Source: Morinoia aosen (taxonomy: Eukaryota; Arthropoda; Malacostraca; Amphipoda; Talitridae). Taken from it: DNA of 64,000 bases. The first letter of the stretch is position 1. Every line of letters starts with the position of its first letter. This document shows positions 1-64,000 of the stretch, piece after piece. The notes beneath the pieces are model-generated. The model was given only the letters and a program-made list of their open reading frames with translations. It was not told the DNA's origin and made no database searches. The translations under genes were made by a program, and so were the position numbers. The stretch is taken from the NCBI GenBank assembly GCA_030386875.1, contig CM059568.1, positions 14,386,316 through 14,450,315 on the forward strand, read 5' to 3'.

Positions 1-2408
1 GGACCAGTGTGAGAAGGACCAGTATGAGAAGGATCAATGTGAGAAGGACCATTGTGAGAAGAATCAATGTGAGAAGGACCAGTGTGAGAAGGATCAATGT
101 GAGAAGGACCAGTGTGAGAAGGATCAATGTGAGAAGGACCACTGTGAGAAGAATCAATGTGAGAAGGACCAGTGTGAGAAGGATCAATGTGAGAAGGACC
201 AGTGTGAGAAGAATCAATGTGAGAAGGACCACTGTGAGAAGAATCAATGTGAGAAGGACCAGTGTGAGAAGGACCAGTGTGAGAAGGACCAGTATGAGAA
301 GGATCAATGTGAGAAGGACCACTGTGAGAAGAATCAATGTGAGAAGGACCAGTATGAGAAGGATCAATATGAGAAGGACCACTGTGAGAAGAATCAATGT
401 GAGAAGGACCAGTATGAGAAGGATCAATGTGAGAAGGACCACTGTGAGAAGAATCAATGTGAGAAGGACCAGTATGAGAAGGATCAATGTGAGAAGGACC
501 AGTGTGAGAAGAATCAATGTGAGAAGGACCACTGTGAGAAGGACCACTGTGAGAAGAATCAATGTGAGAAGGACCAGTGTGAGAAGGATCAATGTGAGAA
601 GGACCAGTGTGAGAAGGATCAATGTGAGAAGGACCAGTGTGAGAAGAATCAATGTGAGAAGGACCAGTATGAGAAGGATCAATGTGAGAAGGACCAGTGT
701 GAGAAGAATCAATGTGAGAAGGACCAGTGTGAGAAGAATCAATGTGAGAAGGACCAGTATGAGAAGGATCAATGTGAGAAGGACCAGTGTGAGAAGAATC
801 AATGTGAGAAGGACCACTGTGAGAAGAATCAATGTGAGAAGGACCAGTGTGAGAAGGATCAATGTGAGAAGGACCAGTGTGAGAAGGACCAGTATGAGAA
901 GGATCAATGTGAGAAGGACCAGAGTGAGAAGGATCAATGTGAGAAGGACCAGTATGAGAAGGATCAATGTGAGAAGGACCAGTGTGAGAAGAATCAATGT
1001 GAGAAGGACCACTGTGAGAAGAATCAATGTGAGAAGGACCAGCGTGAGAAGGATCAATGTGAGAAGGACCAGTGTGAGAAGGACCAGTATGAGAAGGATC
1101 AATGTGAGAAGGACCAGTGTGAGAAGAATCAATGTGAGAAGGACCAGTATGAGAAGGATCAATGTGAGAAGGACCAGTGTGAGAAGAATCAATGTGAGAA
1201 GGACCACTGTGAGAAGAATCAATGTGAGAAGAACCAGTGTGAGAAGGATCAATGTGAGAAGGACCAGTGTGAGAAGGACCAGTATGAGAAGAATCAATGT
1301 GAGAAGGACCAGAGTGAGAAGGATCAATGTGAGAAGGACCACTGTGAGAAGAATCAATGTGAGAAGGACCACTGTGAGAAGAATCAATGTGAGAAGGACC
1401 AGTGTGAGAAGGATCAATGTGAGAAGGACCAGTGTGAGAAGGACCAGTATGAGAAGGATCAATGTGAGTAGGACCACTGTGAGAAGAATCAATGTGAGAA
1501 GGACCAGTGTGAGAAGGATCAATGTGAGAAGGACCAGTGTGAGAAGGACCAGTATGAGAAGGATCAATGTGAGAAGGACCACTGTGAGAAGAATCAATGT
1601 GAGAAGGACCAGTGTGAGAAGGATCAATGTGAGAAGGACCAGTGTGAGAAGGATCAATGTGAGAAGGACCACTGTGAGAAGAATCAATGTGAGAAGGACC
1701 AGTGTGAGAAGGATCAATGTGAGAAGGACCAGTGTGAGAAGAATCAATGTGAGAAGGACCACTGTGAGAAGAATCAATGTGAGAAGGACCAGTGTGAGAA
1801 GGATCAATGTGAGAAGGACCAGTGTGAGAAGGACCAGTATGAGAAGGGTCAATGTGAGAAGGACCACTGTGAGAAGAATCAATGTGAGAAGGACCAGTGT
1901 GAGAAGGATCAATGTGAGAAGGACCAGTGTGAGAAGGACCAGTATGAGAAGGATCAATGTGAGAAGGACCACTGTGAGAAGAATCAATGTGAGAAGGACC
2001 AGTATGAGAAGGATCAATGTGAGAAGGACCACTGTGAGAAGAATCAATGTGAGAAGGACCAGTATGAGAAGGATCAATGTGAGAAGGACCACTGTGAGAA
2101 GAATCGATGTGAGAAGGACCAGTATGAGAAGGATCAATGTGAGAAGGACCAGTGTGAAAAGAATCAATGTGAGAAGGACCACTGTGAGAAGAATCAATGT
2201 GAGAAGGACCAGTGTGAGAAGGACCAGTGTGAGAAGGACCAGTATGAGAAGGATCAATGTGAGAAGGACCACTGTGAGAAGAATCAATGTGAGAAGGACC
2301 AGTATGAGAAGGATCAATGTGAGAAGGACCACTGTGAGAAGAATCAATGTGAGAAGGACCAGTGTGAGAAGGATCAATGTGAGAAGGACCAGTGTGAGAA
2401 GGACCACT
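1..2408. repeat. 15-bp minisatellite array (about 160 copies)
   Basis: This is an uninterrupted tandem array of the 15-mer TGTGAGAARRAYCAV. Two main variants, ending GGACCAG/C and RATCAA, alternate to give a loose 30-bp period. The array begins before base 1, so its true length is unknown. Because 15 is a multiple of 3, several frames are open: one plus-strand frame reads VRRT/VRRIN for about 800 codons, another reads CEKDQ/CEKNQ until a TAG near 1468, and minus frames are open too. There is no recognisable start context, splice signal or non-repetitive domain. I call it a minisatellite, not a gene. Confidence 0.95.
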
Positions 2409-3403
2409 GCACTGTGTATCAAATTCCTATGCACAGCGTAAGAAATTCATGTTTGAGTATTTCTATCGAACTTTCTTGAATGTAGTGATTCTCATAAATG
2501 ATATGTAAAGGCAAAGATTTGCTGATACGTTACTGCTTTAGGCAGTAGAACACGAGTAGGTGCAAACTCTCCCTAAATTTAGTATTAAGGTTCAACTAAA
2601 TTTAGCGTAGGAGTTCAAGTTTGATCAGAATGGGCGGTATTCTGCTGCCGCCGCTCATAGTCGGTTTGTGTTTCGCGTGATTGCGTGCAATGGAGACCGG
2701 GTGAAACAGAGAGGCTGGAGATCCTTCCCTGACAAGTGTTCAAATAATATGCGACTTCTTGAATGCATCTAGATGTGACATTGCGTCTTGCAAACTCTGC
2801 CTGTATGATTGTATGGAAAATTTCTGAAATTTAGCTAAAATGGTAACACTCTAATTATGGCAGTTATGGTGTCATGCTTGCTTTAAGGAGAAATAATTAT
2901 TCTTCCAAGTCTTATATAATCTTTTAGATTATAGCAACACAATGTAGCAAAAAAAACATTTTAGCTCTATCATTATATTTTTGGTATAAATCACCAATAA
3001 ATCTTAATTATCATCCACATTTTATAATACACATTTATAAGACATAATAGCTTTACGTATTTATCGCTCACTCCTTACCTTACCTCACTCCTTATCTATT
3101 AAGTTCATACCTCACATTGTCTGCGACATCCACGTCCTACCGCCTTATTTGTAGTGCCACACATTGCCTTACCCAATATATGTTTGACTACATCATCAAT
3201 ACTCGTTTCTTTGTTAAAGGTAAAAACGAAAGAAAATATTATTTTAACGATATCATCGTGGCAGGTGAGGCTGTCAACGTTTACGGGCACACCAAACAGT
3301 GAAGGGCCTAGAAAGGAACCCGTCTTTGAGCCCCTCTACATCAGTGAACTGAGCCCGGATAGTCATGAAACTACGTACGAAGGAATAAATAAGTCAGTTG
3401 TAC
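2409..3403. other. Intergenic, no gene seen
   Basis: Unique sequence after the minisatellite. A palindromic decamer CTAAATTTAG occurs twice (about 2573 and 2598). The part at 2620-2760 is more GC-rich than its surroundings and could be a fossil element. ORFs are short and show no family resemblance. Confidence 0.6.
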
Positions 3404-3433
3404 CTATATATATATATATATATACATATATAT
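3404..3433. repeat. (TA)n microsatellite
   Basis: A run of alternating T and A, interrupted once by a C. Confidence 0.9.
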
Positions 3434-5599
3434 CAAATTTATTCATGTCAACTGAATCATGTGAATTAAATGGTATGGTTATGATGCACCGAACAGATGA
3501 GTCAAAAAATCATATGACATCCTTAGGACATCCTCTCATCATTATTTGGAGAAGTTTTGGCGTGAACGAACATTTTATGAAAAGAATATTACCAACCAAC
3601 CCAATACAAGGTTTCCCCTCAGGGTTGGGTCTGCCTGTAGCATATTATCATAGCAACCCAGACAGTGAAAAAAAACTCGCCTAAATTGAAATGAAATCCT
3701 AATGGATTCAAAATGCAGTTGCCTCTGAAGATCTCCGCACAGAATGCGTGTAGGAGGAGGCATCTTCTTAAAAAAACAAAATATTTGCATGGCAGAACTT
3801 GTTTTAATTGTTTTTCTGCTAAAACGAAGATTACACAACTTTTAATACGATGTCACTCAAAAACTGGTCACAAGTGAGACGTTCTGACTCAACGGCAAAA
3901 AGTCATAAGCTTTTTGTAACGTAGATACAATGATTGATGAGATTTTTTTCCCCTCGTAACAGCCAGTTTGCACTCCCCTTTTTTGAACGACCTTGATTGG
4001 TTCGATGTTCAATGCTACGAGGATACAAAACGAAGTCAGGAACGATATTCCTAATGGCGATGCGAAACGTATAATCCTTATCAGAATTTTGGAATAAAAT
4101 TTTTTATTACCGTTTTATTACTTGATTTTAGCAAGCCAAAAGCTTGACCAAAAATAAAGTCGCAAAATCCTGGATAAATTTATAAAGCTGTGAGTAATAA
4201 TGGAGTCCGCATCTCTGATATTAACAAAATCGAGATAATCTCCATCTTGCGTACCATTTGCCTATTTCTCTGCTAGTGCTAATCACTTTCGGGCTGGTTA
4301 TGCTAGCAGAGGTGGTGGTGCAGCCTCTGTTGTTTCTAATTTAAGAAAACTGATCCTTAAAAGCTATTTTTGTTAAGTGTTCTAAGCTGAAAATACTGAA
4401 AAACACGTCAAAATGTTAATGGTATAAAATCTCACTCGCCAGTTTTCTCACAAATCATTTTGTTCGTAGGAATGGAGCGACTCAAGTCATATTAGGAATT
4501 TTTTCAGGAAAAGCCCTTAAATGATTACTACGGTTTTTAAAACGTTGAATTTAAAGCGTTGAGTAAATTTTTAACATGATGGTGCGTAATAACATGGGAA
4601 AGAATATGGTGTAATACAGGAAATAATTTGGGGTTGGAGATTGGAGCCACCTAATAAACATTTCATAGCAAATTGCGTAAATTTCTCCGCCATGTTATCT
4701 GAACGATTTTTTCAACTATAAGCTTAATCAGACGATCTTAAGGAATTTTGTGAATGTTCCATCACATGTCAAATTATGACTCGTGTTTAACTTAGTCATT
4801 CATTAATACAAAACACCAGGGAAGTTTGATAACAAAGGACACCTTGCACGTTACTTCCATGTTGTGGGCAGTTAGCAAAATTCAAATGTACGGCTGATGT
4901 CGCTGAGCGAACCTACTCCTCTCCAAACCTGTTTACACCAAAAAATATTCGTTAACAATATCAGCCGGCATCAGGGAGCAGTATAGCAACACCAGACATC
5001 TAAAATATAATACACGGTGTCTCCAAAAATTTACACAATCTTTGGCTGACAATTGCTTGTGTATTTATTTGTTTTTATTTCAGGTACAGCCACGTCTTTT
5101 TTTACAGCATTCAATTTTCTGAAATTCAATGTTCTTTGTTTTGATTTGACTCATTAACTTGTATTCATGTCGACAAACCATAAATGAAGACAAAACACAG
5201 GAGTACCGGACAGTCAGAGAGCGAGTACGTTGTTCAGGGGACACCCTATTGTCCTGTGGGACGCGTGTAGATCGGATTAATAATATCGGATTAATAATAA
5301 TGCAGACGCGTGTCTGTATTAATACAATTCAAAATACATGTCCCTTCATGCCTGTGTTAGTTCCAAAGAGCTTACCAAGACGGACTTAGGAAGAAACTTG
5401 GTCCAATTTCCTCAGGATGACGAGTGAGGACAACTTCTTAAAACCCTAATAGGTTCTCAGCGGGCTAAACCGGCTAAAACTGGCTAACCTTCGCGTGACT
5501 TTAGAAGAAGTGCTGAGTTGTTTTCGAGCTAATTTTATGAGGCAATTCGCCACAGCTTTACCATCTGTGAAATCCTCTTCACATTCCCCGTACATTATG
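3434..5599. other. Intergenic, no gene seen
   Basis: AT-rich unique sequence without a convincing ORF. At about 5013 a GGTGTCTCCAAAAAT string resembles the terminal sequence of many insect DNA transposons and recurs in the spacers of the 14-40 kb block. A 20-bp string around GGCATCAGGGAGCA occurs at about 4967 and again at about 5978. Confidence 0.5.
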
Positions 5600-5880
5600 C
5601 TGATATTCTCTGTATTGCTTGCTTAGTGGCGTGCTTGCTCACTTGCTCGCTGGCTTGCTGGCTTGCTTGCTTATTTGATTGTATAATATTTTGCCTGCTT
5701 ACGTGCTTGGCTAATTTTTTGCTTGCTTCCTTGTCAGCTTACCTATTTGCTTGCTTGCTCGTTAGACTGTTTGTTTTCTTGCGAGTTTGCAAGCGTGTTT
5801 GATTGCTTGTTTGCTTACTTGTTGGCTTGTTCGCATGCTAGTTTGCATGCTTGCTTGTGTGCTTGCTTGGTCAGTTCTTT
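5600..5880. repeat. Degenerate CTTG/GCTT tetranucleotide tract
   Basis: An imperfect run of TTGC-type tetranucleotides with many interruptions. The 62-codon ORF inside it is a by-product of the repeat (Leu/Cys/Ala-rich low complexity). Confidence 0.85.
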
Positions 5881-5951
5881 TCTATTCCTATCCCGCAAAT
5901 TAGATACCTGAACACTGCATAACTACTGTAAATTGATTTTTCCTTGTACTG

Positions 5952-6014
5952 TATATATATATATATATATAAATCAGTCGGCATCAGGGAGCAATTCTTC
6001 TATATATATATATA
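5952..6014. repeat. Two (TA)n microsatellites
   Basis: Alternating TA at about 5952-5972 and 6001-6014. The 28 bases between them include the GGCATCAGGGAGCA string also found near 4967. Confidence 0.85.
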
Positions 6015-6212
6015 GATTGCAATTTATTCCCATGTTATCACAGCGCAAGAATGAAGGAATCGGGAATAAAAAGAACACAAAATTAAACTGATCTTTATAG
6101 GAGTTTTCACGACTGAAATTTTAACTTTTAAAAAAATCTCGTTGTTTTAGGAGTCATAGTGATACCATGAACACCATATGGCGTTCAGACGAAACGCAAA
6201 AACGGCTTTGGG

Positions 6213-7840
6213 TGGCTGAACTCAAGCGATATACACAAATGAAGCTGAACTCATGCGATATACACAAAAGAAGCTGAACTCAAGCGATATACACAAAAGA
6301 AGCTGAACTCATGCGATATACACAAAAGAAGCTGAACTCAAGCGATATACACAAAAGAAGCTGAACTCATGCGATATACACAAAAGAAGCTGAACTCATG
6401 CGATATACACAAAAGAAGCTGAACTCAAGCGATATACACAAAAGAAGCTGAACTCATGCGATATACACAAAAGAAGCTGAACTCATGCGATATACACAAA
6501 AGAAGCTGAACTCAAGCGATATACACAAAAGAAGCTGAACTCATGCGATATACACAAAAGAAGCTGAACTCAAGCGATATACACAAAAGAAGCTGAACTC
6601 AAGCGATATACACAAAAGAAGCTGAACTCATGCGATATACACAAAAGAAGCTGAACTCAAGCGATATACACAAAAGAAGCTGAACTCATGCGATATACAC
6701 AAAAGAAGCTGAACTCAAGCGATATACACAAAAGAAGCTGAACTCATGCGATATACACAAAAGAAGCTGAACTCATGCGATGTACACAAAAGAAGCTGAA
6801 CTCAAGCGATATACACAAAAGAAGCTGAACTCATGCGATATACACAAAAGAAGCTGAACTCATGCGATATACACAAAAGAAGCTGAACTCATGCGATATA
6901 TACAAAAGAAGCTGAACTCATGCGATATACACAAAAGAAGCTGAAATCATGCGATATACACAAAAGAAGCTGAACTCATGCGATATACACAAAAGAAGCT
7001 GAACTCATGCGATATACACAAAAGAAGCTGAACTCATGCGATATACACAAAAGAAGCTGAACTCATGCGATATACACAAAAGAAGCTGAACTCATGCGAT
7101 ATATACAAAAGAAGCTGAACTCATGCGATATACACAAAAGAAGCTGAAATCATGCGATATACACAAAAGAAGCTGAACTCATGCGATATACACAAAAGAA
7201 GCTGAACTCATGCGATATACACAAAAGAAGCTGAACTCATGCGATATACACAAAAGAAGCTGAACTCATGCGATATACACAAAAGAAGCTGAACTCATGC
7301 GATATATACAAAAGAAGCTGAACTCATGCGATATACACAAAAGAAGCTGAACTCAAGCGATATACACAAAAGAAGCTGAACTCAAGCGATATACACAAAA
7401 GAAGCTGAACTCATGCGATATACACAAAAGAAGCTGAACTCATGCGATATACACAAAAGAAGCTGAACTCATGCGATATATACAAAAGAAGCTGAACTCA
7501 TGCGATATACACAAAAGAAGCTGAAATCATGCGATATACACAAAAGAAGCTGAACTCATGCGATATACACAAAAGAAGCTGAACTCATGCGATATACACA
7601 AAAGAAGCTGAACTCAAGCGATATACACAAAAGAAGCTGAACTCATGCGATATACACAAAAGAAGCTGAACTCATGCGATATACACAAAAGAAGCTGAAC
7701 TCAAGCGATATACACAAAAGAAGCTGAACTCATGCGATATACACAAAAGAAGCTGAACTCAAGCGATATACACAAAAGAAGCTGAACTCAAGCAATACAC
7801 ACAAAAGAAGCAGAACTCAAGCGATACACACAAAAGAAAC
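6213..7840. repeat. 29-bp minisatellite array (about 56 copies)
   Basis: Tandem copies of a 29-bp unit running from GAAGCTGAACTCA to GCGATATACACAAAA. Copies differ mainly at one A/T site (CTCAAGCG or CTCATGCG), with rarer variants TATATAC and GAAATCATG. The rare variants recur 203 bp apart (6941 and 7144), which is exactly seven units, so part of the array spread as a larger block. The unit is not a multiple of 3 and no long ORF runs through. Confidence 0.95.
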
Positions 7841-8456
7841 CCACATAAAAACCGGAGGTCGATGACATGCGCTGCAAGTTTACGGTAATTACGACCATGA
7901 TCAGGTTTTGAGAAGCGCAAAAACGCGCGTTTTGCCTAGATATGCTGTGGCACTCGCCAAAGAGGCTGCATTGGACCAGGTTTTTCTGACACATTTGTTC
8001 TGCCCGCACCGGAAGCTGCGAACGTTGGACCCGGCGAGTGCAGTTGTGCACGACGCCACAATGCGGCCCTTTCCCTGCATCAAAGTTTTCTGAGGGCAAA
8101 ATTTAAGTAGCTGAGTAACTTAGGAGTTCAAACGCGACCCAAAAATTTCCTAATACGATTTCCTACTTATTTAAATTACCTAATACGACCCATAAGTTCG
8201 AATGAGTAATTTAAATTGTGCATGAATGCTTATTCTCAAAAAATAAATTTAGAATGAGTGATTTTAGTAAAATTCTTGGATGCTTCAATCGTGCTTTGAC
8301 ATCGCTTCAGATATTAACCTCAACATTCTTTTTAGATGATTTAGCCATGTTGCCTACGACTGTGACTGTTGAGACGTTTCTGCATGCTGCCCTGGCAGCT
8401 GTAGATGCTGCCCTGGCAGCGCTACACGTTGCCATGTGTGACGTGTTCACTCTAAC
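7841..8456. other. Intergenic, no confident gene
   Basis: A relatively GC-rich patch (about 7900-8095) carries short overlapping ORFs on both strands (61 codons on plus, about 60 and 103 on minus). None has a recognisable domain, signal peptide or splice context. A 15-bp string TGCTGCCCTGGCAGC occurs twice within about 8383-8421. Confidence 0.45.
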
Positions 8457-8473
8457 TACACCTTTTTCACTTC

Positions 8474-8757
8474 AAATTAATTTAAGTCAAGTTCAACCTA
8501 ATCCAAGTCAAGTTCAAATTAATCCGAGTCAAGTTCAAATTAATTCGAATCAAGTTCAAATTAAAACAAATCAAGTTTAATTTAATCCAAGTCAAGTTCA
8601 AATTAATCCAAGTCAAGTTTAATTTAATCCAAGTCAAGTTCAAATTAATCCAAGTCAAGTTCAAATTAATCCAAGTCAAGTTCAAATTAATCCTAGTCAA
8701 GTTCAAATTAGTCCGAGTCAAGTTCAAATTATTCCTAGTCAAGTTCAAATTAATCCA
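8474..8757 (+). repeat. 21-bp tandem repeat, left arm
   Basis: About 13 copies of a 21-mer read as AATCCAAGTCAAGTTCAAATT. It is the reverse complement of the unit at 9523-9995. Read on the minus strand each unit gives NLTWINL, so a 100-codon ORF is open by virtue of the 21-bp period. Confidence 0.93.
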
Positions 8758-9522
8758 ACTCTCAGTTGAGTTAAAAAATGACATAATAATTTGTTAATTT
8801 GAGTTTTTGTGTTAAAAATGCATCTATTGGATGTGATGAACAAAACTGGTTTCGAGGATTCATTTACACTCATAGGTATTTATATACGTGAAATTCCACT
8901 TTACCACATATATGAAATCAAATGCATGCAAGTACAAAATATTATCATTGGACGATATGTAGATTTAATCAATTCAATATTTATTTACAATTCAATGTAT
9001 AATACTTTTAAGACTTCAACAACTTTTATAATAATCATTTCATGAATATTTAAGCCTTGAAAGTATTATATATTGAATTGTGAACACGCACAAATAAAAT
9101 CAGTATTTAGTTAGAAATATTGTTTCTTGTATTATCATTGTGTATTGTAAGGGGATCCTACATTTCTTCACATTGACTAACACGGAATTAACTGGCAACA
9201 TTTTTATTGCTAATGCAGGAATGTATCTGGGTAGTAATATACAAGCATAAATTGTAATCAAACGGAATCGTACTCAGTGGATCGCATGTGTATATTTCTT
9301 TTAAAAATTAAATCTACATATCGTTCGATGATAACTTTTTGTATTTGCATGTATATGATTGCATAGATGTGATAAAGTGGAATTTCACGTATATAAATAC
9401 CTAGGAGTGTAATAAATCCTCGAAACCAGTCTTGCTCGTCACATCAAATAGATACATATTCAACACAAAAAAAACTTATATTTACAAATTACTATGTTAT
9501 TTTTAACTCAACTGAGGGTTGG

Positions 9523-9995
9523 ATTAATTTGAACTTGACTTGGATTAATTTGAACTTGACTTGGATTAATTTGAACTTGACTTGGATTAATTTGAACTTG
9601 ACTTGGATTAATTTGAACTTGACTTGGATTAATTTGAACTTGACTCGGATTAATTTGAACTTGACTTGGATTAATTTGAACTTGTCTTGGATTAATTTTA
9701 ACTTGACTCGGATTAATTTGAACTTGACTCGGATTAATTTGAACTTGACTTGGATTAATTTGAACTTGACTTGGATTAATTTGAACTTGACTTGGATTAA
9801 TCTGAACTTGACTTGGATTAATTTGAACTTGACTCGGATTAATTTGAACTTGACTTGGATTAATTTGAACTTGACTTGGATTAATTTGAACTTGACTCGG
9901 ATTAATTTGAACTTGACTCGGATTAATTTGAACTTGACTTGGTATAATTTGAACTTGACTTGGATTAAATTGAACTTGACTTAGATTAATTTGAA
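9523..9995 (-). repeat. 21-bp tandem repeat, right arm
   Basis: About 22 copies of GGATTAATTTGAACTTGACTT, the inverted partner of the left-arm array. The 151-codon plus-strand ORF (WINLNLT repeated) has no unique sequence and is treated as repeat, not gene. Confidence 0.93.
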
Positions 9996-10009
9996 GTGAA
10001 AAAGGTGTA

Positions 10010-11599
10010 GACTCCTAAACTCGCCACCCTCCACCGCCGTAGCAACACACGTGGCAGACCAGCAACGTTAGCCACAGCTTTATTACGTGTAGTTACGGGC
10101 CGAATTTTCCAGGAATTTACGTCGTCGTAGCGGCACCGCAAGCAGCAATCATTTTTTTACCTACTTGACTGCACCATGTGCTGTTTTTTCAATCAAAATT
10201 CTTCAGATTTGATTTTTAAAAAGTTCGTACTCGGAATTTTGCCCTAAAACAACAGCGCGTAGAGTGACCAAGTCGTCAGCAGAACTTTTGCTGATGTCTA
10301 AACTTTTAATACGACATAAATAACTTTAAAATCTTGCAGCAGTCAGTGAACAGCTCGCCTTGCTACGTCCCGGGTACGTCAGACACAATTTCATCACTGC
10401 GCAGGGCGACGCAATCATTCAGACGACGCCCTTGGTAGATTAAGCAAAAAATCGTGCGGTGAATCCCAGATATGTAGTGGTAATTGCTAGGTAATTTTAT
10501 ACTGTATCTTCCGCTTGCAATGAGGAAATTAAATGCATAGCAAGAAGTGATCCTGGACGTACCGCAACATCGGTTTAGGATTTTATTTGGTTTAGGTTTG
10601 ACAACGTTAAAAATCATTCAAATATATAACCTAATATACTCGTACGTGGGATGTATAATTAATCAGAATAAAAATCGTTCTGTTTCAGTGCGCTTGCTGT
10701 ACATTGAGAAGGAATGCATGCTAAACCATAACTCAACCGATGCAGATTGGGTTTTGCACGTCCAAGCATTAGTTGAGGGGCCTCGCTTGACCAGTTTTTA
10801 ACTGCGGCGCCCACTCACCGTACACAGCCATCTTGGTCGCAGCAAAGTGAGGAAGTCTGTCATGGAAAAGTCCCAATTCAATTTGAACGGACCCCTGCAC
10901 TGTATTCTCCATGCTACAACCTGCGCACTAACGTTCATACTTTGTGTCATTCCCAAAAAAGGCCAAAACCAGCAAGAGTGCGGTACTGCCATCACAAAGT
11001 CAGGCTTTGTTGTATCCTGATTCACTTTTGCGGTTATAAAAGCATTGAACTTTGCATCACCATCGTGCCCTAAGCCTAGCTCTTTTCTTCTATATATGTT
11101 AGCTTTATTTTCGATAACGTCTTTGAGCTGCATAAATTATTTCATTCCTTCGATTTACTATACCACATCGTAATAAATTTTATGTCAGGAGGTACAGCTG
11201 GCTCGAGGTAAACGTGATCACTTTCTACGCAGACGAATTTGAGTTCGAACGCCATCACGACAACAATTATTTTTCTTCATTAGTATAATTGGGCATCGAC
11301 TCCACTGCAAACATTGAAGCACTTTAAAACATTTGGGAAACCCATGCTACGTGATTGGAATGAGAAAAGTTGGGTTCGTCACAGCATCTTGTTGACTTGC
11401 GCTGCTCAGAATGCGACGAGTTGCTGAGTTTGTCCCGTGGTTGTGTTTGTTGTGTCGCTTTGCTATTATGTTAGACGAGGTGGTTTGCGAAGCGGCACTG
11501 CTACTTACCCACTGCAAAGTTGAGAAATCATTTAGGGAGCGTATACTTAAATAAACACACGAAAGTAAAGTGAACGGAGTCTAACAGAAAGCTTGAAGC
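10010..11599. other. Intergenic, no confident gene
   Basis: Unique sequence. The longest ORF is 111 codons on minus (11133 to 10798) with an ATG start in poor context, no signal peptide and no family I recognise. Without splice evidence or homology I do not call it. Confidence 0.45.
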
Positions 11600-11955
11600 A
11601 AGGTACCCAACCACGAACACCTCTACTTGCACCACTAGCATAGCTAATGCTCGCACCACTACTAGCACTTCTAGTAATACTACTACTACTTGCACTGCTA
11701 CTATCACTGCTACTAGCACCTCTAGTGGTACTACCCAGAAAACTTTTTCGCCGGAGCATGCATGTTTTTCGCCGCCTAAGCAATTTAATAACTGGGGTGG
11801 CGAAAACCATGCACGCAGACGGCGAAAAAGTTACACTGGGTACCACTATCCCCACTACTAGCACCACTTCCCCTTTAGCAATACGACTACCAGCACAACC
11901 CTTAAAATTACTCTCTTCGCCTCCACCAGGGGTACCTCTACCACTAGCAGAATAA
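11600..11955. repeat. Degenerate ACT-rich trinucleotide tract
   Basis: Imperfect ACT/CTA/GCA triplets on both sides of a short hairpin. The overlapping ORFs of about 60-106 codons on both strands (Val/Leu- or Ser-rich) are low-complexity translations of this tract. Confidence 0.75.
11723..11848. mobile_element. 126-bp hairpin, possible MITE
   Basis: The left arm starts TAGTGGTA then TACCCAG and includes AACTTTTTCGCC and CATGTTTTTCGCC. The right arm carries the complements in reverse order and ends CTGGGTACCACTA. The arms are about 45-50 bp each with an 18-20 base loop. CCCAG/CTGGG ends flanked by TA would fit a TA-inserting MITE, but the flanking ACT repeats blur the junctions, so the class is uncertain. 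Confidence 0.6.
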
Positions 11956-13955
11956 TATTTCAGTTATCATTTCATTTTGTCAGTATTTTTCCTCCTCATG
12001 TGAGGTATTTGTTTTCTGTGTGTAAGAAAAACCTTAGCGCAGTGTCAGGGTAGTTGGCCTCGTCACCAGCCTAAGCATAAATAGTTTGACGAATTAAATT
12101 AGAGCACTTTTTAAAGTAAAGTACACAATAGGTTATTTCGTACAATTCTATCAGAAATGTAAGCTGTTTGAATGAACGCACTTGAACTCAATTCCTCACC
12201 AAGTGCGTCTTGGTCCGCGGAATCACGTCACTGATGCACGGAAGCAGCGCTGACTATGGAATTATCACCAGCGATAGATTCGCCGTTGGTACCTCCATAA
12301 ATCAAAACTACATGGCACCATTGCAGTATGAGTGATAAAATAGTGATGAGCAGCCGACTATTTAACTAATGATGCTTAGCAGAAGTGATGAGCAGCTGTC
12401 TGTTTAATTAATTTGTCAGTCCATCTCTCAACTATTTTACGAGTGAGGTCACGACACATACATTTAGATGATGATTAAATTCAAGCTTCACTGGAATTGT
12501 TCCCTGATTTAACGGTAAAAGTACATGTTTCCGGTATGAAAGTTCATATCTCTTCATCATCTCAAACCCTGAAGTGACTCATTTTTACAGAGCTCACAAC
12601 TCTCATCAGCTCTTCGTCCACTAATTGAATTTTATCTTCATTGAGATACCTCAGTTTCATACTTGGAATTATTGTTCGACCCCGATGTTGATGAGCATTT
12701 CCGCTGGGGCTTCCAAAAAATTAAAATGATTAATTGACTATAGAAATTGGAATAATGCGTTTTTTGGGGATTTATAGCTCTTTCTGATAGTTCTTCACTA
12801 GTAAATTAACGTAATAGAGGACTTTACCAATTGAAAAATGAATTCCAATAGTTTGTGTTTCACTTTAGAGTCGGCATTTTTAAAAGAATATTACGTAAAT
12901 CAACGTTCAAGAATTAAAAACGGTAAATGCTTCATTCCTATTTTTTTTATTTTACTCCTAGTTTGAAAAATAACTCAAGAGCTGATAACCCTTTTGTTAT
13001 TTGATACGTTTCAATCGAAATTTGTTTAAACTCATTCAGTTCCAAATTATCTGTATCTATGCCTATAAAATTGGCTCCCGTTTGATACGTGAAGATGTTC
13101 GTGTATAAAAGTTGGGTTGTGCGCGTTGTGCATCATCCTGTTTAGGCTGAACCAATGAATCACTCCTTATCAGAACAGCACAACATACCGAAAGCACTAA
13201 CGGCTCTTGTGACCTTAAAACAAATCTTACATCCTACTCGCTGCGCTCCTACGCTGAGTAGTGCAATGTTTTTCATGCTTCAAAAATTTAACATTTTATG
13301 CTCTGCCGGTGAAATAAAATTTTAAAATCAGTAATTTTTTTAATAAAAAGCGAAGTAAAGTGACCACTTCAGTGCTCAGCCATCAAATGTTACCGATTTG
13401 ACGTCATGTTTTGGGGGATTGAATTTGCGTTATTGAGTTAAGTGCTGCACGTTCCAGCGTTCATAAAAAGGATACGCTTTTTGCAGTTAATTCTGTTAAA
13501 CAAGTGAAGAAATTCAGCACTATGTTTTCAGACATGTTTATAAAAATGAATGTTTAAACACGTTTACTTTTTTTAATTCAAAATGTTCAGAATGCCTAGT
13601 AATCCAGTGTAATTAAAGTTACTCACCATGTCGAGTCTTTAGTCTTATTTATTATAACATGTTAAAATTGAAAACCCTTTAGGTATACACCTAAAATTTG
13701 ACTCACTCTTTAATTGTTAAACGAACCAAATTAATGCCTCAATAAATGATACTTTGAATTCTACCAAATTTTTTATTTTGTAGGCTTTCTAGCATTGACT
13801 CTATTTCGATCCAGCAATCTTTCGTTTATGAAATATTTTCTTGTATTCGATGCTTGTCATTTCCCTCAATATGTGACTCTTTTTCATTTTACCAACGTAT
13901 TTTTTTATATTTTTAACCAACACCTCGAAGTTTTGAGCAGAGCGAGTATTTTGAC
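11956..13955. other. Intergenic, no gene seen
   Basis: AT-rich unique sequence up to the start of the duplicated block. The motif GTGATGAGCAGC occurs twice about 50 bp apart (12332-12400). The 98-codon plus ORF at 13795 is AT-rich, Phe/Ser/Leu-biased, and runs into the duplicated 3' flank of gene 1, so it is unlikely to be real. Confidence 0.5.
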
Positions 13956-14486
13956 ACTTAATTTTCCTTATAGAATATCTTATTCAATTTTTCTCACATC
14001 TTACTTAAGACATCCGGTCCGTCAACATTTCATGTGTTTAGATTCCCGCTCAGCTCTTAAGTACCACAGCTTAGTACAGAATATAATATAAATATAATCC
14101 TTCGCACGGTTGTCTTTACTCGAGGTGTCTCATAGCGGGGAAATAAAGATCAAGGAAACAATTGATGAAACTTTATTTTTACTCAAAAATTGACATCTGC
14201 TTACGCAATTTCATTCAATGTAAATTTTGAGGGACTAATTCCTGCAAATAACAATTGATGTTTACTGTCCGCTATCACAGAAGCGTAAAAATCAAGAAAG
14301 TTCATAAGTACTCTCACTGGCCTACTCTCACTGGCCTACTCTCTGATGAGAGATCCAAGGGCATCCAACTGTAAAGTCGAGATTTCCAAGTCAAAATAAG
14401 ACGCAGTGCTGTGTAGAGCTGAGGTAAAAGACTATATTCATTGGCATCGATATTTATAACTAAGCTTTGAAAAAGAAATTTAAATT

Positions 14487-16251
14487 TTATCCTCTGAATC
14501 CTCCGAAGCCACCTCTGAATCCACCAAAGCCCCTGCCGAATCCACCTCCGAAACCTCGTCCGAATCCACCTCCGAAACCTCGCCCGAATCCACCTCCGAA
14601 ACCCCGTCCGAATCCACCGAAGCCACGTCCAAATCCACCTCCGAATCCTCTTCTAAATCCACCGAATCCGAACTGTGGCTCAGGCTCAGGCATGGCGGTG
14701 GCGAACGCCACACACGCCACAGCGATCAAGAGGAAGGCCAAAAACTGGAAAATAGGAGAAAAATATTAAAATCCGCTGTTCATGTATTTCAAAGCTAAGA
14801 TAAAAAGTGACACAAATTATTTTCTCTCGGTAAAAATATATTCAAAACTCCGCTGGCGTAAACGGAGCAAAGATATTTCTTACTCGTCGAGTTTAGCTTC
14901 TCAAGGCTTAATTTTCGAAACTGTATTCAACAACCCCTTGCAAAGCAAGCACGGAGTCGAAACCTCTAAATCCCCAGTATGTAAAAGTTTGACAGGGGCA
15001 AAACAAAAAGAGCGAAATAAGGGATTCCTAAACAACAAAACATCACGTCGGTAAATTATCTGAAAACGTATTATGACACCAATACATGAATGCGGGTGTT
15101 GAAATTTAAACAGGCATTCCTAGTTTTATAGTTTCATATTTCGGAGAAACGCAGCAGGCTACGTTATTCACTAAGCTTTGACCATCAGTTTTTCAACCAT
15201 ACTCACTGGAGGAAAGTATCGTCAATCTAAACTGCCCGCTGAGCTACAACTACAGTCACACTTCGAACATACTCCAAATTCGGCAAACAATTTGAACTTT
15301 TACGTCGTCAATATGTATAAAACTCTCAACAGAAGTGACTAACTACTCCAAGTGTTACTGCCACATAGATAATAGTGAGTCGACATCGTAAACAGAAAGA
15401 ACGTTTTGAGTGTGAACAAACACATGGTTGTAGTGCGGCTCACATTAGGAGACCATAAAGCGGCACCACAAACAAAATCCGGTTACGAGTTGCCGAGTCT
15501 GTACCAGCAGCACAACATAGCACCACGTCTCACAGCCTGCATGGAAAGCAATAGTTGATCTTGAACCTTTGTGAGATCTTTTGAAGTGATACGAGCGGTC
15601 CCTGTGTCTATGAGTTCCTATTAAAAAAACTTCCACCGGAACTAATGCAAGGCTTAGTTTTTGCGTGTAACGTAAAGAGACCTTCTCCATAACTATTTGG
15701 GCCAAATACAGGGCTTGCTGTCGTTCGTAGCTCATGCTCTTCAGATAAAAGAAATATTTTTGGTGGTCATTCTTCTGAGCTGTTAAGCCTCACGAAATAT
15801 TTATCAAATTTGAACCACACGCTTTCGATGATAACGTTGCATATGATTCAAAGTCCAAATTTTCAAACGAATCATTTTCGATTATGATAACGCTTAGGGA
15901 TTTGGTGTGCTGTGATTCTATGATTTTTGATCACACAAATCACTGGGAGATATTAGAGTCAATTTATTTGTACTAAACTCAAACAGAAATGCCACACGAA
16001 CAGAAAAACATTCCACTTGCAAGTAAAGATACAGGATTATTGTACCATTAAGTTTACAAATGTAAGAATGTTCAGGGAACTTGTGAAGTACTTATATTTG
16101 CTGAATGTATTCAGAATAGTAGATAACAAACATTCTTCATTTACAGCAAGAAAATAGAATTTGATTTCTCAAAACTATTTCTCAAACAAGAAACTTTACA
16201 AAAGACAATGCTGTGAGTTCATGTCACTGAGGTGCAACTCACCAGCTTCAT
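14487..16251 (-). CDS. Glycine-rich secreted peptide, gene 1 (two exons, 88 aa)
   Basis: Exon 1 codes only Met-Lys-Leu (16251-16243) and is followed by the donor GTGAGT. Exon 2 runs 14744-14487 after a pyrimidine-rich CTATTTTCCAG acceptor, in phase 0. The joined product starts MKLFLAFLLIAVACVAFATA, a clear signal peptide, then MPEPEPQFGFGG, four to five RGFGG-type repeats and GGFRG before TAA. It is the longest of the clustered copies because it has one more GFGRGFGG unit. Composition (Gly, Phe, Arg; cationic; no Cys) fits glycine-rich antimicrobial peptides of arthropods, but cuticle or silk-like glycine-rich proteins cannot be excluded. Poly(A) signal AATAAA on minus at 14177-14172; transcript about 16322 to 14155. 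The proline-rich plus-strand ORF over exon 2 is its antisense shadow. Confidence 0.85.
15440..15740 (-). other. Conserved intronic block with an open 96-codon frame
   Basis: Inside the intron of gene 1, a stretch of about 300 bp is recognisable in all six duplicated genes (about 20340, 24785, 29560, 33320, 38010). A minus-strand frame starting MSYERQQ is open for 96 codons here and in gene 2, but frameshifts or stops shorten it in the other copies. Changes are scattered through codon positions. I read it as intron, perhaps with regulatory sequence, not a nested gene. Confidence 0.4.
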
Positions 16252-16321
16252 GTTGTCGAGAGGTAAAATCTCTGGGTGTAAGATCAATAGAAACGTTCAA
16301 GAGGCGTACTCAGGTGCGAAC

Positions 16322-16532
16322 TGGACTCCAAGTGCAGTAGAGCTGCATTTATACTTGCAAGTGACCTTCAGAACTGCGCATGAGCTGATTTTAAGTTATA
16401 GGAAACCACTGTGGCCTATTTGTCCCGTAAGTGATCGCCTCGGGGACCTGCGCCTCAGAACTAAAAACTAAAAAGCTCGGATCCCTGTCTTGCTTATCCT
16501 GGTCTCAGCAGAGGAAAAAGGATGACTCAGCA
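16322..16532 (-). promoter_or_regulatory. Promoter of gene 1: TATA, initiator, GATA and AP-1/Maf-type sites
   Basis: On the minus strand TATAAAT (16353-16347) lies 31 bp before the A of TCCAGTT (A at 16322), the standard TATA-to-start distance. Farther up are GATAAG (16498-16493) and, 201-210 bp from the start, TGACTCAGCA read on plus (16523-16532), a match to the AP-1 and Maf/CncC consensus. Confidence 0.7.
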
Positions 16533-16539
16533 AAAATAA

Positions 16540-19130
16540 AAAACAAAAACGCACACCAATTTTTGTGTTTGAATTATATCGCTTACTGGATCTAGTTCGT
16601 CTTGTTATACAGCGTTATATGTTATTATATTTATAGTATAGGATGGGATTTAGTTCTATCGAGTTATAGCAATAATTCGTTTACTCATGTCTGAAAAATA
16701 ATGTATTTTTTTGAAATGAACACTGATTTCGTGCTCCTTTTGAAGCCCCTTCATTTTACATTAGTTTTATAACTTGCACGTTGAACAATGTCAACTTTTA
16801 GTGAAACAGACGCGTGTGAAAAATCAAAATCATGCAAAATTAGTCATTTTACAAGAAAAATCGTTTCGATAACGAGCTTATCATCAATTCTGTGAAACAC
16901 AATATGGGCAGGAGGTACTAAGTGAATCGAAAATGACGTATGAAATTTAATTCAAAACGGTTTCATGCTGAAATAGAAGTTCAAAGATATAAAAAACATG
17001 CTGTTGATCATTTACTACAAGGCGAGAAAACGAGTTTCCTTGACTTATTGAAACTGTCTTCCCATGCTTATTTTAATGAGAAACTGGTTATAAATACGAC
17101 AATTAGTTCATATCCCTTCTAAAGATTAAATGCTTGATTATTTTATTTCAACAAGGTGTCTCCAAAAAATGTAATCCTTTCACGATTACGCACGCGTTTT
17201 TTTTTTGTTTGTTTGTTTGTTTGTTTGTTTATGTATAAGGGACCGTTTGGGCTCAAAATCTGATAAATATCAATTTTCTGTTCATTTGCTCATATAATAG
17301 AGAATTTTCTCCTGAATCTAACGATATGCTTCTATTCCGTGTCAGTGTGTTCGTTCGTCAGCTGCAACACATGATAGGCCAGCCAATTAGGGGGAAGACT
17401 GGTTTACCCCAAAATCCAAAAATTATCATTTTTTTCACTCACGTTGTAGAAAATTTATATTAATTTAAATACATGCTTCATTGATTTGTGTGTTCGTTCG
17501 TCTGCTACAGCTTGCAAAAGGCCAGCCACTTTCGTCATTATATAATCAGATGACGAGTTTGTAAGCTTCTCCTGAAAATTTAAGAGAATGGTACCCCTTT
17601 TTTTCGTAAAAATCATACAATCTTTCAAAACTTTGAAATCAGCTACTACAGGAAATGTTAGACGTCAGGTAAGTCCTGGGAAGAAATGAAGTTTGTACGT
17701 TCGACCGTTCGTCCGCTACAGAGACTTCAAAAGGGAGAGGGTAGGTGCGATTTCATCACGTCACAGAGCTCCTTTGCTGATACGGCACGGCGCGACGTTG
17801 TTATGTAAGCTCCTTTGTCTCTTTATTACTGTATAATAATTGCATGGGCCCTAGGTGGCCGCAAAAACGAATTAAAACAAAAAATTAGGATGCTTACTTT
17901 TTTTTGTCTATATTGAGAATCCCAATTTTGTGGTTTCAACACCTATCTTCTCCGTCTGTTTTTGAGCTACAGTGATGATATGGATATCTTTGGATGTAGA
18001 AAGACTGACAATACGGTGACGAAAATTTTGTTTTGGAATTTTGCCTTCGATCGAAAGTTGTGACGAAATTAACCGAAAACATTTGAAAAATTTTAATTTT
18101 TTTTAAATTATATAGTAGGGATTTTGGACAAGTTGATCCATCACGCTATTGCCTGTGTCTTTCCACATCCAATCACACCCATATTGTCACTGTATATCAA
18201 AACCTGACGGAGAAGAAAGATTTCAAAACACCTCCCCCCCCCCTTAAATCTCGTATTCTGCACATATCTCAATTTCTATAAAGTAACCGAATTTTTTACA
18301 CAAAAATCAAAACTGTTTCTTTTTTCATTTTTAAAATGTATAGCAAATTTCACGGTTGTAGATTCAATAATGAAAAACAAATTCTGAAGGGGCAACATTC
18401 CCCTTCAAACTTGTAGACGTGTGAAATACTACTTCTCCCTCAGTTTTGAAGGTACAGGAATGGCAAGATCATCAATCAATAAGTTTTTTAAAAAGCTAGA
18501 GAAATGTTGCAATCAATTTTTGAAATTCAATTTTGATTGAATATTATACGAGACATAAGACAGAACAAAGAATAAAAATCGAGTTCTGGGGAAAAAATTC
18601 CCCTAATCAGATGATCAAAAATCCATTGCAGCATTTCCCTAGAAAATAAATTTAGCTATCTAGAAAACATGTTACCTGTTCTAGAACTCAAAAATTGAAG
18701 GAGATCCAATTTTCGAACTACCCATATACTTTTTTATTCGAGAAAAAAATTTTCAAATAAAATTACAAAAAACACATGTGCCAAATGAAATTTTTGCACC
18801 GTTTTATGGCTTGGATGAAAATTTAAAAAAAATTATCCAAAAATGGCAACCAGTTTTCAGCAGAACGGTACCCTTAAAGTGCAACTACTGTTATTTTCTC
18901 CAACGATGTTAAATTATTTCACATTTAGGGTTTTCAATTGAACTCATCAGACATATATCTATATAAATGAACACCAACATCAAAACAAATTACTACGACA
19001 TAAATTCCTTTGTAGAGACTACTACTCTGCCCTCAGATATCGTAGCTTAGCTATAAATATAGTGTATTTATGATCCTTCACACTACCGTCCTTACTTCTG
19101 GTGTCCTATGGCGGGGAAATGAACATCGCG
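16540..19130. other. Spacer of unit 1, no gene
   Basis: AT-rich spacer between the promoter of gene 1 and the 3' end of gene 2. It holds a (GTTT)n run (about 17199-17230) and internal degenerate repeats of roughly 170 bp, each with GTGTGTTCGTTCGTC and AATCTAACGATATG (about 17230-17760). It also holds a C-run at 18233-18243. The same elements recur in the other spacers. Confidence 0.65.
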
Positions 19131-19436
19131 TAAACAATTCGGAAGACTTTATTTTTGCCCGAATAAAATGTTACATGCGTACACAACATCATTCAATACA
19201 AATTTTGACAGACTAATTACTGCAAATAACAGTTGATGTCTACTGTTCGCTATCACAGAAGCACAAAAATCGAGGAAGTCCATAAGTACTCTCAGTGGCC
19301 TACTCTCTGTTCTGAGAGCACCCAACTGTAAAGTTGAGATTTTCCAAGTCAAAATAAGATGCAGCGTGGAGTGGAGCTGAGGAACATTCAGTGGCATCGA
19401 TGTCTATAGAAAAGCTTTGCAAAACGCTCAGAGATT

Positions 19437-21842
19437 TTATCCTCTGAATCCTCCGAAGCCTCCTCTGAATCCACCGAAGCCTCTGCCGAATCCACCTCCG
19501 AAGCCTCGTCCGAATCCACCTCCGAAACCACGTCCGAATCCACCGAAACCACGTCCAAATCCACCTCCGAATCCTCTTCTAAATCCACCGAACCCGAACT
19601 GTGGCTCAGGCTCAGGCATGGCGATGGCGAACGCCACACACGCCACAGCGATCAAGAGGAAAGCCAAAAACTGGGAAATAGGAGAAAAATATTAAAATCC
19701 ACGGTTCATGTATTTCAAAGCTTAGCTAAAAAGGGTAGCAAATTATTTTCTCTCAGTAAATATCAATTCGAAACGTAGCAAAGCTATCTTTTTCTCGTCG
19801 AGTTTTCTCAACCCCTAATTTTTAAAACTCTATTCAACAGCCTCTTGCAAAGCAAGTACAGAGTCACAACTTCTGAATCGCCAATATGTCAAAGTTTCAC
19901 AACAGCAAAACAAATGGAACGAAATAAGATATCCCTAAACAACATAAGTTAAGATCTGTAAATTATCTGAAGACGCATTATGACACCAATACACGAATGC
20001 GATATTGAAATTTGAGCAGTCATTCCTAGTTTCATTGTTGCAAAAATTCACAGAGCGTTGAGAATTCAATCTTTCAACCATAGTTACTGGAGGAATGTAT
20101 CGTCAATCCAAATTGCCCGCTGAGCGTCAACTACAGTCACAGTTCTTACATAATCCAAATTCAGTAATAAATTTCAACTTCTACGTCGTCACAATGAATA
20201 CAACTCTCAACAATTTTTACCAATACCACATATCTATCCCAAGTGATACTGGCACATAAATAAAAGTGAGCCCATGCACATCGTAAGCAGAAAGAACGTT
20301 CTGAGAGTGATCATACACATGGTTGGAGTGCGGTTCACATTAGGAGGCCATAAAGCGGCGTGATAAACAAAATCCGGTTACGAGTTGCCGAGTCTGCAAC
20401 TGCGGCACTCCATTGCACCACGTCTCACAGGCTGCTTGGAAAGTATGAGCTGATCTTAAGCCTTTCTGAAATCTTTTGAAATGATTTGAGCGGTCCCTGA
20501 ACATATGAGTTCCATTTAAAAGAACTTCCATCGGAACTAACGCTAAGCTTCGTTTTTGCGTGTAATGTAAAGAAACCTTCTCAATAACCATTAGGGCCAA
20601 ATAAAATTCTTGCTGTTGTTCGTAACTCATGTTCTTTAGGTAAAAGAAACATTATTTAGGGTTAGTCGTCTTCTGAGCCGCAAAACCTCGTGAAATATTT
20701 GTCAAATTGGAATCACGCGCTTTCGATGATAACGTTGCATTTGATTCAAAGTCCAAATTTTCGAACGGACTTTTTTCGATTATGGTTACACTTCGGGATT
20801 TAGTGAGCTATGATTCTAATACTTTTGATAACGCAAATCACTGGGAAATATTAGAGTCAATTGATTGATACTAAACTCAAACAGAAATGCAGCACAGACA
20901 GAAAAACATAACACTTGCTAGAAAGGATCAACGATTATTTAAACAATTTAAACAATGTAAACAATTTATTTACCACAGGTGATACAGAGGTAGAATGTTT
21001 CTTAAGTCTAGTACAATGGTCAAATTTGAGTATAGCTACCTGTGGGCCCGAACAAGTTTAGCGATTTCTAGGGCATCCTATCATCACGTTATTCTAAGGT
21101 GTACAATAATGTTTAACCTAGTTCACTTAACCTAGTTTCGCATTAGACTGATCATTGAGATAATTAACTCGATATTTTATGCTGTATTTTACAATATAGG
21201 TCAAATCGGCTATACTTAACAGTATGTTCGATAAAAACGATTCACGAGCAGACTGAAGATCGGTTATGTTACCCAAGGCAAACTACATTATTACATTATC
21301 ATTAGTTACATGTAGGAGGCAAGATTTGACATGGTGATCTTACACGACTAGTATTCTGATAGGAAGTGAGACTCACGATGTCTTTTGAATACTTTGTACG
21401 AATTACGTTTACGGATCTCCGCAGGTATAGAGTTCCAAGTTTTGGTTCCAACGAAGAGGATACTGTGATGCGACCGGGCCTTTGAATAATAAGGAAGCAT
21501 GAATTTACTTCTATTTCGGGTTAAATGGTCGTGATGACCAGTTTGCGCAGTCAATAATTGTCTAAAGCAATTGTCGCCATCATTTCTTAATGTTTTGTAA
21601 ATGAAATTACAGATGGAGGTTTTGTAGAGATCCGAAAGTTTAAGTATTTGTAAATTTTTGTACCATTAAGTTAACAAATGCAAACATGTGCAGGGAACTT
21701 GTGAAATATTTAAATTTGCTGAATGTATTGAGAATATTAAACCAATAACATTCTTCATTTACAGCAAGAAAATAGAATTTGATTTCTCAAAACTGACAAC
21801 GCTGTGAGTCCATGTCACTGAGGTGCAACTCACCAGCTTCAT
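19437..21842 (-). CDS. Glycine-rich secreted peptide, gene 2 (two exons, 80 aa)
   Basis: Exon 1 (21842-21834) gives Met-Lys-Leu with donor GTGAGT; exon 2 is 19670-19437 after TATTTCCCAG. The signal peptide is as in gene 1 with CVAFAIA at its end. The pro-peptide MPEPEPQFGFGGFRRGFGG and the rest are identical in residues to gene 3, although the introns differ at many sites. The intron is the longest in the array (2.16 kb) because a truncated LINE sits in it (20941-21657). AATAAA on minus is at 19153-19148; the inferred start of transcription is 21913. Same inferred role as gene 1: secreted cationic glycine-rich peptide, probably antimicrobial. Confidence 0.85.
20941..21657 (-). mobile_element. 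5'-truncated LINE (non-LTR retrotransposon) in the intron of gene 2
   Basis: Gene 1 and gene 2 introns align up to GATTATT and again from TTGTACCATTAAG; the intervening 0.7 kb is present only in gene 2. On minus it encodes the C-terminal end of a LINE ORF2: an LKLSDLYKTSICNFIYK-type stretch, then H-x-TR, and FVGTKTWNSIPAEIRKRNS, ending at the stop near 21348. This tail is typical of CR1/Rex1/Jockey-like reverse transcriptase proteins. The 3' UTR follows and ends in a short tandem AAATTGTTT-like tail (20941-20970). Reverse transcriptase catalytic motifs are missing because the 5' part is absent. It is in the same orientation as the gene. Confidence 0.85.
21348..21656 (-). pseudogene. C-terminal fragment of LINE ORF2 (reverse transcriptase protein)
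   Basis: About 102 codons are open to the truncation point at 21656 and end at the TAG/TAA near 21348. The motif WNSIPAEIRKRNSYKVFKR is the well-known WN-LP-x-I-x-x-S-x-x-x-FK tail of many non-LTR elements. No catalytic domain remains, so it is a dead fragment. Confidence 0.8.
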
Positions 21843-21912
21843 GTTGTCGAGAGGTAAAATCTCTGGATGTAAGATCAATAGAAACGTTCAAGAGGCGTAC
21901 TCAGGTGCGAAC

Positions 21913-22123
21913 TGAACTCCAAGTGCAGTAGAGCTGCATTTATACTTGCAAGTGACCTTCAGAACTGCGTATGAGCTGATTTTAAGTTATAGGAAACCAC
22001 TGTGGCCTATTTGTCCTGTAAGTGATCGCCTCGGGGACCCGCGTCTGAGAAATAAAAACTGAAACACTCGGAGCCCAGCCTTGCTTATCCTGGTCTCAGC
22101 AGAGGAAAAAAGATGACTGAGCA
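21913..22123 (-). promoter_or_regulatory. Promoter of gene 2
   Basis: TATAAAT (21944-21938) is 31 bp before the A of TTCAGTT (21913). GATAAG is at 22089-22084. The AP-1/Maf-type site is altered to TGACTGAGCA (22114-22123). Confidence 0.68.
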
Positions 22124-22129
22124 AAAATT

Positions 22130-23550
22130 AAAAACAAATTACGCATCCAATTTTTGTGTTTGGATTATACCGCTCTCTGAATCTAGTTTGTCATGTTATA
22201 CAGCGAAATAAATTTGGATATTCTTAGGTATCGTGGGATTTATTTCTATCGAGTTATACCAATAATTAGTTACGCACGTGTGAAAAATAATGTATTTTAT
22301 GAAATGAACATTGATTTCATGCTGCTTTTGCAGCCGCTTCATGTTGGATTATTTTCAAAACTTGCACGTTGAACAATGTCGAGTTTTAGAGAAATAAACG
22401 CATATGAAAAATCAAAATCTAAGAAAATTTAGCCATTTAACACAAAAATTCATTTCGCAAATGAGATCATTAATTTTGTGAAGCACACAATATGATCAAG
22501 GGGCTTTAAGTGAACAGAAAATGACGAACGGGATTTTATTTAAAAGTGCTTCATAATGCAATAGAAATTCAAAAGAATAAAAATCATGCTATTGATCATT
22601 CACTAAAAGGTGGGGAAACAAGTTCCCTAAATTAATTGATATTGGCTCCCCATCCTTATTTTTAACAGAACCTAATTATAAGTACGACAATAGTTTAAAT
22701 CCTTCCCTCAGAGTAAATGCGTAATTAGTTTATTTTATCAGGGTGTTCCCAAAAATGTGATCTTTTAACGATTTTTGTTTCGTGTTTCGTGTTTTGTAAG
22801 GGGACCATTTGGGCTCAAAATACGAGGTAACCTCAATTTTCTGTTTATATGTTCATGTGATAGAGAATTTTCTTACGAATCTAACGATATGCTTTCATTC
22901 CTTGTAGGTGTGTTCGTTCGTCTGCTACAGATTACGAGAAAGGCAAGCCAATTGGAAGGGTAGACCGACTTACTCCAAAATCCGAAAATTATAAATTTTC
23001 AACTTTTAATTCATGTTATTGAGAAATTTTCTGAATCTAACGATATGTTTTTACTACTTTGTACGTGTATTCGTTCGTCCGCTGCAGCTTTCAAAAGACC
23101 GGTTACCTACATCCTACACCTACATCTAAGGATGCTCCTACACCTACATCTAAGGGTTATTGCTAAATGATGCAATAATTTACCTACATCTAAGGCTAAA
23201 ATTATTGCATCATTTTACAACTACGGTGAAAATTTCAGAAATATCTGTCGAAAAATGACCGCCGATTTTTTCAGCAAAACGGTCCCCTCAAAGTGCAATT
23301 ACTGTTAGTTTTCTCCAACGATGTTAAATTATTTCAGATTCAGTATTTTTTATTGAACTCATCAGACATATATCTATGTGAATAAACACCAACAATAAAA
23401 CAAAATACTACGACATTAATTCCTGTGTAGAGACTACTGCTCTGCCCTCAAATATCGTAGTTTAGCTATAAATATAATTTAATTATGATCCTTCACACTA
23501 TCGTCCTTACTTCTGGTGTCTTATGGCGGGGAAATGAACATCGCGTAAAC
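22130..23550. other. Spacer of unit 2, shortened by a deletion
   Basis: Homologous to the spacer of unit 1 until about 23100, then about 1 kb present in other units is missing and replaced by 23101-23200, which contains three copies of ACCTACATCTAAGG. No gene is seen. Confidence 0.65.
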
Positions 23551-23851
23551 AATTCGGAAAACTTTATTTTTGCCCGAATAAAATGGTACATGCGTACACA
23601 ACATCATTCAATACAAAGTTTGAGAGACTAATAACTGCAAATAACAGTTGATGTTTACTGTTCGCTATCACAGAAGCGCAAAAATCGAGGAAGTCCATAA
23701 GTACTCTCAGTGGCCAACTCTCTGTTCTGAGAGCACCCAACTGTAAAGTTGAGATTTTCCAAGTCAAAATAAGATGCAGTGTGGAGTGGAGCTGAGGAAC
23801 ATTCAGTGGCATCGATGTCTATAGAAAAGCATTGCAAAACGATCAGAGATT

Positions 23852-25603
23852 TTATCCTCTGAATCCTCCGAAGCCGCCTCTGAATCCACCGAAGCCTCTA
23901 CCGAATCCACCTCCGAAGCCTCGTCCGAATCCACCTCCGAAACCACGTCCGAATCCACCGAAACCACGTCCAAATCCACCTCCGAATCCTCTTCTAAATC
24001 CACCGAATCCGAATTGTGGCTCAGGCTCAGGCATGGCGATGGCGAACGCCACACACGCCACAGCGATCAAGAGGAAAGTCAAAAACTGGAAAACAGGAGA
24101 AATATATTTAAATCCGCTGTTCATGTATATCATAGCTAAGATATAAAGTAGGGCAAATTATTTTCTCTCAGTAAAAATCTATTCGGAATTCCGCTCGCGT
24201 AAACTGAGCATAGGTATATCTTCCTCGTCGAGTTCAGTTTCTCAAGGCTGAATTTTTTACTCTATTAAATAACTTTTAATAACTTTTATAACTTTTAAAT
24301 CGCCAATACGTAAAAGTTTCACTAGGGCAAAACAAAAGGAACGAAATAAGGGATCCCAAAACAACACAACTTCACATCGGTAAATTATCTGAAGACGTAC
24401 CATCAGACCAACACATGAATGCAGATGTTGAAATTTGCGCAGACATTCCTAGTTTCATACGTGTAAGTATCGGAGAAATGCTGGAGACTACGTGATTCAT
24501 GGAGCTTTGACCATTCAATTTTTCAACCATAGTTACTGGAGGAATATATCGTGAATATAAACTGCCTGCTGAGCATCAACTACTGTCGCAGTTCGAACAT
24601 ACTCCAAATTCAACAATAAGTTTCAACTTTGACATTATCAATATGAATAAAACTCTCAACAGTTGTGACCAATACCACATAACTACCCTAAGTGTTACTG
24701 CAACATAGATAAGAGTGAGCCAACATCGTAAACATAAGGAACGCTCTGAGTGTGAACAAACACATGGTTGGAGTGCGGTTCACATTAGGAGACCATAAAG
24801 CGGCACCACAAACAAAATCGGGTTACGAGTTGCCGAGTCTGTACCAGCAGCACAACATTGCACCACGTCTCACAGGCTGCATGGAAAGCAAGAGTTGATC
24901 TTGAACCTTTGTGAGATCTTTTGAAGTGATACGAGCGGTCCCTGCGCCTATGAGTTCCTATTAAAAGAACTTCCATCAGAACTTATAAAAGGCTTATTTT
25001 TTGCGTGTAATGTAAGAAACCTTTTTCATAACTATTTGGAGCAAATATAAGGTTTGCTGTCGTTCATAACACATGCTCTTTAGATAGAAGAAATATTTTT
25101 GGGGGTTAGTCGTCTTCTGAGCTACAAAACCTCACGAAATATTTGTCAAATTTGAACCACACGCTTGCGGTGAAAAAATTTTATTTGATTCAAAGTTCAA
25201 GTTTTAGAAGGGATTTCTTTCGCTTATAATCGCACTTAGTGATTTGATGTGATATGGTTCTAAGATTTTTAATCCCATAAATTATTGTGAGATATCAGAG
25301 TTAATCCATTCATACAAAACTTATACAGAACTGCCATGCAGACAGGAAATCATCCCACTTCCAAGTTAAGTTTTAGCATTATTGTTTTGTATAGTATTAA
25401 GTAAACAAATGCTCACAAGTTCAGGGAATTTGTGGATATTTAAATTTACTGAAAGTATTCAGAATATTAGATCACAAATTTTCATCTCTTGCATCAAGGA
25501 AATTAAACAATGAACCTTACCAAATACAATACCGTGATGAAATCACAATACTGTGATGAAATCACGTTGATGAAATCTCTAAGGTGCAACTCACCAGCTT
25601 CAT
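23852..25603 (-). CDS. Glycine-rich secreted peptide, gene 3 (two exons, 80 aa)
   Basis: Exon 1 (25603-25595) and exon 2 (24085-23852; acceptor TGTTTTCCAG) join in phase 0. The signal peptide reads MKLFLTFLLIAVACVAFAIA, with Thr replacing Ala at residue 6, a change that keeps the hydrophobic core. The pro-peptide is residue-for-residue the same as in gene 2. Poly(A) signal at 23568-23563. An uninterrupted minus frame extends beyond the acceptor into the intron and makes the exon look 93 codons long; the splice junction shared by all seven genes argues against that start. Confidence 0.85.
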
Positions 25604-25673
25604 GTTGTCGAGAGATAAAGTCTCTGGATGTAAGATCTGTAAAAACGTTCAAGAAGCGCACTCAGTTGCGAAC

Positions 25674-25888
25674 TGAATACCAAGTGCAGTAGGGCTACAT
25701 TTATACCTGCAAGTGACCTTCAAAACTGCGCATGAGCTGGTTTTTAGTTGTGGGAAACCACTATGGCCTATTTCTCCCCTGTGTGATTACCTCGGGGACC
25801 TGCGTACCAGAATTAAAAACTTGATAAAAATCTGAGATTCCAGCCTTGCTTATCCTTGCCTAAGAGGATGAAAAAGGATGACTCAGCA
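25674..25888 (-). promoter_or_regulatory. Promoter of gene 3
   Basis: TATAAAT (25705-25699) is 31 bp before the A of ATTCAGTT (25674), the best initiator match in the array. GATAAG is at 25854-25849; TGACTCAGCA is intact at 25879-25888. Confidence 0.7.
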
Positions 25889-27230
25889 AAAATAAAAAAC
25901 AAATCGCGCGCACCAATTTTTTTGTTTAGATTATATCGCCTACTGGATCTAGCTCGTCTTGTTATGCAACGACACAAATTTGGATGTACTTAGGTATCAT
26001 TGGAACATATTTCGATCGAGTTATAGCAATAATTAGTAACACACATGTGAAAAATAATGTATTTTATTAAATGAACATTGATTTCAAGCTGGCTTTGAAA
26101 CCGCTTCATGTGGCATTATTATTGAAACTTGCACGTTGAACAATGGAAAGTTTTGGAAAAACGTACACATAATAATCACAATTAACGTAAAATTAGTGAT
26201 TTCACAAGAGAAATCGTTTCGAAAACGAGCTTCATCATCAATTCTGTGAAACACACTACATGATAAGAAGGTACTAAGTGAACAGAAAATGACGCACGGA
26301 ATTTTATTCAAACTCTTTCATGCCTAAATAGAAGTTCAAAAGAATAAAAATCATGCCATTGATCATTTACTACGAGGTGGGGAAACGAGTTCCCTAAATT
26401 AATTGAAACTGGCTTTCCCATGCTTATATCTAATAGAAACTACTAATAAGTACGACAATTAGTTCAAATTCCTCCCAGAGAGTAAATGCTTATTTAGTTT
26501 ATTTCAATTGGGTGTTCCCAAAAAATGTAATCCTTAAAAATTACGCAGGTGTTTTCTGTTTTTGTTTAGAGGGACCGTTTGGGCTCAAAATCTGAAATAC
26601 GTCAGTTTTCTGTTCATTAGCTCATGTTATAGAGGATTTTCTTACAAATCCAACGATGTCCTTTTATTCCTTGTAAGTGTGTTCGGTCATCTGCTACAGT
26701 TTACGAAAGTCCAGCCAATTAGGGGGGTCACAGTCTTACCCAAAATCAAAAATTTATCAATTTTCTCTTTTTGAACTTATAGAGAATTTTATCTGAATCT
26801 AACGATATGTTTTTACTGCTTTGTAGGTGCATTTGTTTGTCCGCTGCAGCTTCTTTAAGGCAATCACTTACGTCATTATACGACCAGATGACGAGTTTGT
26901 CAGGCTCTCCTGAAAAGTTGAACTTGTTGACGTTTTACAGGTTACTTCTCCCACAATTTTGAAGGCACAGGAATGACAAATCTATTAATCGATTTGGGTA
27001 AAAAGCTGAAAAATGCTGTAATTTCTTTTTGAAATTCGATTTAGGTTGAAAATTAAACGAGACATAAGACGGAAAAAAGAAAGAAATCGAGTTTCTTTGG
27101 AAAAAAAATCCGAAAATTCAACAAATCAAATTTTTGAAAATTAATTGCAACATTTTTATAGACAATAAACTTTGCTATCTGGAAACCATGTTTCCAGTTC
27201 TATAACTTGAAAATTGTCAGAGGAGATCTA

Positions 27231-27927
27231 CAGGGGTTGAATAAAATACGGGAAATATCTAAAATTTTAGAATCCTATCCTTTGAACACTTCACAAACAA
27301 TCAAAACTTGACATAAGTTAATGTTTAGTTGTTTATTATTGTACCTATTTATGGCACCTAATTCCTATTGTACCTATGTATTATTGCTTTAAATCCAGAC
27401 TGCCTTCTCCCAACCGTAAAATTTGGCGAGGGTTCTGTGATGATCTGGGGTGCTACTTCTTGGAAATCCGCCGGGCCAATGCTTTCCCCTCATGGAAGAA
27501 CTCATAGTCGACACTATTTAGAACTTTTAGGCAACCAAGTTCATCCTATGGTTCAAGCACTCTTTTCGAAGGGGAACATCATATTTCAAGATGATGATGC
27601 CCTAATTCACACACCTAGGGAACATTCCAATGAAGGTAAGCATCTCATAACCACCATAATCCCCAGATCTCAACATTATTGAGCACTTATGGTGGGTTTT
27701 AGAGATTCAAGTATGACTTCGATTTCCGCCGCCATCGTCTCTAAAAGAAGTGGGGAGTGTTTTAACCGAAGAATGGGCTAAAATTCCTTTGGAAACAATT
27801 CACAATTTCTATGAATTTATACCTTGGAGAAATGAGTCTGTAATTACCTTAAAAGGTGAACCTACACCATATTAAAATTTATTTTCTTGATTTTTCAAGG
27901 TGTTTCCATTATTTTCCCCAACCCCTG
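27231..27927 (+). mobile_element. Internally deleted Tc1/mariner element
   Basis: Ends are inverted: CAGGGGTTGAATAAAATACG on the left and the complement of CAGGGGTTGGGGAAAATAAT on the right, each next to TA (27229-27230 and 27928-27929), the target duplicated by this superfamily. Other units have the uninterrupted site (GAGATC joined to TTTTC-like sequence), which confirms the borders. At about 0.7 kb it is about half the usual length of 1.3-1.6 kb; the N-terminal DNA-binding part of the transposase is missing. Confidence 0.88.
27390..27873 (+). pseudogene. Tc1-like transposase, C-terminal half, broken
   Basis: Readable motifs in order: VKFGEGSVMIWGATSW, then IIFQDDDALIHT (second catalytic Asp region), then in a shifted frame PDLNIIEHLWWVLE (last catalytic acid, E/D), and an IPLETIHNFYEFIPWRNESV-type end. 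These match the DDE/D domain of Tc1 transposases. It lacks the first catalytic Asp and the N-terminal helix-turn-helix, and has at least one frameshift and an internal stop, so it cannot be active. Confidence 0.85.
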
Positions 27928-28610
27928 TATTTTCCGAAATACTCACCTTTTTGTTTTTTTTAAATTATTTTTCTAGCAAAATTATGAAAGAAACATAGGA
28001 GTCTAAAAAATGGATGCATCATTCAACACCAATGGGGAAATTTTCACCAAAATTCGTTGAAAAATGACATACTTTTTTCAGTCGAACGGTCACCTTAAAG
28101 TGCTACTAAGTTTTTATGATATTTAGTTATCTTAAATTTAGTGTTCTTTTTTATCGGACTTATCAGACTTATATGTACGTCAATAAACACCCCAACAAAA
28201 CAAAATATAATGTTAACGCAGCTTAGCTATAAACATAATATAATTATAACCCTTCGCACTTCCGCCTTTAGTTGGTGTGTCTCATAGCTGGAAAATAAAC
28301 ATCGAGTAAACAATTTGGGAAAGTTTATTTTTGCTCAAATAATTATACAAGCGAACACAACATCGTTCAAAACAAATTTTAAGAGACTAATTACCATAAA
28401 TAACAGTTGACGTTTAGTGTTCGCTATCACAGAAGCGCAAAAATCGAGAAAGTCCATAAGTACTCTCAGTGGCCTACTCTCTGTTCTGAGAGCACCCAAC
28501 TGTAAAGTTGAGATATTTCAAGTCAAAATAAGATGCAGTGTTGAGTGGAGCTGAGGAATATTCATTGGCATCGTTGTCTGTAGAAAAGCCTTGCAAAAGG
28601 ATCAGAGATT

Positions 28611-30236
28611 TTATCCTCTGAATCCACCGAAGCCACCTCTGAATCCACCGAAGCCTCTACCGAATCCACCTCCGAAGCCTCGTCCGAAGCCACCTCCGAA
28701 GCCACGTCCAAATCCGCCTCTGCCAAATCCACCTCTGAATCCACCGAATCCGAACTGTGGCTCAGGCTCAGGCATGGCGGTGGCGAACGCCACACACGCC
28801 ACAGCGATCAAGAGGAAGGCCAAAAACTGGAAAACCGGAAAAAAAATATAAAATTCACTCTTCATGCATTTTAAAGTTAGGATATAAAGTTTAGCAATGT
28901 CATTTTCTATCAGTCAAAGTATATTTAAAGCCCGTCCGCGTAAACGGAGCAAAGATAACTCTTTCTTATCGTGTTTAGTGTCTTAAAGGCTTAATTTTGT
29001 TAACTCAATTAAACAACCACTTGGAAAGCAAGTACAGAGTCGTAACTTCTAAACCCCCCAAAACAAGGGTAAAACTAAGGGCAAGGGCAAAACTAAGGAA
29101 ATGAAATGAGGGGGATCCCTAAACAACAAAACCATTCGTCATTAAATTATCTGAATACATATAATGACACCAATACAAGAATGCAGGTGCAGAACTTTGA
29201 GCGGACATTCTTAGTTTCATAGTTGCAAGTGTCAGAGAAACGCTAGAGTATGTAATTCAGAACGTAATTCACGGAGCTTTTCTCGACCATAGATACTGCA
29301 GGGATATATCGTGAATATAAACTGCCTGCTGAGCATCAAATACTGTCGCAGTTCGAACATACTCCAAATTCAACAATAAGTTTCAACTTTTACATTATCA
29401 ATATTAATAAAGCTCTCAACAGTTGTGACCAATACCACATAACTACCCCAAGTGTTACTGCAACATAGATAAAAGTGAGCCGACAGCGTAAACATAAGGA
29501 ACGTTCTGAGTGTGAACAAACACATAGTTGTAGTGCGGTTCACAATAGGAGACCATAAAGAGGCACCATAAACAAAATCCGATTACGAGTTGCCAAATCT
29601 TCAACTACGGTACAACATTGCACCACGTCTCACAGGCAACATGGAAAGCATGAGTTGATCTTGAACCTTTGTGAGATCTTTTGAAGTGATACGAGCGGTC
29701 CCTGTACATATCAGTTCCTATTGAAAAAAGTTCCATCGGAACTAATGCAAGGCTTAGTTTTTGTGTGTAATGTAAAGAGACCTTCTCCATATCCATTTAG
29801 GCCAAATACAGGGCTTGCTGTAATTCGTAACTCATACTCTTTAGATCAAAGAAATATTTTTTAGGCTTAGTCGTCTTCTGAGCTGCTAAGCCTCAGGAAA
29901 TATTTGTCAAAATAAAATCCGACGCTTTCGGTGATAACGTTTCATTTGATTTAAAGTCCAAATTTTCTTATGAATTAGTTTCGATTATGATCACACTTAG
30001 AGATTTTGTGTGCTGTGATTCTAAGATTTTTTTGACCACGTAAATCATTGCGAGATATTAGAGTCAATTTATTTATACTAAACTCAAACAGAAATGCAAC
30101 GCAGACAGAAAAACATTTCACTGACAAGGAAAGTTCCAGCATTATTTGATTTCTCAAAACCATTAATTAAACAGGAAACCTTACAAAAGACAATTCTGTG
30201 AGTTTAAGTCACTGAGGTGCAACTCACCAGCTTCAT
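28611..30236 (-). CDS. Glycine-rich secreted peptide, gene 4 (two exons, 74 aa)
   Basis: Exon 1 is 30236-30228 (Met-Lys-Leu, donor GTGAGT); exon 2 is 28826-28611 after CGGTTTTCCAG. The signal peptide equals that of gene 1. The pro-peptide begins with the invariant MPEPEPQFGFGG but continues FRGGFGRGGFGRGFGGG, so its first repeats were rearranged and it is six residues shorter than genes 2 and 3. The GGFRG end is kept. Poly(A) signal at 28329-28324. The base before the ATG differs from its siblings (CTACACCATG rather than CGACAACATG). Confidence 0.84.
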
Positions 30237-30306
30237 GGTGTAGAGAGGTAAAATCTCTGGATGTAAGATCAGTAGAAACTTTCAAGCAGCGTACTCAGGT
30301 GCGAAC

Positions 30307-30509
30307 TGAACACCGAGTGCAGTAGGGCTACATATATACCTGCAAGCGGCCTTCAAAACTGCGCTCGAGCTGGTTTTTAGTTATACGAAACAACTATGGC
30401 CCATTTGTCCCGAATGTGATAGCCTGAGGAACCCGCGTCCCAGAATTAAAAACTCGGATCCCTGCCTCGCTTATCCTGGTCTCAGCAGAGGAAAAAAGAT
30501 GATTCAGCA
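30307..30509 (-). promoter_or_regulatory. Promoter of gene 4
   Basis: The TATA box is TATATAT (30338-30332), a variant of the TATAAAT of its siblings, 31 bp before the initiator A at 30307 (TTCAGTT). GATAAG is at 30475-30470. The AP-1/Maf-type site is TGATTCAGCA (30500-30509), one base off. Confidence 0.65.
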
Positions 30510-30519
30510 AAAATCGAAA

Positions 30520-32060
30520 CTTAATTACGCATATGTATTTTTTGTTTGGATTTTATCGCTTGCTGAATCTAGTTCGTCTTATTATATAGCAATATCAATT
30601 TAGATATTCTTAGGTGTCATTGGAATATATTTCTACCGAGTAATACCAATAATTAGTAACTCACGTGTGAAAAAAGTGAATTTTATGAAATGAACATTGA
30701 TTTCTCATTTAAAAATTTTGCTTTTTGGAACCACGCCATGTTCATTATTTTCAAAGCTTGCAGAATAAATAATTTAGAGTTTTAAAGAAAAGAACGCTAG
30801 TGAATAATCAAAATCAACGAAAAATTAGTCATTTTATAAGAAGAATCGTTTCGAAGACGAGCTTCATCACAAATTCTGTGAAACACACATAATGATCTGG
30901 AGGAATTAAATGAACAGCAAATTACGTAAGAAATTTTATTCAAAACTGTTTCAAGCTGCAATAGAAGTTCAAAAGAATAAAAATCATGCTATTGATCATT
31001 TACTATGAGGTGGGGAAACGAGTTCCTTAAATTAATTGAAACTGGGTTCCTTATGCTTATTTTTAATGGAAACTAGTTATAAGTACGACAATTAGTTCAA
31101 ACCCCTGCCATAGAGTAAATGCTTAATTAATTTATTTCAACAGGCTATCGCCAAAAAATGTCATCCCTTCACGATTACGCACGTGTTTATTGTTTTTGTT
31201 TAGGTAGACCGTTTTTTGCTAAAAATCTGAAAAATCTAAATTTTCTATTTTTAGCTCATGATATAAAGATTTGTTGCTTAGTCTATAGATATGCTCGTTA
31301 TAAGCCAAGATAACGAGTTCGTCAGGCTCTCCTGAAAACTTGAACTTGTTGATGTTTGAAATGTTACTTCTCCCTAAGTTTTGAAAGTACAGGAATGAAA
31401 GATATATCAATCAATTGGAATTTAAAAAGCTATAGAAATGTTGCAAGCAATCTTCGAAATTCGAATTGAATTCAAAATTGTACGAGACATAAAACAAAAA
31501 AAATTAAAAATGAAGAATTCTTGGAAAAATTTCAACAATTCAAGAAATCAAAGATCGTAAATCCATTGAAGCATTTCTCCAGACAATAAATTAGCCCTCT
31601 AGATAACATATTGCCTGTTCTACAACTTGATAATTGTGCGAGATCAATTTTTCAAAATACCCATATTTTTATTTTTTTCCGAAAAAAATCTATTTTATAA
31701 CAAAATAACGATAAAATTACTTGTCCAAATGAAATTCTTGCATCATTTTACAACTATGGTGAAAATTTCAGGAAAATCTGTTGAAAAATAGCTGACTTTT
31801 TCAGTCAAATGGTTCTCTAAAAGTATAAAATCTGTAAGTTTTCTTTTATAACGTGTAATTATCTTCAGACTTGTATCTGTATGAATTAACACCTACATCA
31901 AAACAGAATACTATGTCAATAATTACTGTGTCGAGGCCCCTGTCATGCTCTCAAGTACTGCAGTTTAGCGATAAATATAATATAATTAATTAATTATAAT
32001 TTTTACACTGTCGTCTGTACTTCTGGTATCTCACAGCGGAGAAATAAACTTCAAGTATAC
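30520..32060. other. Spacer of unit 4, the shortest full spacer
   Basis: Follows the same order of blocks as the other units but lacks the middle GTTCGTTCGTC repeats (the sequence goes from a GACCGTTTTTTGC block at about 31207 to TCGTCAGGCTCTCC at 31319). No gene is seen. Confidence 0.6.
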
Positions 32061-32361
32061 ATTTCGAAAAACTCTATTTTGTTCAAATTATGATATATGC
32101 GTACACAATATCATTCAATACAAATTTTGAGAGACGAATTACTGCAAGTAGCAGTTGCTGTTTACTGTTCTCTATCACAGAAGCGCAAAAATCAAGGAAG
32201 TCCTAAATACTCTCAGTGCATGGCCAACTCTCCGTTACGAGAGCACCCAACTGTAAAGTTGAGATTTTCCATGTCAAAATAAGATGCAGTGTTGAGTAGA
32301 GCTGAGGAATATTCATTGGCATCGTTGCCTATAGAAAAGCTTTGCAAAACGATCAGAGATT

Positions 32362-34108
32362 TTATCCTCTGAATCCTCCGAAGCCGCCTCTGAATCCACC
32401 GAAGCCTCTGCCGAATCCACCGAAGCCTCGCCCGAATCCACCGAAACCACGTCCGAATCCACCGAAACCACGTCCAAATCCACCTCCGAATCCTCTTCTA
32501 AATCCACCGAATCCGAACTGTGGCTCAGGCTCAGGCATGGCCGTGGCGAACGCCACACAAACCATAGCGATCAAGAGGAAGGCCAAAAACTGGGAAACAG
32601 GAGAAGAATATTAAAATCCACGGTTCATGCATTTTATAGCTAAGAGATGAAGTAGTGCAAATTATTTTCTCTCAATGAAAATCTATTCGAAACTCCGCTC
32701 GCGTAAACAGGGCAAAGGTCTCTTTTTCTCGTTGATTTAGTTTCACAGGGGTAATTTTGAAAACTCGATTCAACAACCCCTTACAAAGCAAGCATGGATC
32801 ATACCTTCTAAGTCCCCGATATGTAAAAGTTTCACAAGGACAAAACTAAAGGAGCGTAATAAGGGATCCCTAAACAACAAAAATTCACATCAGTAAATTA
32901 TCTGGAGACGTATCTTGAAACCAATAGAAGAATGCGGTGTTAAAATTTTGGTAGACATTCCTAGTTTTATAGACGCAAATATCGATGAAACGCTGGAGGC
33001 TACGTAATTCACGGAGCCATTATCATTCAATTTTTCAACCATAGTTACTGGAGGAATGTATCGACAATCTAAACTGCCCGCTGAGCTTCAACTATAGTTA
33101 CAGTTTTAACATACACCAAATTCAACAATAAATTTCAACTTTTACGTCCTCAATATGAATGAAACTCTAAACAGTTTTGAACAATACCACATAACTACCC
33201 CAAGTGTTACTGCAACATAGATAAGAGTGAGCCCACATCGTAAACAGAAAGAACGTTTTGGGCGTGAACAAACACATGGTTGGAGTGCGGTTCACATTAG
33301 TAGACCATAAAACGGCGCCATAAACAAAATCCTGTTACAGATTTCCTTGTCTGAACCAGCAGCACAACATTGCACCACGTCTCACAGGCTGCTTGGAAAG
33401 CATGAGTTGATCTTAAACCTTTCTTAGATCTTTTTAAGTGATACGAGAGGTCCCTGTGCCTATGAGTTTCTTTTAAAAGTACACCAATCGAAACGAATAC
33501 GAGGCTTAATCCTTGAGTATAATATCAAGAAACCTTCTTGATAATTATTTGGTCCAAATACAAGACTTGGAGTCGTTCGTAACTCATGCTCTTTAAATAT
33601 CAGAAATATTTTTTTAGAGTCAGTCGTCTTCTCAGCTGCCAAACCTCACGAAATATGTGTTAAATTTGTATCACACGCTTTCGATGATAACTTTGCATTT
33701 GATTCAAAGTCCAACTTTTCGTCCGGATTTTTTTCGATTATGATCCCAACTTGAAATTCGGTGTGATATGATTCTAAGATTCTTTGACCACAGAAGCCTT
33801 TGCTAGATATTAGAGTCAATTTATTTTTACTAAGCTCAAACAGGACTGTTACATAGAGAGAAAAACGTCCCACTGGAAAGTGTGGTCCCATTATTAATGT
33901 GCCACTAAATTAAAAAGTACAAATATGTGCAGGGATCTTGTGAAATGTTTCAATTTTTTGAAAGTATTGGGAATATTAGATCACAAGCATTCTTCATCTG
34001 CTGCTAGAAAAATGAATTTGATTTCTTTAAAGCATTTCTCAAACACAGAACTTTATTAAAGACAATAATTTGAGTTCAACTCACTGAAGTGCAACTCACC
34101 AGCTTCAT
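32362..34108 (-). CDS. Glycine-rich secreted peptide, gene 5 (two exons, 78 aa)
   Basis: Exon 1 is 34108-34100, exon 2 is 32589-32362 (acceptor CTGTTTCCCAG). The signal peptide has MVCVAFATA in place of AVACVAFATA. The repeat region is the most regular of the family: three successive GRGFGGF units without the GGG spacing seen in siblings. The invariant MPEPEPQFG start and GGFRG end are kept, so the reading frame and pro-peptide are intact. The position of the usual poly(A) signal reads AATAGA (32078-32073), so 3' processing may be weaker than in the other copies. Inferred role as for gene 1. Confidence 0.84.
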
Positions 34109-34178
34109 GTTGTCGAGAGGTTAAATCTCTGAATGTAAGATCAGTAGAAACTTTCAAGAGGCGTACTCAGGTGCGAAC

Positions 34179-34388
34179 TGATCACTAAGTGCAGTAGGAC
34201 CACATTTATACCTGCAAGTGACCTTCAGAACTGCGCTTGAGCTGGTTTTTTGGTTGTAGGAAACACTTATGGCCTATTTGTCCCGTATGTGATCGCCTCA
34301 GGGACCCCATCTGCAGAATTAAAAACAAAAACTCGGATCCCTGTCTTGCTTATCCTGGCCTTAGCAGACGAAAAAGGATGACTCAGCA
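34179..34388 (-). promoter_or_regulatory. Promoter of gene 5
   Basis: TATAAAT (34210-34204) is 31 bp before the predicted start (34179), though the initiator is weaker (GATCAGTT). GATAAG at 34354-34349 and an intact TGACTCAGCA at 34379-34388. Confidence 0.66.
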
Positions 34389-34399
34389 AAAAGCAAAAA

Positions 34400-36790
34400 C
34401 AAATTACGCACATGGATTTTTGTGTTTGGATTATAGCGCTTACTGAATCTAGCTCGTATTGTTATACAGCGATATATATTTGGATATTCTTAGGTGTCAT
34501 TGGAATTTATTTCTTTCGAGTTAAACCAATAATTTTTACGCACGTAAGAAAAATAATGTATTTAATGAAATGAACATTGATTTCAAGCTCCTTTCAAAAC
34601 CGCTTCATGTTGTAATATTTTCAAAACTTGCACGTTAAACCAGTTCTATTTTTAGTGAAACAAACGGATTTTAAATATCAAAATCAACGAAAAATTTGTC
34701 ATTTTACAAAAACGTTCCGAAAACGAGTTTCATCACTAATTCTGTGAAACACAATATGATAAGGAGGTACTAAGTGAAGAAAAAATGGCGTAAGGAATTT
34801 TATTCACAATTGTTTCATGTCCAAATAATTGTTCAAAATAATAAAAATCATGGTATTAATCATTTACTGTGAGGTGGGGAAAATGAATTTCCTAAATTAA
34901 TTCAAACTGACTTCCTCACGCTTATTTGAGAAACTAATTTTATGTACGACAATTAATCTAAAAAGACCGTTCTGGCTCAAAGTCCGAAAAAACTCAATTT
35001 TCTGTTCATTAGCTCATGTTATAGAGAATTGTCTCACGAATCTAACGATATTTTCGATTCCTTGGGTGTTTGTTCGTCTGCTACTGCTTACGAAAAGGCA
35101 GCCTAAAAGGGGGGGGGGACCGGTTTACCCCTAATTCAAAAAATTGTTAATTTCTGTTTCTTAACTCACTTTAAAGAGAATTTTTTTTAATCTTACGATA
35201 TGCTTCACGCATAGTGTGTTCGTTCGTCTGCCACATATTACAAAAGACCAGTCACTCATGTACGTGATCACACGGCTTGGTAACGTGTTTGTCAGGCTCT
35301 CCTGAAACCTTCAACATTTTGACGTTTAAAATGCTAATTCTCCCTCAGTTTTAAGGGTAGAGGAATTGCAAATGTATCAATCAGTAGAACTTAAAAAGAG
35401 CTAAAATTGGCGTATGAGTTTTTCGAAACAATATGAGTTTTAAAATTATAACAGATATGAGATGTCGAATTTTAAAAATACATTTTCCGAAAAAAACTCA
35501 GAATCCAATGAATAAAAATATCAAAGAACCAACTCCACCAAACTTAAGATAATACATTTTGCTATCTAAAAAATATGTTGCCAGTTATATAACTTTACAA
35601 TTGAGGGAGAATATACAATTTCAAAAATACTCTTATTTCAGTTCTTTCAAAAAAAATCACTTTGAGTATAACATTACAGAAAAATACATGAATTCAAAAA
35701 AGTTTGTTGCATTGTTTTGCATCTATGGTGAGAATTTCAAAAAAAATCTGTTTGAAAACAACGGAATTGAGTTTTTACCCAGACGTTCCCCCAACGATTA
35801 AGTGGGTTTGAGTGTTCAGCAAGCGAGGCTAGGCCATACGGCTCACGGTCAAAATGCTTTGGAACGAAAACAAAACATTCTTACATATACAGTGAACATA
35901 TTCTGAGTTATGTTGAGCAGCAGACCCCTTAGAGCTACGGGTTGGTTAGGCTCTCGTGAAAACCAGAAGTTGTTGGGGTTGGACTTGGAGATACGATCTT
36001 CTCCCACAGTTTTAGAAGAACAGAAATTGCAAATGTTTCAATCGATAGGGCTTGAAAAGAGCTAGAAATTAGTTTGATCGATTTTTTAAAATTTGATTTA
36101 AGACGAAAACTATACGAGACACACGAATAAATGGAAGTTCGGGAAAAATTTTCTAAAATTCAACGAATTTAAATAGTAAAAAATTAACTCTACCGAAATT
36201 CAGATAATACATTTTGCTATCTAGAAAACATTATGCTGGTTCTATATCTTCAAAATTGTAAATCGATTCTCCACAATACCTTTTTTCAGTTGTTGAAAAA
36301 AATAAATCAATTTTTTAATAAAATTACGATTAAAACATACGAGTCCAAAAATAAATGTTGCATCATTTCACACCTTTGATGAAAACTTCAGAAAAACCCG
36401 CAGAGAAATGACGAACTTTTCTTCAGCCGAAAGGTCCCAACAGAGTAATTGGTTAAATAATTTATTTCAGCAGGATATCCCAAAAAAATGTAATGCTTTA
36501 ACAGACAGTTATCACGTGTGTTTGGTTTTTGTTTAATGTGCAATTAAGTTTCTTATGATATTTGATTCTGTTAAATTTAGTGTTATTTATTGAACTCATC
36601 AGACTTGCATCTATGTCAATAAACATCAACATCAAAACACAATACTATGTCAATATTTGCTGCATAGAGACTTCAGCCCTATTCTCAAGAACTGTAGCTT
36701 AGCTATAAATATAATATGATTATAATCCTTCGCACTATCGTCTATACTTGTGGTGCCTGACTGTGGGAAAATAAACATCAGAAAAACAAT
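34400..36790. other. Spacer of unit 5, with an internal duplication
   Basis: Contains the standard spacer blocks; a stretch of about 0.65 kb seems to occur twice in tandem (compare 35290-35800 with 35945-36440: TCAGGCTCTCCTGAAA, CAGTTTTARRRGWACAG, and the TTTGCTATCTARAAAA block). A run of nine or ten G lies near 35110. No gene is seen. Confidence 0.55.
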
Positions 36791-37100
36791 TTGGAAAACT
36801 TTATTTTGCTAAAACAATGATACATCCTTACAGAGTATCACTTAAAACACATTTTAAGAGCCTAATTACCGCAAATAACATCTTATGTTAACTGTTTGCT
36901 ATCACAGAAGCGTAAAAAATCGAGGAAGTCCATAAATACTCTCAGTGGCCAACTCTCTGATGAAATATCCGAGGGCGCCCAACTGTTAAGGCGAGATTTT
37001 CCAAGTCAAAATTAGTAGCAGCGCTGTGCACAGCTGAGGCAAAGATGATATTCATTGGTATCGGTGTCTATAGAGTAGCTTAGCAAAAGGATCAGAAATT

Positions 37101-38783
37101 TTATCCTCTGAATCCTCCGAAGCCGCCTCTGAATCCACCAAAGCCCCTGCCGAATCCACCTCCGAAACCACGTCCAAATCCACCTCCGAAACCACGTCCA
37201 AATCCACCTCTGAATCCACCTAGTCCGAACTGTGGCTCCGGCTCAGGCATGGCGGTGGCGAACGCCACACACGCCACAGCGATCAGGAGGAATGCCAAAA
37301 ACTGGAAAACAGGAAAAAATATCACAATCCGCGGTTCATGTATTTCAAAGTTATTACATAGAATACAGCAATGTTATTTTATCGCTGTCAAAGTCTATTC
37401 GAAGCTCCGTTAGCATAAACGGTGCAAAGGTACATCTTTCTCTTCTTGTTCAGTTTCTTAATGCTGTATAATGCTTTATTTCGGTAACTCTTTATTCGAT
37501 AACACCAAGTTTTACATGGGCGAAACTAAGGAAGCGAAATAAGGGGACCTCTAAACAACAAAACCACACATCAGTAAATTATCTGAAGACATATTATGAG
37601 AGCAAACAAGAATCCAGGTGTAAATTTTTGAGCAGACATTCCTAGCTTAGTAGTTGCAAGTGGTAGAGAAACGCTGGAGACAACGCAACTCACGGAGGTA
37701 AGACCATTCAATTTTTAAACCATAACTACTCCATGAATATGTCGTCAGTTTGAACTGCCCGCTGAGCTTCAACTACAGTCACAGTTCGATCATACTCCGA
37801 GTTCAGCAATAATTTTCAACTTATACGTCGTTAATTTGTATAAAACTCTCAACAGTTGTAGCCAATATCAGGAAATTACCCTAAGTGTTACAGCCACATA
37901 GATAAAAGTGTATTGACATCTTAAACAGAAAGAACTTTCTGAGCGGGATCAAACACATGGTTGGAGTGCGGTTCACATTGGGAAACAATTAAGCGGCCCC
38001 GTAAACACAAGGGCAATCCGGTTACGAGTTGCCTTGTCTGTACCAGCAGCACAACATTGCACCACGTCTCACAGGCTGCATGGAAAGCATGAGTTGACAT
38101 AGAACCTTTCTGATATCTCTTGAAGTGATACGAGCGGTCCCTGTACTTATGAGTTCCTTGTAAAAGAACTTCGATCCGAACTAATGCAAGGCTGAGTGTT
38201 TCCGTACAATGTAAAGAAATTTTCTCTATTGCTATTTGAGCCGAGTAGAAGGCTTACTGTTGTTCGTAACGCATGCTCTATGAATATTTGAATATAAGAA
38301 ATGTTTTTATTCTTTGTCGTTCTCTGAGCTGCCAAACCTCACGAGATATTTTCCGAATTTGAATCACTAACTAGGCATTTGAATCAAAGTTCAAATTTTC
38401 AAACGGATTTTTTTTTTATTGTGATCACACTTCGAGATTTGGTGTGCTGGGATCCTAAGATTTTTTGACAACTCAAATCATGGTGAGATATTAGACTAAA
38501 TTTATTTTTATTAAACTCAAGCAGAAATGCCGCGCAGAGAGGAAAAAATTTCGCTGGCAAGTGTGGTTCCAGCATTATTGTATTGTATAGTATTAAATAA
38601 ACAAATGCAAACATGTTCTTTGAACTCGTGAAATGTTTAAATTTGCTGGAAGCATTGAGAATATTAGACCACGAACATTCATCACTTGCAGCAAGAAAAT
38701 AGAATTTGATTTCTCAAACAAAGATCCTTACCAAATACAAGACTGTGAGTTTAAGACACTGAAATGCAACTCACCAGCTTCAT
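37101..38783 (-). CDS. Glycine-rich secreted peptide, gene 6 (two exons, 69 aa)
   Basis: Exon 1 is 38783-38775 and exon 2 is 37301-37101 (acceptor CTGTTTTCCAG). This is the shortest member: it has one repeat unit fewer and lacks the RRGFGG step. It is the only copy with Leu in place of the second Phe (MPEPEPQFGLGG). Signal peptide and GGFRG end are unchanged. Poly(A) signal at 36805-36800. It is the most upstream gene of the array and its promoter is followed by the right border of the duplication. Confidence 0.84.
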
Positions 38784-38853
38784 GTTGTAGAGAGGTAAAG
38801 TCTCTGGATGTAAAATCAGTAGAAACGTTCAAGCGGCGTACTCAGGTGCGAAC

Positions 38854-39055
38854 TGAACACCAAATGAAGTTGGGCCACATTTATACCTGCAAGTAACCTT
38901 CAAATCTGAGCACGAGCTGGTTTTTAGTTTTGGGAAACAACTATGGCCTACTTGTCCCGAATGCGAGAACCTGGGGACCCGCTGTACTTAATTAAAAACT
39001 CGGTTCCCTGCCTCGCTTATCCTGGCCTCAGCGGAGGAAAAAAGATGACTCAGCA
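38854..39055 (-). promoter_or_regulatory. Promoter of gene 6
   Basis: TATAAAT (38885-38879) is 31 bp before the initiator A at 38854 (TTCAGTT). GATAAG at 39021-39016; TGACTCAGCA at 39046-39055. Confidence 0.68.
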
Positions 39056-39069
39056 AAAATACAACTAAA

Positions 39070-39885
39070 TTAGGCATATGTGTTTTTGTGTTTGGATTAT
39101 ATCGCAAAATTAATCCAGCACGTTTTGTTATACAGTAATATAAATTTGCATATTCTTAGGTGTCATTGAAACATATTTCGAACGAGTTATACCAATAATT
39201 AGTTACGCACTGGTGAAAAATTATGTTTTATGTGAAGTTAACATTTATTTCGCTTGAAAATTTTTTGCGTTTTGAATCCGCTCTTTGTTGCATTTTTTTT
39301 TTAATTTGTATATTAAACAATGTGAAGTTTTATAGAAACAAAAGCATATAAAAAATCAAATCAACGAAAAATTAGTCATTTTACAAGTAAAAGGATTTCG
39401 GCAACGAGCTTCATCACCAATTCCGTGAAACACACAATACCATCAGGAGGCACTGAGTGAACAGAAAGTGACGTACGGAATTTTATTCAAACTGTTTCAT
39501 GCCGAAATAGGAGTTTAAAAGAATAAAAATCATGCTATTTATCATTTACTATGAGGTGGGGAAACGAGTTCCCCAAATTAATTGAATATTGCTTCCCTAA
39601 GCTTATTTTTAATTAACAGAAATTAACCATGAGTACGTCAAATCATTCGAAACCCTCTCACAGGGTAAATGCTTGATTAGTTTATTTCAAGAAAGTGTCC
39701 CCAAAAAATTGTAATCTTTTGACTCAAGATTACTCATGGGTTTTTTGTGTAGTTTAAAGTGCTAGTAAGTTTTCTTTTATGATGTTTAATTATCTTAAAT
39801 TTAGCGGTAATATTTTTATTTGCCTTATCAAACTTGTATCTATGTGAATGAACACAAACATCAAAACAAAATACCAGGCAGTCAA
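39070..39885. other. Truncated spacer of unit 6, right border of the duplication
   Basis: Aligns with the promoter-proximal part of the other spacers, jumps over their middle part near 39755, then matches the 3'-flank block (AACTTGTATCTATGTGAAT) and ends near 39885. No gene is seen. Confidence 0.6.
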
Positions 39886-39925
39886 AAAGTTACTAGATTT
39901 TTCTGGGACCTCCTGTATTTAGTTC
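39878..39925. mobile_element. Short transposon-end-like palindrome at the duplication border
   Basis: TACCAGGCAGTCAAAAAGTT is followed closely by TTTTTCTGGGACCTCCTGTA, an imperfect inverted repeat with TA at both ends. It resembles the AGGGTGTCCCAAAA / TTTTGGGACACCCTGTA ends common in insect DNA transposons. It may be a solo or internally deleted MITE; too short for certainty. Confidence 0.35.
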
Positions 39926-40729
39926 ATTTTTAGACGTTAGTTCGTTTCAAATATAAATATTTATTTAGGTAGTTCAACGAAAAAGACTGGCTATTCAAAA
40001 TAGCTTTCAATTTCTGATGATTAATATAGTTAACCATTTAGAGCCATTTACATTCAAATCTCAAGCTTTTAATGTGTTTGAGTTATTAATTTAGTGTTTT
40101 TACTTTTAACTGACAATTGATCACACTCTGAGCTTTATAAAACTGGTGATGGTGTTGGTCTGAAACGTTCATTTCGAGTTAAGATGCTAACTTTGTATCC
40201 ATATGCTTCGCCTCCGAATTTGTGAACAGCTTGCGACTAAAGTGAATTGGCGATTTGCGTCAGAAGTTCTAAAAACGGAATTTACACAAATTATCCTATA
40301 AGTTTTGCTATGTTTCCGCATAGCTGTAAAAAAACTTGTAGCCTTTGACGCACAAGATCAACGCTCAATCACTACTGAGTCAAGAACCGTTTTATAGCGA
40401 CACAAAAAATGCTGGTATTTGCAGTGCATATCAAAACGACTTCTGAAATAAACGAAATTTATTTTTAGTCGTACGCGCATTTCATCGTAAATTCTAACGA
40501 TAGCATTTAAGTTTACGAAGTCATCACCAAGTCGCTCAGCTTAGCCGCTGTGGAACTGCCGTCATCCGTCCACTAAAAACCACTTTTTGCACTGGACAGT
40601 AGACCAAGTTTCCAACGTCCCTTTTTGTGGAAACGAGTCGGTAGACTTCGTATCGCGGACAGTAGCGTCATGACGAGCTGCGGGTAATGACGACGCCTCC
40701 ATACGTCAGAATTGATATTTTTACTGGTC
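39926..40729. other. Intergenic, no gene seen
   Basis: Unique AT-rich sequence. CTGGTGATGGTGTTGGTCTGAAACG at about 40143 recalls hammerhead or Penelope-type motifs but lacks the required core. Confidence 0.5.
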
Positions 40730-41035
40730 ACCTTCACATTCCCAGGGCTATGTAATGTGGGCAACGAACGAATTTTCGTTTCATCCTCATACCCAATGAT
40801 GTCGTGGGTGTCGAACGAACGATTTTGTAGTATCATCTACAGTTCCAGTGATATCTAAGGCATGGAAGGAACGTTTTTGCAGTCTCAATCGTTTACCCAG
40901 TGATATCTTATGTATCGAATGAATGATTTTGCAACCTTTTCTACAGTTCATTGATATCGTATGTGTGGAACGAACGATTCTGGGAGCTTCATTGGTATTC
41001 CCAGTAACGTCGAGCACGATGAATAAACGTTTTTG
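40730..41035. repeat. Degenerate tandem repeat of about 60 bp, five copies
   Basis: Each copy contains CCCARTGATATC or similar, then a TGTG-TCGAACGAACGATTTTG core and a CATC/CTACAGTT tail. Copies have drifted to about 70-80 percent identity. Minus-strand ORFs of 76-87 codons here are repeat translations. Confidence 0.75.
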
Positions 41036-42266
41036 ATGAACTAATCATTCCTAAGTAAAGGGAATTATCCCATTTAAATAAACATCAATTCTTGGTATCA
41101 TTCATGAGTTAAACCTTGAATTTCATACAAAATTTTTATTCAGCAGGAGGAAATTCAGATTTGTTCCTTGATATCAATAAATTAATTCAGAAAATAGAAT
41201 GTATTTTTAGAAAATATGTTATCACTGTCGTGTTTCCGTCATGCAACTGTTCTTTTCCTGTTATTTTTCACAGGGTTATTTATGTTTTGTTATTTTTTCA
41301 TGCTGTCTAGTCATTCTACATGCTGTTATTTTTGTTTTAATATTTCTCTTGCAGTTATTGCAGCATAATTATTTTTAATTTTGTTTTTCAAATTGTTATT
41401 TGTTATTGATCTTCAAGTTCTTCTTCAATTTTTTATCTGTATTCTGCTATCATTTTTCACTCTATTAATTTAATTCCGTAAATTTTGTTCTATTTCTCTT
41501 CATGCCGTTTTTGTTTTTCTGATACTTTCCATGCTTTAATTGACGTTGCCATTCGTCGCGCTGCTATTATTGTCCGACTATGTTTCAATCTTAAAATAGT
41601 AAATTACCCCTGCCATTCGCAATAATCACAAAGTAGAGGTAAAAATACTGTAGCCCCTTGAGCTCGCAGAAATCCACTGGACCTGATGGCCCAGTTACCA
41701 TATTCCGTAAAAAAAGTGACCGGCGATTTCACGAACATTTTCAACTGGTCGCACATAACTTGACTAGTACTTCGAAAAGCAAAGTAAGCCATTATTGCTC
41801 TAATTTATTGAGAAAATAACAAGCAGGTAGGCAATACCTGTATCCCAATCTCCCTGACGTCAATCCATGTTCAGCTAAGAAATGGAGCTATTACTCAAAA
41901 TTCGAGTACAAAACTTCCTCAAACCCATAAATCCATCGCAGACACTCCACGCAGACACGTGGGAAATGCGCAACTGACTCTTCAGCCTTGAACGTCACAG
42001 AAGATAATACGGTGCTCTCTCGAAAACAGTTTCAATATATTGTATTTCTTGTTAGATTTCTTCTCAAGTTTCTTCCTCGAAGTTCACTGTTTGGTTACCT
42101 CTTTATCCTAATGTCGATGACAACCTGAAGCCAGTTGAGTGACAGTGGTTGTGGTGACAGTAATATGCGTAGGAAAATGCTGGCATTAAAGGGTTAAGCC
42201 ACCTTGATTTTTCCGTAAAGTCAGCGAATTTGTCTCAAAACAGTAGCCATGACGTAACGAATCTTT
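41036..42266. other. Intergenic, no gene seen
   Basis: T-rich on the plus strand (about 41100-41590), with a loose run of TGTTATTTTT-like strings. No supported ORF. Confidence 0.5.
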
Positions 42267-42413
42267 GATGAAATAAATACGAGTACCTGTTGATGGAATA
42301 AATACCAGTAACTATTGATGGAATATATGCCAGTAACTATTGAAGGAATAAAAGCAAGAACTTGTTGATGGAATAAATACCAGTAACTATTAATGGAATA
42401 AATACGAGCACCT
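42267..42413. repeat. 25-bp tandem repeat, about six copies
   Basis: Unit GATGGAATAAATACCAGTAAC plus TATT, with substitutions in most copies. Confidence 0.85.
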
Positions 42414-42728
42414 AACATGCGTTCCTGTCGAGCTCACCTCCCCGACATGCGTGGCAAGTAAACATGATGACCAATTTTCTCGGTTAGTGAACTGAAAAAC
42501 TTCTTGGGGCGTATTTTCTAAAGTTCTGAGAGTCAAATTCATTTTATAAAAGTACACTCTATAAGTCATATTAACTGATAGATTTATCAGGCATGAGCAA
42601 ATGTACTGTACAAAAATAATTTATCTTCCTTTCTACTTATAACCTACTTCCTCCTGTACCTATTCTGCTTGCTTTTCAAATCTACTGGAAAACTTACCTG
42701 AGCTACATCGCACATATCTACCTCATTG
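42414..42728. other. Intergenic, no gene seen
   Basis: Short unique stretch between two tandem repeats; nothing recognisable. Confidence 0.5.
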
Positions 42729-42976
42729 ATCTACCTGACAGATCGACAAGACAGATTTGCCTAACAGATCTAATAGACACATCTGCCTCACAGTTCTGCA
42801 AGACAGATCTGCCTAACAGATCTACCAGACAGATTTGCCTAGCAGGTTTACCAGACAAATCTGCCTGACAGATCTACCTAACAGATCTACCCAACAGATC
42901 TACCTAACAGATTTACCTAACAGACCTACCCAACAGGTCTACCTTACTGGTCTACCAAACAGATCTCCCTAACAGA
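42729..42976. repeat. 13-bp tandem repeat, about 19 copies
   Basis: Unit GATCTACCTAACA. In the first half, copies with CTGCCT and with ACCAGACA alternate (26-bp period); the second half is more uniform. No ORF is kept because 13 is not a multiple of 3. Confidence 0.9.
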
Positions 42977-44120
42977 TTCAGCTGATAGCTCTACGTGATC
43001 GCTCTGAATGACGCACGACGCAGCAACACGCCGTGTTCGCTTGAGGGTTAGATCGCTTGCTGAGTTTGCTTAGCGCGTTTGCGCACATGCGTTGACCCTC
43101 CATAAAGTTTTCCCTTCGCACAGTTTCCCCGGCACTTGGCACTCGCCGCTGCAGTTTACTTTCATGTCATGAGCGGGTGGACTGCGACGCGTGGGGAAAC
43201 ATGTTTCAGTATTGCTGGAGGTGTTGGAGTAGGGAATGTATGATATGGGGTCGTGCTTTAGATGAAGTACATCGCGCTAGGCTAATGAATGAAATAACTT
43301 AGGTTATGTTTTTTTAGGACTAGATCTCACCAAGGGCGTAATGAACAGCCTGCGTAATCGCGTTGGTTCTTGTCTCTGCTCAGGGTAGCAGCACATGAAG
43401 AACATTGTACTCAAAAAGTTATCAAAATGAAGCTAGTATTTCTCAAAATAGCATAACTGCTTTGTTTTTGTGAAATCCATTCGTTTTTTGGGGAGTGGTT
43501 AGAGATTTTTTAAGACTTACATTTAAAAATCCTCCTGTAATATCTCCAGCAAATTATCATTGAATTATTATGTTTGTATGATATAAGGGAGTGCAAATGC
43601 AATAATATGTCCAGTTCTTGATGAATTACGTATTTGAGGATATGTCGACAGACAGGGTTTACATAAAGTAAAATGTTTCATCGAATTAAGCTTTAACACA
43701 CAATAGAAGACAGAAAATAGCAAACAATTTAAGGCATCCATCAAATGACGCCTCTCTGCTATTTACAAATAGGACAAGAAAGTCTCTCAAGTTCAGCCTA
43801 TTTAAAAAATTTGTTTTCTGCAAGAAAATTACACTCGATATTTTTTAGAGCAAAATCACTCGCCGAATTTTTCAAACAGAAATCTAATTTTGATCGTGTT
43901 TTGCCTTCCTTGGCGCTGATTCCCCAATACATTCGTATATTTTTCAAGCTCCTTTACTTCTTCTGTACTTGCGTTATCTATGATAACCCTGAAAAGGCTG
44001 CGAATACGCGTGGAATGAACTTTAGGACCAATTAATTTCCAAGGACTCGATGTTTATAGCGCAGTCTTCCCACGATGTCCTTGTAATTTATACGCTTCAT
44101 GTCGCCGTCCCGAGAACTTC
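42977..44120. other. Intergenic, no gene seen
   Basis: Includes a GC-richer segment (about 43010-43210) that could be a fossil exon or CpG-containing region. The 96-codon plus ORF at 43745 has no signal peptide or domain and I do not call it. Confidence 0.45.
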
Positions 44121-44600
44121 TTGGCAACATTTCTGGAGGTAGTCAGCGAGTTTTTGTGTGAACCCTGAAAAGAGTTTTCAAATTCTTAGTCGATGACTGT
44201 TTAGCTATTTTTCTGAAGGTAGTTCGTAAATTTTCCATGAGACCACTCGAAAGAGTTATAACGTTTTCCATTGATGACGTTTTGTGCAGATTTTGGAATG
44301 TAATTAGTAAACTTTAAATGAATATAGTGATATGAGTTTAAAAATTCTACATAAATGCCTTTTTGGCAACATTTACGGGGGTATTCAGCAAGCCTTTTAT
44401 GAGCCTCACGAAACGATTCTCAAATTCCTCATCGATGACTTTTTAGCTACGTTTCTTAAGGCAGCGAGCTTTTTGTGCGCCCCACCGAACGATTTTTCCA
44501 ATTCTCCATCGATGCCATATTGGCTACATATGTAGAGGAAGTCAGCGAGCTTTTTGTGCGCCCCACCGAACGATTTTTCAAATTTGCCACCGCTGACGCA
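44121..44600. repeat. Degenerate repeat of about 82 bp, about six copies
   Basis: Copies share TTTTTAGCTACATTTCTGAAG-like starts, GTCAGCGAGCTTTTTGTG, an ACCGAACGATTTTTCAAATT block and a CATCGATGAC end. The last two are closest to each other (the CGCCCCACCGAACGATTTTTC stretch is identical); the earlier ones are strongly drifted. Confidence 0.75.
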
Positions 44601-45710
44601 GCTGGGCGCAGCGAGCGCTCCTATGCCGCCCTATTTTGACCTTGGCACCCGATCGAGCAAAACACACGCGGCCTCACACCGACAGCAGCCTGCATCCTGT
44701 GCAGGGCAGTAACAAACAGCGTCATTAGGCGAACTTCATAGCCTAGCCCAGGGATGGAGAATTCAATTCAAAATCACAAAGCGTCTTCAAGGACGCATGT
44801 TTCCCGGCACTTTGAAGAATCCCTTATTGACTGCTCTGTTTTGCAGACAATAACTGATCTGGCCTGTCTCTCAATGGTTATATATGTGAACCTTTACTTA
44901 CATATCTACTTATCTAGTTACATATCTACTCATATATTTACTTATTTACTGACATATCTACTTATCTACTTACATATCTACTTACCTACGCTTGGATTTA
45001 CTCCCCTACTCATTTTGAATGCCTATGTACTTCTCTCACGCACGTACTCTTGCTCATTAAAAATTTCTCCCCACGCTGTCACATCTACTCTCTAACTCCC
45101 CGACTCACAGAAACAAAGAGGAAATTCAAGGTAGAGTGACCGTACTAATCACAGCCTCACGCATGCGTCGACTAACCTCGGTAGAAGAAACCTGTACTGT
45201 TATAGTAACAAAGTCACTCAGCCCGCTAGCCAGCTGTGACCCCTGCATTTGATGAAGTTCAAGAACGCTATATAATGACCTCGTGTCATTATCACGCTCA
45301 CTGGTTGCCATGCATGCTGTACAATGTAGATTTCTCGTACCTGAACTTTAAAACGTTTGGCTATTGCCTCGTCGGTTTGTAGCGTCGGCGATGCTTGACA
45401 AAAAAGAGGTGATCATGCACCACTATTTCCAATAATGCGGAAAAAATGGTCAAATCATGTGACCACACTTTGCTTTACGGCGGAAGTAAGAGATGTTATA
45501 TTAACATGAATGTGCTGGTGTTCTTGCGTGAAATTTGGTGATTGTAGATTTTTTGTTAGCACCTGAAGGCACGGGACTTATGATAACCCGAGAGTGGGTC
45601 ACTTGGCTCGTTTCTGTGGCCATATTCTATTTTATTTTATTCTATTCTAATGTTGTTCAATGCGAAAATTACGCGAAGCGTCAGTATTGAAGAATAGTCT
45701 ATAAAAATTT
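44601..45710. other. Intergenic with a short CTTACATATCTA-type simple repeat
   Basis: A loose 8- to 16-bp repeat of TACATATCTACTTATC occupies about 44890-45000; the 113-codon plus ORF through it is a repeat translation. Nothing else is supported. Confidence 0.55.
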
Positions 45711-45873
45711 CTTTTTTGAGTGAGATGAAACGTGAAGCAGATGAAATTTAGGGAAAAATTTCAATTTTTGACTGAAATGAAATGTGAAACAGATAATAAG
45801 ATTTAAACTGAAACGTCCTTTTTCGACTGAAATGAAATATCGAGCGGCTTATGAGATTTAGACTTGAACGTAA
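45711..45873. repeat. Degenerate repeat of about 60 bp, three copies
   Basis: Each copy has a CTTTTTGACTGAAATGAAAYR core followed by GAAGCAGAT-like and GATTTA-like strings. Confidence 0.6.
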
Positions 45874-46299
45874 TCGAGGTCAATCATTTTACAAGCTAAA
45901 TTTCAGAGAACATCTCTCTGCATCTTGAATTTAATGTACTCGACAAATATATCAGGTTTACTGCCTACATATTAAACTCTTTTCTCCAGTCAGTACCGCC
46001 TATTTACTCTACAGACAAGGAACGGAAAAGGAATCCCTAATTCACACGCAGCCTTCAAAAAATCTCAAAAGTAAAACGCGTCTTGTAAAACATTTTTGAA
46101 AGAGCTCTATCCAACCCTAAATAACAGTCAATTTTGACAGAGGACTTCCACGTCTCATTTGGCCTGATAACAACGAATAAGTACTTAATTTGCGCTGCAC
46201 TCGGTTCACAATACTGGAGCGGCCGCGAGCTGGCCTTGGGAACTGGTCGGGAACAATTTCGGAGTGAAGGAGTCCGAGCGTCCTACTGCGACTTGCTTT

Positions 46300-47090
46300 T
46301 CGATCCAACTCATTGCTCGTATCGTTCCGCCCACTAGAGAAATTCCTGTATTCTTCCTGCCTTTAATTTACGCTCCATCGCTTGAGGAAAATGTTTTTTA
46401 CTCGAGAATGTGAATTCATTAATTTAGATCGATCAAACTCATTGCTCGTATATGGTTCCCCCTGTAGTGAAATTCCTCTATTCTTTTTATGTTTAATTAA
46501 CGCTAGCTCATTGAGAAATTGCATTTGCTCATGCATATGAATTCATTATTTAACATCGTTCTACCTCATTGCTTGTTTGGTTTCCCCACTAGAGAAATTC
46601 CTGTATTCTTCTTGTCTTGAGTTTACACTCCATCTCATGGAGAAAACGCTTTGTTAAAGAACAAATTCATTTTGTCAAGTTCCTAACATCGATCTCCAGT
46701 AACTCATAACACAACTTTTACAGTTCCGCCTTCTAGAAAAATTGATGTAATCTTGTCTTGAATTTACGCTACATCGCATAGAGAAAATACTTTGATCATG
46801 AATACGCATTCCTCGAGTAACATCATTCCGACTCATTGGACAGCTCCTAAGGTTCCGTCAACGACTTCCATATCATATTTGATTCCATCCACTTGTCCTT
46901 AATTTACGCTTCAGTGTACGGATAAAATGATTTGTTCAAGAATATAAATTCGTTTTGTCCAGTGAATAACGTCGCTCTAACTCATTGCACAACTCGTATG
47001 GTTCCGTCCACCTGAAAAATTACTGTATTCTTCTTGTCTTTTCTGAAATTTATGTTCCAGTGGAGGAAGGAAATGGATGGAGGAAAAGTT
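46300..47090. repeat. Satellite-like repeat of about 130 bp, six copies
   Basis: Copies start at about 46309, 46436, 46562, 46701, 46830 and 46978 with AACTCATTGCTCGTATNGTTCC, continue with CACTAGAGAAATTCCTGTATTCTTC and TTAATTTACGCTCCATCG, and end GAATTCATTTTGTC-like. Spacing ranges from 126 to 148 bp. Identity between copies is about 65-80 percent by eye. No coding frame persists. Confidence 0.78.
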
Positions 47091-48862
47091 TGTTTCAATG
47101 GATGAAGGTGATGCTTCATTAAAGAATAGTAATTTGTTTTTCTGATTGAATGGCAATGTGTTGTATAGTTCACTAATAAGACTTAATGAATTACTAGGAT
47201 GTTGTTTTAAAGTTTTTCCCCTGCATGAGCATCATGTCATTTCAAGAGGCATGTATCACATTTGTCAATCAATTTGTTCATTTTTCATGTGATCACTTCA
47301 TTTTTCAAGTGAAGAGGGTACGAAATAGATGCCCTAAAAGTTTCTGTGTACATTTCTACTTTTGCGATCCTTGAGTCGTTTGTTGGAAGTGTTTCCCTCC
47401 ACTATTTATTCGTCACATCACAATCAGGGTTTAAATTTTTCCCATGAGCAAGTCCGTCTTTCCCAATCCGTAATTATAAACCACTACATTTTATCTCCTC
47501 CTCCAAATTTTCAATTTTTAAATTCTGTATCGCATATAATTAGAATCTCCCCATTTTAGAATACTTGAATACATTCAATAATAAATCTCTTTCAAATAAT
47601 GGCACAAGTCGCACTACGCTGTTCAATGCTTCCTCACTTTCGATGAGCTAGTGTGAGTCTGCGTTTGTGTGTGTGTGTGTGTGTGGTTTTTGTGAGACAA
47701 GTGTAGGATCATGAATTTTAAGGGCTTATGCGTGCGTGGAGGCTTTAAAATTAGGCGAGTTTTTATGAGATAACTTCCTTGTATTTTTATTTATTTTTAA
47801 CTTCATTTTATGCATTACTCTGTCTATATTTTTAATCGATTTTTCCCGCACTGGTGGGGGATGTATGAATTCCGGAGAGTGTACAAGTAACTACATTTGG
47901 GCCTGAGTTAGTTCTTCTATTCATCTTGGGGTTGAGGTTCCCTAGAAGCTGTTCAACTAGAACCTTTACATAATCGTTCAAACCATTTATTACACTAAGA
48001 AATACACCTTTCAAAAAATAATGTGACAAAGTCCAGTGGTTTTGATATTGTAACTTTCAGACGTGGGTTATAGGGAAGAGTTTGAGTAAAGACAAAGTCG
48101 TAGTGCAAAATTATGTAAGCTCGGGTAACAAATCTTCCCCTAAAACGTCGGTTTTTTGGGGCAGTGCAAGCTTGCAGAAATTGTTCTTCAGGATTAAATT
48201 CGCCTCAATGACAACTGGAGCTGATTACTTCGTAGCAACAGGCAAGTTTTTAACCAAAAAGGGGGGTTTGAGAAGCAGTACAGACAGGGTTCTTAAAATA
48301 TCTCCTAACCACTGATGCTGAACCCAACCAACAACCTAATGCGCTTAATTCTTATTCAAGTCAGAATCACGCAACGAGTAATACAACGGAAAATTTTAGC
48401 TTTGCTATGCGAGTCTCTAATACTTTTCTTCACAAACTGAATATATTCAACTTCAGTAGATCAAGTTCTTTTAATAAACTAGTATCTGTAGGGATTCATT
48501 TTAATGTCTACGTCTGCTCTAAATCTTTGGTTCGGGAAAGAAAGAACTACACCGTGGAGTGTGTGATGACATGTAACTCCATGTACTAATATACTTACGT
48601 ACGTATTCATTTAGAAACCGAAAGAGATGTATTTTATCGTAAAATTCAATGATACAACTTATTTGTAGTGAATAAATGAGCAAAAAGTGAGATCAACTCA
48701 AGGGACACTCACCCTCATTCTTCCTCCCTCCCGTCAGTCAAAACTCCCGAGCTGCAGGGAATTTTACTACGAGTTTCCGGACGCTGTTTACGCGTTTAAT
48801 TAAAGTAAATATCGGGTTTATCAAGTGCGTCAGTAAAGTTAGAGTTCCTCAAGGTTTTTCTG
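47091..48862. other. Intergenic with a (GT)n run, no gene seen
   Basis: A (GT)n microsatellite lies at about 47665-47685. ORFs are all under 80 codons and without recognised features. Confidence 0.5.
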
Positions 48863-49022
48863 AAACTTCATGAATTTTGTTTGTGCTGAAATCGTACGGA
48901 TTTCATTAGTGCCGAAATTTAATGAATTTCATTACTGTTAAAATTGCACGGATTTCATTAATACTGAAATTTTATAAACTTCGTTTGTGCTAAAACCGCA
49001 CGGAGTTCATTAGAGTTGAAAT
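48863..49022. repeat. Degenerate repeat of about 30 bp, five to six copies
   Basis: Alternating copies of GCACGGATTTCATTAGTACTGAAAT and TTTAATGAATTTCATTAC-like units. Confidence 0.7.
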
Positions 49023-49281
49023 ATCACTCAATCGCTAATCTTTGTGCAAAACTGATCAATTTGTCAACTCAAATTTGATTTTTTATAAAAATTTTGAAAA
49101 AAGACAATTACAGTTTTAATTTTGAAGTTTTATAAGAAAAATAAAAAAATTTTATGCACAAATATCGTGCGCCTTTGATCCCATATATAAGATTTATTTT
49201 TACAACATTTATGGAAAAAATCCTCTATTCCTCCGTGAAATTTTGAATGCCAAAGATCTGGCCCTCCGATAACGTAAGATA

Positions 49282-50060
49282 CAATGATTATCTCCGTAAA
49301 ATTTCCCCGCAATGATTACCTCCGATTAATTCCCCCGTTATGCTTATCTCCGTATAATTTCTCCACAATGATTATCTCCGTATAATTCCCCCGTTATGCT
49401 TATCTTCGTATAATTTCCCCGCAATGATTATCTCCAAATAATTCCCCCGTTATGCTTATCTCCGTATAATTCCCCCGTTATGCTTATCTTCGTATAATTT
49501 CCCCGCAATGATTATCTCCAAATAATTCCCCCGTTATGCTTATCTTCGTATAATTCCCCCGTTATGCTTATCTTCGTGTAATTTCCCCGCAATGATTATC
49601 TCCGAATAATTCCCCCGTTATGCTTATCTTCGTATAATTTCCCCGCAATGATTATCTCCAAATAATTCCCCCGTTATGCTTATCTTCGTATAATTCCCCC
49701 GTTATGCTTATCTTCGTATAATTTCCCCGCAATGATTATCTCCAAATAATTCCCCCGTTATGCTTATCTTCGTATAATTCCCCCGTTATGCTTATCTTCG
49801 TGTAATTTCCCCGCAATGATTATCTCCGAATAATTCCCCCGTTATGCTTATCTTCGTGTAATTTCCCCGCAATGATTATCTCCGAATAATTCCCCCGTTA
49901 TGCTTATCTTCGTATAATTTCCCCGCAATGATTATCTCCAAATAATTCCCCCGTTATGCTTATCTTCGTATAATTCCCCCGTTATGCTTATCTTCGTGTA
50001 ATTTCCCCGCAATGATTATCTCCGAATAATTCCTCCGTAATGACTGTCTCCGTATAATTT
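49282..50060. repeat. 28-bp minisatellite array, about 28 copies
   Basis: Two 28-bp monomer types, one ending CCCCCGTTATGCT and one ending TCCCCGCAATGAT, are arranged as dimers (56 bp) and trimers (84 bp). Flanking copies are more diverged than central ones, as expected for unequal exchange. The unit is not a multiple of 3. Confidence 0.94.
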
Positions 50061-52129
50061 TCATCTGAACTTTTGTGATATTGAGTGCAAAGGATCTAAA
50101 ATTCCACACGGGATGTATAGAAATATGTAGATTCTCTATATACTTTTATTGGCCTATTTATTGAGTACTTTTTGATTTATGTGGGTTTGATAAAAAGACG
50201 AACCAATGTGCTAATTATTTTAAATATTTAGAAAATTTTTTAAAAATTTCAAAATCGCTTCAAAATATTTAGAAGTTCCACCTCCATCTCCGAATATTGA
50301 AAATTACGATAAATTAGCAGTTAGAATAATTACCTATGTATTGGTTCTCTTTTTCCTCACAAAACTGAAATTTCTAGGCAATCGAGCGATTAGTAAAAGT
50401 GTAGTTTACACGCGTATAGATGCAGGGAGTCGCGGCGAGAACGTTATGGATCGACGTGACTGCTCTGGCAGATGTCAGTAGTGGCATGCATCTAAATTTC
50501 AACGTTTTTTCGTTGGTTGTTGAATTATGCTGAACTTTTGTTGTAAGCGTTAATTTTTGGAGACCTTTTGTTGCTTAAAGTCGATATAAAGATGAAAATG
50601 GTGCCCTTCCTCGAGTAACTCGCATGCATCAGTGTTAAAATGATGACCCTAACCTACTGATATTGCAAAGAAATGCTTGAGTGCAGTATTTTCTTAGTTA
50701 AAATTGTACAATCTGGTGACGCTGGCTAAAGTTGGGCCAGTCAAGCGCGACTACGTATTTATTTTTAGTTGTATTAGAAAAATATAGAAAATTTAATTTT
50801 TCATAAACTGATTTAGCAGGATAGCTATCACTGCATATCTCTTAAGATTTTTCATTGTCTTAGGGAACCCCGCTTTATGGGCAATCAACAAAAGACTTCT
50901 TAATTTCCGCCCCTCCGTTTCATCACAAATGGTGCCCGACCTCTCCCGTGACGTCACGACTCCTCTGAGCAGACCTGAAGCTCCAGGAGGCATCGCCGCT
51001 TCTTGCCTTGGTGGCTTTAGAAAAATAATAATAATGTATGAGGGGTCAACCATTTTTTTACCTCTTGTTGCTTAGCAGCTTCTGTTTTTTCTAGATTTGA
51101 GTGTGAATTATGCGTCTAACGTCTTAGTTTTGGAGTCCCAGTTAATGGAATTGTTTTTTACTCTAAAATATTAAATGCGTGAACATGATGCTCGGATGCA
51201 GTACTCTAAGCTACGACTGAATGTATGATGGCTTCATGATTGATCTGTGAGACTAAAACCAAAGGAGAAACCACTCGCTGAATTTTATTTTGGGTATTAC
51301 TGCACAAATAATGAGGACAAATTATTTGTTGTTTTCTCTTTAAATACTAATAATGATTTTTCTCTGAATCTTCGGTAACCGTGGGTTAAAATTCTCATTA
51401 ATGTCATCTCAATTATTAACAAACAATTGTTCACTTTTCAATTTACGTTCAAGTTTACTTTCACGACCAAGTAACTGTTTATTTTTTTAAATTTACTTCA
51501 AAATTTATTTATTTTATTTTCGTTGCTGTACAGTTTCTGGCCAATGCTTGCTCGACACGAAGTTTAGGCTTGCTAATGGGATGAATTTCGAGACCAAGCA
51601 ACTTTGGGTGAAGAACTCAGCACGACCTACATCAACTCAGGCGCCTATGCGTGACTGGCGTCTACCGGTATTAGGCTTATGTTAATAAATGCCACTCGGC
51701 TCACTTCAGATAATATGATATTGTTCTTTTCTTTCAATGACTGTTGTATGAGACCACCATGAAAAGGTTAGATAAACGTACGTTGCAACGCTCAAACGTA
51801 CTTGGTACGCCTAATTCGAGTCGAGACAGATTAGTCTCGATTAGTCTCTGTCGGCCAATGCGCATTGGAACGTTCGTACGTAAAAGGGATGCCCGGCTGG
51901 AGCCGTCTGATGCCTGTTCAGTTGCCACCATGTGTTAGAGCATCCAATAAGCCGGACTCAAACCAAAGCAAACCGGTGAGCGGGTTAATTTGCATAAGAT
52001 TTGTTTAGAGCAACTATGGGCCTTACTATACTTAACGTCCACGCCCAGAATATATGCAAATACAAATTAATCCCGAAACTTATTAAATTTTACATAAAGT
52101 AGTTTTAGTTTTGAATGACAAGATTTAAA
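50061..52129. other. Intergenic, no gene seen
   Basis: Mostly AT-rich. A GC-richer stretch at 50880-51000 has an 86-codon minus ORF without recognisable domains. Nothing else stands out. Confidence 0.5.
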
Positions 52130-52240
52130 CCTTGTATGAAGCGCTTCCGATCTTATATGAAGTGGTTCCAACTTGTATGAAGTGGTTTTGGCCATGTATG
52201 AAGGGGTTTCAATCTTGTAGGAAGCATACTAGCATCTTAC
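52130..52240. repeat. Degenerate 21-bp repeat, five copies
   Basis: Unit CTTGTATGAAGTGGTTCCAAC, with one or two base length changes between copies. Confidence 0.8.
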
Positions 52241-52587
52241 TCAAAGCAACGTCATCTTGAGCAACGTCATCTTGAAACCGTATGTTGTTCTAATACCAAC
52301 GTCATCGTACTAAACATAACATTAAAGCTGCCACGCGGCACTGACCACACCCACGACGTCTCCACTTTAAAGATCATAATTCCAAATTTTCCTACCTAGC
52401 CAGCATCAATAAGATTTCGTTGGTCGCGTTCATTATCCAGAAATCAAGTAGCTAGTTTTGCCACACCCGTACGTGCCTATGCTAAAATAACAAAACAAGG
52501 CTTCACATGCATATCTGTCTGACTCCTCCTACTCTGCTCCCGCTGTGATGCCTGTGCGTGATTAATACCTGACGGCGGTGGACTCGG

Positions 52588-52613
52588 GGGGGGGGGGGGA
52601 GGGGGAAAGCTAC
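52588..52613. repeat. Poly-G run
   Basis: Fourteen G in a row, an A and five more G. G-quadruplex forming potential; also a likely assembly weak point. Confidence 0.85.
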
Positions 52614-52644
52614 TTCCTGACGCTTACAGTATGAGTATTTATTC

Positions 52645-52944
52645 TTAGAATCTAATGGAACAAAAATAAATCTTGGAATAATAACGAAAATACTCGATCG
52701 TTTTCTGACCTCTTTCAATTTCGCAATTATACTTTGTTTTAAACTGTTTTAAATATTCTAAAACCGTTCTATGGTTAGAAGCTATTTTGAACTGCGTCAG
52801 AGGCAAATTGATGGTGTAACTACTTGAGTCCACTCCAACGTACGTAATTTCAATATCGCTGTAATATGTTAGGATAGAAATCAAATTCAACGTACCTAAA
52901 AAGGTTATGATTGAAACAAGCGTTCCGGATAGTAAAAAATCCAT
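52645..52944 (-). CDS. Possible small membrane-anchored protein, 99 aa, unrecognised
   Basis: I do not recognise this ORF. It starts at an ATG in fair context (GAGGATGG), with an in-frame TAA just upstream, so the start is fixed. The first 27 residues (MDFLLSGTLVSIITFLGTLN and the next few) are hydrophobic and could be a signal anchor or one membrane helix; the rest is mixed, with Lys/Tyr/Phe-rich ends. AATAAA follows within six bases of the stop, and CTAATTTTCAG, a plausible splice acceptor, lies just before the start. It could be a last exon or chance. Codon makeup resembles surrounding AT-rich DNA, which weakens the case. Confidence 0.25.
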   Translation of the reverse strand: MDFLLSGTLVSIITFLGTLNLISILTYYSDIEITYVGVDSSSYTINLPLTQFKIASNHRTVLEYLKQFKTKYNCEIERGQKTIEYFRYYSKIYFCSIRF

Positions 52945-53116
52945 CCTCAGTTATCTGAAAATTAGTTTTTCACATAGCTTTATTATAATCCGAATGATTA
53001 TCATGATATTTTCAACGACTCAGGTTTTCCTTTTGACTTTGTTAGTAAAATATTCATGAAATCAGCCTATTTGACCTCTCATGTGTTAAATACGTCAGTG
53101 TGGTGAACATCTACAG

Positions 53117-53334
53117 CAGCGGTTCTTAACCTTTTTACTCCCACGCCCCCTTAAGAACTGTCAGGGGAAATTGTGTGCAGATGGGCTGCTAAATAAGAGC
53201 TCACAACAAAGAATATAGGTACTCAAACATATTCAACGGTTAAAGTTCACTCTTTTGTTGAAAACATTACTGCGAAAAATCAGGCTTTATTGCGGAAGCT
53301 CGCGCCCTTAGGTTAAGAAGGTTAAGAACCGCTG
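53117..53334. mobile_element. 218-bp hAT-type MITE
   Basis: Perfect 15-bp terminal inverted repeats: CAGCGGTTCTTAACC at 53117-53131 and GGTTAAGAACCGCTG at 53320-53334. The sequence CAGNGGTTCTNAACC is typical of hAT (Charlie-like) elements. Flanking octamers ATCTACAG and CACTTCAG match at five of eight sites, compatible with a decayed 8-bp target duplication. There is no ORF, so it is non-autonomous. Confidence 0.88.
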
Positions 53335-54560
53335 CACTTCAGTTTCCAATGCAGCGACTGAATTCAAGATCGTGTTCTAATGGATTCATAATATGAAAAC
53401 CAAAAAGGAAAAGCCTCGCTGAATTTTTTCTGCAACTTCATGCAAGAAAATCAAATTGATGAGGTTTGCGATCAGAGGATAGAAATTTAATTTGCTATAT
53501 AAAAAGCCTGCCAAATCGAAAGATGGAAATTTTGTAATACCAAGATTATGTGAAATCGCACCTTAACTTGTTTGCTAGCTCATACTGCATTAACACTTTG
53601 ACTGCGACTACTAAATATTAAGTTCAATGCCAAACTCAAATTTAAAGTAAATTGTAGTAAACTATTCTGAAAAAAAAAACATGAACTGGATCGTGCCTTC
53701 ATTTAGCTTTGATTAAGTATTTATGAAAATTGAATTTGGGACAACTGTTCGGTCAGCAGCATTATGAAAATTAACTCCATGTACCACCGGTGGCACACGT
53801 CGCAGTCAAAGTGTTAAAGGAGTTCTGACACCAGCAAAACATGCTCATCCTTAGAAAATATAAGACAATGTTTGCTTCTCGTAGACACACCTTGCAAATA
53901 ACGTTAAGCTTGGGTCACCGAGTAAACGTAGCTGGTGGGGACGAGACTATCAAACTGGAAAAAAACATTCAGGAGATTTTTGTCATCGAAACTCCGGCAG
54001 CGAGATTGATCGACCGATTTTTTTCACAAGGAAAATCGGACGTTATATTATTTGTTCTATATTATTAGATTATTTTTATATTTATATTATCGGCATAACA
54101 TTGGTTTTTCTAAATGATCCTATGAACGTCTTCAGTCGAAAAACCTTAAATACTACTAAAAATATTTAATGTAATAATAACATTGTAATAAACGTTATTA
54201 ACACTTTGATCACTATGCAAAGTTCAAGCTGAAGCATTAGAATTAATGTTGAAATTGAGTAATTGATTCAAGATAGAAATTTACGCGCATGCATGATAAT
54301 TTGTTATGCCTTTTATTTTAAAAATTTCAAATGGCTGTGCGTCGAAAGTTGAAAGAAGTAAATTAAAGAAGCAAAAAAAATTCCTCAAGAAACCAAAGGT
54401 ATCAGCAGCAAGAAGGAAACAATGTTTCTTATTTAGTTGAACCCACTGAGATTAAAGTGTAGAGGATTGTAAGCATATAATGGGGTTCGATAAAGGCAAT
54501 TTCATCCTCTGTCCGAATACTGGGCATGTTAGGATATAGCGACTGCCTATTGAAACTAAG
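53335..54560. other. Intergenic, no gene seen
   Basis: AT-rich; the 75-codon plus ORF at 53841 shows no recognisable feature. Confidence 0.5.
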
Positions 54561-54568
54561 GATGCATA

Positions 54569-55042
54569 TTGCATCATCCCAACTGTGCAGGTCTCCGGGG
54601 CAGTGTATGTTTTGGGGCTATTTTTACTGGTGTGGACATGGATCTGACACTCGTGGACTGTTTGTTAGTACGTTGTGATCACGTCCATCCTTCTACGATT
54701 AACAATTTTCTGATAACAACGAGATTTTTCTGGACGATAAAGCTAGCATTCACATGGTTTAATATTATCAAGATAAGTTTATACGGTAATTTGGGAGCAT
54801 TTGAGCCCATAGACTGGCCACAATAATCTCCTAATTTAAACATCATTGAAAATATTTCGAAAGAGCTCAAGAGGAGCCTGCGTGACTCAACGCCCCTTCC
54901 TTCTGCACTGACTGCTTTGGGTAACCGGCCGCTCCAATTATGGCCTAAAATAGATCTAAAAAGGATCCAGACTCTTGTGAAATCAATTCCAAGATGAACG
55001 AGAGTTGTAATTCAAGCTAAAGGCTATCCAATCGCTTATTAA
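54569..55042 (+). pseudogene. Second Tc1-like transposase relic
   Basis: Motifs in order: GSVCFGAIFTGVDMDLTLVD (Tc1 GSVMVWG region); in a shifted frame LDDKASIHM (second Asp region); then DWPQ, a stop, SPNLNIIENISKELKRSL (the usual WP-QSPDLNPIENLW-ELKR block), LWPKIDLKRIQTLVKSIPR, a stop, and TRVVIQAKG. At least one frameshift and two stops make it dead. It differs in sequence from the copy at 27.4 kb and belongs to another Tc1 lineage. Terminal inverted repeats were not found, so ends are undefined. Confidence 0.85.
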
Positions 55043-55550
55043 TAAATTTCTGGTTGCCACGTGACTTTTGGGAGCCTGGGAGCCACTCAGCGTCAGCAAG
55101 CCGGAAGCTAAGGTGTCACCATTCAAAGACTTCTATTTTTTTTTTCTCTCTTTTTTCTAGCATTGAGATGGACGCCAACAAAAGGAACTCTCAAGAATAT
55201 TTTATGGAAAAAATCAAAGAGAAGTAAAATACAAGTTTTGGAAGATTAATTTATTTAATTTCCGGTTCATTGAACGACGACATTTGTCTATTAGTTACGG
55301 ATTCACCTACTGGATTAGCGAACTGAATATTGCATTCAGCTTCTTCAGAAATAAGCTTTTTACAACAGTTTTGTTTGCGTCGAATCTCCGATAACAAAAT
55401 TACACCTACGCTTGCATTCCATGTTATTTTAGATCGATGTTGCTTCTAGAGAATGACATGAATTTTGTATCTTGCCTCGATATTTTCGAAAAACTATGAA
55501 AATAAAGCTATGAGATGGAAAAACAGCGAACTGCTGGAAGAAAAGGAGCA
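55043..55550. other. Intergenic, no gene seen
   Basis: T-run at 55135-55160, otherwise unique. Lies between the Tc1 relic and the 3' end of gene 7. Confidence 0.5.
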
Positions 55551-55589
55551 TTTTATTTATATTCTTTGGTACAGGAATTAAAAAGTAAA

Positions 55590-57466
55590 TTATCCTCTGA
55601 ATCCTCCAAATCCTCCTCTAAATCCACCGCCTCCGAATCCGCGTCCACCTCCAAATCCGCGACCGCCTCCAAATCCACCACCTCCGAATCCACGCCCGCC
55701 TCTAAATCCACCACCTCCGAATCCGCGTCCGCCACCGAATCCACGGCCGCCTCCGAATCCAAACTGCGGCTCCGGCTCCGGCATGGCAGCAACAAACGCA
55801 ACGCACACGGCGGCGATCAGGAGAATTGCGAAAGTCTGGAAAACACACACAATTTTAAAAATTAGAGGCGAAAAAATCTACAGTTAGAATCTTCCCTCTG
55901 CACCCTTCGTTGAATTCACTCCTCAATGAATACTGCATCGCTACCTCTGAGTGCATGCTCTCCCCTACTCTTGATGAAAATTCCTATACCCTTCATTAAA
56001 TTTCCCCTTCACCCTCTATGAAATTTCCCCTTCACTCTTCATTAAATTTCTCCTTCACCCTTTATGAAATCTCCACCCTTCGTTAGGCATCCCTCCACAC
56101 TTCATTAAATCTTCCCTCCATCCTTCGCTTAATTCCCTGTTCACCCTTCAATAAATTCTCCCTTCGCTCTCCATCAACTTCCCTCTCCTCCAACCTCCAC
56201 TTTTCACCCTCTTCACCGATTACTGAGAGGATTAAATAATAGAGCAATTATAAAATCTGAATGACAATTCCATACATCAGACTGTCTGCAATTCCCATCC
56301 GCCTTTTCTCCATAGCAAAATTCATTTTTACACTGGTTCACCTTTTTATGAAACGCGTGAGATTCCCTATAAATCGACAAATTGGAATAATATAAAAAAT
56401 AACCCTTGCCGTTTAATCATTTGTAGTGAGAATATTCAATGTTCTGATCATAAATTAGTTTTTGAGAGCGTTTTCTGGGGCACAATTGTGTTGCGTAACA
56501 TACAATTTTAATTGGAGTGAAATATGTATCACAGTTGAACAATTTTGTCCCTCTTATGCTATCATATCTCTATTGTACCGTCTCAACTCAATCTTGCAAT
56601 CGTACAAAACAAATTGGGTCCGAATCAAAAATATAAAAACCATGAAATTTATCACCAAAAAGCTAATTTGTCTGCGTGACTACTAATGACTGCTCACATA
56701 CGAATTGTTATAAATAATCACTTAATGAGACTATGAAGTTCCTTATTCAAGTTCATCATACTTGAATTGAAGTCAATCACCGGCACAGTACAAAATTATT
56801 CACAGTTTACTCGACTTAAAAAGTACACTTAAAGTTTGTACTCCATAAATAAATATTCCAGTTCTAAGTCGGAAAATAAATTATTTGTGTGTACTACGTT
56901 TAAAAAACAACAAAAGTGCACAGTCATGTCTCATCATTGAATGTCTTACATCATGGAGCTGAATTGCCGTTGCGGCAATTGCTCGTTTCACTCGCTGAAA
57001 AAGGCTTATTTCGGAAATTACTTTTTTATTACAGTATTCGTTATAGAGTCGAAGCAGTCCTCGTTATTTATGTTGACGTAGTAACTACGTATTTGATCAG
57101 ATAAAGAATATTTTGACGATAATAACAGAATAGTCTCTGTGCTAATCAAAAACAATTTCCCCCAACCACCCACTTGAAATTAGAATTTCCCAGATCATAA
57201 GGCAAAATTTGCAAACCTTTGTTCAAAAATTCACCGGGTCTCTAAAATTCACAAACACCAAGCATCAGTGAGAAGTTTTCCCCTTTAAGTGCTGAGGGAA
57301 CCTTTTTCACGGCCTAAAGATAGCGGAAAAGCTGTCTACATTTTAACCTTTTCCACTGCCTGGAAATAGCGGAAAACGTACTGTTAATTTTAACCTTTTT
57401 CATTGCTTAGAGATAACGGAAAATCTTTTTTTAATTTCAAAACTGAGGTATTCTCACCAGTCTCAT
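55590..57466 (-). CDS. Glycine-rich secreted peptide, gene 7 (diverged member, two exons, 84 aa)
   Basis: Exon 1 (57466-57458) codes Met-Arg-Leu with donor GTGAGA; exon 2 is 55835-55590 after TGTGTTTTCCAG. The product starts MRLTFAILLIAAVCVAFVAA, a signal peptide, then the same MPEPEPQFGFGG as the array genes. The body differs: GGGRGFGG and GGGGFRGG units instead of GGGFGRGFGG, but the end is again GGFRG. The intron (1.6 kb) is at the same place and phase, so it is a true paralogue, split off before the array expanded. Codons use more C and G than the array genes. The poly(A) signal (55557-55552) lies only 33 bp past the stop, against about 310 bp in gene 1. Confidence 0.85.
55900..56215. repeat. 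Degenerate repeat of about 24 bp in the intron of gene 7
   Basis: Pyrimidine-rich units of the type CTTCATTAAATTTCCCCTTCAC, with many drifted copies. It lies close to the exon 2 acceptor but does not include it. Confidence 0.7.
57299..57425. repeat. 58-bp repeat near the donor of gene 7, about 2.3 copies
   Basis: Copies of AACCTTTTTCAYGCCTARA followed by GATAGCGGAAAA and a variable tail, just inside the intron. Confidence 0.7.
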
Positions 57467-57511
57467 TGTGGCGAGTGAGGGAACCTTAGGGAAGTGCTGT
57501 GCGGAGCGTGA

Positions 57512-57543
57512 TGGTGTGGACGCCGCCGGTCCGTTCCTTTATA
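57512..57543 (-). promoter_or_regulatory. Core promoter of gene 7
   Basis: TATAAAGG (57543-57536) on minus, with a possible start at the A of ACCATCAC (57512), 31 bp on. The sequence from here to the ATG is GC-rich and unlike that of the array promoters; the TCAGTT initiator is absent. Confidence 0.6.
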
Positions 57544-57824
57544 CTAGTCCCGCGCGCTCTACGCGACCTTCGAATGGACCCACGGGTCTTGCTTACAAAT
57601 TACATTTGCTCGGGTGAGCTATAATCTTTGATGCATGTGGCAATTGAGGAAATCTTCGAATGCAGTCGGGAATTTCGCTTATGTTGAAAATATTCTTGGC
57701 ATTTACGACGCTGTACCGAAATAGTATACACGTGCGTTTATGTTTTGATTGCCGTGAAGCTTTCATTGTAGCAAAATATACTCGACTATATCTCATAAGT
57801 GGGAATATTTTCGTGGAAAATGCG

Positions 57825-57855
57825 GGGGAAATTTCCCTGAAATGGGAAATTTCCC
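57825..57855. promoter_or_regulatory. Twin NF-kappaB (Rel/Relish)-type sites upstream of gene 7
   Basis: GGAAATTTCC occurs at 57827-57836 and 57845-57854, both exact matches to GGRRNNYYCC and each extended by further G and C into GGGAAATTTCCC. The two are 18 bp apart and about 315-345 bp upstream of the predicted start. A looser CCGGAAATTTG follows at about 57876. Confidence 0.6.
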
Positions 57856-57899
57856 TCAAGGCTAAAAATACTCCCGGAAATTTGACAAATGTAGCTTAC

Positions 57900-58869
57900 C
57901 TTAATCAAAATGAATTAGTCTTATTAACCTTGGTTAACGGTTATGAAAATTCATTGATTTTTTACTCTTATTTCGACACTCAAATTACTGGTAATTTTAA
58001 TAAACTCCTTGATAAAAAAGAGCGTTATCTCTTTAAATCTTAAACATTGCATAAAATGAATTAACTTGACCCAAAACTATTTCTGTAGGGCATTTTTCAT
58101 TCATCTTTGGTGAATATTACCAATACGAGGCAAATAACAGCAATAATTTTCTATTACATGGAAATAAGTTAGCACAAAATGCAAGATCACTTGAGGAAAA
58201 CTCTGTTTAAATTCACGCGTATTTCCATAAATAGTATAATTATAGTTCACATCTTACTAATATTTGCGTAGAAATAAGCTGCACAATATGCATCAATTCA
58301 ACTTCGAATTTTATTCCCCATTCCCCATTTAAAAACAAAATTCCCCATTTAAACACAAAAGTCCTAGTAGTATTTTCCCAACGTTTTAAACTTGTTGGTC
58401 GTTGGTTAAAGGCAAAAAATATTGAATTAATTTCACTGTACTTCCCCCTTTTACTGCAATTCTTTTCCTAGTGAAATTCATTCCTCACTCTATTTCTTTC
58501 ACACTTTCCTTCTCATCTGTTCTTAGAGAAATGAATGCTTCTTATTAAAACTGAACAGATAATCTGTATAATCCCTAACGCAGTCATCCACCATGAATAT
58601 AACATGCATTCTGAATCACAAACCACTCCATACGTCGGTAGCGATGGGCTGTGCGTGCGTCTTCATGGACCATCTGCCGGATGACGTCTGAAGAACCGAA
58701 CTTACTTGTAACTCGTCTCAAGCGTGTCTGTTCGTGTTTGTGACACGTCAAGTAAATTCTACTGAGGCTACAAAATAAAATATTTCATGATATCATATAC
58801 CTAATATTGACTTTTCAAAAAATTCCCAAGTTTTTGGCCTCAAATAAAATTATTCATTTTGGAATTTTA
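57900..58869. other. Intergenic, no confident gene
   Basis: The tail of a 127-codon plus ORF (57660-58043) lies here; it runs divergently over the kappaB sites, is AT-rich and has no domain. TTCCCCATTTAAA-type short repeats at about 58315-58365. Confidence 0.45.
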
Positions 58870-59048
58870 CATGAAGTATCTAAATTTGAAATTATAGATG
58901 ACATAGTCAAGTTTGACATCTTACATGAACTTGTAAAGTTGATATCTCACATGAACTTTTCAAGTTTGGCAAGATAAAAATTTGCCAAGTTTTACAACTC
59001 ACATCAGGATATCAAGTTTAATATCGTAAATAAAGTAGTCAAGTGTAA
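58870..59048. repeat. Degenerate repeat of about 32 bp, five copies
   Basis: Units of the type GTCAAGTTTGACATCTTACATGAA (split here by base changes in every copy). Confidence 0.65.
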
Positions 59049-59799
59049 CGCCCCAAGGAAAAGGTTACTTCTGATTCATCCAAACAAAAACGAAATTTCT
59101 ATAAGCCAGGAAATTCGAAGCTGTGACGTAACTCAGAATACTGTTGTGTTGTCACATTCTGAGCAGCACCTGAAGCGGAGACAGTGTGCAGTGCAGTGCA
59201 TGCAGGGGCAGGAATGCAGTGTGCAGAGGTTAATCGAAACATTGCTGTTGTCAAGTCTGTATTATTTTCACTGTAATTTAACAGTTATTGTTTAACTTGT
59301 TTCTAATGGAAGCTTGATAGATGAAGGTTTTACTTCTAAGAATCCATAGCACACCTATACAAAATTTTACATTTATATTTTTCCTTGATGTTATTTATTC
59401 AATTTCCTATGTTGTGTGTTGTATGTTATGCATTCATTTTTAAAAACACATCAAAGAACAAGAATTAAACACAATATATTTTTATTTTTATTACGTAGTT
59501 CATAAAACATTTCCCGTTCATTAATTAGTTATCTTAACTCAAATGCTGAAATCCTGTTTAAGCATAAGTTCATATGTATGTATTGCAAGAAATTTCTGAA
59601 ATTTTGTATTCTTTCGGGTGCTTCACAAATTTTAGCATACTTAATAAACTGAATAACATAGGAGATGCAATTTGTTAACTGTAGCGAGCGAAAATATCAA
59701 ATATTTTTCTATATCGAGCGGTAAAACCAATTCAGACATTGCCAGGTTACTCAACGGCTTATTACGCTCTGTTTCCTCGACAAACTTAGAAACTCGCCT
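59049..59799. other. Intergenic, no gene seen
   Basis: Unique AT-rich sequence leading into the second 15-bp array. A GTGCAGTGCAGTGCATGCAG string lies at about 59187. Confidence 0.5.
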
Positions 59800-60700
59800 T
59801 CCAATTTGTCAACCTCGAATTTATCGCCTTCGAATTTATTGTCCTCGAATTTATAGTCCTCGAACTTATAGAGATCGAATTTATTGTCCTCGAATTTATA
59901 GTCCTCGAACTTATAGAGATCGAATTTATTGTCCTCGAGTTTATCGCCCTCGAATTTGTCGCCCTCGAACTTATAGATATCGAATTTATTGTCCTCGAAT
60001 TTATCGCCTCCGAATTTATTGTCCTCGAATTTATAGTCCTCGAACTTATAGAGATCGAATTTATTGTCCTCGAATTTATAGTCCTCGAACTTATAGAGAT
60101 CGAATTTATTGTCCTCGAGTTTATCGCCCTCGAATTTGTCGCCCTCGAACTTATAGATATCGAATTTATTGTCCTCGAATTTATCGCCTCCGAATTTATT
60201 GTCCTCGAATTTATAGTCCTCGAACTTATAGAGATCGAATTTATTGTCCTCGAATTTATAGTCCTCGAACTTATAGAGATCGAATTTATTGTCCTCGAGT
60301 TTATCGCCCTCGAATTTGTCGCCCTCGAACTTATAGATATCGAATTTATTGTCCTCGAAGTTGTCGCCCTCGAATTTGTCACCCTCGATTTTATAGATAT
60401 CGAATTTATCGCCCTCGAATTTGTCGTCCTCGAACTTATAGATATCGAATTTATTGTCCTCTAATTTATCGCCCTCGAATTTGTCACCCTCGAACTTATA
60501 GATATCGAATTTATTGTCCTCGAATTTGTCGCCCTCGAATTTGTCACCCTCGAACTTATAGATATAGAATTTATTGTCCTCGAATTTGTCGCCCTCGAAT
60601 ATGTCCCCCTCGAATTTGTCACTCCCGAATTTGTCGCCCTCGAATTGGTCGCCTTCGAAATTGTCACCCTCGTGCCTCTCGCCCCCCAAATGATGAAAGC
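59800..60700. repeat. 15-bp minisatellite with a 180-bp higher-order repeat
   Basis: About 60 copies of YTCGAAYTTRTHGHC. A block of twelve units (180 bp) is repeated almost without change: 59881-59980, 60061-60160 and 60241-60340 are identical. The right part is more mixed. The 15-bp unit leaves long frames open on both strands, including 312 codons on minus (EGDKFEDNKF repeated) and about 350 on plus (RIYCPRIYSPR repeated). None has a start codon in good context, and upstream splice signals on minus (acceptor CTTCACATTCAG at 60759, donor ATG-GTGAGT at 60857) do not connect in frame. Confidence 0.92.
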
Positions 60701-61130
60701 GGCACAGGCGAGGGTCAGACGCAGCCCATAGAAGTCAATGCGGAAGTTGGCCACACAACTGAATGTGAAGGAAAAAATAAACAATGCAGTCAAAAGATTC
60801 AAAGTCGCCGGTGGTCATGAGGCGACTCCCAGTCCTCTTGTATGTAAAGCAACTCACCATGGTATATAATTAAAGGTTCTCTTGAGTCAAATTGTATGCA
60901 GATGCGCTCGTTGTTGGTGCATTTAGCTGAATGAAAAATTAGTTAAAGCGGTCGTGAAGTTCTGGTAGAGTTCATCAGACACAGCCGCATCACAGTATAT
61001 AATGCAATGCTCATCTTAAGTATGTGGTGACCTAAGGCGTGCACCACACTGTAGAATGAACCGTGCATTGTACGTAGTATCATATTGCGTAAAAATTATA
61101 ACCACAAAGTTTAGGCCTAGTTTATCACAT
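60701..61130. other. Intergenic, no confident gene
   Basis: Unique sequence between two arrays. Carries the unconnected splice-like signals mentioned for the 15-bp array. Confidence 0.5.
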
Positions 61131-62716
61131 TGAAGAAGAAATGAGTCCCAGTTATTCCCAGTGAAAGAAAAATTAGTCCCCGTTATTCCCAGTGAAACAA
61201 AAATGAGTCCCAGTTATTCCCAGTGAAACAAAAATGAGTCCCAGTTATTCCCAGTGAAAGAAAAATGAGTCCCAGTTATTCCCAGTGAAACAAAAATGAG
61301 TCCCAGTTATTCCCAGTGAAACAAAAATGAGTCCCAGTTATTCCCAGTGAAACAAAAATGAGTCCCAGTTATTCCCAGTGAAACAAAAATGAGTCGTAGT
61401 TATTCCCAGTGAAAGAAAAATTAGTCCCCGTTATTCCCAGTGAAACAAAAATGAGTCCCAGTTATTCCCAGTGAAAGAAAAATGAGTCCCCGTTATTCCC
61501 AGTGAAACAAAAATGAGTCCCAGTTATTCCCAGTGAAAGAAAAATGAGTCCCAGTTATTCCCAGTGAAACAAAAATGAGTCCCAGTTATTCCCAGTGAAA
61601 GAAAAATTAGTCCCCGTTATTCCCAGTGAAACAAAAATGAGTCCCAGTTATTCCCAGTGAAAGAAAAATGAGTCCCAGTTATTCCCAGTGAAACAAAAAT
61701 GAGTCCCAGTTATTCCCAGTGAAACAAAAATGAGTCCCAGTTATTCCCAGTGAAACAAAAATGAGTCCCAGTTATTCCCAGTGAAAGAAAAATTAGTCCC
61801 CGTTATTCCCAGTGAAACAAAAATGAGTCCCAGTTATTCCCAGTGAAACAAAAATTAGTCCCAGTTATTCCCAGTGAAAGAAAAATTAGTCCCCGTTATT
61901 CCCAGTGAAACAAAAATGAGTCCCAGTTATTCCCAGTGAAACAAAAATGAGTCCCAGTTATTCCCAGTGAAAGAAAAATGAGTCCCAGTTATTCCCAGTG
62001 AAACAAAAATGAGTCCCAGTTATTCCCAGTGAAACAAAAATGAGTCCCAGTTATTCCCAGTGAAACAAAAATGAGTCCCAGTCATTCCCAGTGAAAGAAA
62101 AATTAGTTCCAGTTATTCCCAGTGAAACAAAAATGAGTCCCAGTTATTCCCAGTGAAAGAAAAATTAGTCCCCGTTATTCCCAGGAAAAGAAAAATTAGT
62201 CCCAGTTATTCCCAGTGAAAGAAAAATGAGTCCCAGTTATTCCCAGTGAAACAAAAATGAGTCCCAGTTATTCCCAGTGAAAGAAAAATTAGTCCCCGTT
62301 ATTCCCAGTGAAAGAAAAATTAGTCCCCGTTATTCCCAGTGAAAGAAAAATGAGTCCCAGTTATTCCCAGTGAAACAAAAATGAACCCCAGTTATTCCCA
62401 GTGAAAGAAAAATTAGTTCCAGTTATTCCCAGTGAAACAAAAATGAGTCCCAGTCATTCCCAGTGAAAGAAAAATTAGTTCCAGTTATTCCCAGTGAAAC
62501 AAAAATGAACCCCAGTTATTCCCAGTGAAAGAAAAATTAGTTCCAGTTATTCCCAGTGAAACAAAAATGAGTCCCAGTTATTCCCAGCGAAACAAAAATG
62601 AGTCCCAGTTATTCCCAGTGAAACAAAAATTAGTTCCAGTTATTCCCAGTGAAACAAAAATTAGTCCCAGTTATTCCCAGTGAAACAAAAATTAGTCCCA
62701 GTTATTCCCAGTAAAA
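61131..62716. repeat. 31-bp minisatellite array (about 51 copies)
   Basis: Unit GAAACAAAAATGAGTCCCAG followed by TTATTCCCAGT. Two main variants exist: GAAAC with TGAGTCCCAG, and GAAAG with TTAGTCCCCG; the three differences tend to travel together. Copies near the right end are more mixed and merge into degenerate sequence. Confidence 0.95.
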
Positions 62717-63000
62717 TAACAATTCGTTTAAATTATTTCAAATGAAATAAAAATCAGTCTCAGTTATTCCTAATAGAATGAAAATTACTCCCGGTTATTT
62801 TCAGGTATATACAAATCACTCCAACTTATGCAGTTATTAACAGCTGAATAAAAATTATTCCAAGTTACTCCCAGTAAATCAAAAAGTAGTTCTAGTTATT
62901 CCCAGAGAAATAAAAATCAATATGGTTATTCCAGGTCATTCAATATTTGCAATGACTTGAAAAAGCACATCATGACTTGAGTAGCCCTGATTGTTTTCCC
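62717..63000. repeat. Degenerate extension of the 31-bp array
   Basis: CAGTTATTCCYARTRRAATRAAAAT-like strings with many changes show old copies no longer homogenised. Confidence 0.6.
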
Positions 63001-64000
63001 GTAAATTTCACATAAAAAATGGGTCCCAGTTCATCCTAGTGATTCCCAACTTCAATGTAGCTCCTAATTGCTAGGTAAATTATTGGGACTAAGATCCGTT
63101 GATATTAGCATGGAAATGCATAACTTGAGTTAAGACAGCTTTATAATAATAATATTTACTACTAGAGTAGAAGCAGCCTCATGTAAGAGCAAGTATCGCA
63201 TTCTTTTGCGCCTGTTGCAGGTGTATGGAGCATGAAATTATTCGCTGTGACTTATTCCTCACATGACTTAAGTGAACAATCTTGAGTAAGTATAAGTGTA
63301 ACGCAAGCGTTATATATTAAGCGTTTATTTTTTCATTTTGTAATTTTGTTTTTAGTGGATAGTACCAGTGAAAATGTTTTTTTATTGAGAGCTCAATGTG
63401 CTCGTTCACAATTAATGTTAAATGACCTACTACTATGTAGACCCTATTTTTAGTGGAAAATGAAGTCCTAAATACAGTTATATAATTTAATCAAAACTCT
63501 GCTGTTACTAAAAATAAGTGTTATAATACTAAAAATAAACATCTAAGCTTATTCAGAGAAAATCAATGATTTTATAAATAGCAGACTTCAAATTTCCCAG
63601 TTTAGGAGAACTGCGTACTGTCAGCACTCATCTTCATAACGACCTCGTTAAGCAATGGGACGTGCTAGGTCGTGTATTTTTCCACCACAAGAAATTGCTC
63701 TCATACTTTGCATGCGAGTGGCACCACAGTCGCGTATGAGTGACGTCAATTCAACTTGTGCCTGTTTTTTCTTTATTCCATTTGTTTTTAGAAGTATTAG
63801 CTCTTAAATTGGCTTCAGCTTCTAAAGTTCCTATGAAATGATTATTTCATAGATGCTTCAGCACTGAAATTTACAATTCGTTCCACAGCTGACACAAACG
63901 ATGATGTTGCTAAATGTTGTTCAAAAATGGGCCTGGCGAGCAAGAAAAGAATTATGAAAATGAAGTCAAACTTTGCTTGGATGTTTAATATACTGCAAAC
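63001..64000. other. Intergenic, no gene seen
   Basis: AT-rich unique sequence to the window edge, without a supported ORF or repeat. Confidence 0.5.

Follow-up and report, generated by a model that had tools for sequence, protein, structure and literature searches.

Native armadillidin, from terrestrial isopods, is amidated at its C-terminus. Armadillidin H is a glycine-rich, membrane-active peptide of 53 amino acids for which no secondary structure was found (PMC5031766), and synthetic armadillidin copies are described as lacking the C-terminal amidation (PMC5031766, PMC7017220). Several similar copies of a glycine-rich peptide are reported from Pacifastacus (PMC8234337), and the antimicrobial activity of the caenacin CNC-4 is reported to require its GGYG repeat (PMC8181894). 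For cecropin, diptericin, drosocin and hymenoptaecin the literature describes X-Pro prosegments, and cecropin and melittin are activated only once theirs have been removed (PMC12882233). Multipeptide precursors with basic cuts and X-Pro/X-Ala spacers are described for insect antimicrobial and venom peptides (PMC12882233, PMC3415428).

Seven two-exon genes in the window

The window, a stretch of 64,000 nucleotides of the amphipod Morinoia aosen, contains seven intact two-exon genes (g1–g7) on the minus strand between about 14172 and 57543, with open frames in all seven (Table 1). Exon 1 codes for three residues only, MKL in g1–g6 and MRL in g7, with a GTGAG donor at its end, and the introns are of phase 0 and 1401–2163 bp long, the predicted splicing being based on conservation across the copies. 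A TATA box was found upstream of every ATG (102 bp in g1–g6, 77 bp in g7), a TCAGT initiator in five of the seven genes (absent from g1 and g7) and an AATAAA less than 700 bp downstream of all seven, in g5 only at +689.

The predicted products consist of a 20-residue signal, an invariant MPEPEPQFG and a Gly/Phe/Arg core with a GFRG end. The cores are 43–62 amino acids long with a net charge of +6 to +9, contain 54–64% Gly and end in FRG. A sequence-only reading had placed seven minus-strand genes here, sharing a signal peptide, MPEPEPQFG, a Gly-Phe-Arg core and a common end, and all seven genes were confirmed in place with these elements. Its description of a secreted, cationic, glycine-rich pro-peptide family is supported. 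The repeats were also said to lack Cys, which holds for the cores of g1–g7, although the signal peptide has one; seven members is correct inside the window, the family as such extending beyond it.

Identity of the exon 2 coding sequences among g1–g6 was 90–98% compared to 76–83% for the introns. In the nine MPEPEPQFG codons of g7 compared to g1–g6, 78% of synonymous sites differed with no non-synonymous differences (six pairs, not independent of each other). Because exon 2 is more alike than the introns and MPEPEPQFG has diverged only synonymously, this is a gene family and not a chance resemblance, and the window genes are under purifying selection.

Two perfect kB palindromes were detected in the window compared to a mean of 0.01 in shuffled sequence. 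No kB site of the forms tested lies within 1.5 kb upstream of g1–g6, and a related gene outside the window (A4, see below) has one weaker site. Since g7 is the only one of the seven window promoters with such sites, they are not upheld as a family-wide mark.

Table 1. Coordinates of gene parts and promoter sites in the window.
Feature	Position	Strand	Remarks
g1 exon 1 coding part (MKL)	16243..16251	-	donor GTGAGT; TATA box at 16353
g1 exon 2: signal, MPEPEP, QFG... core 62 aa, stop	14487..14744	-	AATAAA from 14177
g2 exon 1 coding part (MKL)	21834..21842	-	TATA at 21944
g2 exon 2, core 54 aa	19437..19670	-	
g3 exon 1 coding part (MKL)	25595..25603	-	TATA at 25705
g3 exon 2, core same as g2 core	23852..24085	-	
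g4 exon 1 coding part (MKL)	30228..30236	-	TATATA at 30338
g4 exon 2, core 48 aa	28611..28826	-	
g5 exon 1 coding part (MKL)	34100..34108	-	TATA at 34210
g5 exon 2, core 52 aa	32362..32589	-	
g6 exon 1 coding part (MKL)	38775..38783	-	TATA at 38885
g6 exon 2, core 43 aa	37101..37301	-	
g7 exon 1 coding part (MRL)	57458..57466	-	donor GTGAGA; TATA at 57543
g7 exon 2, diverged member, core 58 aa	55590..55835	-	
Palindromic NF-kB-type site GGGAAATTTCCC	57826..57837	.	360 bp upstream of g7 ATG
Second GGGAAATTTCCC	57844..57855	.	378 bp upstream of g7 ATG

The dipeptide prosegment across the wider family

Beyond the window genes, contig C13 carries four members within the same 141 kb (A1–A4) and one 5 Mb away (B); a further member was read on C5, and C9 holds 30 related places, three of which were read. 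A match on C12 (L056), a Gly/His-rich protein without a dipeptide prosegment, was rejected as a member and excluded from the counts. All 12 members on C13 have 17 codons between the splice site and the signal cut, whose position is predicted from this constant spacing together with A-X-A. The three-residue exon 1 of g1–g7 has candidate counterparts in A1–A4 and B; alternative first exons of A3 (MNY) and A4 (MKVKS) were set aside, with MKL preferred. The three C9 precursors read (of the 30 places) each comprise several peptide units joined by Gly-RKKR sites and X-A/X-P spacers, the units being low-complexity Gly repeats of 24 to 34 residues that begin with Trp and vary in repeat number. This multipeptide layout of units, dibasic sites and EAEP-like spacers belongs to the C9 genes read, and the window genes have a single unit.

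Across 16 prosegments and spacers of the members read, with borders drawn by hand by the analyst and L056 left out, the second position was Pro or Ala in 86 of 86 dipeptides and the first was Pro in none (0/86), as in MP-EP-EP, AP-DP-DP-AP and FP-YP-DA-EP. A scan of 204 kb for a hydrophobic run followed by X-[PA] steps returned the 12 C13 members and no others; the pattern was composed after the members were known, and 20 first-order Markov randomisations of a 184 kb part gave four matches. The X-Pro/X-Ala register in all members read points to stepwise trimming by a dipeptidyl peptidase as the best reading of this substrate pattern. That the mature peptide instead keeps MPEPEP as an acidic cap, or loses it in a single step to a different protease, appears quite improbable, as prosegment length (with the hand-drawn borders) is always even, from 6 to 18 residues and all X-P/X-A, and the dipeptide run in the C9 spacers begins immediately after RKKR.

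Predicted maturation and function

We consider it reasonably probable that the products are host-defence peptides secreted by a malacostracan crustacean and that they are ticket-trimmed, amidated and membrane-active. This explanation draws on the gene anatomy, purifying selection, the prosegment register, the 17-codon spacing, the C9 precursors, the kB pair of g7 and the strong positive charge of A1 and A2 (net +15 each). Signal peptidase would cut after the 20-residue signal, and a DPP-IV-type enzyme would strip off MP, EP and EP as successive dipeptides and stop at Gln-Phe-Gly. The N-terminal Gln would cyclise to pyroglutamate and the final Gly would give a C-terminal Arg-amide. Cu-monooxygenase C domains, a class that includes the amidating enzyme, are present in the genome. 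The C-terminal residue of A2 is Asn, not Gly, and a terminal Gly is expected often anyway in Gly-rich protein, both of which count against this explanation. The mature form would be a Cys-free, probably unstructured and strongly cationic Gly-Phe-Arg peptide of 42–61 residues that, by analogy with armadillidin H, may act on microbial membranes, and an antimicrobial role of the window peptides is likely. Tandem duplication provides many copies of a near-identical peptide, and the C9 array appears to reach the same end with several peptides per precursor, through RKKR cuts and dipeptide spacers of the same kind.

An unlikely alternative, but one of some weight, is a Gly-rich protein with a structural or adhesive role (in cuticle, eggshell, silk or cement), where the prosegment would keep the chains soluble until secretion and its trimming would let them assemble. 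The Gly and aromatic content is high, numerous near-identical copies would suit a bulk product, and very long Gly-matching frames occur elsewhere in the genome (seen as matches, the frames unread). The C9 array also fits, as do the Gly-Tyr relatives A3 and A4, with net charges of +3 and 0; both A3 and A4 are Gly/Tyr-rich and could as well be taken for structural glycine-tyrosine proteins, which counts against the defence reading. However, the window products are small, with Cys-free cores and a net +6 to +9 over 43–62 residues, and the Gly-RKKR sites on C9 would free short peptides with an amidation-type end. Furthermore, no Pfam or NCBIfam family, cuticle families included, was over its curated cut-off for the seven representatives searched (g1, g7, A1–A4, B), the best Pfam match below it being that of B to GRP (PF07172; 24.3 bits against 30). 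Four weak PDB matches were obtained up to E 10 (best E 0.008), which look compositional and were rejected as relatives. No occurrence of the window peptide strings was found in the literature searched, and the papers with a C9-type string were unrelated as judged by title and abstract opening.

The convertase sites and amidation signals of the three C9 precursors read would also suit secreted, neuropeptide-like signalling peptides. This is very improbable, as low-complexity Gly units of 24 to 34 residues in 30 tandem places with variable repeat number are unlike receptor ligands, and CNC-4 is described as depending on its GGYG repeat for antimicrobial activity (PMC8181894).

Returning to host defence, we propose tentatively, with slightly less than even confidence, that some 40 or more crustacean Gly-rich defence-peptide genes share one X-Pro/X-Ala ticket whose removal by a dipeptidyl peptidase is required, the prosegment being the mark of a superfamily. 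If so, the ticket has stayed fixed while the mature parts vary (Gly-Phe-Arg, Arg-rich, Gly-Tyr, Gly-His, Lys/Phe), and it serves single-peptide genes and multipeptide polyproteins alike. Homology searches have difficulty with Gly-rich peptides owing to the low complexity of the mature parts; the prosegment, and not the peptide, would be the conserved, searchable mark of a crustacean antimicrobial peptide superfamily. The fixed gene layout and dipeptide prosegment form a signature with 12 known members and no other match in the 204 kb to which it was fitted, and it could find, in crustacean genomes, defence peptides that searches by composition are unable to rank. The trimming described in insects would extend to crustaceans, and the model predicts mature masses of pGlu-FG...FR-amide forms about 75 Da below those of the cores, for example about 5240 for g2 and g3, whose core mass is 5314.8.

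Comparison with described peptides

Armadillidins are, as described, likewise linear, cationic, Gly-rich peptides of about 5 kDa with GGGF repeats and an Arg end (PMC5031766, PMC7017220). GGGF is present in the cores of g1–g7, although once only in g5. The Armadillidiidae consensus start RPYIGGGG is absent from g1–g7, A1–A4 and B, and the dipeptide prosegment marks the window family off from armadillidins. Of the isopods that have armadillidin, every one except a single species is reported with just one sequence per transcriptome (PMC7017220), compared to a tandem family here. A search of the genome with armadillidin H, in which 150 of 1295 candidates were scored, gave weak matches (best E 9.8e-4) and no recognised armadillidin among those listed; four of the listed matches, on C6, C8, C15 and C17, reach its residues 3–5, and the two read (C6 and C8) are minisatellites. 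Armadillidin is likely absent from the genome as searched.

Acanthoscurrins and ctenidins of spiders and serrulin of a scorpion are also described as Gly-rich, cationic peptides of hemocytes or hemolymph, with C-terminal amidation (PMC6784228). The spider peptides are given as about 70–73% Gly and 109–132 amino acids (PMC5031766), in contrast to the shorter, less Gly-rich cores here; acanthoscurrins and serrulin end in a Lys-amide, whereas the window peptides end in FRG, and the VIDGKDDVGL of ctenidin (PMC6784228) is not in g1–g7. Membership of ctenidin or acanthoscurrin was ruled out, these diagnostic features being absent from g1–g7. A spider or other chelicerate host, which the examples of the sequence-only reading suggested, was likewise rejected: one hemocyanin scores 725 bits with 1hc1/6l8s against 326 with 3ixv/1lla and thereby indicates a malacostracan, and the mitochondrial order hints at an amphipod. 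No rRNA reached the gathering threshold in the first 10 kb of C29 or the first 2 kb of C28, and 20 kb of C29 scanned under the bacterial code gave no tRNA. Procambarin, a crayfish Gly-rich peptide (from hemocytes) and Spgly-AMP are further Gly-rich peptides of decapod crustaceans (PMC8234337), and procambarin and Spgly-AMP, known here by description only, may be relatives of the window family. The family had been called probably new: the tested features set it apart from armadillidin, acanthoscurrin and ctenidin, and with procambarin and Spgly-AMP known by description its novelty is only partly shown. The caenacins (CNC) of the nematode C. elegans, reported as antimicrobial and with GGYG repeats (PMC8181894), are alike in composition only.

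The precursors of cecropin, diptericin, drosocin and melittin share X-Pro-type dipeptides after the signal, described as potential or proven dipeptidyl-peptidase substrates (PMC12882233), although their mature peptides are unrelated to those here. Hymenoptaecin and apidaecin precursors of ants and bees are described with repeated units, dibasic cuts, EAEP-type spacers and an N-terminal Gln (PMC3415428), a layout which the C9 genes read match and which the window genes have in single-unit form. The mature sequences are unrelated by eye, and the peptides here differ in Gly-RKKR sites, spacers of up to nine dipeptides and Trp-first C9 units. Judged from its residues, the prosegment here is an X-Pro/X-Ala ticket like those described for cecropin and hymenoptaecin (PMC12882233, PMC3415428), and such prosegments, as in insect antimicrobial peptides, make the antimicrobial reading stronger than it would be from composition alone.

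Structure and constraint of the window genes

Seven exon-2 frames, all on the minus strand and all open, carry the family in the window (genes g1-g7), in agreement with the sequence-only reading; its count of seven members holds within the window, but further members lie outside it, on the same contig (C13; genes A1-A4 and B) and on contigs C5 and C9. The upstream DNA of g1-g6 aligned in a common block containing TATAAA (TATATA in g4), a TCAGT initiator 29 bases beyond the TATA box in g2-g6, and ATGAAGCTG followed by GTGAGT, while in g7 the TATA box (TATAAA) lies at 57543 and GTGAGA comes after ATGAGACTG. Because ATGAAGCTG and ATGAGACTG adjoin GTGAGT and GTGAGA, the coding part of exon 1 is predicted to be MKL or MRL only, with exon 2 holding all remaining codons. 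The predicted intron of g1-g7 is in phase 0 and 1401-2163 bp long. AATAAA occurs within 700 bp downstream of all seven genes, in g5 only at +689.

Identity among g1-g6 was 90-98% in exon 2 and 76-83% in the introns. Over the codons of MPEPEPQFG, g7 differed from g1-g6 by 25 synonymous differences at 32 sites and by none at 130 non-synonymous sites (totals summed over six mutually non-independent g7 pairs). Repeat number differs and core length ranges from 43 to 62 residues, although core composition is steady (Gly 54-64%, Phe 21-29%, Arg 14-15%; net charge +6 to +9). A 60-column block of the g1-g6 introns has 73% invariant columns compared to 29% over the entire alignment; no coding content was recognised in it, and it may act as an enhancer or be some element common to these genes.

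GGGAAATTTCCC, which we take to be a perfect palindromic NF-kB-type site, occurs at 57826 and at 57844, which places it 360-378 bp 5' of the g7 start codon, and nowhere else in 184 kb. Dinucleotide shuffles of the window gave a mean of 0.01 compared to the two observed, in a search made post hoc and for sites that, 18 bp apart, may be a single event. In a scan that covered g1-g7 and A1-A4, g1-g6 and A1-A3 had none of the five kB forms tried within 1.5 kb, and A4 had one weaker site. The sites are a lead for g7 and argue against shared kB control of the family.

Long minisatellite arrays flank the cluster (window 1-2403, 6215-7838, 9519-9995, 49284-50060, 59813-60672 and 61139-62770), with units of 30, 29, 21, 56/84/140, 45/60/180 and 31 bp. 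By eye, frames at 27362-27682 (+) and 21348-21665 (-) resemble Tc1/mariner transposase and retrotransposon remnants.

Relatives elsewhere in the genome

A search of the assembly (1.99 Gb, 29 contigs), in which the window is C13:14386316-14450315, returned 11 matches, eight of them the window genes (g1 twice) and three new; the C13 DNA read comprised 184 kb around the window and 20 kb around B.

Family members on C13 and the conserved intron block
Feature	Position	Source	Prosegment
g1-g7			MP-EP-EP
A1	C13:14364511	reading of C13 DNA	AP-DP-DP-AP
A2	C13:14371869	reading of C13 DNA	SP-SP-AP-EP
A3	C13:14378367	genome search	FP-YP-DA-EP
A4	C13:14501477	genome search	HP-MP-EA-QP
B	C13:9419251	genome search	NP-NP-NP-DP-SP-VA-DP-EP
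Conserved intron block	~750-800 bp upstream of exon 2; g2: about window 20415-20474	alignment of g1-g6	

All five relatives have a candidate exon 1 of the window-gene form (MRL in A1 and A2, MKL in A3 and A4, MKI in B), one alternative candidate each being set aside for A3 and A4. The distance from splice site to dipeptide start was exactly 17 codons in 12 of 12 genes, which with the three exon-1 codons gives 20-residue signals. In A2 this fixed spacing suggests the position of the signal cut, and residue -3 from the putative cut is an unusual E. Arg is abundant in A1 (38% Gly) and A2 (15% Gly), both of which have a net charge of +15; the charge is +17 in B, +3 in A3 and 0 in A4. Every gene except A2 ends in Gly (11 of 12). 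A 1191-codon open frame containing GGFGGGS repeats (C13:14511334-14514906, +) lies some 10 kb from A4 and had no Pfam match.

With A4 as query, at least 88 matches were obtained at E up to 1. At least 75 form at least 30 separate places in tandem at C9:57.03-57.21 Mb, with at least three on C5:7.79-7.84 Mb and at least one each on C12 and at C13:35.75 Mb. Five short stretches were read as DNA (three of the 30 C9 places, one of the three on C5, one on C12). In all three C9 genes read, a hydrophobic run leads into EP-EP-QP and then into a 24- to 34-residue unit, W-GGYGG...GYGY-G, after which come RKKR, a dipeptide spacer (SA-EP-EA-LA-KA-SP-EP-EP-QP or close to that) and the next unit; one stretch finishes in GYGYGK and a stop and the other two run off the stretch end. 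The predicted products of these C9 genes are multipeptide precursors of Gly/Tyr/Trp type that carry RKKR sites. The Gly/His-rich C5 member (C5:7788480-7788780) has the prosegment SP-FP-SP-VA-DP-AP, then QHGGFGG with GGGHRGG repeats. The Gly/His-rich C12 frame (49817640-49817960) opens with a hydrophobic segment, contains HGHDHHHK repeats and has no dipeptide prosegment. On C1 (26.11, 26.27-26.29 and 26.54 Mb), Gly-rich matches fall in open frames of great length, the longest having 4421 codons; these may encode silk or cement proteins or be mere repeats.

Elsewhere in the genome, 14 of 17 hemocyanin matches span the whole M domain; one hemocyanin scored 713-725 bits to 1hc1 and 6l8s, presumably decapod, and 303-326 bits to 3ixv and 1lla, presumably chelicerate, which places the host among the malacostracans. 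Contig C29 (62.9 kb) joins the mitochondrial genome and AT-rich repeats to bacterial-looking DNA with, by eye, contractile-tail-like and replicative-helicase-like frames, and is probably chimeric, the assembly having fused in symbiont or contaminant sequence. On the mitochondrial contig cytb precedes nad6 (genes named by reading); an amphipod with translocated cytb and nad6 is on record (PMC9103263), and the gene order tentatively suggests an amphipod host, or possibly an isopod.

Dipeptide register of the prosegments

The prosegment is followed directly by Q-F-G or H-Y-G, and by F-K-K in B. A hydrophobic run with at least three X-Pro/Ala steps, a pattern formulated after the members were known, matched the 12 C13 members and no others in 204 kb, and randomising the 184 kb cluster 20 times under a first-order Markov model gave 4 matches in total. 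Across 16 complete prosegments and spacers (g1-g6 taken once), all 86 second dipeptide positions were Pro or Ala and none of the 86 first positions was Pro; for the 12 distinct strings the second position was Pro or Ala in 68 of 68. Since the borders were drawn by the analyst, independent support comes from the RKKR sites and from the constant distance of 17 codons to the splice site.

Putative maturation and comparison with known peptides

Gene layout, the signal-like run, the dipeptide register, Gly ends and the basic sites of the C9 genes read were seen directly. In the maturation that we infer, the signal peptide would be cut, a dipeptidyl peptidase would trim the prosegment stepwise, N-terminal Gln (g1-g7, A1, A2, C5 member) would become pyroglutamate, the C-terminus would be amidated and the mature peptide would act on membranes. 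Cu-monooxygenase C domains, a class that includes the amidating enzyme but other enzymes too, are present in the genome.

X-Pro dipeptides follow the signal in insect peptides such as cecropin, diptericin, drosocin and hymenoptaecin, and activation of cecropin and melittin requires their removal (PMC12882233). Ant hymenoptaecin has repeated domains, RR sites, EAEP spacers and mature ends beginning with Gln, and a dipeptidyl aminopeptidase is proposed for its final processing step (PMC3415428). Armadillidin H is a Gly-rich, membrane-active peptide of 53 residues without secondary structure (PMC5031766). Taken together, the insect X-Pro prosegments, the hymenoptaecin layout and the armadillidin H parallels lead us to favour a defence role for the family.

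The window peptide strings had no match in the literature text searched; C9-type strings occur in ten papers that are, by title, apparently unrelated. A crayfish Gly-rich peptide that rises after beta-1,3-glucan resembles procambarin and has several similar copies (PMC8234337); either peptide may be related to the window family. No armadillidin was recognised in the genome among the matches listed from the 150 of 1295 candidates scored; of four listed matches that reach the N-terminal part of the query, the two read are minisatellites. The C5 relative comes closer to armadillidin in composition.
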